Origin: Corythucha ciliata
Lineage: Eukaryota; Arthropoda; Insecta; Hemiptera; Tingidae
Assembly (NCBI GenBank): GCA_038030265.1
Contig: CM075939.1
Location: 42,327,253 to 42,391,252 of the forward strand
Reading direction: 5' to 3'
DNA length: 64,000 nt
Made by a program: the position numbers and the translations under genes. Below are positions 1 to 64,000 of the stretch, piece after piece (position 1 is the stretch's first letter; each line of letters opens with the position of its first letter). Below the pieces are notes generated by a model. The model was given only the letters and a program-made list of their open reading frames with translations. It ran no database searches and was not told the origin of the DNA.

Positions 1-1126
1 GATTTTGTTTTGGCCTGTTCCTGATCTTAATAGGAATATTGAATTCTTTTGGGCTGATCCTAGGCGTTTATTGGCGCTACATTGGCGGAAAATGTCGACG
101 GGATGCGGATGAAATATTTTTGCTCCACGTTCACGAAGGCTGGTATTTTTTGTTTTTAAATGAAAACTAATATAAATTTACAGCGTGGGTGGTAAGTCCA
201 TAGATCATTATTGCAACGTTGCCACTTCTTGCTAACAAGTTTTTAAGGATCTCCCCCCCCCCCCCCATTCAAACCATCGGAAGTAATTTCCATCATTTAC
301 ACGGAACTTGTTTCTGAGCTCGAGACAAAACCCCGTCACTATTTTCGTGTGACCGCAGGAATGAGTAAAAAGGTACAATTACGCGAGCTGTCAAATAAAA
401 TAAGGATCTCTCCCTTCCCCACACAATCGTAGATGCAATGAAAAAAAAAAGTAACGATGCGGGGGGAGGAGGGGCTCCCGGAGGTTTCCACCTCGGCTCC
501 TGCTGGCTTAGTATTTTTCTCTCCGGCCCCAGGTGAACTCAGGTGGAAAGTAGCAGGGCGTTGAATCTGTTTTAGAAGGTTGATTCCAAAACATGGCGGG
601 CTTAATTAGTTTTTTCTTTTTTGTGTTAACTCAATGACTCGGTTCAGAATTTCTAGTGTGACTCACTGTTGAAGGACTGGACTAAAAAGGTGAGCGTGAG
701 TGTAATTTTTTTGTGTTCTTTTATTACTAAACATAAGCTATCCCTCTCTCTCTCTACAGAATTTTAAATGCAACTTAGTCAAACGAAATCAATTTTTGTC
801 GCCTAAAATGATCAATCAGTGAGTGAACCAAAACCAGAACAAATAACAAATGAAATTCATGTCCCTGCAATATTAACATACTAACCCACTTAACGAAGAA
901 TGTGACCTGTAAGTCGCCAGTAACGTGTAAGTTTTTGAAAAGAAAGGACGTCACCTTGCCCCCCCTCCACCATCCTAGAGTAGAAACCTTATCTTTTCTT
1001 GAGTATTTTTGTGAAAAAAATCTTCCTTCGTAATAGGTCAAATGGTCATCCCTCCCTCGGATTTACTCATCACACAAGACCGAATGAAGTAATGGCCAAA
1101 AGCAGGCCTCCGCCGCCGCCGCCGCT
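1..1126. other. Unique upstream DNA, no gene seen
   Basis: I find no convincing exon here. The stretch holds a C homopolymer near 250-266 and several A/T runs. A CCG trinucleotide run at about 1109-1125 ends just before the first ATG of the clarin-like gene and probably lies in its 5' untranslated region. The proximal promoter should be in this interval, but I see no TATA box I would defend. Confidence 0.4.
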
Positions 1127-3568
1127 ATGACTTCAAGGAGTCGGTGTAAAGCGTTCGTTCAACGATTTTACGACTCGCGCCTAGCGACTGGACATGGATC
1201 GTCGGCCTATTCGAATGCCAGCGGCGTCATGAACCTATATAAAAATGGAATGATTTTTGCCACCTTTCTCGGGTCGTGCCTCTGTATTGGACTGTTGGCC
1301 GCATCGCTTGGAACGCGCTATTGGATAGTGTCGTCGGCCTCGATTCAAAACAGGCCCGAGTCCGATGGGAAAATATTTTTCGGCCTGTTTCGCGGCGAGA
1401 AACGGCTCAATTTCGGTATCGGCTGGCGAACGTACGAGATTAGCGGTGAGTGTCGTTAAACTTTTGACTTGAGAGGTTTGATTACCGGGAAGGGGCTGTA
1501 ACCCCATGAGTGATGCTGGTGATTTCGATGTGTGTGAATGAAAGAAGACCTAAAATAGGAAATATCTTAGAGGTAGTGTTTTCAATATTACTTCACGAAT
1601 TATCGAGCAGCCTACATTAAAGGGCCTCTTAGGAAACAATGGAAGGGCCCAAAATGCCTTCAAGGGCAACTCAATAATGAGTGAAGGCATTTTTATAGTA
1701 TTACCCTTAAATTAGAGACATTTTTCGCTTTAGAACTGACAATGAGATAACTTGAGATAGAAACAAAAACACAAACAGACCTCCGTAAAACGATTTTCAC
1801 CTTCCGAAAAATACCGTGTCAGAGAACGCCATAATAGGCTTCTGAAATACGCTGTTATTCGCACCCAAAACACAGGGATCAGAAGCAGCAATGGCAAACA
1901 ATGAAACAAATACATATATTTATCAATAATCCACACAGTCAACAATCAGGGGAAAATCATTTTAGAGACTTGGAGTTTTTCCCCTGACAAACAAATTAAA
2001 AAAGTGGGAATAACGGTTGGTCCTTTTCCTCAAGTTCCTCTCCACAGTTCCGCATTTTTTTTTTTCTCACATATTGCACCATTCCATAAGGTTTACGTAT
2101 TGATCTAGTTCCTATAACGCGGCTGTCATTTTCGTTCTCGATATCCCACGACTCTTTCAATCGTCAAAACGTCACTTTCCCTTCTCTCGAAGCAAACATG
2201 AAATTCGAAACAACAATTATTATCCCTACGGGTACTATTACACAACCAGGAATCATTTAAAGTGCTTCTCGTAGTGACGTTCCAACGCATTCCACGATAA
2301 AAATTAATTCAAAAACAAATTCAACAACACTCCTGAAGAAGGAAGCGTGTCACCTAAATGTCTTTGGCATTTTCCTGAAATTATTTTCACATTGTACCTA
2401 ATTTACTGAGCAAAAATAATAAAATTCTAATCGGACAAAACTCGGGATACAGTCTTGTCACGGTTTATAATTTTTCTGTTCACGTTCGGATGGATCTCTC
2501 AACGAAGAAACCGTTAATATATCGCATTAAGATCCCTTGTTATGCCCTACTTTATAAGCAAGTGGAAAATACGTTTTAACGCGTATGCTTCTTTTAAATG
2601 CACCTGCTGGAAACGGATTCAAAACTTGGAGAAATGAAGTGAAATTACGAAAGGATCAACAAGAACAACACAAAGAGGTTTACTTCCTTTTTCACTGCCC
2701 CCTTCTTTAGAAAGCGTTTAATATTTTTAGTGTAAAAAAAAAAGAATAGGAGAAATTCGAAAAAAATTAAAGGTAGACAAAAACAGAGTTATTAAGAGGC
2801 TAAGAGAGCGTCTAATTTTTGTCGTCTCGGCTTTTAGAAAGTTTCAAGGCTCGCGCGAGCATAAAAACAGGATGTCACATAATTATTTATGGAATGCTAA
2901 ACACCAATAATGAATCTTACAGCTAATTTTTTTTTTTTTTTCGTTTGTTTTTTCTAGTGCCTCAAGAGATGTCTGATATGTCAACCTATTCCTATTGGTT
3001 GGGCACAGTGTCATGCATGATAGTCGCAATCATTTTCTGCGCAGCCGCCGCCGTTTTAGCGGTCGTTAACAGCGCGACAACGCCCATTTGGACACTGACG
3101 GGAATACCTGGGCTGTACCTTTGGAATATATCGGGAGGTGAGTAGTACGCACAGTTGCACACACACCCACAAAAAAAAAAGACGCGGTGGACAACATTCT
3201 CTTTCCCTCCGGTGTAGTGGTATTTCAATCGGGAGCCATCGCTCTCTGGGCAACTCTCTTCAACCAGAAACTCTGGTACAATGTCATGAACACCACCGAC
3301 CGGAAAGTGCCGTGGACAACAGAGGGCAAGGCCTCGCTCGGTCTTTCATTCTGGTAACCATCGTCACCTTGGAATCATTTTTTTAAATCAGAAAGTTTCT
3401 TGTATTAACACTAATCGCTTTTTAAACAGGTTGGTCGTCGCGTCTTTGAGCGTACAAATAGTGAACGTCGTATTTATTTATTTGGCTACGAGTGAATCGC
3501 GTGAAAAGAAAAAGGCTACGAAGCCGGTTATCGAAGAAAAGACCAACGGTGCAATCATGTTGTACTAA
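1127..3568 (+). CDS. Clarin-like tetraspan membrane protein, four exons
   Basis: The coding exons are 1127-1445, 2958-3137, 3218-3353 and 3430-3568 (TAA). All introns are GT-AG and the phases fit, giving 257 residues. Four hydrophobic segments sit at about residues 42-62, 120-143, 158-180 and 208-230. The clarin signature is visible: SLGTRYWIV after helix 1, GLFRGEKRLNFGIG in the first loop, PIWTLTGIPGLYLWNISG leading into helix 3, a tryptophan at the start of helix 4, and a short charged tail ending in MLY, much like the LMY end of vertebrate clarins. A sequon, N190-T-T, lies in the second extracellular loop. A second in-frame ATG at 1229 would give 223 residues, closer to the usual clarin length (about 230), and may be the true start. 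Clarins are claudin-superfamily membrane proteins tied to mechanosensory cell and synapse organisation. That role is inferred from the family. Confidence 0.85.
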
Positions 3569-4728
3569 GTTAACAACATGCAAAACTAATGTAAATTTGT
3601 ATTTAAATAATTTAAGAATGAATTTATTTTACGTTTTCTAACAAACAACCCAAAAAATATTCGCGGCTTTTCTTCTGCCCCATACACTGAAGCATTGCAA
3701 TTTAGTTAATTGGGCAAGAACTCTGACGACGGAAGACTTACAACGTAAGCTCCTACGGCTACGACCTTTTGCATATTTTACTAACCCTCGTAGTTTAAGC
3801 GCTTCTACTAACAATTTAAAGTAACTGTTGATCAGCCAAGTGTCTGTCTGATGTACGGTGACTGTATTGTTGGATTCATAGGCTTAACATTCTGTTCTCA
3901 GTAAAGTGTAAGGTTCGGGACGGCCGGTTTCCGTAGGAGGAGTACCGAGGGTAAATTTTACAGCTTTCAAACTGTGGATATAACTGCCAGTTCTTGACCT
4001 GAAAATTCAAGTTCTAGAGTTCACAACTTTCAAGGAGAAACAGGCTGAATTCCGAGTTTCTTGTACCTTCGTAGTAGTAAATAAGGCAGTGACTATAGGA
4101 TTTAATCATCAGGTCTCTGGTCTTGAGATCCCAATTTCAGGGGCCAAATTTGATAAGTTTTCTGGTTCAATGGCTAGATACTGGCCTGAAATAGCATATT
4201 TTAGGTCTGAGAAACACAAATTGTTAACTAATTCAATAGTGAACCGAGTGCCTGATGAAAAACGGTTCGTCTCTGCGCCGCGGGCAGGGTCAGTTTGAAC
4301 GGCTGACGGCGTCTCGAAGGTGCGAGGCGTGATTTTGCGTTTACAGCGCCTGCTATTGAGTGAAATTGTCACTTTTTGGTCAGAATATTCAAAAATGTTA
4401 CATCACAATTCCCCGGCAGGATAAGTCGAATTTCTAATGGCTGGCGACCAATACGCCAGGGGAGTAAAATTTCAAGTTTGGCACCGAAAGGACCACTATC
4501 TGGGGGATCCTTGGGACCACTTGGGGGGGGGGGGGGTACCTTTGGGAAAAATCGCCAATTCATAGCTAAAATTGAGAAAACGCCCCCTCATTCGAAATCG
4601 TTCCATCTCCCCCAAAAAGGTATCCACTATCCAGCCCCAAAACTTGTAATTTCACACGATAAACTAGCCATTCAGCTGCGTGACAGTGATCATTCGCAAA
4701 CGCCCTCCACACCACTACCACCAGCCGC
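3569..4728. other. Intergenic DNA after clarin-like gene
   Basis: This holds the 3' flank of the clarin-like gene. No AATAAA lies close to the stop, only AT-rich sequence to about 3650. From about 4080 it is low-grade degenerate sequence with a G run near 4526-4538. I see no gene. Short open frames here show neither codon bias nor domains. Confidence 0.35.
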
Positions 4729-4838
4729 CCTATTCTGTAACTCTTAACGCGTGCGTTAGCGAAATTTCGCAGCTGATTACTTTCAATTATTCACCTTGTT
4801 TATTTCGCTAACGCACGCGTTATGAGTTACAGAATAGG
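4729..4838. mobile_element. Small palindromic foldback/MITE-like element
   Basis: There are two 37-nt arms, 4729-4765 and 4802-4838, inverted with a single mismatch around a 36-nt loop. The outer ends read CCTATTCTGTAACTC, and related ends (CCTATTCTCTAACTC) bound the palindrome at 22301-22440. The shared ends make a mobile family more likely than a lone hairpin. It has no coding capacity. Confidence 0.65.
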
Positions 4839-5039
4839 AGGACTGGAGCATGAAAAGAGCTAAATTAGCTGTAAAACTGTTGATTCTTTGATTGAGCACG
4901 AAAATTGGATTTTCCAGTTCGAAAATGACCAACTGGTCATAATGCTCACAAAACTTGAAACGTGATCCGATCCATCAGCCAGATATTGCATCTTTAGAAA
5001 GACTCAGGACATGCTGCAACTAGAAGGCACCGTACAGGT

Positions 5040-5730
5040 ATTTTTAGAGCGTGAATAGACTGTCGAGCCATTCTGTAGCGCAAGACCTAGCACGACGAAG
5101 TCGAGGTTTTACAGGAACGATTGGGGGAAGGGGCGAGTCGATGATTTGGTAAGCCAGAGAGGCCTCTGTTTCTTGGCGGTTCATTCTACCATTTTGGGAC
5201 GCGAATAGTCAGTGTAGCCGTGTTTTTGGGCGCCAATCAATAGTCCGTCTAGGCCAGGCGCAAATGACCACTTGGGCCATTTTTGGCAGGTTTATGGTCG
5301 ATTTAAAGTGTCATTTTGAAGTGCAGGAACAATCTGTTCTGATATTTTAAAGGGCAAGTACCATAAGTTTAGCCAATTTTATGTTGCGTAGAGTCAGTTT
5401 GGCTATTATTTAGGAAGAATAATAACCTGTTGTGTGTTTTTAGCTCTCAAATAGTCATGTTTTAGCCATTTTGGGGGACGAAACTAGTCATTTCAGCCGT
5501 TTTTAGCTAGCAAATAGTCTGTCAAGCTAATGCCGTCAATTAATAGCAATTTTGGCGCCCGAATGGCCAGTTTGGCCATTTTTGGCACGCGAACGGTCGA
5601 TTTAGCCATGTTCATGGCGGGGATCATGATCTGTTAAAGGATTTTCAGGGCTGCGCGAATCGTCACATTAAATATTTTTAGGGCGCGTGAAGTCATTTCC
5701 AAAGTAGGAATAAAGTTTAAATTCACGGCT
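5040..5730 (+). repeat. R2 ~30-bp degenerate tandem repeat tract
   Basis: The core TTTTTAGGGCGCGAATAGTC, followed by a GTTTGGCCA-like segment, recurs about every 30 bp with heavy divergence. The short open frames here are not genes. Confidence 0.65.
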
Positions 5731-5734
5731 AAAA

Positions 5735-6500
5735 TTGAGAAAACGCCAACCCATAGCCTCTGCATGATGTTTTGAGTCTAAAACTGAGAAAAAGTGCTAA
5801 TTCGTTACTAAAATTGAAACAAAATTTACCAATGCGGGTCTGAAATTTAAAATAAAGGTAATTCACGGCTAATACTGAGAAAATCATTAATTAGCGCGGC
5901 TAAAATTGAGAAAACCCTTAAATTTTAGTTCAATTTCGCTGGTAAAAATATAGATAACGCCAATTTGTGGCAAAAATTTAAAAAAATCGCTAATTCATTG
6001 GATGAAAACGGTAATAAAGTGATAATATTCCTTTAAAATTGAGAAAGTGCTAAACCCCTGCTAAAATAGAGAAAATACGCCAATTTTCGCTTCCGGAAAG
6101 CAACTTATTCGTGGTAATGAGGGGCTAAAATTTAAAAACCACGGCTAATTTGCGGATCATTTTGCAAGATCACTATTAGTGCGCCTAAAATTAAAAGAAA
6201 CGCTACTTCTCGGCTCAAATTGAGAAAAAGTGCTTATTCACGCCTAAAATTTAAGAAAATCACTAATTCACGGCTAAAATATAGAACACATTCAATTTGC
6301 ATCTAGTATCGGAAATACGACAATTCGAGGCTCCTGAAGGCAATTTATTTGAGGAAAAATTATGACGCCATAATTTGATGATCATGGCGATAGGTGAAAA
6401 GGCCCGCTAATTCACAGCTAAAACTGGGGAAAAGCGCTAATTCACAGCTGAACACTAATTTGCAAATAATTTTGATGAGCGGCTAAAATTACCATTCAGT
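5735..6500 (+). repeat. R1 ~30-bp degenerate tandem repeat tract
   Basis: The core CTAATTCGCGGCTAAAATTG, followed by AGAAAAACG, recurs about every 30 bp. Units differ by substitutions and small indels. This is the commonest repeat in the window. The tract follows the R2 tract directly. Confidence 0.75.
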
Positions 6501-6605
6501 ACACTACACAAGTGTAGTGCAGCGTCCCCTCAAAAAACATATGTTTCAATTCAGACCATCGCTCAAACCCCCATTTCGTGGACTTGGCGACCATTTCTTA
6601 TTCCA

Positions 6606-6747
6606 TAAAGGCTCGTTCACAAGCTCTATGCATGCGTTGTGTGGAGTCTATGCAACCAAACAAATTTATTCCCTCGAAAAATGAAGCATTTCGATAGGTT
6701 GCATAGACTCCACACAACACAAACATAGAGCTTGTGAACGGGCCTTA
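6606..6747. mobile_element. Foldback/MITE-like palindrome
   Basis: Inverted arms of about 51 nt, 6606-6657 and 6697-6747, match with only a few differences around a ~39-nt AT-rich loop. The arms share GTTCACAAGCTCTATG and GTTGTGTGGAGTCTATGCAA. It is non-coding and most simply read as a small foldback transposon. Confidence 0.6.
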
Positions 6748-6900
6748 AAAGAAAATTTCACGGGATTCTTGCTCGGGTAGATATCCAACTTTGCTGTATC
6801 GTGAAGTGTTGCGTCGAGGGGGGGGGGTGAATATTTGCGCCATGCAGACTTGTGGTGGAAGGGGAAATGCCCGTCCCTGCACCTTTCCTAAGGCCTTGAG

Positions 6901-9163
6901 CAGAGGTGGCCAACCCAGGGTCCGCGAGCCAAGAAGTGGCCCGCTGAGCCTATCACAATGGCCCGCCCGTGGCCTGCAGTGGTAAATTATCAGTTTTTAA
7001 TGTTGGATTTTGGCGCCCCTCGGATTTTTGAGCAAATAGAAAACGCTACAATACACGCCTCCTCGTGGGCGGCTAATCCCCCACCAAGTGCCCACTAAAT
7101 CCAGATTAAAATTGAAAATAACGCTGATTTGGGGGTGAAATTAAGATAAATGGCTGATTCACAGCTGAAATTATTGAGAAAAATAATTGATTCACTCAAA
7201 GAAGTGAGAATAAGTGCTATAAGAAAAATACATAGCTAATCCGCGAGGTAAAACGTTGCTTCACTGCTAAAATTTGTAAAAAGCTCTAAAATCGCGGATA
7301 AATTGAAAAAAACAAAAACAGAAATAATCGTTTAAAATAACGAAAAACTCTAATTCACGTTTGAGAAAAAGCGCTAACTCACGGCTAAAGTTACGAAAAC
7401 ATGAATTCTCGGCTTATTCAGATCGCAAGTTCGTGGCTCAATCTGAAAAAAATGTTAATTCATGGCTAAAAGTGGGAAAAAACTCTAATTAGCGGGGAAA
7501 ATTAAGAAAAAGTACTAATTCACGGATAAATTTGGGGAAAATCGCTCTTAAGCGGCTAAAATCACGTATTCTCGGCTAAAGTGAAGAATAAGTTGTCCAA
7601 AAAAAAAAGCGCTACATAGGGGCTTGAAGTATGGAAACGATAATTTTCAGCTTCTTAAGGCAAGCTCGTGGCAAAAACTTCGAAAAAACGCTGATACATA
7701 ACTAAAAATGAAACAAATCGCTAATTGGCAGCTAAAAGTAAGAAAAGTTTCTAATTCATGGATGAAATTGAGACAAACCGCTAATTAGCGGCTGAAATGA
7801 GGAAAAACACGAGTTCACTGCAAAATTCAGATAAATCGCTGATTCACGGCTAAAATGGATAAAAATTGCTAATTCATCGATAAAATTGATAAGAAGTGCT
7901 GAAGTGAGGAAAACGCCAATTCGCTGATTAAATGGGGAAAACGTCAATTCCCGGCTTCTGAAGAGAACTTCGTGCCAGAAAGTTGAAATAATCGCAAATC
8001 CACGGCCAAACTTCAGAAAAATCGTTAGGTAATTCGCGACGAAAATTGGGGGAACTTTAATTCGTTGATGAGATGTAGGAAAATCAATAATTAGTGGCTA
8101 AAATGAGGAAAAACGCTAATTCACGGCTAAAATCAAGCAAAATTGGTAATTGGGGGGGTTTATTTGAGAAAATTTGCAAATTCACAGAAAATTGAGAAGA
8201 AAGGAAAAGCACGAATGCAAAAGTCCGATAAATCGCTAAGATTACAAAAAAAGCAGTAAGTCGCAGCTAAAATTATGAAAAATCGGTAATTCACCGATAA
8301 AATTGAGAAGAAGCGCCACGAATTCGTGGTTAAAATGGAGAAAACACTCATTGGGGCTTCTGAAGGTAACTTTGTGGCTGGAAGTGAACAAATTCGCTCA
8401 TCCTCGACAAAATGAGGATAATGCGCTAATTCGCGGATAAAATTCAGAAAAAAAACGTTAATTCGCAGCGAAAATTGGGAAATCTCGCAAGGCTCGCTAT
8501 GAGGCTAAAATTAGGTGAAACGCTAATTCACGAAGTCAAGAAAAATGAAATGAGGAATTAAATTGAGAGCATTTGATATTTCACAGAAATAAATTGAGTA
8601 AATGGCAAGTCGCGGTTTCCGGAGGCAACTTCGTGGCTAAAATTAGAAAATATAGCGCTAATTCACGGGTAGAATCGCTCATTAGCGGCTCAAATCGGGG
8701 AAAACACAAATTCATTGCAAGATAAATCGCTAATTCACGGCTGAAATGGAAATAAATCGCTAATTCGCGGCTAAAACGGCGACAAATAGATAATTCGCGG
8801 CTAAAATGGGAGACAAATCGCTAATTCACCGATGAAATTGAGATGAAGTGATGGAAGTGTGCAACTTCACGGAGGCGTTGGTGAAAGATTCACCCGGGGG
8901 CGCTAAATGTCTAAGGCCGGCACTGCAATGAGCTGCCGCAGGGCACATTTTTTGTGCAAATGGAAAACGCTATTATACTGTGGTTAACTTTATGTGGTTG
9001 TAGTTATTGAACATTTCCCAAGTGCATTTTATACAGAGCGTCACGGCCTTTTGCTAAGATGAAAGTGTTGTGCTCGATGGGGGAGGTGGCGAGGATGGGT
9101 GGCCCGCCTGAGTTCTTACAACCAGGTTTATGGCCCACGACCAAAAAAGGTTGGCTGGCCCTG
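6901..9163. mobile_element. Non-autonomous hAT-like element carrying an R1 tract
   Basis: The left end CAGAGGTGGCCAACC at 6901 is inverted relative to the right end GGTTGGCTGGCCCTG finishing at 9163 (11 of 15 positions agree). The flanking 8-mers GCCTTGAG (6893-6900) and GCCTAGAG (9164-9171) differ at one base, as expected for an aged 8-bp hAT target duplication. Subterminal TGGCCCGCC motifs occur near both ends. The interior, about 7090-8850, is almost entirely R1 array with no transposase. A second end-like sequence, GTCTAAGGCCGGCACTG, finishes near 8924 and may mark a nested or older element. Confidence 0.7.
7090..8850 (+). repeat. R1 tandem array inside hAT-like element
   Basis: About 1.7 kb of R1 units (core CTAATTCGCGGCTAAAATTG). 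Spacing between successive CTAATTC starts near 8740-8820 is 30-31 bp. Apparent open frames on the minus strand simply read through the repeat. Confidence 0.75.
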
Positions 9164-9600
9164 GCCTAGAGCTTGCTACGCACTATTGTTATGAGACTGC
9201 AACTTGAAAGTTTACAGGTCGACGATGGAAGGGTCTAGTTTGAGGGACTAAATTACCGTAGTTTACCGTCTCAGAAGACCAAAATTTAAGGTGTAGCTAC
9301 AAAAGTATCACTCTCTGGGAGAAAACACCGTCAGTTTTTGGACAGAAAATCCGGAATAGAGGGCTTCAAACGACTGATTTCCAGCAGAGTTTTAGTTTCT
9401 ATGCAAATTATGTTTCGGATGACCAATAATAGACGATTTCCATTTTCAGAGCCTACAAAAAATCAATGGTGTGTCTGAACGGCCCACCCCTGGATCAAGG
9501 GCTGGCTACGCCTTTCCACCTCCCTGAACAAATTTGCAAAAATGGTAACTTCCGGTATCCATCATACGACAGCGAGAGCCCATCACGAAAATTTGTCAAG
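9164..9600. other. Unassigned spacer with old transposon ends
   Basis: No gene seen. The block at 9484-9512, containing GGATCAAGGGCTGGCTACGC, resembles 34730-34755 (GATCAAGGGCTTGCTACGCC). Both look like right-hand ends of hAT-type elements. Confidence 0.35.
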
Positions 9601-9601
9601 C

Positions 9602-10081
9602 TATTCTACAACAAAAAAGCAAAATGTTTTGACAGCAATAGGCCTGTTCCATGCAAGGTGTTCTGAACATGTTTGGAGCAGAGTTGCCATGGGACCAGCC
9701 AATAAAATGTAATCAACTAATTTTTCCGTTTCATTAATTTTTCCGAACATACGAATGAAATTTACATATTGAAACGAAAAACATATTGCTTTTTTAATTG
9801 CAAATTAGACGACCCTTGTCTTAGGACTTTTCAAGGGATTACTCCCCCCTCACCGCACCACCATAGTCACCCTGCAGTGAATTCGAGGGAGTGGGGAGGC
9901 TGAAAATAAAGAATTAAACTTTATTGAAGCTAAATACTCACCATTTTTTACTTGTTTTGAGTTCCGAGAAAAATCCCTTGAAAAGTCCTAAGACAAGGGT
10001 CGTCTAATTTGCAATTAATTAATTGCTGGGACACATAAAGAAAAAAGATATTGCTTTTTTGTTATAGAATAGGCCCCCCTA
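9602..10081. mobile_element. Palindromic element interrupted by a second foldback
   Basis: The left end near 9602 (CTATTCTACAACAAAAAAGC) is inverted relative to the right end near 10049-10081, which reads outward as CCTATTCTATAACAAAAAAG. These ends belong with the CCTATTCT-type ends at 4729 and 22301. A separate perfect inverted repeat (9794-10018) lies inside and looks like a later insertion. No coding sequence is seen. Confidence 0.45.
9794..10018. mobile_element. Foldback element with perfect 47-nt inverted arms
   Basis: The arms 9794-9840 and 9972-10018 are exact reverse complements over 47 nt, separated by 131 nt. Perfect arm identity suggests recent mobility or arm-to-arm correction. 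The loop holds no gene. Confidence 0.7.
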
Positions 10082-10817
10082 TGACGTTCACCCAGGACCT
10101 ATCCGAGATCAGGGCAGGACAGCTAAAATGCAGGGCATGAGGCATGTCCTACCAAATCAGGACGGATGGCCACCATAGCAAGAGGTTAGCTTTATCATCA
10201 CCACACCACCGACCTGTTAAGTGTGTGGAATTTCTCAAAATATGATTTAATAAACTGAAATATGTCTTGAAGGAAAACACAAGGAAGAATGTTACCTTGA
10301 ATTGAATCTCGACAAACGTGAAAAATGGGCCGCTGTCTTCACCGCCACATTATCCAAACCAAAAGGCAACGTATTGATTGACATCAAAATTTAACTCACC
10401 ACTGCCCCAGCGTCTCGAAATTCCAATTTGATTAGGGGAACAGCCACGCATTTCTTCATTTTTCGCGAAAAATAAACCGCACAATTGAAAAGAGGAAACG
10501 TGCAACAAAATTGTCCAAGAACAAGTCGCAACTACCAGTAGCCCTGTCGGTCCTCTCTACGTCTCATCGCGGGAAGCAACAAGCTTGGTCTGATAAGAAA
10601 GACGAAAGACTGATCCCGTTCTCAACCGCTGACGTCACTTTAAAAAAACGTTTTTTTGGGTGGTGGAAGGGGTAATTTATGCACTGGCCTTCGGTAAAGG
10701 TTAGAAGTTAGAAGTAGAAGATGACAACGCGTTTGTGGGAGTTGTGGTTTTTTTTTTTTTAGAAAAAATCAAGTCGTTCAGTTCAATTTTCTCTGCGAAG
10801 TGATCAGTTTAGGGGTA
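10082..10817. promoter_or_regulatory. Putative 5' flank of the abLIM-like gene
   Basis: Mostly unique DNA just upstream of the proposed first coding exon. A palindromic CRE-type octamer, TGACGTCA, lies at 10630-10637, about 180 bp before the ATG, with an A/T run after it. The same octamer also occurs near 12299 and 18463, where no promoter is expected, so it is weak evidence. No TATA box is evident. Confidence 0.25.
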
Positions 10818-10890
10818 ATGTTTCGCGAATTAGAATCGATGATTTCCGTTCAGAAATACGTGGATTCTTTGCCTGAACAGGCGGATAAAG
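10818..10890 (+). CDS. Proposed first coding exon of the abLIM-like gene
   Basis: A short open exon starts with ATG and encodes 24 codons (MFRELESMISVQKYVDSLPE and four more). It ends in phase 1 at AAAG|GTGAGT. The next LIM exon, at 23846, has a phase-1 acceptor, so the join reads ...ADKG-KTYCQCC. The distance (about 13 kb) makes this an inference. No other ORF in between offers a matching donor that I could find. If it is wrong, translation could begin at 23815 in the same frame. Confidence 0.55.
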
Positions 10891-13800
10891 GTGAGTTGAT
10901 CTCTTTTCTTGTAATTCTCCTAAAAATGTCATGTTGTAAACCCAGACTGTTTCTGCACTGGAAAAACAGACCTCGACAAGTTGAGAAGTGCCTGTCTATA
11001 AAGTACCTACTATAATACTTTTGAACTTAATCTAAGGAAAAAGTGTTGATGGTGACGGCCACGTGCTTCTTTTTGGAAAATGGACCTTGCGGTTCTTTTA
11101 TTACTCTTTCATTTTTACACTACAACTTGAAGTGGCTGTCTTATTCTTGGTCATGTGCCTTTCAAGGCATCAAGCCAGGGCGGGAAGAAGGCTGTCTTAT
11201 TCTCACGGATTACGAGTTGCGGATTCCTTTTTTTGGACCCAATAGGCATTGCATTGTGGAGCAGACCACTTCAAAGCCGAAGTGCACCCTCGACAGCAGC
11301 GAACCTTTTGCCTTCATTCTTGACATTAGCCTCCTCTATTTCATGTTCTTTTTTCCCAGGCTTTATTACAGTTTCGAGAAGATGAAGGGCGTATTTCCTG
11401 TTCAAACCCCAAAAACCAGATGTTGTTCCGCTCTGTGACTTTACTGAGAGGCGCGGATTCAGAGAGGGGCTCAGGAGGCTGATGCCTCGATGGGTTCGAG
11501 TCAGCTTCGGAAATCGTGAAATCCAAAAAATAATGTATCCGGACCCAAAACTTGTAATTTCAACAAATGGGTTAGTCTGTCAGCCTGTAAATGTTTCAAA
11601 ATATACGCTGCTTCGCAGGGAGAGTGGCAGTGTGCAGTAAACTTTGTTTGTGTATGGCAAACTCTTAGTTTTTGATTTACTGCACACATTCATTCTCCCT
11701 GCGAACCAGCGTATAATATCTTGTGATTTCACGGTATGAACTGTAATATTAGCCGCATGCGCAGCAGGCCAGGTAGTCAGTTGAGCCCACAGCAAGGCAC
11801 AAACAATGATCAGTTTGGCTATTTTTAAGGAACGAATCGTCTGCATTTCAGACATTTTCAAGTTCAAAAGCCTCACGTTGGCCATTTTTGAAGCACGAAT
11901 GCTAGTTTTCGTCATTTTCTGAGCACGAATGGTCCGTTTAGCCATTTTGAGGGTGTTATTAGTCGGCCAAGCAAAGCCTATCCAGTCCTTAGTACGCGTG
12001 TATCCAGTGATGAGTGGAGGGGGGTCGATTAGTTGGTAAGGTGGGGCCGGCCCACGTTTGGTGCAACAACACCAGTGGTCAGTTTACCGTTTCTAAGGCG
12101 CGAATAGCTATTCTAGGCGATTTTGTTCGGCACAGATGGCTATTTTGAAGGCGCGAATCGTCATTTACAAACACGATCTGTATAGCCTCTGTATAAAGCA
12201 CAAATATGATCAGTTTGACCATTCGTAGAGCGTGCATTTCTAGTACGAGTAAGCCTTTTTAGGGCATGGATAGCTAGTTTAACTATTTTTAGAGTACATG
12301 ACGTCATTTTAGACATTTTGAGGGCACGAAGGCTCTCAGTCTGGCCGTTTTTGACGCGCGAATGGTCGATTTGGCCATTTTCAGGACAAGAATAATCTAT
12401 TAAGGACTTTTCAAAGCGCAAATCGTAAGTTTAAGCATTTATTGGCCGCATAGTCAGTTTTGCCAAATTTATGGCTTGAATAACCAGTTTGGCCAGTTTT
12501 ATGGCCCAAACTGTCAGTACGGTGGTTTCATAGGCGGAAATACTCATTTCAGGGCAGGAATCATAAATCATATAATTTTACAGTCAGTTTACTTCGTTTT
12601 TTGAACGGGAATTTCCAGTTCAGCTATTTTCTAGTCGCGATTGGTCGATTTTACCACCTGTTCGTCGCAGTTTATCCATTTTAAGAGCTCGCAAAGCAGG
12701 GGTGGTTATATGGGGGGGGGGCGATCGCCACCCCCGTCAGCTCAGCCACCCTCAAAGAAAAGAGAGGTGAATAAAAAGAGAAGGGGAAGGGAAAGTTAAA
12801 AGAGACTAATGGGAGGGAAAGCAAATCAGATATCCAGATCTAATGCTTTTGCATTAATTGGTACTACCAATTTGCGGACAAATTAGTGAAATTGGCTTTT
12901 GAAGGAACCAAATCTGAGACATTTGGTTATGGAAGAGCGAAGATAGGGAGAAATTGTGGTTTAAAAGAGCCAAACCCACGAAATTTTGCTGTTGAAAAAG
13001 CATATCCCACGGAATTTGGGGCTTACGAGGACAAAATTGCCTAAAGTTTGGATTTGAAAGAGACGAATTCGGAGGTTTCCCGTTTGCAAATCGTCGTAAC
13101 TGGCTTTTTTGGTATCCAAAATAACGAAATTTGGCTTTTTGAGTTACCCAAATCTATAAATTTAGTTTTTGAAAAATATACATTGGCTTTCAAATTATTC
13201 AAAGCTGCGAAACCGATTTCAAGAGCTAAAGCCACGATATTTTGTTTTTGAAAGAAAAAACCACGCGAAATTAGTGTTTGAAACAGCATAAATTCTGTTT
13301 TGAAGAAGCCAAATCCACGACATTTGATTACGGAAGAGCGAATTTCCTGGGTGACACTGTCGTCTGAAAAGGCCAGTCATGACATTTGATTCTCGAACGA
13401 GCCAAATAAGTTTTCGCATTAACCAAAATTATAGAAAGAGCTTATGCCATGAAATTTGTTTCATCGTTAATCTTAAATCACCGAAATCGGGTTTTGAAAG
13501 AGCTTAATCCAAGAGATTTAGTTTTGAAAAAGCGAATGACCGTGAAATTGGGGTTTGAAAGAGCCTAACCAACGGAATTATGTTTTTGATCAAAATTTGG
13601 ATTTGAACGTGCTAAATGTGTAAAATTTGGTTTTGAGAATTCGAAGCTTGGGTTTAAAATAGACTCAATGACGATATTTGGTTTTAGAAAGAGCCAAACG
13701 CGCATAATTTGTTTTGGTTCCGATATTGAGCCAAAATGCCACGTTTTTTGATAGAATGTTCTGGATTCTGGGGCCTAATTCCAAGATTTTTGTTTTAATC

Positions 13801-16800
13801 AAATCTCTAACACCAAATTCACCCAGATTCTTGGGCAGATATCTGACACTGCAATACAAAATCCAGGCTTTGGGAAACAGAGACAGTGGGCTTTCCCACA
13901 GAATATTTTACCGCCGTCCCCGTCACGGAGGCCTAAAACCGCCCCTGTCGCAAGGTCAATTTGACAATTTTTAGAGCAGGATACGCCAGTTTGGCTATTT
14001 TTAGCCCGCAAATAGTCAGTGTAGCAATTTTTAAGGCGCGAATCGTAAGTTTTGACTTTTTAAGGCGCACGAAAGGCTATTATTGACCAATTTAGAAGCG
14101 CGAATGGTTAGTTTGGCAATTTTTGGCGCGTGAATGCTTATTTAACCTTTGGCTTTAACCTGAGCTTGACGAATCGACATTTAAGCCGTTGATAAGTCGC
14201 GTGGAGTCATTTTGGCTATTTTTATAGCCGGAATTGCCATTTTGGCTATTTTTAGAGCGGGAATTGCCATTTTGGCTATTTTTAGTGCGCAAATAGTCAG
14301 TTCAACCATTTTCAAGACGCGGATCATCAGTTTTTCCATGTTGGGGCACGAGTACAGTCAGTTGAGCCGTTTTTATGGTGGGAGTAGCTAGTTGAGCTAT
14401 TTTTAGGCACATTATTTCTCAAGCCCCTCTCTTGAGCAAATCCTGAGTCCGCGTCTGACTAAAAGCCTCCAAAAACTGACAACCCGTCGTGAGTACTCAA
14501 AATTTGCCGAATGTGATGGTTGGGTCCCAAAAGTGCTTACTGTGACCACACCATAAAGCCAATTTGCCCTGCTGTAATGTTCTTAAAACCCGGAAATAGC
14601 GAGTTCATCACTTATAAAGTAGTCATACAGCTTAATAACTGTCAATTGTGCTCTCTGGAGTTGACCAGGAATTCTAACTCGGGAAACTGCCTAGACTTCC
14701 GATCCGAGCGGAAGCAGCCTGTTCGAATAAAGGTGGCATCTGGTGAGGAACCCATACCCATGTGGAGGGGGGCTTGGTTGATCGAAATCAATTTTGTTAT
14801 TCCCCGTGAACAAAACGCGCTAGATAGACGAATTTTCAATTTTAGCTAAAATCGAATTGAGTGAAATTGGTTTTTTAGCGAGTAAAACCTACGAAATTGG
14901 TTTTTAGTGAACCCACGACATCGGATGTTTAGTTGACAAAATTTCTTAATTTTAATGAGAAAACCTAGCGAAATTGATTCTTCGGTTAGAAAAGTCATCG
15001 AATTGCTTATTCAACGAGAGAAATCACCTTCCTGTTGAACAAAATTGCTTTCACAGTGATTAAAATTGATTTTTTAGCGAGAAACACTCACTAAATTAGT
15101 TTTTTAGTGATCAAAAGCCTCGAAATAGTTTTTTTTGGAGGCCTACACCCAAAAAATTGCTTTTATTAACCTTCAGAGCTCCATTAAGTGACCAAAAATG
15201 ATCGTTTCGTTTTTTCGTTGGTTGCGGCCGATTTTTCGTCTCTAGAGCGGCTCGGAAAGGCCAGAGAACGCGTTGAAGTTCTTCCTTGGACTTTATGTCT
15301 GTCGAATTTGTGATTATGTGTCTTTGAAAAACCAGCCACCGTGGCCGAAAACCGGCGTCAGCATGGTAAGAGTTCGACTGAAACTCGAAGATACATGGTG
15401 TCCAATTTTCACGTTTCGATCATTTTCGATTCGCCCCTCAGGTGATTTTGGAGTCATATTTTCTTTGAGTATTTCGATTTGAGCCGGACGCGGTTTATGA
15501 GTCTCTCAGTCATTCCTTAATTGAACAATGCAACCGGTTTCCGCGGTTCCGCCGAGTGTACACCAGTGCCTCTTAACTTGCCAAATTTGATCGTTTTGCA
15601 TTATTATCGATTTGGTCGATTTTCTTCGGCTATGAGAAGAGCCTTGATGCTCTTTCTCGCAAGTCTGTGTCGGATGACCGACTGTTTTTTTGGCGGTTAC
15701 AGCTTTCATGTGGTAGGGGGTGACTTTTTTGTGGTTTCATGCGGAGGAGCTTTTCTGTGGTTGGCTTTGTTGGAGTTGCTGTTTCCATTAATTGCAGCTT
15801 CTGCGTGGTTTGGACATAATCACTTTCCAGAATGTGTTACAACCTCTATAATGTGTAGAAAACGAATAATTTGATTCTTCAAATTGAGCCTTCACGAAAT
15901 TTGGATTTTGAAAGTGCTACATCGCGAAATTGTTGTTTTTTTTGTTTTTTTTTTCAATTAATCAACCCTGCGAAATTGTTTATTAGAATGACTCATGCCT
16001 CACAAAATTACTATTTGAATGAGCAAAAAGCACGAAATGCTGTGTTTGGTGCTGTAAAACCTGCGAAGTTATCTTTTTTGGGCGAGGTAGCCCATCGAAT
16101 TTTTTTTTTTTTTTGAGTCAAGCTCGCTAAATTGGTTTTTCTAGTGCCCTAAACCCGAGAAATCGTTTTTCTGGGTGTGCCAGTTGTGGTTGCAGATTTT
16201 TTTTGTGTTCTGTTGTTTTTTATGGTACGAATTATTTGTGATTCAGCTTTAGTGTTCCGTGTGGGTGTGTTCCTTGTGGCTTTAGGGCTCCGTCCTTGCT
16301 TTTTAATGGTCCTCGTAATGTTGGTTCTATTTTACGAAATTTTCATCTTAATTTGTATGAAAATGAAATGAATAATCGGCTTAACTTCAATTTCATTTTC
16401 ACCCGAGGCACCGTCCCACCCAAATGCGGCCCTGACCGTTTCGACTCATTGTTCTCGTATTCGAGGACCGAACTCTGACATCTTTTTTGATGCAGAGAGT
16501 ACAACAAGTGGGTTTTGAAAAGAGCCGGGATGGCTCCAGAAGTGAATCGTTGATAGCAGTTTCAGCAAGCCCTCTTCTTTTCGTGAGTTCATTTTACATT
16601 CATTCTGGTAAAATGTTGTTCTAATCCCACCTTGGTCTTGTTTTTGAAAGTCGGCTCGATGTTGATATTGATATCGATTCTGTTGGCGTTAGTAACTTGA
16701 ATTGATTCGTTTGAAGCGACCGGTCTGTAAACCAGAAGGGGAGTGAATAAAATGAAAGTATAAAAAAGGTCGAGGATTGCCTCCCTCCTGTCTTGTGTTT

Positions 16801-19800
16801 TACAGAGGAAAACGGACGAGTTTAATCCACCTCACCAAAAGAGGGGGATTTTTTCTCTCTTGGGTTGGCTGCGGTGAGTGGACGAGTTTTCATGAGTTGT
16901 GTCAGTCCTGAACTCGTGTGGATGTTTCAGTGTATGAAACGAGGCGAACGGGAAGCTCGGAAAGTCGCCAGGAACTGACCCTGAGAGAATCTTGGAGCAC
17001 GACAAGAGTTTTTTTTTTTTTTTCCTCTCGCTCGCTCGTTTACGCGAGGGGCTCCTCCCATATTTTTGTTGTGACACGAACTGGTGAATGTGAAGAAATT
17101 TTTGTGTCGGGAATTCGGCGTGGTATTCGAAAAATTATGAGAAACCAAATTTGACTCGCCAGTGTGGTTTTTTTTTGTTATCGATCTTTGGTGGTGCCGC
17201 ATTCGTTTTTATCGTTGTCTCGAGGGGGAAGTGTGTAATATCGGAAATTAAGTGCCTGCTAGCTAGCAACGTCAGACACTGCAATGGGTAATAATATTAA
17301 CCGTAGCGTTTAATTTTAAGCAACTTTTGTTCGTGGCCCCATCACAATGCTCTAATCTTTGCAAATTCTTATCATAAATCGTCTTCAAATGGATTTAGCA
17401 AAATCTCCTATACCTCCCCCCCCCCAGTATTCCCCTCTACCTTTAAAACTCTTATTCCGCGAGGGTTTGATTTGACATTTTGCAACGCCTGGTTCCACCC
17501 TTTATCCTCACCTAAACGAAATACATCGTTGTCGCCGGTAAGGTGAATAACATGTTCAACAGTCGACCGCCAAAGAAAAAGCGCTTTCACACCACTCCTT
17601 TTAGGCTAAATTTAGCCTTTGGTGGGCCTTGTATGATGAGGAGAGTATTCACGCCCTTTTAGCAAATTTGGAAAAACAAAATAGGCTGGAATTGTTCTCA
17701 GTTTCTGTATTTATAGATATGACTCAACTTTGAATTATTAATAAGTTTCGCAATCCCTTTTGATAAATGAGAGAAACCACGGTATGAATCTCATTGAGTA
17801 AATTTTGTTGAAGGATTCATTCTCTCAAAACTCTGTCCTATTAACGCAGACCACATTTTCTTAAGCTGATGATGTCATTCTTCCTCAATTTTTTTTAGGA
17901 TCATAAAAAGGTTTCGAAGGCCCGCCTTCACACCGACCTGTACGCTTGCATAATGTGTCCTCTACCCCCTCCTCCCTTCTTACCCCACTTTATTCACACT
18001 GTCCCAAGGTTAGACTTGGAACAATTTTTGTTGATGGAGGGTGAGGCATGGAAAACTTTTTTCTCTTGAAAAAAGGTTTTTAACGTGCTAATGATTCGAC
18101 CTATTTAATGGGTTCGGAGAAGTCATTTTGGATGTTGGATGCGGGGACTTGGAAATGTCAACAGACACCTTAAAATGACATCGAAACAAGTTTGATTTTT
18201 TCGATAAGACTGAAGAAAATTATCCAGAAAAATTTAATGAAATGAGAAAGTTATTATGTGGAAAGCACCACGAAAATTTTCACTGGGTGACAATTGTTTC
18301 TATTTATCGTTTTTGTCAATATTTGTTTAGCCTTAAACAAACATTCGTGCAGAGTAGTTAAACGCTGGAAGATGGAGGCCGTCATTTCTCTGTAATACGC
18401 TCAGACAAGACCGAAATTCCACAGAGTCTAGTAACGCACCTTCCAAATCAGTTTCTTATGCTGACGTCACCATCCAGCCCAGTATTTGAACTCACGGTTA
18501 ACATAGTAGACTCAGAGGTTGTTGAAAGTCCTTATGTTATGGCTCCTTGTGATTACCCCCAATCATGTTTAGTTTACCCTCAAAATCAGTCTTGCTAGGA
18601 GTTTTGTCCGCCTAGAGTGGAGCCGCCCTTAGGGCGAAGATCCGTAGCCAGCAGCGGCCGGTTTTGCTCCGAGTGATCAAGGTGTCTACAAAACAGGAAA
18701 CCCCAAAATTGTTAGTGAGCGTGGATCAAGAATGGAGGGGGGGGGACAACTGGGCGCTCGTTCCTTCCTGGGCAAAAAATAAAAAGTTGGTCATATTACA
18801 AGGTTCATTCAACTTGAGCCTGAAAATACGTCTCGATTTCGAAGACGCGCGTGAGAGAAAAATGTGATATTTTATCAAAGTGTTTATATTCGAGCCGGAC
18901 GCGGTTTATGAGTCCCCCCAGACAATGCTCGATTGACAAAAATGTAGCAGGCCAAAACGCCCCCCCCCCCCCTAAGGGCTCCGTCAGCTTCTCTTACGGC
19001 AGAAAATCGAACCTTCTTACCTTGTCGCTGGTTTTGGTTGTTCTTCACTTAATTGCTGACTTCCAAAATAGCACTTTGAGTTTTTCACACGCGCTGTTCA
19101 GGGAAAGATTCGATTAATCCGCTGCATAAATGTAGAAAAAGGGCGGCTGTTTCTTGATGCAACGTCCAGACACAAATTGTGAAAAGGGGCTGTAATGTGC
19201 TGTTCCTTGGGGCAAGTCTGTGGCTATAATTGATCAAAAACGCCAATTCCCTGAAAAAACGCCAATAATTGATCAACGCAATCCCTGAAAAACGCCTATT
19301 CGTGGATACAATTGAAAAATATAGCTCCTTTGAGGCTGACATTGAGAAGACGGACTAATTCGCGGTTTCTAGATGCAACGTCTCCAAGCTAGAATTAAGA
19401 AAATACACTAATTCGTGGTTTATGGAGATCTTTTCATGACTAAAAGTGAGAAAAAGAGCGCCCTTCTAGTTAGAAATTAGAGGAAGCAGTCATTTGCGGG
19501 TCAAATTGAGGAATAACGCCCATCCGTCAATGCTGACATTAATCAAAATCGAGAAAACGTGCCAACTCGCGGTTTAGCGGTGCAGTCATGGTCAAAATTA
19601 AGAAAATACGTTCATTCGTGGTTTTTGGAGGGCTCTTCACGGCTAAGAATGAGTTAAAGGGCTTGTTCACGTTAAAATTGAGAAAAATCACTCGTATGCT
19701 GCAGAATTGAGTAAAAACGTGGAGGAACTTTTTTGTCCCCCCCCCCCCATCCTTGAGAAAAACTATTGATCCACGCCTGAAGGAAATAACCTAAAACTGA

Positions 19801-22800
19801 AAAATTGAGCAAAGTCTTCACGTCTCCCTTGAATTGAGCGAAATAATATGGCCAATAGGCATTTTTGCACTTTCCTAGGCAGAAGGCACTTTTCCGCCAT
19901 AAAGTCTAGGCAACCGTTGGACGTATGAAAAAGCACGGCCAACGTTTCCGGAAAAAGCACACAACTTTACTTTTGAACTTAACTTGCTGTTTATTGAAAT
20001 GCCAGTTTGGCCATTTTTGAAACCAAATTTTTGGTTTGCAAATTTTAAGAATGACCATTTGGGGCAGCGTGAATAGCCATTTTGACTATTCTCAGGGACC
20101 TAAATGTCAATTTTAGAGTGCCTAAAGTCGGCATAGCAACTTTGAAGGTACGAATCTTCTGTTAGTCATTTTTTTGAAGCAAATGGTGAATTTTTGCCAT
20201 TTTCTGGGTGCGAGTCGTCCTTCCGGGAGCGCGAATAGTTCGTTTGGTTACATTTTTGGGTCTAGATTTGCGATTTTTGCTTTTTTTATGGCGAATATTG
20301 TCATGATGAGCTATTTTAGTGGCTTGAATCGTCTGTTGTGTCATTTTAAGCCACAATTGGTCAATTTTTGCCATTTTTTAGGGTGCATTGTCAAATTGGC
20401 TATTTTTAGTGTGCAAACTGTCAATTTGGCTATTTTTAGGGTGCAAATTGTCTGTTTAGGCATTTTTATGGCGCGAATCGTTAAGTTTTGCCATTTTTGG
20501 GCGCCAATATTCGGTTTAGCCGTTTCCCGGTTAAACCTTTCAGTTCCCAAGGTATTTATTAATTCACCCTTTTTGGGGTTACATTTTTTTCGTGGTCGGG
20601 GATTTTTGTGGTTTGACCTTTTTGTGATTGGAACTTTTTCTCGTTAGAGCATTTTGTAGTTCGAAACTTCTGTTGTTCGACCTTTTTGCCGTCAGGACAT
20701 TTTTTGGTTGAATGTTTTTGTGGTTATGACGTTTTGAGCTCATTGTCTGAACATTTTTTGTGGCCAGGACTCGTTTTGGGTAGGGTTTTTTGTGGATAGA
20801 GCTTTTCGTGGTTAGGACTTTTTGAGGTTAGAGTTTTCTGTGGCCCGGACTTTTTATGGCTAGAATTTTTGAGGTTAGTGCTTTTTGTGGTTCAATCGTT
20901 TCAGGTTTATTTAGAGCTTTTCAGGGTCGGTACATTTTGAGGTTCGAACTAAATTTGAGCTAAGAGAGAGTCAATTTTGTGTACCTTGATTTTTGAATGA
21001 TCCAACTCCGCAAAATTGGGGTTTTTTGAACAGTCAAATCCGCTTAATTTGATTTTCTAAAGATCTGGACCCCCAAAATGGTTTTTTTTGGTACTAGTTG
21101 ATAAAATTGATTTTTATTACCATAACCCGCCAAACTGACCTGTTAAAATTGATAAAACGTGAAATTCGTCTTTTTCTGCTACTACCCGGTGAAATATTTT
21201 TTTCAAGAACCCAACTCGCAAAAAGTTATTTTTCCATGACTGAACCTCGCAAAATTGGTTTTATACAGAGCCAATTTCGCGAGAATGTTTTCTCAAGAGC
21301 TAGACCCGGGAAATTGGCTTTTTGTGGGAGCCAAACCCGGGACATTGTTTTTATTGAAGAGGAAATGCCTCGAAATAAATTAATCAAAGAGCCGAATTCG
21401 CGAAATTGATTATTAAACAGTCAGGACAGCAAAGATGGAAACCACACAAAATTGGTGTTTGACGACTAAAACCCGCCAAAAACTGACTGATTGAAACTCC
21501 ACGAAGAACCAAAACCGTGAAATTTGTTTTATTCAGAGCCAAGCCCACGATAATATTTTCTCCAAGAGCTTAACCCCTGTTGGGGTTTTGAAGGGACAAT
21601 CAATATAATACGAACTTTTTTTGGTTTGGTCCTTTCTGTCGTTCGATCTTTTCATGGTTCAATGCTTTCATATTTAAAGACCTCGCCACACCAAACGCGA
21701 ACTGCCGCGCGGACTGTTCCGCTCAACGATATATAAACCTGGATTGCTCACAGAGGACTGGAGGGGCGTGGAGGGGGCAGATCGTCCCCTGGTAAACAAT
21801 CACCCTGTCCCTCTCCTTGTGTAGTTATGGCAATATGGCACTTATTTTGAAACTCCACATCCCTCTCAACCACTATGGGAGCTTACTTGATGGCTATTAT
21901 CAGATGGTCTTTATCAGCCGTGATGAGCAATCCAGTTCTTTATATATCGTTGGTTCCGCTCGCTAAAAAAACCATGACAACGTGGGTGAGGTATACCCCG
22001 TTACCATAGTTTTTCCGCGTGCGGACCAGTTCGCGTTCGGTGTGGCGACGCCTTAAGTCGGTTTGTGGTATATAACTCTCTGTGGTCGGAGCTGTTTGTA
22101 TGTAGTTGGTGTTTTATCTGGTAAAGAGTTTTTGAGTTTCATGCTCAATCACGAAATCAAGGAGTGCGCCCTCTTCACGGCAATCACAGAATGACTCACG
22201 AGATAAACTCAAGTCAAGTTAAGGCACTATAAAACACGAGTACTGCAACACGCAAATCGGCGCCATACTTGGTCCCTCATGTGATTATAATTATCACCTG
22301 GGGGCCTATTCTCTAACTCCGAAGCAATAGCTTTTTCGCAGTCATATGTTTATTTCGTTAATTTTCTTCAAACAAATGAATGAAATAGACACATGGCTGG
22401 TGAAAAAAATATTGCTTGTTGTTAGAGAATTGGCCCCCTGATCTCATTGACAAGTGGGATATTTTTATTTATTTCAAGCGCGTTCCGCGTTTGTTTGCTG
22501 TTACGATGACAATTTTTTCATTCATGATATTAGGGGTATTCATGAAAAATGTTAAACCTTGTACTTGTTATTTGCTAAATTCCGAACAGATTGTTAAGGC
22601 CATAGAAACGGAGAAACTGAACACAAAAAATACGAAATAACAGGGTTTACGTCGATAACATATGTTAAACTTCAGAGCATGAATACCCCTATTATGTTTA
22701 CCCTAACCACTGAGGGGCCAAATATGGCGCTGAAATCCGAGTTGCAGTACCTGTGTTTTAAAGGTTCAGCGAAGTGTCCCGCTTTTTATCCAGTTTTGTT

Positions 22801-25613
22801 CCCGCGTAACTTTTGATCCTTGGAAATTTTGGGGGCCGATTTGTTCAAATATTGAGTTGTGCAAACCATCCTCCCGAGAACCCGGCCTGTATGATCGGCT
22901 CCAGGTCCATTTCGCGTGCCTGGCTGTGCTGCTGGGTCTGAGTGTGCCCACTTCCTCCTTCAAGGGCCTTGGTTCTTGGATTTTGTTACGATCCCCCTGC
23001 CCCCTGTTGTTTCGAATTCCTCCTAGCATTCAGCATCGACGCGGTAGCATGAAGATGCTGTCAATCACAAAAAACTCGTTTTTTCTTTAAAATATTGTTC
23101 AAGAAGGCACACCCTTCCCTTAGTTCATTCACAGAATTTCAGTCAAGACAGCGTGACTATTCATTTTTTCAGCGTTGTACAGCAGGTTCTTTCATTTTTT
23201 TTAATGAGTCTCCGTTGGTGTTAATAATGTTTTGCACGCCCTCTGAAAATGAGAAACAGCCTTTTCTGTCTCTTTCCACCTCTTGAATGAGGCTAATTTC
23301 CTGATTATTACGTTTTTAAGAGGGTCTCATTCCACTTGGGGCTTGATTCTAGAATTTATTTTAAGGTTCGTTTACGTCACCCTGGCCCCCCTCTCCCCAA
23401 CCCGTTCCAGCGGTGTTTTTCAACTATTAGCATAATTTGAATGGAGAGGCATAAATGGTAAATTAAAAGTGAAAGTGTTTTGCGCTATCGTTTCCAGACA
23501 ATAAGATGTCCCTCCATCGTTTTCTACCTTCCAATCTATTCCCCAACTTTTCTTTATTGAAGTAATAAACTGAGATGAATGTTTATCTCAGCTTACAACG
23601 TTAATGTGTTCCTGTCTTTAGAAAAAAAGTAACTGAATGACACATTTTTCTTTACATGCTCAGAGGAAACTAATGAATCGGAGGATGGTATGTTTGAATT
23701 TGTCGAGCACGTTTTTTTTCTGATTGCCTCGTATTAATTTGAACAATTTTATTTATTGATAGCCTTGAAATTTTTTTCTTTCATTATCTATTTTTTCAAT
23801 GCCAATTTTAAAACATGCCTTATACAGAAATGCGTGTGATTTCAGGAAAAACGTACTGTCAGTGCTGTAAGAAAAAATGCACGGGAGAAGTGTTGAAAGT
23901 TCAAGACAAATATTTTCATATCGCTTGCTTCAAATGTTCAGGTAAGCCGTTAAAAAAAGTCCTTCATGGATGCTGCATTTTAAACAACAAAACAATGGCC
24001 CTCTGGCTTGCCTCTTTTTTGTTTCACCTCCCTTCACTACTAACTAAAGTGATGTTATCGAGTTCAATGAGGAAATGAAATCTAATTGAAGAGGAGGTCA
24101 GGGGTGTCTCCTATTTGGGGCTCTTTTTTTTGTAACTTTTAAAAATATTTCATCACAAAAAAATTGTTTCAGTATGCAAAATATCGCTAGCAAAAGGAGG
24201 ATTTTTCTGCAAGGACAACGCTTATTATTGCACGAGCGACTATCAAAAAAAATACGGCACGAAATGCGCGAGTTGTCAAAAATACGTCGAAGGGGAGGTG
24301 GTCACCGCTTTGGGCAACACGTACCATCAGGCTTGTTTCACTTGCGCCAATTGCAAGTTAGTTTTACCTTAAATTATTTTCTGCTTTAAATGGCACTAAC
24401 TCGTTTCATTTTTTTTAATTGCAGGCAAGCTTTTCCAAGTGGTGAGCGAGTCACCTATACTGGAAAGGTGGTGCTTTGTTCAAAATGTAGCAATTTACCT
24501 GAGGAGAATAACTCACTGTCGCACTCAGTTACGGGTAGGTGAAAATTCTCTACTATGAGGGAGTTACTTTCAACTTTTTTCTTTTTTATTTCATAATTTC
24601 CTTTCTCTCTAGAATGCAGTCATTGCTTTAAAGAGTTGAAAGAAGGTCAAGCGGTCATCGCTTTAGATCGTCAATGGCACGTGTATTGTTTTAAATGCTC
24701 CGAATGCTCCGTTCTACTTCACGGCGAGTATATGGGAAAGTAAGTTGAGCCCTTGAAAAAGTAACGAATCTTCCCAGTGACACAAATGTATTCCCATAGG
24801 GGCGGTCAACCGTATTGTGAAAAGTGCTATCAGAAAAGTTTTGGAGTCAAATGTGCCTACTGCAACAGGTTCATCGCCGGAAAAGTTTTACAGGTAAACA
24901 CTTGAGTTATTCCCTATTTTTAAACAATTTGAATGCTAAGCCGTGTCTTTTTTTCTCTGTCAAGGCTGGCGACAATCATCACTTTCATCCGACCTGCGCT
25001 CGATGTACCAAATGCGGCGATCCGTTCGGCGATGGCGAAGAAATGTATTTACAGGGGTCGGCGATTTGGCACCCAAGATGCGGCCCAGGGCCTCAGTCCG
25101 AACCGTTGGCCAACGGCCACTCGCATTCGGAAATCGATAGAATTAGTAATAGCGATATTCCGGTGAGTTAATTTTGTTTTTTCAAAAAAAAAAAACTACT
25201 TAACTACAAAAACCAGTTTGGTTTGTCGCCTTGTAACACTTTAAAACAAGCACTCGTGTGTGGTTTTTTTTCTCTTTCTCTCTTTACAGCTGTCCATTCA
25301 TTCGCGCGGCACAAGCTTAAACGGTTCTCTCTACGGCATTGATAGAAAGGTACTTAATTCCATTTCTTTATAGTTTTAATTCGATTTTAGTATGCCCGCC
25401 GCGTGACCCCCCCCCCTCCACACACACACTCCCAATCCGTCTACTAATAGTTCATCTGTCGTACGAACAACGTGACATGTATTACTACGTTGAAGAATTT
25501 TGCTGATACACCAAAAATGAGTGGAGGTTTGAACGGCTTGAATGAATACTAACAAGTGCTACCTAAACCACTGACAGACTTGCTTTCTCTTGCATAAAAT
25601 AGGGTCCAGTGTT

Positions 25614-25644
<31 letters not shown>

Positions 25645-28600
25645 CTCTTATTTGAAAGTGTAACTTCTTTCCCATTACACTTTTTTTTTCTTGTATTGCT
25701 CTCCAACAGCTGCGCTCTGTGTATGGATCGGAGGGGTGTGACATTTCCTGTAATTTTAGAAAATGATTTTTTCGTTGGAGTTCATTGTAAGGAGAGATGT
25801 CCTTCTACTATTAACCCGTGGTTTCTTTAACAAGAATTTATGGAACAATTCATTCAACGCCCGCTTTAAGCGCCGAATTTACCTCTATGGAGATTACATG
25901 AAAGCTCCACCCACCCATTTGACATTTTAGTCACTAATAAGCGTTTTTTCTCTATTTAAATTGAAATGAGCGCTTTTTCTCAACTTTAGTAGCAGGCATG
26001 CTCCAAAAACAGCGCATTATCAATTCGTGCCGCGCAAGGACCTCTAAAGAGACTGAGGGTTAGCTAATTTCCTCCATTTTAGTCGCTAAGTCACCTGCAG
26101 AAACCAATTTTAGCTGCGAATGAGAAAATTTGGCCACAAATAAGCATTTTTCTCAGTTTCATCCGTGAATTAGCGAATTTTTCACATTTTAGTCATGAGC
26201 GTTTTTTCTCAATTTTAGAGGCAAAGTTCCCTCCAGAAACTAAGAATTGGCGTTTTCTCAATTTTACAGCGTATGATCACTTTTGCTCAGTTTCAGTCGC
26301 GAATGAGCGCTTTTTTTTTTTTTTTTTTTGCTAATGGGCGTTTTATGCATAGTCCTGAATTAGGGGTTTCCCCTAATTTTCACCACATCTTTCTCAACTT
26401 AGCCCGCGAATTAGCTTTTTTCCTCAATTATGGAAGCCAACTAGCGTTTTCCAGATACTTTGAATTGACGTTTTCTTTATTTTAGCTAGGAATTAGCGCT
26501 GTTTATCAACTTATGGCCACGTACTTTCCCCGGGCATTGTACATTAGCACGCCTTCTCTATTAAACCAGCCCAAAAGGGCCCGCAGAAACTGGGCATTGC
26601 CACTTTTTTCTCAATTTCAGACGTAAACTAGCTTTCTCTAAGAACATCGCACGGACTCAATAATGCTACGCTCTGTAGTCGGGGGGGGGGGGGGCATCCA
26701 AAGCAAACAACAAGGCAAAACTGTCCATTATGAGCGCTCAAGACCTCATATGATGGCGTTTTAGTGGGAACCAGAAGAAATGGTCCTAAAAATCACACGC
26801 ATTTGATCGCTCGGCGGGGTTTTCCTCCAATAATTGCCTAATCGAATCCGAATTTCGGGCTGAAACAAATCACAACCCGCGAAAACACTCCACAGAAACT
26901 GCTGAGCCCCTGAAACGCTCTAGTATCGCAGAAATGAGCGAAATGGCCGTACAACCGGACACCAAGTCTCAATTTCACTATCCAACATCCATGAACATAA
27001 AACCTTTTTAAAGATTCCTCGTTTTTCCATCTTTAAGCTTTTCGGGGGGGGGGGGGTTCACCTCCATTTACCTCGGACCGCTACTGAAAATGTTGAAAAA
27101 TCGCTCATTCGCTGTGAAATTTGAGAAAACACTCAATCGCGGTTTCTGGAGGGTACTCGTAGCTAAAATTGCAACAACAAAAATACGCAAATTCGTGGTT
27201 TAATAGTTGAAAAATCGCTGATTTGTGGCTAAAATTGTGAAAAAATGCTAATTCACGGCAGAAGTTGAGAAATTCGCGGTGAGTGGCGGCAACATTCGCC
27301 AATAGAATTTAGGAAAACGGCTTATTCATAGCTTAAAATTGCCAATTCGCGGCTAAAATTATGAAACTCAGCGTGCTACTCTTAAACAGAGGTTTCTGAA
27401 CCTTTTGGTTACGGAATACACCGATTATTGGACCAGTAGCAGACAATGTCCATTGCCAAAAGCACGGCAATTCAGCGGGAGACAGCAAAAATAGGAGGTT
27501 CGCCCATACGACTACTAGCGTTTTTAATAGAGGTCTCAGGATCCCGGTGATTGAAGGGTTTTGAAGGAAGGAAATTAGTTTTTGATGGAGTGAAAACCCA
27601 CGAAACTGGAGTTTGAAAGAGCCAAAACTATGAAATTGTGTTTTTTGATTAAGCCAAATCCGCGAGTAGTTTAAGAGCGAAAATCCGTGAAACTTGGGTT
27701 TGTGAGAGCCGGATGACGAAATTTTGCTATTAAAATCCAAATCCGTGAATTTGCTTTTTAAAAGAGGCGCTTTAGTTTTTTGAACTAGCGAAATCTGCAA
27801 TTCTACAAATAGCTTAAGCCCTCGGGATTTTGTTTTTGAAAGATTGAATATACGAAAAATTAGCGTTTGAAGTAGCACAAATTCGTGGCATTAGTGCTTG
27901 AAGGAGCAAAATCCACGATATTGGTTACGAAAGAGCAAACATCACTGGCAAAATTGGGTTTGAAACAACCCAAAATCACGAAATTTGGTCTAAAACTGTG
28001 CATCTGTGGATTTCAAAAAAAGGGCCAAACCCACGAAATTGGGTTTGTGAAATAGCCGGCATATATGAGAAATTGTGGTCTAAATAAGCCAGATTCCCTT
28101 TGTTTTTGAAAAAGTGAAAATCCGAGATTTTTATCGCCCAAAATAACGAAACTTTGTTTTTCGTCCAAAATTTTGAGCAATTTTGTTTCAAGATGAACTA
28201 GCCCAGTCAATGAATGATTCTAGGTGGAAAGTCAAAACGTACAAACACCGACTGTGCCACGTTGTTTGGGACGCCTATTGGTATAACATACTAAAAGTCC
28301 TTGAACCTAGGTGTGGCGCAAGGGGTGAGAGGGAAGGGTCAAAGGTCCTTATTTACGGGTTTTTGCCTATATCTTAGTGGGGGTTGGTCTTTTAAAACAT
28401 GTATGCGAATACAAAATTAAAGCTCACAGAATTCTCTACTTTTTATTATCTTATGGTGTTTTGGCCATTTCAAACCGTTAGCAAGATAAACGTAGGTATA
28501 GAACAGTTAAATTAAGATTTGGCCCAGACACCCAAAAGAACAGGAAAACGTTTGGTGCGCACTGTTTGATACCCCTCCCCTAACATAGCATACAAAATTC

Positions 28601-31600
28601 CCTACGATTCTGCATCGGGTTAAGCAGCAGCTGTTGGTAAAAGTTTCATTTCGCGCGAGTTTTAACGCCAAAATTGTTCTAGAATAAAATTGAAGAGCCC
28701 AAAATTTTACACAAGACACTATCATACCACTCTTTTCCTCCCCTTCGTCTTCTGGTAGAAACAGGAGAATGAAACTAAAAGCTGACGTAAAATTGGCCGA
28801 AGTCTGGAGGCTGCAAAAACTGATAAATATTTGGTGCAATCTCTTTCGGACTCGCCTCCCTCCATTGTGTAAAAATTTCCCGAAGATTTCACGTCGGGTG
28901 TTGCCACTGCTTGAGCTGAAGTTTGGACTTGAGGGTAATTTTGTTCGTTTTACTGAAATATCTCCAAAACCATCAGTACTGACTAATCATTCTATTAGGC
29001 TCAATTTGAAGGCCACAAAAAAGCCACTTCAAGGTCCCATGCACGTTTTTCCTCAATCGTATGGTATAGCGGGAGCCGCGTGAACAACGATGCAAAATTG
29101 AACAGGCGTGCCTAACTTTTCCAATGTCAAGACGATTTCATCGAAATCCGGGATGCTTATTAAAAAAATAGTAGGAGGGATTCTAAACGCATCCATCTGA
29201 AGAACGTTTAGCAAAAATGGGCGCCTTACGTTATGAACTTATTCTACCAAATTTTCGATGGATAGTTAGCGAAAATATAAAGAACGCTGTTTACCGCAAC
29301 TTTAAACCTCTGTTGAAAAGGCTTATGATGATTTGTGCCGTTGGATGCGACCGTTTCCCAATGGAAAAAGTGTCCTCTTTTAGGATTTGTCGTCAAAATT
29401 GCCATAATAACGTCTGGAAGGAGAGATATTTTAGTTTTACTTAAAAGAAGAGGAGTCTCTGCCAAAAAATAATGAACGTATACTCAAAAGCGGTATTTTT
29501 CAGTGGGCAATTAGGCATCAGCTAAAGCTGTACTCCGAGTCACTTGTTTTTGAGTCCACACTAGACCCCATCTCAGACCTCCACTGGTCTTTCTACAGTA
29601 GGTAATTCATGTTTCCACATTTTTCTCCTGGAGAGTTATGTCTCCCCTTTTGGTCGCACATGGCAAGTTCTAAAGGAAATTCAATTCTCTAGAACTTAGT
29701 TTTCGGTGGAATTAAGATGTGAGACGATAGTAACAAAAGTTTGCCATGAAATGTGTTGCAAAAAAGTTGGTTTTCGAAAATCACTTGTTCCGAGCCCATA
29801 CTTATATCTTACTAACGGTTACAGACTGTAAAAACCCATAGGAATAAAATGTGTATGAAATTGTGTGAGCTGTACTTTTGTATACGTATACATCTTGTAA
29901 AAAACCAATCCCTTCCGAAATATTGTCCTAAAACCAAAATGAGAGACCTTTGCCCCTCCCTCTCCACCCTTTGCGCCATCACTAGGGCCAAGGACTTTTA
30001 ATAGGTCATACCTCTAGGCACACCAAACAACGTACCGCAGTTAGATTTTGTACGTTTTGACCTTCCGTCTAGACCCCCATTTTTGGCATTCATTGACTAC
30101 ACTAAACGTGTGAAATGTGTTGGGAGTTGGAAATAACAGAAGTTACGATGAGCGGAGACCGAAAAGTAGGTCCTCCCTCTGACACCAGAAAAATGAGCCC
30201 GGACGCTCCATAAAGAAGGACGTGTGGTCACCTTATTCCCGGGGCTATAACTAGGAATTTTCTCTGTGGTGGTGGGAGGAGGGGAGCTTGATTGTGGAGC
30301 CACTGGATGGGAGGGAGACAGCCCGGTGACACACCATCTCTCTCCCTTTGGATCGTGTTAGCACGTTTTTCGGGCAGGTATTCTTGAAAACAGGCCCCTC
30401 CCCCCCCCCCACAACTACTCGTAAGCCACCGGTCGATGAAGCTCGGGGCAACTGAATTCTACAAGTTAGAGGAGATGAACAGCCGTGAATTGCAACTTTC
30501 GTGTCAAATTGGGGAAGCATCGGCCATTTCTTCATAAAACCTTTCGGTCCACTCACCCGGCTTGGGCCAAGGTCTCAGAAGTACTTCATCTCCCTACGAG
30601 AAACATGGATGTAAAACCAATAGCACAGTCCCCATTTCTCGAAAGACTGGGGAAATGATTTGTCCTTGCCCCTTCGTTATTGGGGTAAGAATACCCCATG
30701 GGATCATAAATAGCTGCAAAATTACTTATACCGAGCTCCGGTGATTATAGCCGGTAATTTTTGTTTTCATTGATAAATAGCCACGAAATGGCAAGTTTCT
30801 GAGAACAATCAGCAGGGAAATAGCAAGGTTGGGAAATGAAAGGCCGCAAAATTGCGTGTTCGGGAGAAAAGTAACCACGTTACGTGACGTCGATGGCTAG
30901 AACTGCGGATTGCAACCACTTAAACCCCCATTTTACGGATTTGACACTAGAAGAAATCCTCATTTTGAGGATCTGTCTCTCACAGAGCCCAATTTCACGG
31001 ATTGAACTCTCCCTAAAAGCCAATTTTGCGTGTTCGACCCGTTCAAAAATCCAATTTCACAAGTTCGGGGTCTTCAAAACAGCAATGTTGTGGGTTGAGC
31101 TCTTTTTAAGTCCTACTTTGGCGTAAGGGAAATAGCCTGTTTCACGAATGTTTCAAGTTTCCAGGGAGAGAACTTGTGCCACTCTATTATTGGGAGTGTT
31201 TCAACTGTTCGACACCCTATCGAACTGTTGAGGTTTGAAACCTGTTCGACACGCTCTCATTTTCAACTGTTCGACAAGAATTTTTGTCGAACAGTTGAAA
31301 ATGAGCCGATTTTTCAACTGTTCGACAGAAGAAGTCGATAACTTGGATTGTGGGTGTCCCACAAGGGAACGCGTCGCTACCACACGTGCCTGTTTGTCGA
31401 ACAGGTGAAAACGAGGCGATATTGCAAGTGTTCGATGTTTCAACTGTTCGACAGAAGAACCCGATAACACATGCAGAGGTGAGCACAGGGGCGCAAGTAG
31501 CAAAATATTTTAGGGGTGTGAGAGTTAATTTTACCACCTGGCTGCTACAGTTAATAGCGAGGGGGGAGTGGAAAATTGTAGCAGCCAGGGGGTAAAATGA

Positions 31601-34600
31601 AATATCACTCCTTTAAAATATTGTGCTACTTGCGCCCCTGTGCTCACCTCTGCATGCGTTATCGGGTTTTCCTGTCGAACATTTGCAATATCACCTCGTT
31701 TTCACCCGTTCGACAAACTGGCACGTGTGGTAGCGACGCGTTCCCTTGTGGGATACCCACAAAATCCACTTCTGCATGCGTTATCGGCTTCTTCTGTCGG
31801 ATAGTTGAAAATGTCGAACAGCTGAAATATCGTCTCATTTTCAACTGTTCGACAAAAACAGTTGAAAGCCGCCCTAAGTGACGAGCTTGGCATTTAGGTA
31901 GTTGATATGTTGGTGAGGGGGGGGGATGTTGTGCGAGTGTTGTCATCATTGAGTGTGTGAACTCGGTGAATCCGTGTCCTCTCTGGAGCCTCTCTGGTTT
32001 ATTTTTTCGGGAATCGGGGGGTTCCTTTCTACTTGTTTCGGAGGCATTGTGGTGCCAGGCTACATGATTTATTTCTTTTTTAATTGAGCAAACAAAGACA
32101 ATGATTTCCGAAGGAATTTCTCAACTTTATGCGTTTAGCCAAAAAGGGAGATGGTCTAGCTATGCACGTTGAATGACAATAAATGCTTGAACGAAAAAAA
32201 AAAAGAGACAGTGGAATACAAATTAAGAACGCCTACCCGTTGTTTCTTATTAAAATTACGTTTTTGTCAACAGCGAGCAGGCAGTCCAGGACTTCTATTG
32301 AGAGAGTACAAACGCGACTATCCAGACATCAGCCGGATTTACACCTACAGTTATTTGACCGAACAACCGACTCAGGGCTATTTGAGAAAGCCCATCGATC
32401 CTTACGACAAACCTCCAACTTCGCCTCATTTCCACCGACCTCAACGTAAATTTCACAATTTTCGCCTTGATCTTTCGTGTTCGAGCTAATTTTCCACACC
32501 CAACACCGTCGTACACAGGAAGTGGAGGTAGCAGCCTTAGAGGCAGTGGCAAGTGGTCGCGAACTGGAGCCATGATCGGTCTCGTCGAGTCGTTGACTCG
32601 TGACCGCCCCAAATCTCCCCATATGAACAACGAGGAGCCCATCGAATTGGCTCATTTCCCCGACGCTCATCCGCCGAAACCGAACGACAAGGCGAAAATC
32701 GAACGAGATGATTTTCCAGCGCCGCCCTATCCTTACACGGATCCAGGTAAGTTTTAAAAGAAACAAACCACACAAAAAAAGTAGAAGAAGAAGCCTTTTA
32801 CTCGTATTAATTTGGGTTTCTCTAAAAGAACAGTTTATCTTCCAGATAAAAAATCACTTGAAATTAAGATAAACCTCTTGGAGGAAGCTCTAAATTACAT
32901 CAAATCGACCTCGAGCTCTCTTTACAGTTTACGTGCTCCCTGCGTAACTTCCCTCTTCTTCTTCTTTTAATATCAATGAACTGGACAATTTTTTCGCGGT
33001 TCAACCGGAGTTTTATTTACAAACAAACCCTATTTGGAATTCGTGGGTGGTGAGGGGAGGTTGGTGGTTATCTTCATTCAAACTTAAATACCTCTAGTAA
33101 CACATGGCTTTGGACGGTAAGAGGCGTAACACCGCCAGTCCTTTTTATCTGGCAGCTGAACAAACTTTGAACGTTATTTCATTTCATGTCACCGCGGCTT
33201 CTATTGTTTTAATTGGTTCGGGATGTTTCCTTAATTTCATATTCCTCCGCATATTTATGTTATTTAACCATCTTCTGCATTTTTAATGTTTGTTCTGGGT
33301 TTTAGAACGAAGACGAAGATGGTCTGATTCATACAAAGGTGTCGTTGACTCCGAGGAGGACGAGGATGAACCCGATGGTGAAGCTAAAGTCACTAAAGCC
33401 AAAGTTAACAACGTGGACGCTAAGCTTAAGGTGACAATTTAATTACCTTTTAATTTATTTAATCGTTACGATTCTTAACGCCTTTATTTGTTTGTCTCTA
33501 GAAAGAGGAAGCCGAGCTGTCAAAATTAAGCTCCGGCATGGGACGAGTATTTCTGGCTAGCCTCAAAGAACGCGAGCGTGTCATGAGACAAAGAAAATTA
33601 GACCCAAGGAACGCGTCACGCTCTCCTTCAGCAGCGTCCCAGCCTTCACTCGGTCTCCGCTACCAAAGCCCTATCAATGCTTGTAAGTTTAACTTTATCT
33701 CTCTCACTTTTAGGGGGGTAAACAGGGGCTTTTTTTCACTTGAGAAAGAAGCCTTTTTCTCATATTTCTCCCTCATCAAAACAACAACAAAAAAAAAGAA
33801 ACCAAAATTTGTGTAGCTCCATCGAGAAATTTGGACGCCCCGCGACCATGGGAAGATGAAGAAACGTTAGATAGATGTTCAAGTTATAGATCGTCAGTTG
33901 GCAGGTCGATACCCACCATTCCCACTTATAATGGTAAATTTTTTCTGAACAAACAAAAATCTTCTTTTTAAACTACCGAAAGGGAGAGGGGTAATAACTT
34001 TTTTAATGAATCCTGCGCTTCATGAAAATTAATTTTTTAACTTGATATCGGATCAAAATCGGGTACATGGTGGTCAAATCCTCAATGTAAGTTTCAGGTG
34101 TCTGCATGCATCTAAGCTCCTATTACGCTTTTTTTTCTATCTCAGTTCGCATGAACGTTAACTTATGTGTCGCATGATTTTTTTTTTGTTTTTTTGATTG
34201 GTTTAAACTTAGAATCCTTTAACCTGTTCATATTGCCCAACATTGATGGGCAGACGTTGTTTACGCGGTGAGTTCTCGATCCCTTCTAGATAAGAGAGAT
34301 AAAGGTGGGACGTTGCCACCCCCGTAGATACCACCGAGAAGTTCAAATTGTACGGGGTCGCCACATTTTGTTTCGTCAACGCTCACAAAAAAAAAAAAAA
34401 ATCCCAGACTTCGCACATTAAAAAACCTTATTCCGCCAGTTTCTGCTGCTGGAAAACCAATTTGCCGATTTTTCTTCGCCAAAAAACCATTTTCGCCGGT
34501 TTCACTCCACCCAAAAAACCATTTTCGCAGGTTGGGATCACAAAATCATCAAGTTCGTCGATTTGTGTCACTAATAACCCAATTTCACATTTCGCAGTTT

Positions 34601-37600
34601 CATTACTGAAAAACCATTGTCCACGGTTTGCCTCATTCAAAACTCTATTTCGCTGAGACGCACACTAAAATAACACAATGTTGCCTAAACTAGGAGACAT
34701 GTTCTTAAGTGAAGCTCCCCTCCCCCTCTAGATCAAGGGCTTGCTACGCCTCTGGCCAACTGAGGTAGGAGATTGAAGCTTGGGCCAGTGGCATTGAACT
34801 CTGAGGAGATGTTGGGCTTAACCTGGTTGCCGGCACCAGGACTCGATATTGATAAAATGGGATTGTCGACTGAGAAAATTAGGCCACCCCTCGACAGGAT
34901 TCGATCGCAGTGCTCGATTCTCTTTGCCTTTTGTGAAGACTTCCTTTGGCCTCCCTTTCGCGTCCCTCACAGGAATGGGTGTGGGGATTTTAGGTTTCAA
35001 TGGTTTTGTTGCAAAATGTTCAATTCAGCCCACGATTCGAATTCGAATCCACAAAGTTACTTTAGGTCCCAACTGGGCGTCTAAAATTGAGGAAGCGCGC
35101 CAACGTGCGAGTGAAAATTGAGAAAAAGCGCTAAATTTGAGGTTAGCCAAATAGGAAAAGCCCTAATTCTCGACTAAAATTAAGAAAAAACGCTAATTAA
35201 TGGATAACCACGAGAAGAAAAAAAACGCTAAATTTGCGGCCAAACTTACTAAAAAGCGCTAATTCGCGGATAAAATTAAGAAAAAAGCACTAATTCGAGG
35301 CCAAAATTTAGGGAAAGTGCTAATTCGCGGATAAATTGTCAAACGACATGTCGCGGCTAAAATTAAGGAAAACGTTAGCTGAATGTGAAAAGTAGAGAAA
35401 AAGCGCTAATTCCCAACTAGAATTTGGAAATAGTGCCAATTCGTGGATTGAATTTACAAAACGCCATTTCGCGGTTCCCGGAGGCAACTTCGTGGTTAAA
35501 ACTGAGAAAAGGAGTTTAATTCGTGGTGGAATGTGAAAAACTCGGTAATTTGAGGCCCAAATTGTGAAAAAGTGCTAATCCCTGCTTAAAATTATGAAAA
35601 AAGTGCTAATTTCTGCTTAAAATTGTGAAAATAGCGCTAATTCGCGGCTAGAATCTATAAAACGCCATTTTGCTGTTCGTGGTGTCAACTTCGTGGCTAA
35701 AACTGATGAAAAGTGCCAATTCATGGTGGAATGTGAAAAACTCGCCGTTAATTTGAGGCTCAAGTTGTGAAAAAGTGCTAATTCGCGGATAGAATTGTGA
35801 AAAAGTGCCATTATTAATTTGTCATTGTTTCTTATTCTTTCTTTGGTTCTCAAAAATCGTAATCTGGGGCTAAATCATAGAGATTATGTGGGGCTAAATA
35901 GGCAGGTTCTTTGCCAAATTCGTTACCATGACTACTACGACAGTTAGATCAAGCAGGGGACACAATGGGGCATTGGCGTAGTTGGTTCAAGACCAAAGGT
36001 TGGGCAGCTTTTCGTGTTCGACGTCCCAATCACTTTAAAAGAACATTACCCCCCTCTTCTGTGACCCTAATAATTTGGTCTCAGGGAGCTATAAATCCTC
36101 AAACTTGGTTTCTGAATGTTCTTGAACCACGAAATTTGGTGGGTTGAAGTAATCAAATCCACGAAATTGATTTTTTTTTTTTTTTTTTTTTCTTCAGTGA
36201 GCTTTCGCTCAAAATTACTTTTAGAATGGGTCAACAGCACGAAATTCTGCTTTTAGTGCTGTGATATCCACTTTTTTTTCTTTTTTTTAGGGAGAGAGAG
36301 AGAGAGAGAGCAAGCACCACGAAATTGATTTATCGATGCGCCAACACTGTGAAAATGTGTTTTATTAGGGAGCCAACCCTGCGAAATCGCTTTCTGAAGA
36401 GCCAAATTCACATAATTTAGTTTTACATAAGAATTGTAAGAGCCGCAATCCTGCGATTTTTTTAATTTCACACTGCGAAATTGGGTTTTTACGAATCAGC
36501 CGTGGACATTGTGATTTCTCTGGTAGACAGGCCGGTCGGATCATGTCATTTCACAAGCGTATTGTCACGCGGCTTGAGTCAGACACCGGTGACAGTGAAA
36601 CTGCTGACTTCATCGCTCTTTACCTGACAATTGCTAAGCGAACGTGGAGAAATACACGTGATGAAGAGGAGGCCCCTGGCCGAGCTTTGTGAAGATCGTC
36701 GGTTTTAGGGTTTTTGGAAGAGCCAAATCCGCGAAATTTGTTCCTTTTTTGAATAGGCAGGCCCATGAAATTGGTTTCTTGAAGGTGGAAACCCCACCAA
36801 ATTGGTATATTGTCGACCCAAACCCTCAAAATTAACCTTTTATAGCTAGCTAAGCGCATTTCTTTTCTAGAGACCAAACCCAGCGAAATTAGTTTTTCAG
36901 TAACTGAACCTCGCGAAATTGGTTTATAGATGAGCCAAACCTGGGAAATTGGTTTTATCAATTGCGTAATCTACGAGAATAGCTTTTCAATAGCCCCCCC
37001 CCCCATTGTTTTTTAGAGTGACCCAACTCCGCGCATTTCGTTTTCTATAGACGAGAATGGGTTGAAGAGCCAAGAACTCGTGAAATTTGTTATTATTTGA
37101 TGTCAAACCCGCGATAGTGAGGTTTTCAACGACTAAAGCCCGCGAAATTCTCTTTTTGAACGAGCCAAGTCCGTGAAATTCGTTTTTGAGCGAGCCAAAC
37201 CGGCGAAATTGAAATCTTTACAAAACCAAACCTGCGAAATTTGTCTTCCCATGTGCGCCATCTCGGGGAATTAAGTTTAAATTGAGTATTGAGAGCTGGA
37301 ACCCGCGAGAGTGGTTTTCTCTTGAGCTAAGATCGCAAATTATGTGGATTTGGCTATGAAAGGAATCAATTCCGTCGGTGTGACTCTTTTAAACCACAAG
37401 TTTAGCGGAATCGGCACTTACAGGGCACAAAAAAACGATTCCGCTGTTTTAGATCTTCCAAAAACCAAATTTCGTCGGATTCGTTCCCGGAAAAAGTTAA
37501 CTTCACGGATTTTACGCCCTTAAAAATTACATTTTTTTAGAGTAACTGTAAATTAGAGAAAGTTGTATTTTGTCCCTTATACCTCCCTCCCCCCCCCCCC

Positions 37601-39596
37601 AGCATATTGAGCTCTCTTGAAATGCGTTTGCATTGTTCGGTGGTACAAAATAGGCGCCATTGGGGTGGAGGGGAAGAATGCAGTAGGGTTTGGTCACGTA
37701 GGCTTCTCTTCTCAGTTGAGTGTTTTTCCCTTATTTGACAAGTGTAATACATGGGGTGGGATGGTCGCCGAAGTGCCTTGAAATATAGAAGTGGCAGTAT
37801 CAAATCATTAAATTTCATAAATAGATAAGTATATAAGAATTATCTAAAGTTTGAGTAGATAATTATTTTGCTTGTGTTTTTGATGACTCAAGGGTGAGTA
37901 AGGGTTTTCCTCGAATGGTGCAAAATCCTTTATCTTAGGGCTGCCTCCCCCCTTGCCGAACTATTGTAGAACTCACTGTACTTGTAGACCTTGGTTCAAA
38001 TATTCCCTCAAACTTAAAAATGCCTTCCGCAGTTTTCATGGTGATATTATTTTTATTCAATACGGTTTTACTTATCTTCTCACTCTGCCTTGATGTGATT
38101 GCATTTATGCGGATGTTCTTTAACGACGAAGCCCGTATTGACAATATTCCTTTGCGTAGTTTAATTCTATTTTGTGTTTTTTATTAGAAATTAATCTTTT
38201 AGTTTGTTTTTTTTATTTTTTTTTTCGGTATTCCGTGTGTTTCTTTTGTGCATGAACCAGTTCATCACAGAGATCATCACATAATGGGTAAATCATCCAC
38301 ACTGCCGCCTAATGTGTCATCATCACGGTATATGGTAAGAATTTTATTGTCTTTCTCAACTTTTAGATTAAATTCGCAACCCCCCCCCCTATGGCCCCCT
38401 TTCCCTTTCTATAAAAAATTGATGAGTAGTGTTTCAATAACGGTACAAGAAGAAGAAATAAAAAAAAAAAAAAACGTTGGTACACTTTGTTTTTTAATTA
38501 CATTGTTACAGTTGTGAGTTCGCTACGCCAGGTACCTAAACCTGGTTACGGTCTCGCCCCTCGGTCGCATACCTTCAGTTCCACTACCGTAAGTTGTCAA
38601 TTTCGCGCGAGCATGGGGGGAGGGGAGTAGAGTTTTTTCAAGTTTGATTTTTTTTTTAAGGAGTGAGGGGGGGTGTAGTGTTTTTTTTTTTTTTTGCGTT
38701 GTTGATTTATGCGACTGAGGTATAGAAGTGAGACGTTTTTTTGTTAGCTGATTTTTATTTTGTTAATTGTCCCTTCCCGTTTTCTTTTGTAGTTCTTTTT
38801 ATTGTTTACCAAAACTGCGGTAGGGTACGATTTAACAAAATTTGACTTATTTTCAGGGAGACTTCTCTTACAGCGGTCTAGGTGATAAAGCGCCAAGCAC
38901 TGATTTTAGTAGCGCCAAATCCGATGGTAGGGTTATTCTGTGCTAAATGTAAAATGTTCAATCTAAAATTTGTTGTTTTTTGTGTTTGTGTGTTAACAGT
39001 GTCAGCTTGTTCAATATCAGAAGTTGATAGAGGAACCATGGTAAATTTGCATTTACTACTGATTTTTTTTTTTTTTTAAGGCCGATGCTCGTTAGTGGTA
39101 TTAAGTTGTTTTTGGTACTTTTACCACCTCCATAACATTGGCAAAGCAATTTTGATATAATCAATTTTCCCGCATTTTTAATTAGAGGAAATGTGGCTCG
39201 GTTGTTATATCGTACATTCATCCTTTCACTTCTGCGTATTTATTCGCCTCTAATTATCCGCAAAAACATTCCAGAGTGCCGGAGGAGGCTCATATCTGAG
39301 ACGCTCGCTACCCAACATGTGTGGCAACCAGACACCTGGCAAAGTCTACCCTTATCATCTTTTATTGACGGTCAATTATCGATTGCCGCCCGATGTCGAC
39401 CGATGCAATTTAGAGGTAAAAAACGACAAAAACCACTTGATTCGCTCAAAAAAACAATATTTCACTCGTTATTTCTTTTCAGAGACATCTGTCGCAGGCT
39501 GAATTTGAAATGTTGTTCCAGTGCTCTAGAAGTGAATTCTACTCGCTGCCTCTTTGGAAGCGTAATGAGCTTAAAAAGCGGGCCCATTTATTTTAA
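10818..39596 (+). CDS. Actin-binding LIM protein (abLIM/UNC-115 family)
   Basis: The exons are 10818-10890, 23846-23941, 24173-24356, 24425-24534, 24613-24739, 24800-24893, 24965-25162, 25290-25349, 32274-32445, 32519-32746, 33306-33430, 33502-33682, 33817-33933, 38261-38334, 38532-38588, 38857-38926, 39000-39040, 39275-39415 and 39483-39596. All junctions are GT-AG in compatible phase, giving 753 residues; vertebrate abLIMs are of similar size. Four LIM zinc-binding domains occupy about residues 29-79, 88-139, 156-206 and 215-267. The abLIM linker YPDISRIYTYSYLTEQPTQG follows, then Ser/Pro-rich disordered sequence, an ERRRRWSDSYKGV block and a villin headpiece (about 692-753) ending in KKRAHLF. 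The family links F-actin to signalling and acts in axon guidance and muscle or cytoskeletal organisation in the cytoplasm. The least certain parts are exon 1 (an alternative start is ATG 23815) and the 5' edge of exon 15. Confidence 0.88.
10891..11440. other. Start of large intron 1, unique sequence
   Basis: The intron starts at the GTGAGT donor. The several open frames near 11043-11438 overlap each other in different frames, have no recognisable domain, and look like chance. Nothing else is assigned. Confidence 0.35.
11601..11719. mobile_element. Small foldback palindrome
   Basis: Arms of about 42 nt (11601-11641 and 11676-11719) are inverted with several mismatches. They share TTCGCAGGGAGA and GTGTGCAGTAAA. 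It is non-coding and MITE-like. Confidence 0.5.
11790..12690 (+). repeat. R2 tandem repeat tract (left part)
   Basis: R2 units of about 30 bp (TTTTTAGGGCGCGAAT-type core with GTTTGGCCATT). The tract is interrupted at 12697 by an inserted element and resumes at 13955. The minus-strand frames here are repeat read-through. Confidence 0.65.
12697..13947. mobile_element. hAT-like element carrying an R3 tract, nested in R2
   Basis: The left terminus CAGGGGTGGTTATAT at 12697 and the right terminus at 13947, reading outward as CAGGGGCGGTTTTAG, agree at 12 of 15 positions. The flanking 8-mers TCGCAAAG (12689-12696) and TCGCAAGG (13948-13955) differ at one base. A long G run follows the left end. The interior is an R3 array. 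R2 sequence lies on both sides, so this is a nested insertion and is younger than the R2 tract. There is no transposase. Confidence 0.7.
12850..13900 (+). repeat. R3 ~30-bp tandem array
   Basis: The core CCCGCGAAATTGGTTTTTGA, followed by AAGAGCCAAA, recurs about every 30 bp with strong divergence. Open frames on both strands are by-products of the repeat. Confidence 0.7.
13955..14415 (+). repeat. R2 tandem repeat tract (right part)
   Basis: This continues the R2 array after the nested element. Several units are close copies, for example the pair around 14210-14285 sharing GGAATTGCCATTTTGGCTAT at 30-bp spacing. Confidence 0.7.
14458..14830. other. Unassigned intron sequence
   Basis: Unique-looking sequence between repeat tracts. 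One plus-strand frame runs through it, but it has no splice sites or domain that would support an exon. Confidence 0.3.
14830..15180 (+). repeat. R3 tandem repeat tract
   Basis: R3-type units (GCGAAATTGGTTTTTAG-like) spaced about 30 bp apart, more diverged than the tract at 12850. Confidence 0.6.
15181..15875. other. Intron sequence with dispersed repeat block
   Basis: Mostly unassigned. The block at 15480-15500 (GAGCCGGACGCGGTTTATGA) recurs at about 18893 and, diverged, at about 46432, so it belongs to a dispersed element. R4-like TTTTTTGTGGTT units appear at 15690-15790. Confidence 0.4.
15880..16340 (+). repeat. R3 units passing into R4-like units
   Basis: R3 copies (CGAAATTG-TTTTT spacing near 30 bp) run to about 16165. 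After that come shorter-period TTTTTGTG-type units of R4 character. Confidence 0.5.
16341..19190. other. Long unassigned part of intron 1
   Basis: No exon I can support. A TATA-like TATAAAAAAGG at 16759-16769 could mark an internal promoter, but no coding first exon follows that I recognise. A C run lies near 17408-17417. G and C homopolymers are at about 18728-18737 and 18961-18972. A second copy of the GCCGGACGCGGTTTATGAGT block is at about 18893. The minus-strand frame at 17408-17590 has no detectable relatives I know. Confidence 0.3.
19194..19720 (+). repeat. R1 tract with conserved head
   Basis: R1 units (AATTGAGAAAA, AATTCGCGG) are preceded near 19194 by a non-repeat head containing GTGCTGTTCCTTGGGGC. 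A similar head precedes the R1 tracts at 44530 and 51965, so these tracts share a common ancestor element. A C run follows at about 19738. Confidence 0.6.
19995..20540 (+). repeat. R2 tandem repeat tract
   Basis: R2 units of about 30 bp. Around 20390-20460 near-identical copies share TTGGCTATTTTTAG. The 157-residue plus-strand frame over this tract is repeat read-through, not a gene. Confidence 0.65.
20560..20950 (+). repeat. R4 ~16-bp tandem repeat
   Basis: TTTTTGTGGTTAGGAC-type units follow each other at about 15-17 bp, near half the period of R1-R3. Small R4 patches recur at about 21610-21665 and 22060-22130. Confidence 0.6.
20951..21595 (+). repeat. R3 tandem repeat tract
   Basis: R3 units (AACCCGCAAAATTGG-TTTT type) at about 30-bp spacing. 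It directly follows the R4 patch, making a three-family mosaic with the R2 tract at 19995. Confidence 0.65.
21683..22048. mobile_element. MITE-like element with inverted CGCCACACC ends
   Basis: The end TCGCCACACCAAACGCGAAC at 21683 is inverted at 22048 with one mismatch. A second inverted block (ACGATATATAAA followed by CTGGATTGCTCA) lies inside each end. The element is about 366 bp with no coding sequence. The duplicated TATATAA could act as a promoter element, but that is speculation. Confidence 0.55.
22301..22440. mobile_element. Palindromic foldback with CCTATTCT ends
   Basis: Arms of about 55-60 nt (22301-22358 and 22382-22440) are inverted with moderate divergence. They share ATTCTCTAAC and AAGCAATA. 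The ends match those of the element at 4729-4838. Confidence 0.55.
22441..23814. other. Unique intron sequence before LIM exons
   Basis: No exon or repeat array recognised. AT-rich, with scattered short frames lacking splice sites of the right phase. Confidence 0.35.
23846..25349 (+). other. LIM-domain exon cluster of the abLIM-like gene
   Basis: Seven exons with introns of about 60-230 bp encode four LIM domains. The zinc ligands are complete. LIM1 shows C-x2-C-x16-H-x2-C-x2-C-x2-C and ends C-x2-D. LIM4 shows C-x2-C-x17-H-x2-C-x2-C-x2-C and ends H-x2-C. The compact exon cluster contrasts with the 7-kb repeat-filled intron that follows. Confidence 0.9.
25350..25925. other. Start of the 7-kb intron after the LIM exons
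   Basis: Unique sequence with a C run near 25410 and a T run of about 28 nt at 25617-25644. No exon seen. Confidence 0.4.
25930..26650 (-). repeat. R1 tract, inverted orientation
   Basis: R1 units in reverse (TCTCAATTTTAGCCGCGAAT type). Beyond it, at about 26680-27055, lies a non-repeat head ending in a G run. Its reversed sequence (AAAGCTTAAAGATGGAAAAA) resembles the heads at 41813 and 61760. Confidence 0.65.
27085..27365 (+). repeat. R1 tract
   Basis: About nine R1 units in plus orientation (AATTCGTGG, CTAAAATTG). Orientation flips relative to the tract at 25930. Confidence 0.6.
27580..28185 (+). repeat. R3 tandem repeat tract
   Basis: R3 units (CCACGAAATTGG, GTTTGAAAGAGCC) at about 30-bp spacing. 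The long minus-strand frame (181 residues) over it is repeat read-through. Confidence 0.65.
28204..30096. mobile_element. Element with ~295-bp inverted ends
   Basis: The left arm at about 28204-28500 is the inverted counterpart of about 29800-30096. Shared stretches include AGTCAATGAATG, GTCAAAACGTACAAA and AACCGTTAG. Arms differ by many substitutions and indels, so the element is old. The ~1.3-kb interior has no transposase-like frame I recognise. It lies wholly in the intron between the LIM exons and the linker exons. Confidence 0.6.
30097..30740. other. Unassigned intron sequence
   Basis: No gene or tandem array recognised. A C run lies near 30400-30410. Confidence 0.3.
30745..31130. repeat. 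R3 repeats, both orientations
   Basis: Plus-oriented R3-like units (GCCACGAAATGGCAAG) occupy 30780-30880. Reversed units (CCAATTTCACGGATTGAACT) fill 30950-31120. Confidence 0.5.
31199..31880. mobile_element. Large palindrome with repeated 15-bp motif
   Basis: The left arm 31265-31563 and right arm 31570-31870 are inverted copies over about 300 bp with roughly one difference in ten. The motif TTCAACTGTTCGACA and close variants occur many times in both orientations, and a further copy at 31199 lies outside the arms. Inside is a pair of CAGGGGCGCAAGTAGCA ends facing outward, of the type seen at hAT termini. The overlapping open frames on both strands mirror each other because of the palindrome and are not genes. 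Confidence 0.7.
31881..32273. other. End of intron before linker exons
   Basis: Unique sequence with a G run near 31918, ending at the acceptor TTTTTGTCAACAG|CGAGC (exon at 32274). No repeat array. Confidence 0.4.
34380..34680 (-). repeat. R3 tract, inverted orientation
   Basis: Units such as AAAAAACCATTTTCGCCGG recur about every 30 bp. This is the reverse complement of the R3 core. It lies in the intron after exon 33817-33933. Confidence 0.6.
34681..35080. other. Spacer with hAT-type right end
   Basis: The sequence at about 34730-34750, finishing CTTGCTACGCCTCTG, reads outward as CAGAGGCGTAGCAAG, the same start as the element end at 51588. No left partner was found. Confidence 0.4.
35085..35830 (+). 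repeat. R1 tract
   Basis: R1 units such as GCTAATTCGCGGATAAAATT. A pair of ~110-bp higher-order copies is visible (about 35480-35600 and 35660-35800, both starting near AACTTCGTGG). This suggests some expansion in larger blocks. Confidence 0.65.
36080..37345 (+). repeat. R3 tract
   Basis: R3 units (CCGCGAAATT, GAGCCAAACC) fill most of this stretch. A unique insert of about 150 bp lies at 36490-36640, an AG dinucleotide run at 36293-36310 and a T run at 36172-36191. Reversed R3 units follow to about 37530. Confidence 0.65.
37531..38260. other. Unique intron sequence
   Basis: No exon seen before the acceptor at 38260. A C run lies near 37589-37600. Confidence 0.35.
39275..39596 (+). other. 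Villin-headpiece exons of the abLIM-like gene
   Basis: Exons 39275-39415 and 39483-39596 encode SLPNM, KVYPYHLLL, LPPDVDR, HLSQAEFEMLF, FYSLPLWKRN and the terminal KKRAHLF. This is the complete F-actin-binding headpiece, with the KK-x3-LF end intact. The stop is TAA at 39594-39596. Confidence 0.92.
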
Positions 39597-40537
39597 GGTG
39601 ACAATTTAGAGGGTGAGAGAGAGAGAGAGGGTAATTTAAAGGCTTTTTATGAGATCCCAATGTTTTGTCCCTTTTTTTTCTCCTGTTTTGGGCCAACATT
39701 CTCCGAAGAAAAAAAAAAGATGCAAGGATGATGAAACTGATGCAATCAATAGATGAAAGAGGGGGGGGGGTGATAATTTCCCGCACATTTTCCGAAAGTG
39801 AGAAGTGGCTTCCAAGCCGTAATAGAGAAACGATATTTTTGGAAGAGATTTTTTTTGTCCCGTTATTTATATGAAAGTACTAAAGCTTGCTGGGTGATAG
39901 TTGATTTTATTTGTGAAAACATTGTGTCTGTATTTTCCATTTGTTTCAGTAGGAAAAGGCCTAGCTAGTGCAATACTCATAAGAAAAAAAAAAAATGTCA
40001 TTTAACCTTAATACTCCGATATTCCCAGCCGGAAAAAAGGTGCTGAACTCAATTTTAAAAGTCGCTCACGTCATCTCAAAGAAGACAAGCCTTAAATCGC
40101 AATGTTAGAATTTAGACTCATTTGTATTGGCCTCATTTTCTTCATGCACAAATGCCAAATGATCACTAGTTTCTTGCGTTTTTTGTTATAGAACAAAGAA
40201 AAAGTTCCTTTTCAGCCAAATATTTTTGTCTTCGCATTTTTCTTTCTTTTTTTTCTGAATGCTTTCACTGCTTATCGAGTAACGTTTTGTTGTTTAATTT
40301 TACTATTGTGGGCTAAAAACGAAGAAATTGTTCACACATTAATTATTATGTTTTCATAAGTGATGTTTCCGTGTTTTCTTTTTTTTTCGATAAGTTATTT
40401 TCTGTTAGAGAAAAACATTATTGAAAATTTCATTTTTGTTTATGATACCGAAGAAAAATAATATATTGCAGAAAAAAATATATTTATTCAATTATGCTTT
40501 GTTTTGTTTCCTTGGTAATTCAATATTTTAGTTTCAG
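39597..40537. other. 3' flank of the abLIM-like gene
   Basis: AT-rich sequence that probably includes the 3' untranslated region. I see no canonical AATAAA close to the stop. A GA run follows at 39613-39629. No gene is seen. Confidence 0.35.
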
Positions 40538-40624
40538 GTTGAGACTGAATTGAGAAATGCAGGCAGTTTGGGTTATAACGCCCCTCAGATTTACGCCAGA
40601 GCCCTTCAAAATGGCCAAAAATGA
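40538..40624 (+). CDS. Candidate alternative terminal exon
   Basis: After the acceptor TTTCAG (ending 40537) a single open frame encodes 28 residues (VETELRNAGSLGYNAPQIYA and eight more), then TGA at 40622-40624. The acceptor is phase 0 and would fit several phase-0 donors of the abLIM-like gene (39040 or 39415, for example). Using it would remove the headpiece end. An overlapping ATG frame (40621-40800, 59 residues) lies in GC-rich DNA and shows no domain. I do not recognise either product. Confidence 0.3.
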   Translation, partial: VETELRNAGSLGYNAPQIYARALQNGQK

Positions 40625-40784
40625 GCACGCGTAGGTCGTCGGCCGAACCTCCTCCTCTTCACACGTTGGGCCAGCGATTGGCGAGGCTTTTCCCTGGACA
40701 TCAGCTGTTGACGATCACGTTGGCCGGCAGTCGACGGGGAAAAGTCGTGGGCCCCCGGTAAACGTGCCTGGAATCACTCGGGAG

Positions 40785-41760
40785 CACTGCCGGCCTTAGA
40801 CACCAGCGCCGCCCCAAGAAGTCACCGTTCAGATTAAGCCGCAATTTGGCGTTTTCTCCACTTTAACCGCGAACTAGAGTTTTTTCAACTCTTCAGCGCT
40901 TCTTCTCAATTTCATCGGTGAGTTGGATATTTTCCCCCCATTTTAGCCGTGAATAAGCTATTTGTCTCCATGTTAGCCGCGAATTTCTCATGTTTCTTAA
41001 TTTTTGCCGCAAATAAGGTTGCCTCCGGAAACCTCGGCCTGCCATTTTCTCAATTTTCTTTGAATTAACAAATTTTCTCGAATTAACCCCCAATTAGTCA
41101 TTTATCTTGATTATAACCGCAGATTAGCGTTTTTCCTCGTTTTAGCCGCTAAAATTATAGATTTTTCTACATTTCAGCCCCGAATTTAGAGTTTGTTCCC
41201 AATTTTCGTTGCGAATTACCTAAAGCTTTTTCTGAACTTGGCCGTGGATTAGCTTGATTTGTTTTCACTTTCTGGCACCATCAGAAACCGCGAATTTGAC
41301 GTTTTCTCCATTTAAACCGCGAATTAGCGTTTTTTCCTTACTTCAGCGCTTCTTCTCAATTTTATCGGTGAACTAGCCACTGATTAGCGATTCTCCACCA
41401 TTTTAACCGTGAATTAACGATTTATCTGAATTTTTGCAGTGAATTCGAGTTTTTCCTCATTTAATGAACCATTTTTCTCCATTTCATCCATGAGTTAGCA
41501 CTTTTTCTTGACTTTAGCTTCGAATTAAGCTTTTTTTTTTTTTTTTTTGCTTTCAGCTATGAATTAGCACTTTTTCCCAGTTTGAGCCACGAAGTTGCCT
41601 TCAGAACCCGAATTGTCGTTTCCATACATCTAGCCTCTCTAATTTAGCGCTTGTACAGTACTTTATCCGCGGAAACTTTAGCCGCGAAGTAGCCAAGTAT
41701 TTTTCTCAGTTTTAGCCGCCATTTAGCGCTTTTTCTCACTTTACTCCGTGAATCAGAAGC
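40785..41760 (-). repeat. R1 tract, inverted, with conserved tail
   Basis: It begins with CACTGCCGGCCTTAGACA at about 40786. The inverted equivalent, GTCTAAGGCCGGCACTG, ends the R1 tract near 8924. Reverse-oriented R1 units follow to about 41760. The shared tail suggests these are copies of one mobile unit. Confidence 0.6.
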
Positions 41761-42039
41761 GTACCGAGATAGGAGCGAGGGTGCCCACTGTACTAGAGGG
41801 GCGCTTGAAAAACTTAAAGGTGGAAAAATGAGGATTTTAAGAATCCACGTTTATGCATTTAGGTGCGTAAAAACGATTTTTTGACGTGCGGTTGGACAGC
41901 GATATTGGCACCTTTCGACGATCTTCAATCCTTCCGACGGATCAATCCATCACCGGAATCCATTGCGAGTGATCAATAAAGAGTGTAGCTGAATATTCTA
42001 TTTAGCCCACAAAAGCGCTATTCTGATTTCTCAACGGAT
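41761..42039. other. Non-repeat head between opposed R1 tracts
   Basis: It contains CTTGAAAAACTTAAAGGTGG near 41813, similar to heads at about 27045 and 61760 (both reversed). No gene is seen. Confidence 0.4.
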
Positions 42040-42600
42040 TAAATTGATAAATAACGCGGCCTTCTAGCGGTAAATTCGTGGCTAAAATAATGAAAATACG
42101 CTGCTCCCCGTTTTTTTTTTCTTACGGCAAGTATCGCAGCAAAAAGTTGGGAAAAAGCGATAATATTTGTTGCTAAAACTGTTGAAAAACGTTCATTCGC
42201 AGTAACTCGATGAAACATCCGGACCGAAATTGGGAAAAATTCGCCTATTCGTGGGGCATAATCTGTAGATACCATTTTATAGCTAAAATGAAGAAAAAAC
42301 ACAGTTTTGCTTTTCTGCAGGCGCTAAAAGGCAAAAAAGGCAAGACAACCGGTTAAAACTAGAAAAAAAAGCTAATTCGGGGCTAAAATAAAGAAAAATG
42401 ACGAATTCGCAACTGAAATTGCAAAAAATCGTCCATTCGTGGACAAAAAAGTGAAAAGCCGCTAATTCGCAGCTAATTTTTCGAAAAATGCTAATTCACG
42501 ACTGGAATTTAGAAGAAAGGCTAATTTGCTGCTAAAATCGGGACAAACGGTAATCCACGGCAAAATTGAGAAAAAAAGCTAATCCGCTAACACGGGCGTT
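42040..42600 (+). repeat. R1 tract
   Basis: R1 units in plus orientation. It ends at a block (GGGCAGTTGTCCTCCCCTAG, near 42614) whose close copy lies at 55191. Confidence 0.65.
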
Positions 42601-42769
42601 GTCAGCGAGGGGCAGGGGTGGGCAGTTGTCCTCCCCTAGAATCAAAAGCGCAGATTTTGTGGAGCAGCGGCTTCCTTCAAAAAATTGAAATCCAACACAT
42701 TTTCAATTATTAAAATCTAAATACCTCTAATAGCGTTTTCTATTTGCATGAAGTTCTGCTCCAAATTGA

Positions 42770-44100
42770 GGAATTATTTTCATGCTCAAATGAGCATTTT
42801 TCCATCAATTTTAACCGCAAATTGGCGATTTAATCCGAATTCTCGCTGTCTTGAGCAATTTTTTCCTCTGTCAAATTGTAGAAGTGAAAACGTCCACATA
42901 ATCCGCGTGAGCGAATTTCATTAATTTTTACCCGGACGCGAAACCTTGAAATGGATGATTTCCTCAATTTCACCTGCGAACGAACAATTTTCCTCAGTCT
43001 TAGCCGCAAAATGTCCTTTTCTGGATGTTCGCTAATGAAATTGACTTAGCGGCTAAACTAGGAAACAATCCTATTTCTTGGACTCAAATGAAAATAATCG
43101 CTGATTAATTCGGAGCTAAAATTGTAAAAAAGTCGATAATTTGCGGATAAAGTATAGAAAAAACGCAATACGTAATTCGTGGATACAAATGAAAAAAACG
43201 CTGCGAATTATCGAACAATGCCTTATTATTTCGACTGTGGGTTTATTATTCATGGATGTAGACAAAACCGGCTTGAAATTACATGAAAATCGACACCCCA
43301 CACCCTTATGACCCCAAATCCTTTGAAAATCCCCATTTTGGACCCGCTTTTGGCCCATAAAACCCAAGGAGGTTATTTGATCAAACTGATCAGATGTTAG
43401 GACCAACTAGACCCCAAATGGAGTCTATGTGCGAAAGAACGAGTTTTTTCGAGCAATCCTAGGGCAAGATATGGCCCGGACGGCGGACAGACATTTTTTT
43501 TTTATTGCAGATTTGGATTCTACGCACTTTGAAACGTAAAACTACAAATTTTGAGGGGGGGGTAAAAAAAATTTTTTTGCGATACGATTACAAAGACTTA
43601 TTATTGAGAAATAATAAGTCAAAATCGGCTAATTCACTGTTGAAATTGAGGAAAACGCTAATTCGCGACTAAAATTTAGTAATAACGCTGACTCACGGCT
43701 AAAACTTGGGAAAACCCAAATCATTAGCTTCTGAAGACAATTTCGGGCCTAAAACTAAGAAAAAGCGCTAGACCATAACTAAAAATTGTTTTAAAAAATT
43801 GTTAATGTGGGGCAGAAATAGTTCATACGCTGCTAGTTTGCGGACAATATTGAGAAAAAACACTAATTAGCGTGGCTGAAATTATAACGAAAAACGCTAT
43901 ACTTACAGCTCACAAAGTTAGAAAAAGTGCTAATTCACTGCTGAAAAGGTAACAAGTCGTTAATTTGCTGCAAAAATCATGGATAACATCAATTCATGGC
44001 AAAAATTTCGAAAAATAGCTAACAAGGGATGGAACGCTGTGTAATTCACGGCTAAAATTGAGGGGGAAAAAAATCCAATTTTTGGCTATTGTATAGTTTT
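42770..44100. repeat. R1 units in both orientations with a unique insert
   Basis: Reversed units run to about 43020, then plus units. About 43245-43600 is interrupted by non-repeat DNA with a T run and a G run. The stretch 42880-43010 is a diverged duplicate of 58520-58650; both contain CACATAATCCGCGTGAG and CCTTGAAATGG. Confidence 0.6.
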
Positions 44101-44529
44101 GAAATATTTTTAAATCAAATGCGCTTCTTAGGTCATTTTTTCTCGTCCATCTCCCCCCGCTGATCATTTTACTAGACGCGCCTCTTAGGACATGGCGCCC
44201 CCCCCCCCTCCGAATTTATTCGATTATCGGACTCTCCGTGCCGTGGAACCTCGAGACGTAGAGCTAGCTCTAGATAGAAACGGCGGGGAACTTTTCACCT
44301 TCTACCGACTAGAAAAATAAAGTCCGGAAAATGAGCAACTTTGCGATTATTCAGACCCTTAAAACTGGTCGATTTACGAATATCTGACCCGGAAACTAGC
44401 AGTATCGCAGAAAAAAATAGCGAGGAACTTGCAATATCGCGAGAATATTCGCACGGTGCTCAGTAAATTGTGTGGCTGAATATTTAATATTCAGCCCAGG
44501 AAAGCGCTATTCTGAGAAGACGTCCTTAT
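44101..44529. other. Non-repeat spacer
   Basis: A C run lies near 44202-44212, with short unique sequence and no gene. GTGGCTGAATATTTAATATT near 44472 parallels GTAGCTGAATATTCTATTTA near 41984. Confidence 0.35.
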
Positions 44530-46110
44530 GTGCAGTTCTTTGGGGCGTGTACTCGGCGAAAAGTCTGGAAAAATCGCAATACTCGTTGCGAAAACTGTCC
44601 CATTCCTGAACAAAGAAAAGAAAAGGCACTATTTGACGGTTTTAATTGAGAAAAATCGCTGATTAGTGGGTAAAATTAGGACGAAAGCTAATTCGCCGTC
44701 AAAATAATAATTCGAAATACTCAAAAATTAATTATGGGATGAAATTGATTTTAAAAAATGCTAATTTGCTGATAAAATAGAGAATAATAGACAATTCTTG
44801 GACGAAATTGAGAAAAAACTCTAAAATTCATGGATAATGTTGAATAAACGAAGATTCGCGGATACAAATGAAGCAAAAAAATCAGTAGTTCGCAGCTAAA
44901 TAATAGCGAAAACGTTGATTCGTGGTACGTAGAGCGTAGATGAGGCCATTTTAGAGCTTAAAAGCAGAAAAAAAATCGCCTATTCGCGAATGAAGAAAAG
45001 AAAGGGCGGAAAAATCGCTAATTATCGGCTAAAATTATGACAAACGCTAATTCACAGTAAAAATGGAGAAAATTCTATAATTAAATTGAGAAAAAGCGCT
45101 AATTAGCTGCTGAAATGAGAACAAAATGTAATTAATTAAACCGCGAATAAAATATAAAAAATCGGCGATTCACGGCAGAAATTGAGAAAATGCTGATCGT
45201 GGTGTAATAGAAAAAGCCATTCTACGGCTACCATTTAGGAGAAAAACGCCAGGCATACGTCTAAAATTGCGAAAAATCGTCCATTCATGAGCAAATAAAA
45301 GAATGGGCGCTTTTTACATTACAACAAACGCTAATTCACAGCAAAAATTGAGAAAATTGGATAATTAAATTGCTTCTTAAAGTGAAATAAATCGCTAATT
45401 CGTGAATGAAAGTGAGAAAATGTGCTAATGAACGTCTAAAATTATTTAAAAGCTAATTTGCGGCCAGAATTGAAAATACGCTAATTAATTCGCGGATATA
45501 AAATTGAAAAATATCGCAAATTCGTGAATGAAACTGAGAAAAAACGTTAATTTTATGATACTAGTCACCACTGAATTCGTCTTCTAGAGTTCTGAAACAT
45601 GAGAAAAATATGACACGACCCATGTTTGCCACCGTCACGACGAGACCAATAGTGCATTTTCAAAATGAAATGCACTAAAAACATCACTAATTCGTGGCTA
45701 AAAGTGAGGAAAGGCTAATTCGCGAAAAATAGAGAAAATCATTTTACGGCTAAAACGTAGGGAAAACCGCCAAGCAAATGTATAAAATGCTAAAACTCGC
45801 CCATTCGCGAACAAAAAAATAAATAAAAGGCGCTTATTGGGCTCTTCAAATGGGAACAATCGCTAACTAGCTGCTAAAATTATGATGGCAAACGCTAATT
45901 CACAGCAAACGTTGAGAAAATTCGATCATTAAATCGCGCAGAAAAACGTTAATTAGCGATTACTGATGAACAAAATTAATTACCTAAATAGCTAAATATG
46001 AGGGGAAAACGTTAATTTGTGATATCTGATTGCAACTTTACTTCTAAAATTAAGGAAAATGTCTATTTCGCTATTTGCAGACGCTTATACTTGGGTAAAA
46101 ATTGAGGAGC
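44530..46110 (+). repeat. R1 tract with conserved head
   Basis: The head GTGCAGTTCTTTGGGGC at about 44531 is like those at 19194 and 51965. It is followed by about 1.5 kb of R1 units, with a few reversed or unique interruptions (for example 45560-45660). Confidence 0.65.
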
Positions 46111-46139
46111 AGCGCTCATTCGTGGTTTAACTGTGGCGC

Positions 46140-46385
46140 TAATAAAATGGCTAAACTCGCGCCCTGAAAATAGGCAAACTGCGCTATTCAAGCCCCAGTA
46201 GACTAGCGTGAAGGACGTTATTCACGCCCTAAGAATAGCAAAACTGAAAATTTGCTTGCTAAAAATGACCAAACTTGGCTGTTGGCGCCCTAAAATTGGC
46301 AAAATTAACTCAATTCGCCCTGAAAGAAGTGGCTAATAAATCTGATGATTCGCGTATGCCTACACAAAATGGCTAAACTCTTGGT
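46140..46385 (-). repeat. R2 units, inverted orientation
   Basis: Copies such as CGCCCTAAGAATAGCAAAAC are the reverse of the R2 core. This short tract joins directly to the R1 array. Confidence 0.5.
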
Positions 46386-46619
46386 CTTTCGTGGCTTACA
46401 ATGATGAACTCAATATGTTTCAAATTTAAGTCGGACACGCGTTTATTAGTCCCTCGCGCAGTCCTTACAATATGCTCAAATGACAAGCGTAGCCTATGTT
46501 GAGGTTTTTTTTGGAAAAAAATCACGGGCCGGAATTGAATAAAACCGCTGGATCGGTGCCTTGTATCGGAGTAATGCATAATTGGAAAACAAACAGAAGG
46601 AAACAACAACTTTTCTTCT

Positions 46620-47323
46620 TCAATTTATTGCTACCAGCCTTCGTTTTTTATCAAGTATAACTTCGTCCATTCTTTGATTCTTATCGTCGTCCTGATTGAC
46701 GATGATTTTCGTTCCGTTCTCGCCGGCCAAGATAACATCCGACGCTTCGGCGGCTGCAGCCGCCGCCTCTCCGATGGTGTCTGTATCCTCCAGGCTCTCC
46801 TCGTCGCCCTCGCCGAACGTTTCATGAGCGGGACCGACGACCGACGGTGGAATCGTTTTAGGGTTTTGAGGGAAACACCACATTTTGGCGCAAATCAAAT
46901 TGGGTCGTCCGTGTTTGTCGCATGTGCACAAGTTACAATCGACTAGGACGAGTTCGCCAGGTAAGCAACCACCTGCGCGGAACAAGAGAGTTTGACACAA
47001 AAAAAAATGAATAAGTATTATTAAGCAATACTCGATGGCATTTTAAAAATTTCATTAAATCGGGGCTAATGAACAACGTAATAATTGCTTAACTCGATTA
47101 AACCAGAAATTTAACCCGCCCCGTCCAGTCTATATCATTCCACTTTCTGGAATTATTTCATATCCATTCAAATATACTGGCTACCGCGTTTCGTCCGCAA
47201 CTCATCATTTATAGTAATTTTAATCGTTAAACATAAAATTCACTCACCTCCTGAGTAAGGTTTAATGGAATTAAACCCCTCAACGACCAATTGTAACACG
47301 AGGAACATCCACAGAGCGTTCAT
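46620..47323 (-). CDS. Secreted single-domain pacifastin-type protease inhibitor
   Basis: Two exons on the minus strand, 47323-47248 and 46972-46620, are joined by a 275-bp GT-AG intron in phase 1, giving 142 residues. The first exon is a signal peptide (MNALWMFLVLQLVVEG). Residues 28-58 form a pacifastin light-chain domain with all six cysteines: C28-x9-C38-N-x-C41-x-C43-x9-C53-x4-C58. By family position the scissile pair would be K55-M56, predicting trypsin-like targets. The family's usual Thr after the fifth cysteine is Ala here. The rest (59-142) is Pro/acidic/Ala-rich with a six-alanine run and a sequon in ENGTK, and has no second domain. Pacifastins regulate secreted serine proteases, often in the melanisation cascade of arthropods. 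That role is inferred from the family. Confidence 0.82.
46624..46629 (-). terminator. AATAAA overlapping the end of the coding region
   Basis: On the minus strand the last codons (GCA ATA AAT TGA) contain AATAAA, ending two bases before the stop codon's final bases. If used as a poly(A) signal it would give a 3' untranslated region of only about 10-30 nt. It may equally be chance codon content. Another AATAAA lies about 180 nt downstream, near 46443. Confidence 0.3.
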
Positions 47324-48354
47324 CCTTCACTCTACTGTTGTTGTTTACACCCCGCTCAGTGAATTTTATTTTGTACAACCGATCACACTCATGACACTCG
47401 AGAAATCTCTCCAGCGTTTGACCACCGAATCCACTATAGGAAAGAGACAAACCCTCTGCAAGGTATATTAAACCTTGGATGACGATTATTTAATAACGCG
47501 AGATGACAAAACAATCTTCCAGGACCTTGGATAGGAATTTAAAAGCAGTCGAAGAATTTAATGGGAAACGGCGAAGGAGGGGGGTTAATTAATTATAATC
47601 TAGTGTGAATGTTTTAAAAGAAAAATGTTAAATTGTAGACACCGACAATTGCATTGACATAGGCCTTCCTGTGGTCGACGCCTATTTATTAAAACGACCC
47701 GATGGACGACTCTAAACGGTCGTTAGAAAGAGTTCAAAAGACGCTTTTAAAGCGTTTGAAAGAAAGGTGGGGGAGAATCAGAAGGGATTAGTGGAGAGAG
47801 TTTTAAACGTGACGAAATAGAAGATTTGGTCATTTTGAGACAAGTGTGAGAGGAAACTAGCTATACACTCCCCACCCCCAACCCCCTCAACAACCCAACT
47901 GCCAAACCCCAACGTGTAGATTTTTCCGTGTAATTTCGTCAGCAGTTCACGTGCTCGCTAAAGGAACAGCCTGCAAACAATTGAGCCCCCCCCCCCCACC
48001 ACCGAACATTACTGTTTCTGCATGATATGCTCCTATCTAACTCTTCATCTCTTTAATTGTTGTCGTTTTTTTTAAACTTGTCTATGACGAATTGTTTTTT
48101 ATAGCCTTGCATAGAGGGAGGGGATACCGGGAGGGTGTGATTCACTATCTGGAATGTAGTGAATAACAAATTAACAAAATAACATAATAAATCAGTTTGA
48201 CAGTAATGCACTAAACCCCCGCTTTCGCTTTTGTTTCTCTTTATATGTTTTGACAGTTAAGAGAATGTGCGTATTCCAAAAAGGGCTCATGAGGAAAAAT
48301 GAGGCCATTTTGCATGCACGTAAAGTTTCAGGACGTTCCCGATGGGACTAGGAG
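47324..48354. other. 5' flank of the pacifastin gene, no other gene
   Basis: This should hold the minus-strand promoter. The sequence TTTAATATACC near 47470 is a weak TATA-like candidate. C runs occur near 47984-47996. No exon seen. Confidence 0.3.
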
Positions 48355-48530
48355 CAGTGGCGTAGGAAGGAATTTGTCCTGGGGGGGGGGTCAGATTGAA
48401 ATCTCGTAAGGGTGAGGGGAGGGGGGGGAATTTCACATTTTAGCCATCATTCCACCCAGCCAGCACACTCTTGAATCTGGATATCTTGCTGGCCTCATCA
48501 TAGCCTCAATCTATCAGTTAAGGGCGATTT
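48355..48530. other. Orphan hAT-type left end
   Basis: CAGTGGCGTAGGAAGG starts at 48355 and is followed by G runs near 48380-48389 and 48420-48428, as at the other element ends. I could not find the matching right end or target duplication. Confidence 0.4.
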
Positions 48531-50010
48531 TTGGACTCTACCCGCAAATTAGCGCTTTTCTCAATTTTGGCCGAGTGTATCGTTCTTCTCAATTTCAGCC
48601 GCAGATTAGCGGTTTTGCCCCACCCCACCCCATAGCCATTAATTTGCGCATTTTCTCAACTTTTTATCCCGTGAGCGGAGTTTTGGCGTTTTCCTCAATT
48701 TTAGCAGCATATTACCGATGGCACTTTTCTCAGTTTTAGCTGGAAATTAACGTTCTGGGAAAGATATTAGCCGCAAAATTGGGGGACTTTTCACGAATTA
48801 GGATTTTTTTGGTTCATCTTAAGCAATGCATGAGCGATTTTTCTGTTTACTCGCGAATTAGCGGTTTCTCCACCTATTGCCATAAATTGGCGCTTTTTTT
48901 CAATTTCAGCCAGAAAAGTTGCCTTCAGAATCCGTAAATTGGCGTATATTCAGTTTTTGGCGCAAATTAGAATTTTTCTTAATTTCAACCGCGAGCGATT
49001 TTTTTAAATTGTAGCGGCGACGCTTCGTAGCGTTTCAAACCTGTGAATTAGCGAACTTTCTCAATTTCGGTCACAGATTGGCGTTTGGAGCAATTTTAGC
49101 TGTGAATTTGCGATTTTTTTCCAATTTTAGCCGCGAATTAGCAATTTTCCCAACTTTTAGGTTTAAAATTAACCTTTCTCTTAATTTTGACCAGGCTGAT
49201 TATTTTATTTTCTAGATGTTACCCGCAAATTAGCGGTTTTTCACATTTTACCACCGCATTAGCAATTTTATGACTTTTATAGGTATAGATTATTGCTTCT
49301 TTTCAGTTCTAACCGTGAATTAGCGTATTTTTCAACATACTATAGCCTTGCATGAATCTGCCATTTTTCTGAATTTTAGCCACAAAAAAGCCTTCAGAAG
49401 GTGCGAATTTAAATTTATATATATATATTTCAAACCAAAAAATTTACATCTATCCATCCATTTCTGTCAAAAAATTATCGTTTTTAAATTATAAATTTCA
49501 CAACACTTAATTCGAGAGTTAGTGATGTTTCTCAATTTTAGCTGCGAATTTTCGCTTTTTCTAAATTTTAGCAGCGTGGTAGCCTTTCCAACCCGTGCAT
49601 TACCTACCGAGTTTTGTCAATTTTTGCCAAGATTTGGCGTTTGACTCAATTTAAGCTGCAAATTAGCAATTTTTTCCATTTTTAACTGAGAATTAGCACT
49701 TTTTAGCGCTAATTGGTGATTTTTTCAATTTTTGCCGCGAATTAGTGATTTTCTTCATTTTGTATCCACGAATTAACGTTTTTCCATAACTTTTATATCT
49801 TTAAATTGCAAATTAGCGATTTTTCCCAATTTCAGCTGTGAAATAGCGTTTTGTACTAATTTTGCGGCCATTCAGCATCCTATTACCTATTTATTTATTA
49901 TTTGCCATTTTTGTCCAATTTTTTACCTGAGAGCGTCTTTTATTTGTCAATATTATAGCGTGTTTTCTCAACTTTAACCGCGGGGTTTGCCCAAATACAA
50001 CACTTTTGCT
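48531..50010 (-). repeat. R1 tract, inverted orientation
   Basis: About 1.5 kb of reversed R1 units (AATTTTAGCCGCGAATTAGC). An AT dinucleotide patch lies near 49416-49428. Confidence 0.7.
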
Positions 50011-50855
50011 TTGATTTCCACAATTTATTCGTAGAGTGGGCTCCATATACCGCGAAAGTTGCATCGCGAGACCTCGAATCAGCGCTTTTTAGCAGCTATA
50101 GCCACGAATATTACCGATTTTTGCCTGATAGAGGGTCAGGGGCGAACCCCCCCCCCCCCCCGAACCTCGGTACACTACTGCGTTTGGTCTGAAGTCCAAG
50201 GAAAAAGCTGGACGTACTCGGACCTTTTCGGGCTGCTTCAAGTCCAGAAAATCTGCTAAACCTAACTTCAACGTGATACGCTCATTTTTTCGGGCTCTTC
50301 GTTATGGTAATAATGCTCCTTCGTTCGTATCGCTTCTTGAAGAAATGTGTGATCATTTAGAATATTCATATTACTATTATAATTACAATATAACACGCAT
50401 TACTACATAATATAATAAAATAGTCTCTGAGCAGTGCTGGACCAAGACCCCCCCCCCCCAACATCACCTTAAAAACAGCACTGGGGTTATCTGTAATTAT
50501 GAGTTCACACCACACAGCAGCAGCAGCAAAATGTGTGTGCAGTGGAGGGGGAGATTCCAAGCTTAGTCAGTTTCTGGGGACCAATTTGTAATAATTGAAC
50601 CTCTGTCCACCTCTAAAGGTGCAGATTAGGGCAGTGAAATTGCTTTTTTGCGCCAGCCATAGCCCCGCAAAATTGGCCTCTATAATGAGCCAAGCGCGCG
50701 GGCTTTCCTCGTTTCAGTTAGTCAGCCCATTTACAAACTGCGTTTGAACGGGTCGACTTCGAAATGAGTCGCAGACCCGTAAAATTGCTCATTAAAATGG
50801 CGAGAACTATTTTCCGCGCTCGAAAGTTCGATTTCACCATTTTTCAGGGCAGGAG
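50011..50855. other. Spacer with C runs and end-like sequences
   Basis: CAGGGGCGAACC followed by 14 or more C lies near 50137, and CAGTGCTGGACC with a C run near 50434. Both resemble left ends of hAT-type elements but have no partners that I found. No gene is seen. Confidence 0.35.
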
Positions 50856-50859
50856 TCAA

Positions 50860-51587
50860 CCTCTATATTCAGGCATTTTTAGAGCGCGATTCGTCAGTTT
50901 ATCCATTTTGAGTTCTCGTCACGTAAGTTCGGCAATTTTTAGGGCGGAAACATAGTAATTTTAAGCCATTTTTAAAGCACAGTAAATAGTCAGTCAAACC
51001 AAGGCCCGAATGGTTAGTTTGATATTCATGGCGCGCGAATTGTCGATTTCTTAATTTTCAGGCCAGAGGAATCACCTTTTTAGGCAATTTCCGGGCGCGT
51101 GAAGTCATTTTGGCCCTAATTTAGACCGGGAATCGCCAGTTTGGCTATTTTCAGAGAGCAAACAGCCATCAGCTTTGTCTTTAGCCATTTTCAAGGCGCG
51201 AATCGCAAGTTTTGCCATTTTGGGGCGCGAATAGTCAGTTTGGTCGTTTTCAGGTCTCGAATAGTCCGTCAAGCCAAAGACGCGTATTGGTCACCTTTGG
51301 CACGAAAATGTGGCCATTTTGGCCATTTTTAGCGCGCGAATGTTCGATTTAGCCGCTGAATGACTTGGACGAGCGGGAATCACGATCTTTTCAGGCATTT
51401 TAAGTGGTTTCGCTAATCGCTAGTTTATAGCCATTTTTGTGGAGTGTGAAGTCAGTTTTTTGGCTATTTTCAAAACGCGAATCGTCAGTTTTTGGTTTTT
51501 GGGCGCTATTTTAGTTAGTTTAGCCGTTATTAATAGTGGGAATAGCTAGCGAAATACTGTTACTTTCCCGTATTTTTAGAAGTTAGC
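50860..51587 (+). repeat. R2 tract
   Basis: R2 units (GGCGCGAATAGTCAGTTTGG and variants) at about 30 bp. It is cut off exactly where the element at 51588 begins. Confidence 0.65.
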
Positions 51588-54500
51588 CAGAGGCGTAGAG
51601 TTTAGGTTCTCGTTGGGGTGGCGACGGGCAAAATTAGCTGGGCATAGGTAGGGGGGGGGGTAAGTATTGAAATTTCGCAGTACCTAATTAGAAGATTAGA
51701 AGAAATAATATAACTGCAAGCACAACACGTAAGAACAAACATCTCATATTTGAACTGTGGAATCGAACTGAGAATTTAAGGGGCGTCTACTATAGGCTCT
51801 GGTTGTCATCAGTCATCACCCGATTAGACGGTGATTTGGCTCCATTCGACGATTTTCAGTGCATGAGACTTCGAGAATTGAATGTCACCGGTGCTCAGCA
51901 AATTGAGTACCTAGCTGATTATTTCATTCTCTGCACGAAATCGCTACTCAAAGAAGGCGCACTCATGTGTTGTTCTTGGGGCCAATATGTGGCAAAATGC
52001 TCGGAAAAAGCGATACATTTGTGATTAAAAGTCAACAAAAGCGATTTTCAGTCCAGAATTGAGAAAAAATAACTGATTCGTAATGTATAGAAGCCATTTT
52101 ACGGGTGGAATTGAGAAAAAACGCAAATTCATGGCTAAAAGTAAGAAAAAAATCGCGACTAACATTGAGGAAAAGGCTAATTCGAATATATAATGATAGA
52201 GGAAAATGGCTAATTTGTGGAATAACAAAGCTAAATTATGGGTAAAATTAGCACCTAAAATTATGAAAAACGCTAAATCCGACAAAAAATTGAAATGTAC
52301 ATCACTAAAAACGCCAATTCATGGGTAAAATTGAGGAAAAGCTTCATTTCACTGATTAAACTGAGGAAAAGTGCTAATTCACGGCTGAAATGAAGAAAAG
52401 TCTCTAATTCTCGGGATAAAAAGCGCTAAATCACGGCTAAAATTGAATAAAAAAATCGCTAACTCGCGGGTAAAATCACGAGAATGTGCTAATTCAAAGC
52501 TAAAATTTAGAAATTCACGCCTGAAATTGAAGAAATTCAAGGCCAATTCACGGCTTCTGAAGCCAAGTTTCCGATTAAAATAGAGAAGAGAAAAGTCGCT
52601 ATTCTCGGCTAGAATTGTAAAACTTAAAAGTCGATAATTTGAGGGGTAAAAACGCGACAGTGCAGCTAAAATGAAAAAAAAAACGCTAATTAGCGGATAA
52701 TATAAAGAAAAAGCGTTAATTCACAGGACAAAAACGGCACTTCGCGGCTTTCTAGGAAAAGCGTTATTTCACAGGTAAAACTGAAAAAAATCTTAATTCA
52801 AGGCTGCAATTAGAAAAATTCTCTTGTTCACGGGATAAAAACCACTGTACTTTGCTTACAATACTGAGACAATACACTAATACACTCATGAAATTGAGCA
52901 AAATCGCTGATGAAAAGCTAAAGCTAAAATGGAGAAAAATTAGTAATCCATCAATGGAATTGAGAAAAACAGCTAATTTACGGGAAAAGTATGGGAAAAG
53001 CACTAATTCGCCGCTATTAAAAAAGGACGAAATGCCAATTCTTGGCTTCTTAAGCCAATTATTATGGGTCTAAAATAGAGGAAAAGCTCAAAATTGCGGC
53101 TTAAAAAAGACAAAAATCCCTAATCGGAAATATGCTCAAATTCACCGCTTAAATGGAGGAACACGTGGAGAAAAGTGCTAATCCATAACTAAATTGAAAC
53201 AAAATTGCCAGTGCGGGGCGGGGCTAAAATGTACAAAAACGGTAATTCACGGCTAACATTAAGAAAATCATTAAATAGCGCGCGGCTAAAATTTTAAAAA
53301 CCGCTAATTTTCAGTTCAGATTGAGAAAAGCGCTAATCCGCGGATAAAATGGCGAAAATATCAGTACGCTTTGCCCCGATAATACGCATAACTCTCGCCT
53401 TCTGAAGATAACTTATTTGTGGCTAAAAGTGAAAAAAGCGCTAATCCATCGCTAAAAGTACCCAAAAAAGAATGGTCACAGCGGAAAATTGTAACCAAAG
53501 TAGCAAAAAAAAAAAAGTAAATACTTTGGCTAATTAGCGGATAATTTTGAAAAATCGCTAATTAGTGCGCCTAAAATTAAGAGAAGCGCTATTTTTCAAT
53601 TCAGATTGATAAAATGTGCTAATTCGCTGCTTAAAATTGGGGAAAATGCAAAACTGTGCCAAAAATTGAAAAAATGTGCTAATTAGCTGCTTAAAATTGG
53701 GGAAAACGCAAAACTGTGCCAAAAATTGAGAAACATCGCTAATTTTGCTACTAAAACAAATGAAAAGCACTAATTCGTGCCTAAAACAGAGACAAATTTC
53801 AATTTGTGCCTAAAATTGAGAATATACCAATTCTGGGCTTTTATTTAGGCAACTTATTTCTAGCTCAAAATTTAGGAAAGCGCCAATTCACGGCTATTAG
53901 TGAAAAAAACTGCTAATCCGCGACTAATACTGCGAGGATAAGCACTAATCCATAGCTGGAAGTGGAAAAAAATTGTTAGGTCGGGCTATAAAATGTAAAG
54001 ACCCCGGCTTATTTGCGGCTAATTCTGGAAAATCAATAATTACGTCTTGAAATCGCCGGAGCGAACGCTCTCTCTCTCTCAAAAACGCCAATTCGTGGCT
54101 AAAATTGAGAAAAGTCGCTTGTTCACGGGGCTATTTTGCTGTTAAAAAATTGATAAAAAGCGTTGATTCGTGGCTATAAAATACCGACAGTTTCAATTTG
54201 CGACTAAAATCGTAGCTTCTGAAGGCAAATTTTGGGGCTATAAAATTGCGAAACAGCGCAAATTCTTGGATTTAGATTTTTTAAAAAAAAGACTTCTTCG
54301 TGGCTGAAATTGAGAAAAACGTCGCAAGCGCCAAAATTGAGAAAAGCGCTAATTCGCGGATAAAATTGACAAAAAAAACACTCATTCGCGGTTAGAGAAA
54401 TTCATCAATTTACGGCTTAAACTAATCATAAGCGCTAATTGGCGGATGGGGTGTAGAAATAATGCCAATACGTGGCTATAAAATAAGGAAAAAACCATAG

Positions 54501-54935
54501 TTTAACGCTACGTAAAAATTATAATTATTTCGTGTTTATCCTAGAGACTAAGGGGCCTCATTGAGTTATCTGCCCCGGGCCCCGATAGTTGTAGTGCTTC
54601 TAGTACCAATTTCGCGACAGTAAAATGGAGAAGTCGCCACTAATTCGCTAATTCATAGATGAAATTGAGAAAAAGTGCTAATTTGCGGCTAAAATATTGA
54701 AAAAAGCTTGCTCAAATTAAGAAAAATCGCTTCTTCGCGGATAAAATGCAGAAAAAGCGCTAATTCGCGGTTTAAATTAAGAAAATACCATAGTACATCA
54801 CCCTTTGTTGGACGATATTGTTGAAAATCAGGTAAAAACATTGTGGGGGGGGGGGCGAAAAGGTATACCTTTGCCCACCCAATAGGAACATTGGGTGGGC
54901 GATGGCCCATCACCCCCCCTAACTCTACGCCTCTG
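51588..54935. mobile_element. Non-autonomous hAT-like element carrying an R1 tract
   Basis: Perfect 15-bp terminal inverted repeats: CAGAGGCGTAGAGTT at 51588, and its reverse complement ending at 54935. The right flank GAAGTTGC (54936-54943) is matched on the left by GAAGTTAGC (51579-51587), an 8-bp target duplication with one extra base. G-rich subterminal runs are at 51651-51660 and 54844-54854. A head containing GTGTTGTTCTTGGGGC lies near 51965, then R1 array fills 52020-54790. There is no transposase gene. Confidence 0.75.
52020..54790 (+). repeat. Longest R1 tandem array in the window
   Basis: About 2.8 kb of R1 units in one orientation. Two near-identical ~63-bp blocks at 53610-53730 (each with GGGGAAAA-GCAAAACTGTGCC) show local duplication of a two-unit block. 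Open frames are repeat-derived. Confidence 0.75.
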
Positions 54936-55239
54936 GAAGTTGCCGCGGAGTTATCGGATTGGAGACTCCCAGGCACAGTAGTAGTCAAGTACGCGAAGTA
55001 ATTTTATGTTCAAATAGAATAAAATAAAATAAATAATAATTCCTGAAGCTTAAACTATAACAAAACCCGATCAATCTATCCTCTCAAAACGTTTTGCAAG
55101 CGGTCCACGTGGAGTGAAAGGAACCCACGTGGAGCCCTCGTCGTGACCATCTCATTCTGAAGTTCACGTCATTTTTGGTCATTTGGTGGGCAGTTGCCCT
55201 CCCCTAGAATCAAAAGCGCAGATTTCGTGGGGCCCGTGA

Positions 55240-55450
55240 TCTGGCTTTCTTGTATTCCTCTCCATAAAACCAATTTTGCGGATTTTTCTCACTAAAAAAA
55301 CAACACATTTTTGCTTATCGGTTTCACCAAAAATTCGATGATGTTTGTTGCTAACAAACCGATTTCGAGGGTCGCCTTAACTTGGAAACCGATTTTTCAC
55401 ACTAAAATCCCATTTTCGCTGGTTCGACGCACAAATTTCGTGTGTTTTGG
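55240..55450 (-). repeat. R3 units, inverted, after a dispersed block
   Basis: The block GGGCAGTTGCCCTCCCCTAG at 55191 copies 42614. Reversed R3 units follow (AAAACCAATTTTGCGGATTT, AACCGATTTCGAGG). Confidence 0.5.
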
Positions 55451-55499
55451 CTAGCTCAAATCGTGTCTTCACATCGACATTCGGTAGGAGTCAATTTTC

Positions 55500-57863
55500 G
55501 AGAGAAGTAGGCGAGGGGTCGTTGTCGGCCGTCTATAGACTTTGGTGTACGGCACCTCCTATGGCTACGTCTGACGCGTCTGTCATAACAGACAAGGGCG
55601 CACGTGCGCAGGAAAAGCGAGAACAATATCTTTTGTTAAAATTGTTTTGCATGCCTCGAATGCTTCTTTCATGTTTGGTGTCCAAGCTTTTTCTTTGCTT
55701 CCTCGGCAGTTAGGAAGATGGAGAGGAACTTGAATGTTAGCCACGTGAGGGTGTAGGTGATGGTAGAAATTGAGCATCCCTAAGAACCGTTTGAGTTGAT
55801 CGGCTGTTTTCGGTTTAGGGAAAGACTTGATGGCTTCGATTTTATCAGGTAGAGGTGATACGCCTTCTGCAGATATTTTGTAGCCTAGAAACGAGAGGGA
55901 AGACTGGATGAAGACACATTTTCAGATATTGATCTCAAGACCATATTGAGCGAGGCGAGCGAAGAAAATTTCGAGATGTTTGAAGTGGTCTTCTATCGAG
56001 GTTGAAAAAACGAGGCAGTCATCGATGTAAGTTTTGACAAAAGGTAAATCTCGGGTGATGGAGTCCATGTGGCGTTGGAAAGTTTGTGCAGCACAGCGTA
56101 AGCCGTAGGGCATTTTGAGGAATTCAAAAAGACCGAAGGGTGTGATGACGGCAGTTTTCGGAACGTCAGGTGGATGGACTGGAATTTGAAGGTATAGGCT
56201 TTCGTGAGATCTATTTTCGAAAATACCGTGGAACCATGCATGTACGACGTTGTTTCTCGAATGTTCGGAATCGGATACGTGTCAGAGGCGTCGTTTGAAC
56301 ATTCAGTTTCCGATAGTCACCGCAAGGTCTCCAGTCACCCGATGGCTTCCTCACGAGATGAAGTGGGCTAGCCCAGGGACTGTTGGATGGTTGACAGATT
56401 CCTTTTTGAAGCATGAATTCAAATTCTTTTCGAGCAGCTTGTATAGTTTGTCAGGAGGAAGCTTGCGTGGACGAGCGAAACATGGAGGACCTGTGGTTTC
56501 TATGTGGTGAAACGTGGAGTAGGATACCTGTGGTTTCGGTTGGAAAGTCGACGGGGAAAGCTTGTATTTTTCGAGGAGTTTGTTCACTTGAGTAGGAATA
56601 CCGGAGTGAAGAGTTGAAATCGAGTGTGACTTGTCATTTGTTACTTCGCCGTGAGTTGTGAGGCTGCGGTGGTATGATCTAAGAGACGTTTAGATTTGAG
56701 GTCGACGAGAAGTCCGAAGTGACGCAAAAAATCCGCGCCGATAATGGGACGAGATACTCTTGCCACGGTGAAAACGGCACCGGTGTTTTCAAGCGGTGAA
56801 GACCAAGATCGAGATGGAAAAGGCGTTGGCCATAAGTTAGAATGGGCGTGTTATTCGCTGCAAATAGTTATTCGCTCTCCGAAGACGGAGAGCGACGTTC
56901 GTGTGCACTAGGCGGAATGACGGACAATTCTGAGCCGGTATCGACGAAAAATGTGGTGTTCGTTTTACGATCGACTACTAGAAGGCGGCATGACTGAGTG
57001 GCATCTCCAAAAGCCGCTAATTGGAGACGGTCTTGAAAGTTTTCCGAACTCGTTGATGAGACGTAAGTACGGAGTTGAATGCATTTTCTTGCATCGGCTC
57101 CAAATTTTTTGTGATAGTGACATATTCTGGGAGAAGGATGGTCACGGTGTTGGCTTCTGGATCGAATTGGCGTGCGGGATCGAGGAAGCTGTCGATCCGC
57201 TCTTACAATTCTTTGAAGTTCTGTCACTTGAGTCGAAAAGAGCTCGAAGTTGGGAGGTTAAGGACATTAACGTTTCGGCTTCAGGTGAAGGCGAAGTGGG
57301 CTGGTGCATGAAAGACGAAGAAGATGCTATTTGATGCATGTGAACTAATATTATTTTGTCTGCTATTTCGGCTTGTTTCACGAGTGGCGCAGTTTCTGTG
57401 ACTTGTAAGATATATCTGTCGAACGTGAGTAGGGAGTCGTTTGAACCAGATGCCACGTATGATGTTTGGGGGAATATTGGGACCAGCAAGGCGTTGGATC
57501 TCACGTAGTAGTTGAGCAGATGGATATCTGTCACCAAGCTCCAGAGGTCCGAGGAGTTTGTTGAGCTTTTCCTCATCAGAGTCGCCGAATCGTTTGAGAA
57601 TGGCACTTTTGACCGCATCGTAGTTGTTAATGGTGGGATCTCGTAGAATGTCGGATATTTCCTTTATTTTTGGATACGTTCCGTGACGGATGGTTTAGTT
57701 TGGTTTCTGACCGTAAAATTCGTTGAAGGCGGAACTGAGCTTCAACGTTGAAAAACCACGCTTCCGGATCATGTGACCAAAGTGTTGGAAGTTTTAACGT
57801 GACGTGATCACGGTGTGTTGCAAAAGAAGGTGCATCGGCTAGCTGATCAGGTGGTTGTGACAT
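55500..57863 (-). pseudogene. Ty3/gypsy retrotransposon remnant, frame-broken
   Basis: Read on the minus strand, the order is gag, protease, reverse transcriptase, start of RNase H. Gag begins at ATG 57863 (KLPTLWSHDPEAWFFNVEAQF-like segment), breaks frame near 57625 and continues in another frame to about 57140. A nucleocapsid-like C-x2-H...C motif and an aspartic protease DTGS (56942-56931) follow. Reverse transcriptase is spread over three frames, with SPWASPLHLV and WRPCGDYRKLN (about 56390-56310), FSKIDLTKAY (about 56225) and the catalytic YIDD (56029-56018). RNase H starts with a TDASD motif near 55575, then the element stops. Integrase and the 3' end are absent. Several frameshifts make it non-functional. 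Confidence 0.85.
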
Positions 57864-58130
57864 CTTATGTCAGAGATCGATAAAATTGTATTTTTCGATG
57901 TGAGGAAACGACGGAACGAATAAGGGGTCACCAGTTGTGGGTCGCGTTCTCTTTGGTATACAAATAACGGCCAACGAAAGATTTAGAGATCTTTTTTATT
58001 ATGACAATAAAAACTTTGGAAAATACGAACTCGTGATCAAAACTGACTTATGTTATTTTTTTTTTTAACATAAGGTTTTTTGTTATTTTGAAATAAAAAT
58101 TGAGGTTTGTGAGCTGTTGGCACGCTAACA
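57864..58130 (-). other. Probable leader and LTR remnant of the retrotransposon
   Basis: Upstream of gag (minus strand) lies a short leader. A TGGTGACCCC sequence at about 57934-57925 resembles primer-binding sites of some Ty3/gypsy lineages and is preceded by ...CCACAAC, which could be an LTR edge. An AATAAAAA sequence farther up (about 57998) would fit an LTR poly(A) signal. No second LTR is present, so this is inference. Confidence 0.4.
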
Positions 58131-58920
58131 ACTTTAACTGAAACTGAGCGCTTTTTCTCAATTCTACCTCGAACTAGCCCATTTTCACCGTGAAAAGGTA
58201 TCAAAAAAACCGTGAAATAACACATTTTTGATTTACAATTTCAATTATGGCCGGCACAAGGCATCGCCTAACCACCTCAAATTGGTGCGTTCTGTCAATT
58301 TCAGCCGCGAAAAAAAAAACAAAAACAAAAAAAAAGCAGTTTTTCCTCAATTTAACATGTGGATGAACGCTATTTCTCAATTTTAGCCACGAGAATTCCA
58401 CCAATCAACAAAAAACTGTGACAATTTTGTCAATTCGTTTTCCCTGAATTCTAGCCGCAAATTAGTGCTTTTTCCTAATTCTGCCTTGTGCAATTTTTTC
58501 TCCCTACAAATTTTAGCAGTGAAAAGGTTCACATAATCCGCGTGAGAGCGAATTTCATTAATTTTGACCCGGACGTGGCATCGCGAAACCTTGAAATGGG
58601 TATTTTCCTCAATTTCACGGGCGAACGAACAATTTTCCGTAATTTTAGCCGTGAATAAGCAATTTTTTCAAAAATGTATGCGCTAAGTCACGCTCTTTCT
58701 CAATTTCACCCGCAAACTTGCCATACCTATATGTGTATAAAAACGGTCAATTAGCTCTTTCTCACAATGATTACCGATGTTTCAGAAACCACGAACTGGC
58801 GCCTTCTCTCAATTAGATACCTGCGTGAATGAGCTCCATTTCTCTATTTTAGCCGTGAATTGGCGTTTTTCATCTATTCCAGCCGCAAATGAGTGATTTT
58901 TCTCAATTCTACATTGAACG
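58131..58920 (-). repeat. R1 tract, inverted orientation
   Basis: Reversed R1 units. It includes 58520-58650, a diverged duplicate of 42880-43010, which shows the array shares non-unit sequence with another locus. Confidence 0.65.
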
Positions 58921-59680
58921 AGCAATTTATCGGTCAGTCCGTCGTCGGTCGGTCGCCATTTCACCAAGTCAATGATGTAGAATAGAAGACGCCGAAGACG
59001 GCCACCGGCCACGGCCCCTTTGCGCCGATGCATCGGTTCGGCAGGTTTCGTTTCTTTTCCTATGGTTCCGTGCAGTTATGGGCGGGGGCACGGCGAGCGA
59101 CAACCAATCGCAAAGGCGTGGGGCATTAAAAGCGTGCCATTTGACTTAAAAAGCAGTTGTAATCGGCGTTTAGCCAAGTAGTCCACGTGGAGTGTTCTGT
59201 TTAATTGTCCAGGGCTTTTCTTGAAGCTCTCTCGTTGTTTCGTCTTCCCGAGTTCCCGTTCGATAAGTCCCCAAGACTGTTCCTCGTCCTATTTCTTTAA
59301 AAATGCTTGGTTTCAAGTGTTTTTTCGGGGATGAAAATTTGATTATGTGAAAATTCAGTCCGAATTACCCAGCCCACCCACTCACGTCCCTGATTCTGAC
59401 AGTCGACGAGCCAGTCAACTCATGAACTCATCGTGAAATCAACATGATGCTTCTTCCAAACAAGGTAGGCGATTAAATTCTTGGTAAGCATGGAGCTCTG
59501 CGGGCCAGGAACAATCTTTAAAAAACACGTTATCCTATTTATTTATTACCGTAAACTGTGGCTCACTTGCTCATTTCCCGAAAACTGAGAACGGTTAATC
59601 AATTTGATTGGGTGGGGGGGGGGGTTGTTGCCCAAGTTTGCAATTCTGCTCGTAGAAATCACTGAATGCTCACAAAAAAG
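58921..59680. other. Spacer before the 3-kb hAT-like element
   Basis: No gene seen. A G run is at about 59611-59622. The last eight bases are the target duplication of the next element. Confidence 0.4.
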
Positions 59681-60239
59681 CAGTGGCGGCGGAACCGGGG
59701 GGGGGCAGGGTGGGCGGCCGCCCCCCGGAATTTAGTCTGGGGGGGCGTCGCCCCCCCCAGGCTTCAATGCCAGTCTTCTATCCCGAATACTGCACCCAAA
59801 GTTCTTATTCTATCCTTTTCGCTTCTTATTCGAGGACCAAGCGACCGTCACTCAGATCGAAAACCCTGGATCATTTGCGAGAAGATGAAAAATAGCAATG
59901 CCTAGAACATTCGCCCCCCCCCCATCTTTCACTTTTCTGCAGACTTTTTGTTAGGTATATTATTGATTCTTCTTCTACACTTTACCCCTGCCATCTGGCA
60001 AAGGAGGGCGATCCACCTTTCGGCCACCCTCCCCGGAGAGGGTTTTAGCCCAAATTTAAGCAATATGAAGCACAGGCGTAGCAAGGGGCGTGCGGCGTGT
60101 GCGGTGCGCACCGGGCATCTCTACCCTGGGGGCATCAAACCCGCTGTTTTGTTATGCGATCACCGCTACCCAGTGGCGGAACAACACTTGTCCGGGGCCC
60201 GGGGCGGAAATCTCTAGGAGGCCCTTTAGTCTCTAATTA

Positions 60240-61720
60240 AACCGTAAATATACTTTTTTGCAGCTTTGAAGTATATATTTTCCTCAATTTTAGCCACGAA
60301 ATTGCCTCTAAAGTGCGTTTTCTCAATTTTTTCCGCGAATTTGCTCATTTTCTCATTTTTAGCTGCGAATCGGCGCTTTTTACAAGCTCTTACCGTGAAG
60401 TTGCCTTAAGAATCCGCAAATTAGGTAGCGTTTAAGTGCTCTTTCCCAATTTTATCCGCAAATTAGCGGGAAAATTTAAGCCGTAAATTCGCGCTTTTCT
60501 CCATTACAAAAAAAAACCATTCGTGTTTTTCTCTATTTATTACCCTCGAATTAGCGCTTTTTCACGGTTTTAGCCGCTTGAATTAGCGCTTTTTCTCAAT
60601 TTTATTCCCAAAGTTCCCCAAGAATGTGCAAGTTGGGGTATTCTCAATTTTAGCTGTGAATTAGCCTTTTTACCCCCAATTTAGCAGTGAATGGGCACAT
60701 TTTTTAATTTTAGCTGGAAATTATAGCACTTTTTCTCGATTTTTATCTGCAAAATTGAAATGTTTTGTACCTTAGTTGTGAATTAAAGTTTTCCTCCACT
60801 TTTAGACGCAAATTCGCGTTTTTCTCTATTTCACGCCGTGAATCGAAGCGCTTTTTCTCAATTTCAGTCCCAGCCCCGAGAATCCGTGAGTTGGCGTTTT
60901 CTGTGAATTCGCGCTTTTTCCCAATGTTTAAAGCTGCCAAATTGTAACACTTAATTATAATAGCGTGTTTCTCTATTTTTAGACTCGAATTCGCGTTGTT
61001 CTCTTTTTTATCCTTGAATTAGCGTTTTTCTCATCTTTAGCGCGTGAATTAGCGCTTTTCAACTTCAGCCTTAAAGTTGCCCCTAAGAATTGGCGAATTG
61101 GCGTTTTCTCTGATTTTCAGCTGTGAATTAGCGTTTTGTTTCTCAATTTTAGCAGTAAATTAGCACATTTTCTTAATTTTAGCTACGATTTTTAGCGTTT
61201 TTTCTCGATTTTATCCGTAAAATCGTAATTTTTCATACCTTAGCTGAGTTTTCCTCCACTTTTATCTAGACGCGAATTCGCGTTTTTGACTATTTCACCC
61301 GTGAATTAGCGCTTTTTCTAAATTTTAGTCCCAATGTTGCCCCAAGAATCCTTGAGTTGGCGTTTCTCCCTTTTAGCTGTGAATTTGCGCTTGTTCTAAA
61401 TTTTGAAAGTTGCTAAATTGTAGCACTTTATCACAATTTTAGCTGTAAATTAGCGTGTTTTTTTTTTCAAGACGACGCGAATTTGCGTTTTTCTCTTTTT
61501 CATCCTTGAATTAGCGCTTTTCTCAGTTTTAGCTGCGTAAATTAGCGCTTTTTCCTAATTTCGCCCCAACAATTCGTGATTTTGCGTTATCTCAATGTCA
61601 GCTGTGAATTAGCTAGCGCTTTTTCTTAATATTAACAGCCATAAATTTCAGCAATTTTTCTCAATTTCAGCCGCGAATCAGCGTTTTACTCTCTTTTACA
61701 AGCGAGTTTAGCCATTCGTT
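60240..61720 (-). repeat. R1 array inside the hAT-like element
   Basis: Reversed R1 units (CAATTTTAGCTGCGAATTAGC type). Blocks around 60600-60950 and 61080-61440 repeat in the same order (ATTAGCG, CCCCAAGAAT, GAATTCGCG), suggesting a higher-order duplication of about 460 bp. Confidence 0.7.
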
Positions 61721-61945
61721 TTCATCTTATTTACTTGAAAATCCCGATTTTTCATCTTCAAGCTATTCAGGGGCCCCCATCCGAACCCCGGATCCGGATT
61801 TTTAGTTATGCCCCTACCTGCATTCCCACACTTTGCTGTTTTATTTGAGTACGAATGATTATCGTTTATTATTTAAAACGAATACTTGCCATATTCTTGT
61901 GGCAAAAAAACAACTAAGAAATCAATAATAGTATATGTATACGCA

Positions 61946-62023
61946 GGAGCTAAAGTCGTGGCTCTAAAACGCCGTAAAATTTGCCGCGGTACATTACATT
62001 ACAAGCCCGGCGGGCGAGGCGAG
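61946..62023 (+). other. Exon-like island inside the hAT-like element
   Basis: TATACGCAG|GAGC and GGCGAG|GTAAAT bound an open 78-bp stretch encoding AKVVALKRRKICRGTLHYKP and six more residues. It is GC-richer than its surroundings. I recognise no family, and a single exon-like island inside a transposon may be chance or a captured fragment. Confidence 0.2.
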
Positions 62024-62739
62024 GTAAATCCCCTTCCTACGAGTGATGTACGACTTTTTTCACGCGACAGCAAGGAAATGATAAAACTGACTTTGACAAA
62101 TTGACTACTGACTTCTCGTGTCTTTAGTTTAAGAAGACCTTAAACGAGGTTATAACCCGAGTTCATTTACTTTCCGTACTAGGACGGAAAATATTTTCTG
62201 GACTAGTACAGAAAATTTCTCGAATGTCACTGTGCGGTAATGGTCAATTTCCCAGACATTTTTGGGTACAGAAAATGACTACTTTCGGAGCATGTCGCTT
62301 GAAAAATACTTCAGTTCCTAGGCATGAAAAGAGACACTTTTGGGACTCATTTGCGGCCGTAAAATTCGGTTTTAGTATCATGTGGGATAAAAATAAAATA
62401 TTATTAGTCAAAAACATATCAAGAATCAGACCGTTGTATACCACATTCAAATCATTCCCTAAATGCTGAAAATTCAAGACTGGGCAGCTCCATACAATAC
62501 CTTGCCTCCTCTATTTACTTAAAATTGAGAACTACACTACACTTTACCTTCTATTGATGAAAACTAAGGAAGTGATGGTAGTGTAGGGTATGGTGGGGAA
62601 GGGAAGGGGGGGAAGCGCCTTAATTTTTGCCCCCCCCCCTGAACCAAAATTCTTCCGCCGCCACTGCAAAAAAGGAAATGTCTCCAAAATCTGATTTCGA
62701 GTTCCAATGGATATTCACCACCAAGAAACGGTCTAAACG

Positions 62740-63111
62740 CTTAGCGAATTGGCGTTCTCTCAAATTTGAACTGTTGAATGATGATCGATTTTCTCAATTT
62801 CGGTGGTGAATTAGCACTTTTTCCAAATTTTTAGAGCAATAAATCACCATGGGCGTAGCAAGAAACAGCCAGTTACCCTTCCCGAGACTCGAAAGCGACG
62901 TAAGCCGTCGACTGAAATCGTGATATCGTGTTGGTTGCCTGCTGCTGGAAACTAAATGTGAAGGTGCCCTATGATGCCTAATTTAAAACCCTATTTTGCT
63001 CACTTATAATTCCAATTTCGCTAAGGGCCTCATTAAAAACCGTAGATTTTGCAACCTGATTAAACCTTTTCGCGTGTCCTGGCTGACTGAAACGCTAATT
63101 TCGAGGGGTTT

Positions 63112-63149
<38 letters not shown>

Positions 63150-63290
63150 TTGGGTGTCCGGTTCACAAGAACCCCAATTTTGACTCTGTATATTGCTCAA
63201 AAACAACATGGAAGCAAAACCACGTAATTGCGCGGATTTTTCTCGCTAAAAAAACATTCCGGGCCCATCACTAAAACGTCATTTTCGTGG
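62740..63290 (-). repeat. Short R1 and R3 patches, inverted
   Basis: A few reversed R1 units occupy 62740-62830. Reversed R3 units (AACCCTATTTTGCTCACTTA, AAAACGTCATTTTCGTGG) occupy 62980-63290. A pure A run of about 30 nt lies at 63117-63146. Confidence 0.5.
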
Positions 63291-63439
63291 GGTTTTCTTG
63301 CTGCCCCTTGCTCTGGCGTACCGTGGCAGGTGCGAGAGGGACGGACCACCCCGCGCCACTGTTTGACTGGGGTCCCTGAAAAGCTGAAAATGAAAAAAAT
63401 TGAAAATTTATAGGTTGTTTAGATTAAAAAAAAAAAATC

Positions 63440-64000
63440 GCCCAATAGCTTTTTGAATTGAGAAAAAGCGCTTATTCGTGGCTGAAATTGGTGAAAAATA
63501 GCTCATTAAAGGCTACAAATTTGCGAAAAAGCGCTGATTCCTGGATGCCATTTAGAAACTTGATTTTTTTTCCAATTTCATCCGTGATTTAGGGCTTTTC
63601 CTCAATTTCTGCCGTTTTTACTCAAATTCAGTCCCGAATTATAGTGCTTTTTGTCGCCTTTACTTCCATTTTACTGCGAATCAGTGGTTTTCCGCTATTT
63701 TTGCTTTTTGCCGCGAATAAAAGAGTTTTTTTTTTTTGTTTTTTTTTTTCAAACTTTTTGCTGTGTACTTTCCCCAAGAGGATTCAACACAGCAACTTTT
63801 CTTGATGTTTGCAGCGAACTAGCTCTTGTTCTAAATTTTAGCTGAGAATAAACGCTTTCTCTCAATTTCATCCTTGAACTAACGGGTTTTCTCAATTTTA
63901 GACGAGAATAAGGATTTTTTACTTTTCGCCCATGAATTGCTGCTTCTTCATAATTTCAGCCAGATATTTTTAATCAAGAAAATCAATAATTTTCGACTAA
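63440..64000. repeat. R1 units, plus then inverted, to window edge
   Basis: Plus-oriented units occupy 63440-63545. Reversed units (AATTTCATCCGTGATTTAGGG, CTCAATTTTAGACGAGAATA) run to the end. The tract continues beyond the window. Confidence 0.6.

What the first reader, a model, noticed from the sequence alone, without database searches (positions are those of the whole stretch)
5040..64000. Minisatellite arrays carried by hAT-like DNA transposons
Four separate R1 or R3 arrays (6901-9163, 12697-13947, 51588-54935, 59681-62666) lie between short inverted termini of hAT type with 8-bp flanking duplications. Most of the non-coding DNA here is such arrays. Seen: termini, duplications, arrays. 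Known: hAT elements have short inverted repeats and 8-bp duplications. Inferred: a transposon family has captured short tandem repeats and spread them, which would explain how a ~30-bp repeat became dispersed, in both orientations and inside introns. I know of no description of this arrangement, but I cannot search.
Basis: partly seen in the sequence, partly recalled or inferred. Interest (0 to 1): 0.82.

Follow-up and report, generated by a model that had tools for sequence, protein, structure and literature searches.

The report
Minisatellite arrays inside hAT-like transposons
In this animal genome fragment, stretches of a degenerate 30-base repeat sit inside small "jumping" DNA elements of the hAT type, which probably helped to scatter the repeat; transposons that carry tandem repeats are a known phenomenon, here with a different kind of carrier.

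Summary
It returns none in 40 Markov windows and none at ten displaced offsets over the same 22 terminus pairs. Removing 8 bp restores the register of the array into which element 2 inserted. The elements are 51-80% array.

This is not one transposon family: the four pairs of termini differ, and no transposase was found in the 18 ORFs scanned. Only 4 of 35 arrays (27% of array bases) lie in paired termini. Indirect evidence ties some orphan arrays to the same dispersal: two are collinear copies of hAT-borne arrays, a variant unit is shared by R1 arrays inside and outside hATs, and flank modules recur.

Best reading: non-autonomous hATs carried already degenerate arrays, inserted into one another, and often lost their ends. 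Helentron and MITE carriers of tandem repeats are published, so this is a new variant of a known kind. The genome-wide test could not be run.

The parts
6901..9163 (.). Element 1: non-autonomous hAT-like element, 2263 bp, 77% array
   Evidence: TIR 10/14, TSD GCCTTGAG/GCCTAGAG 7/8; array fraction
7095..8847 (+). R1 array in element 1 (about 55 units, consensus AATTCGCGGCTAAAATTGAGAAAAATCGCT)
   Evidence: cyclic-profile model; identity to own consensus 0.76; collinear with 40832-41756
8896..8950 (-). Module D inside element 1, next to its array (minus strand ...GCAGTGCCGGCCTTAGACATTTAGCGCCCCC)
   Evidence: score 35 against a maximum of 27 in 300 shuffles, matching 40760-40813
12697..13947 (.). 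Element 2: non-autonomous hAT-like element, 1251 bp, 71% array, inserted into an R2 array
   Evidence: TIR 12/14, TSD TCGCAAAG/TCGCAAGG 7/8; empty-site register restored by removing 8 bp
12868..13750 (+). R3 array in element 2 (about 26 units)
11802..12681 (+). R2 array, left part of the target of element 2
13954..14411 (+). R2 array, right part of the target of element 2
51588..54935 (.). Element 3: non-autonomous hAT-like element, 3348 bp, 80% array
   Evidence: TIR 14/14, TSD GAAGTTAGC/GAAGTTGC with one indel
51981..54503 (+). R1 array in element 3 (about 76 units); R1 resumes at 54642-54787 after module B
   Evidence: module
54548..54595 (-). Module B inside element 3 (GGGGCCCGGGGC...), also at 60181-60229; this copy shows no CAG-type end
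   Evidence: score 44 against a maximum of 22 in 300 shuffles
59681..62666 (.). Element 4: non-autonomous hAT-like element, 2986 bp, 51% array
   Evidence: TIR 14/14, TSD CAAAAAAG 8/8
60171..60229 (+). hAT-like end CAGTGGCGGAACAAC inside element 4, followed by module B and then the R1 array; no partner end found
60230..61763 (-). R1 array in element 4 (about 45 units)
40760..41756 (-). Orphan R1 array 40832-41756, collinear copy of the element 1 array, with module D beside it (end-like CACTGCCGGCCTTAG at 40785)
   Evidence: z=32.5 against unit-order shuffles; 69.9% over 999 columns; module D; no partner end
5701..6490 (+). Orphan R1 array, collinear in part with the element 3 array
   Evidence: z=9.8; alignment
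41820..42588 (+). Orphan R1 array 42069-42588 with head module C, also in element 3 (51757-51949) and before 44555
   Evidence: C1 score 36 (max 29), C3 score 64 (max 31); the terminus of element 3 itself is not in the shared part
44440..46406 (+). Orphan R1 array 44555-46406 with head module C, as in element 3 (51872-51980)
   Evidence: C2 score 60 (max 32)
48355..49392 (.). Single hAT-like end at 48355 (CAGTGGCGTAGGAAG...) before an R1 array (48505-49392); no partner end found
   Evidence: score 40 to an end of element 4 (max 28; a G run helps the score); partner search

Best explanation
The four intervals are old non-autonomous hAT-type transposons whose bodies are mostly a degenerate ~30-bp minisatellite (shown: termini, duplications, arrays, the empty-site register of element 2). 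They were presumably mobilised in trans by a hAT transposase encoded elsewhere (inferred). The arrays were already degenerate when the elements last moved and went along as passive cargo (inferred from unit divergence of 21-26% against 3 differences in about 32 duplicated target bases). At least four sets of hAT-type ends have carried repeats of this kind, R1 in three of them and R3 in one. Later insertions landed in or beside older arrays (shown for element 2), and decay of the ends left orphan arrays (inferred). Thus hAT transposition explains part of the dispersal; for most arrays here it is plausible but not shown.
For: Four terminus/duplication pairs, 4 of 22 candidates, 0 in all controls. 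Removing 8 bp from the flanks of element 2 gives the best R2 fit: log-odds 91.8, against 84.9 with none removed and 88.2 with 9; 6 and 7 are nearly as good (91.6, 91.5). Array fraction of the elements 0.70 on average, P = 0.012 by random placement, and 0 of 20000 with no array cut by a boundary. Segmental copying: 9 of 153 pairs among 18 R1 arrays exceed all 60 unit-order shuffles (about 2.5 expected by chance); five have z of 5 or more, two of them joining a hAT-borne array to an orphan. A variant unit, GGCTTCTGAAGGCAACTT with up to 3 mismatches, chosen by eye from these arrays, occurs 11 times (0.10 expected), all in R1 arrays: 7 in elements 1, 3 and 4, 4 in orphans. Shared non-array modules B, C, D and an end-like module at 48355. 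Unit identity to own consensus is 0.74-0.79 in the four elements.
Against: 31 of 35 arrays have no convincing terminus pair. The partner-end search for the ends at 8925, 40785, 41754, 48355, 54600 and 60171 found none. The head side of the element 1 array is not shared with 41757-41950 (score 18, shuffle maximum 24), and five of five comparisons of R2 flanks were within chance. The shared parts of modules B and C do not include a terminus in every copy. Proximity of hAT-like ends to arrays (28 against 16.9 expected, p = 0.003) is the same when the orientation is swapped (28), so it is no evidence. No hAT transposase domain in the 18 ORFs given to Pfam, of 60 listed of 100 aa or more. One of four target duplications fits nnnTAnnn. 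The age argument is biased, since elements with worn duplications are not detected.
Confidence: 0.68

Rival explanations
1. The 30-bp arrays are an independent, very abundant minisatellite of this genome (39% of the window). hAT elements are only occasional passengers that picked arrays up by internal recombination or nesting; hAT did not spread them.
For: 31 of 35 arrays lack paired termini; 73% of array bases lie outside the four elements. Element 2 visibly inserted into an existing R2 array. R1 is shared by elements with different ends.
Against: Some arrays are segmental copies with unit order kept, including element 1 and an orphan, which asks for some carrier or duplication mechanism. Modules are shared next to arrays. 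All four elements are array-rich, P = 0.012.
Confidence: 0.22
2. A different carrier, such as a Helentron/HINE or another single-ended or inverted-repeat element, spread most arrays, and the hATs merely captured pieces.
For: One-sided flank modules next to several arrays resemble the left/right consensus modules described for oyster Cg_HINE (PMC7492417, abstract and one Results section read).
Against: The four bounded elements have inverted termini and 8-bp duplications; module D, the copy of module B in element 4 and the module at 48355 contain or adjoin CAG-type ends. Helitron-type 3' palindromes were not searched for.
Confidence: 0.08
3. The termini and duplications are chance pairings in repeat-rich DNA.
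For: Element 1 alone scores p = 0.107 under the generic test; the loose scan is at the shuffled rate; the duplication of element 4 is A-rich; that of element 3 needs an indel.
Against: 0 hits in 40 Markov windows and 0 at ten displaced offsets over the same 22 pairs; empty-site register of element 2.
Confidence: 0.02

Closest known systems
Cg_HINE non-autonomous Helentrons of the Pacific oyster (PMC7492417; abstract, outline and Results section 7 read)
   Same: Short tandem arrays as central repeats of non-autonomous DNA transposons; several terminal modules combined with several repeat clusters; dispersal through the genome
   Different: Helentron superfamily with subterminal repeats and a 3' palindrome; here paired inverted termini of hAT type and 8-bp duplications
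Tandem-repeat MITEs: Xstir and miDNA4 of Xenopus, MITEs of the clam Donax (passages of the reviews PMC12628747 and PMC9659126; the Donax paper itself was not held, and was seen only as a reference title)
   Same: A non-autonomous inverted-repeat element carries a tandem array; long arrays may outlive the termini (model of Scalvenzi and Pollet as told in PMC12628747)
   Different: PMC12628747 describes miDNA4 as a Tc1/mariner MITE; here hAT-type ends, elements of 1.25-3.35 kb and ~30-bp units in about 26-76 copies
Tetris of Drosophila virilis (PMC4079207; abstract and passages read)
   Same: Non-autonomous element with internal tandem repeats that also form free arrays
   Different: Repeats of about 220 bp lie in foldback termini, 8-10 bp duplications, assigned by its authors to Mutator; here a central array of one orientation and short termini
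Mar, a hAT/Buster MITE of Drosophila willistoni (PMC3517528; passages read)
   Same: Termini CAG(G/A)GGTAGGC and 8-bp duplications, no coding capacity; much like the CAGNGG ends here
   Different: 610 bp; no tandem repeats are mentioned in that paper's main text ('tandem' and 'minisatellite' 0 occurrences)

Membership tests
hAT superfamily (non-autonomous) | Short terminal inverted repeats beginning CAG | tested here: met
   10/14, 12/14, 14/14, 14/14; published length ranges 10-25 bp or 5-27 bp (passages of PMC3942097 and PMC3517528); CAG start as in Mar (PMC3517528)
hAT superfamily (non-autonomous) | 8-bp target-site duplication | tested here: met
   7/8, 7/8 and 8/8 in three elements; element 3 only with one indel; removing 8 bp restores the array register for element 2
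hAT superfamily (non-autonomous) | hAT transposase, own or in an autonomous relative | tested here: inconclusive
   None in 18 ORFs of 60 listed; the rest of the genome could not be searched
hAT, Buster family | Duplication motif nnnTAnnn | tested here: not met
   Only element 1 (GCCTAGAG on the right) fits; the other three do not (motif from PMC3517528). Not filed as Buster
Helentron/HINE | Subterminal inverted repeats, microsatellite and 3' palindrome instead of terminal inverted repeats with a duplication | tested here: inconclusive
   The four elements have terminal inverted repeats and duplications, which Helentrons lack (recalled); palindromes and subterminal repeats were not searched for
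Foldback element | Long inverted termini themselves built of tandem repeats | tested here: not met
   In each of the four elements the array has one orientation and the termini are short
Mutator | 9-11 bp duplication (recalled) | tested here: not met
   Match length 8 in elements 1, 2 and 4; element 3 has 9 bases against 8

The most novel reading that the evidence does not exclude
The 30-bp array is a functional, interchangeable module: repeated transposase-binding or copy-promoting sites that several hAT families have exchanged and that let array-bearing elements outcompete others, as proposed for the binding-site repeats in the termini of Galileo (a P-superfamily foldback-like element, told in PMC4079207). 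On this reading the common ~30-bp period and the CGCGAA core of the fitted R1-R4 consensuses are traces of one binding site, and the fossil arrays record a competition that came to fill two fifths of this region.
Probability: 0.08. Interest if true: 0.75.

Novelty: new variant of a known kind. Interest (0 to 1): 0.45.

Why it matters
If it holds genome-wide, it adds the hAT superfamily to the known carriers of tandem repeats. It would also help to explain how a degenerate 30-bp minisatellite can fill 39% of a gene-bearing region in both orientations. It gives a clear test: array edges should be worn hAT ends. It also warns that repeat annotation with a tandem-repeat finder alone misses both the extent of such arrays (Tandem Repeats Finder reports only small pieces) and the carrier.

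Tried and rejected
Single-consensus nhmmer seeding failed for R1 and R3, so a cyclic profile model was written. Window-wide retraining let R2 and R3 drift towards R1; those R2/R3 coordinates were replaced by per-array fits. Of the 41 regions fitted, three weak ones (4133-4220, 4856-4951, 62744-62846) were dropped and three neighbouring pairs merged, which gives the 35 arrays; the 35 include one array of another, 16-bp unit (20590-20900), and both halves of the R2 array split by element 2. Proximity of hAT-like ends to arrays looked enriched (p = 0.003) but is equal with swapped orientation, so it was dropped. In the flank all-against-all (4083 comparisons, 40 rows listed) the five top rows are the same physical DNA seen from two neighbouring arrays and were ignored; several further rows repeat one match because a flank belongs to two arrays. 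The loose scan also listed 7563-8328, 16601-18882 and 49667-53678, without CAGNGG ends; since 4 shuffles gave 1, 6, 4 and 6 pairs, these three were dropped. The array 63383-63558 reaches p = 0.019 through poly-A/T runs only. Relatedness of consensuses: I had typed the R4 consensus with one stretch closer to R3 than the fit; with consensuses fitted to the data R3 and R4 remain related (0 of 500 shuffles reach the score), R1 and R2 too (2 of 500); R1-R4 is weak (23 of 500, six pairs tested) and the other three pairs are not significant, so one common ancestor of R1-R4 is not shown. Against the novel reading: the CGCG columns of R1 carry 0.68-0.80 bits against a mean of about 0.85, the two best-kept columns lie in A tracts, and CpG columns show C-to-T and G-to-A excess. 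Public collections: exact R1 or R2 patterns gave 0 hits in viral contigs and 0 in genome contigs; these hold viruses and prokaryotes, so they are weak tests. The organism was not identified: a protein search with the pacifastin ORF gave nothing, and the reverse-transcriptase search gave mixed named animals and mostly unnamed hits (best 120 of 289 listed). Rfam and tRNA scans of the window were empty. Literature: ten paper searches, all used. None of the listed titles and abstract beginnings names a hAT element carrying a minisatellite array; some listings were cut (20 of 66, 12 of 19, 12 of 16), and most subscription journals and Repbase Reports are not held. Passages of PMC2871265 (Trichoplax) were read and not relevant. 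Helitron palindromes were not tested.
Full report
What was checked. The window is eukaryotic DNA: a pacifastin domain, a LIM match just under its cut-off and a Gypsy-type reverse transcriptase were found. Pacifastin points to an arthropod (recalled knowledge; the species was not identified). Tandem Repeats Finder sees only small pieces of ~30-bp arrays, because units are about 25% diverged from their own consensus. A cyclic profile model with a background state gives about 25.1 kb of arrays, 39% of the window. The fitted repeat types are R1 (AATTCGCGGCTAAAATTGAGAAAAAGCGCT), R2 (TTTTTAGGGCGCGAATAGTCAGTTTAGCCA), R3 (TTTTTGAAAGAGCCAAATCCGCGAAATTGGC) and R4 (CCGCGAAATTGGTTTTTTAGTGAGAAAAAT, read on the other strand). 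Three one-strand Markov-2 control windows give 137-1256 bp per model, against 7.6-16.3 kb per strand in the window. R1 is related to R2 in reverse complement (2 of 500 shuffles reach the score) and R3 to R4 (0 of 500); R1-R4 is weak (23 of 500) and the other three comparisons are not significant.

The four elements. A scan for CAGNG[GC] ends, 500-4500 bp apart, with at least 10/14 inverted match and a duplication of at least 7/8 or one indel, returns exactly these four out of 22 terminus pairs. It returns none in 40 Markov-2 windows and none when the duplication test is displaced by 10 to 300 bp. The rule was shaped on the elements, so the controls, not the count, carry the weight. A looser scan with any CA...TG ends is at the shuffled rate and misses element 3. 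Under a generic score with 1056 mismatched flank pairs as null, the four get p = 0.107, 0.0038, 0.0189 and 0.0000; the only other array of 35 under 0.05 owes it to poly-A/T. Element 2 gives the cleanest proof. It sits in an R2 array, and joining its flanks after removing 8 bp gives the best fit to the R2 model (91.8, against 84.9 with none removed; 6 and 7 bp nearly equal at 91.6 and 91.5, 9 bp worse at 88.2).

Are the arrays a part of the elements? The elements are 77, 71, 80 and 51% array. Randomly placed intervals of the same lengths reach this mean in 1.2% of trials, and in 0 of 20000 trials with no array cut by a boundary, as observed. Element 2 has R3 inside and R2 outside. Three elements hold R1 and one holds R3, but they have four different termini, so this is not one transposon family. 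No transposase was found in the 18 ORFs given to Pfam, of 60 listed.

Orphan arrays. 31 of 35 arrays, holding 73% of array bases, are outside paired termini. Some are nevertheless long copies of others. Of 153 pairs among 18 R1 arrays, 9 align better than all 60 shuffles of unit order (about 2.5 expected by chance). The five clear ones join element 1 with 40832-41756 (z = 32.5), 42776-43024 with 58129-58930 (15.9), 5701-6490 with element 3 (9.8), and the neighbouring orphans 44555-45553 with 45676-46406 (8.0) and 48505-49392 with 49496-50126 (5.2) (three alignments). So two orphans are tied to hAT-borne arrays in this way. A variant unit, GGCTTCTGAAGGCAACTT, picked by eye, occurs 11 times with up to 3 mismatches (0.10 expected), always in R1 arrays: seven times in elements 1, 3 and 4 and four times in orphans 5701, 40832, 43614 and 48505. 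Outside the arrays, sequence modules recur next to them. Module B (GGGGCCCGGGGC...) recurs inside elements 3 and 4 (score 44, shuffle maximum 22); in element 4 it follows a CAGTGGCGGAACAAC end at 60171, in element 3 no such end is seen. Module C recurs before the arrays of element 3, of 42069 and of 44555 (36, 60 and 64 against maxima of 29, 32 and 31), without the terminus of element 3. Module D, with an end-like CAGTGCCGG or CACTGCCGG, recurs at 8896-8950 in element 1 and at 40760-40813 (35 against 27). The single end at 48355 resembles an end of element 4 (40 against 28) and, less, the start of element 3 (37 against 28); G runs help both scores. The other side of the element 1 array is not shared with 41757-41950 (18 against 24), and five of five R2-flank comparisons are within chance. 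No partner ends were found for the six single ends tested.

Control against my reading. Counting hAT-like ends near arrays looked enriched (28 against 16.9, p = 0.003), but outward-facing ends give the same count, so this reflects base composition or general transposon density and was not used.

Mechanism. The best reading is that non-autonomous hATs carried arrays as cargo. The two copies of the target duplication differ at about 3 of 32 positions over the four elements, while units differ from their consensus by 21-26%, so the arrays seem to have been degenerate before the last insertion; this is biased, because worn duplications are not detected. Insertion into older arrays (element 2) and end decay would produce the present mosaic. 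The share of arrays spread in this way is unknown.

Compared with what is known. Oyster Cg_HINE Helentrons combine different end modules with different short repeats and spread them (PMC7492417, abstract and Results section 7 read). MITEs with tandem arrays, arrays that outlive the ends, and capture of a pre-existing repeat by a MITE are reviewed in PMC12628747 (passages) and PMC9659126 (passages and part of its table). In PMC9659126 the two occurrences of 'hAT' are reference titles, and PMC12628747 has none. Mar, a hAT/Buster MITE, has similar termini and no mention of tandem repeats (PMC3517528, passages). So the carrier is a new variant of a known kind, not a new kind, as far as these searches reach.

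What remains open.

Noticed in passing
21724-21952: 229-bp element with 14/14 inverted termini (CAACGATATATAAA) and an 8/8 duplication GTTCCGCT, with no array of the 35 in it.
   Followed up: no
9794-10018: Perfect 47-bp inverted repeat starting TTAA at both outer ends, perhaps a piggyBac-type MITE (the family is a recalled guess).
   Followed up: no
28219-28494 and 29799-30073: Inverted copies of one sequence, 75% over 280 columns.
   Followed up: no
31255-31865: Cluster of direct and inverted copies (TTTGTCGAACAG...), with hAT-like CAGGGGCGCAAG ends facing each other at 31486 and 31640.
   Followed up: no
20590-20900: Array of a different, 16-bp unit TTTTTGTGGTTAGAAC or similar.
   Followed up: no
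R1 arrays, pooled: CpG columns of the R1 unit show C-to-T and G-to-A excess (0.14-0.35), as expected from CpG decay.
   Followed up: partly
55586-56281 (minus strand): Remnant of a Gypsy-type retrotransposon: reverse transcriptase (E 5e-15) and an RNase H match below its cut-off on separate ORFs.
   Followed up: partly
46623-47042 (minus strand): ORF with a pacifastin inhibitor domain (E 3e-07), suggesting an arthropod genome; no relative at E 0.001 in the protein search.
   Followed up: partly
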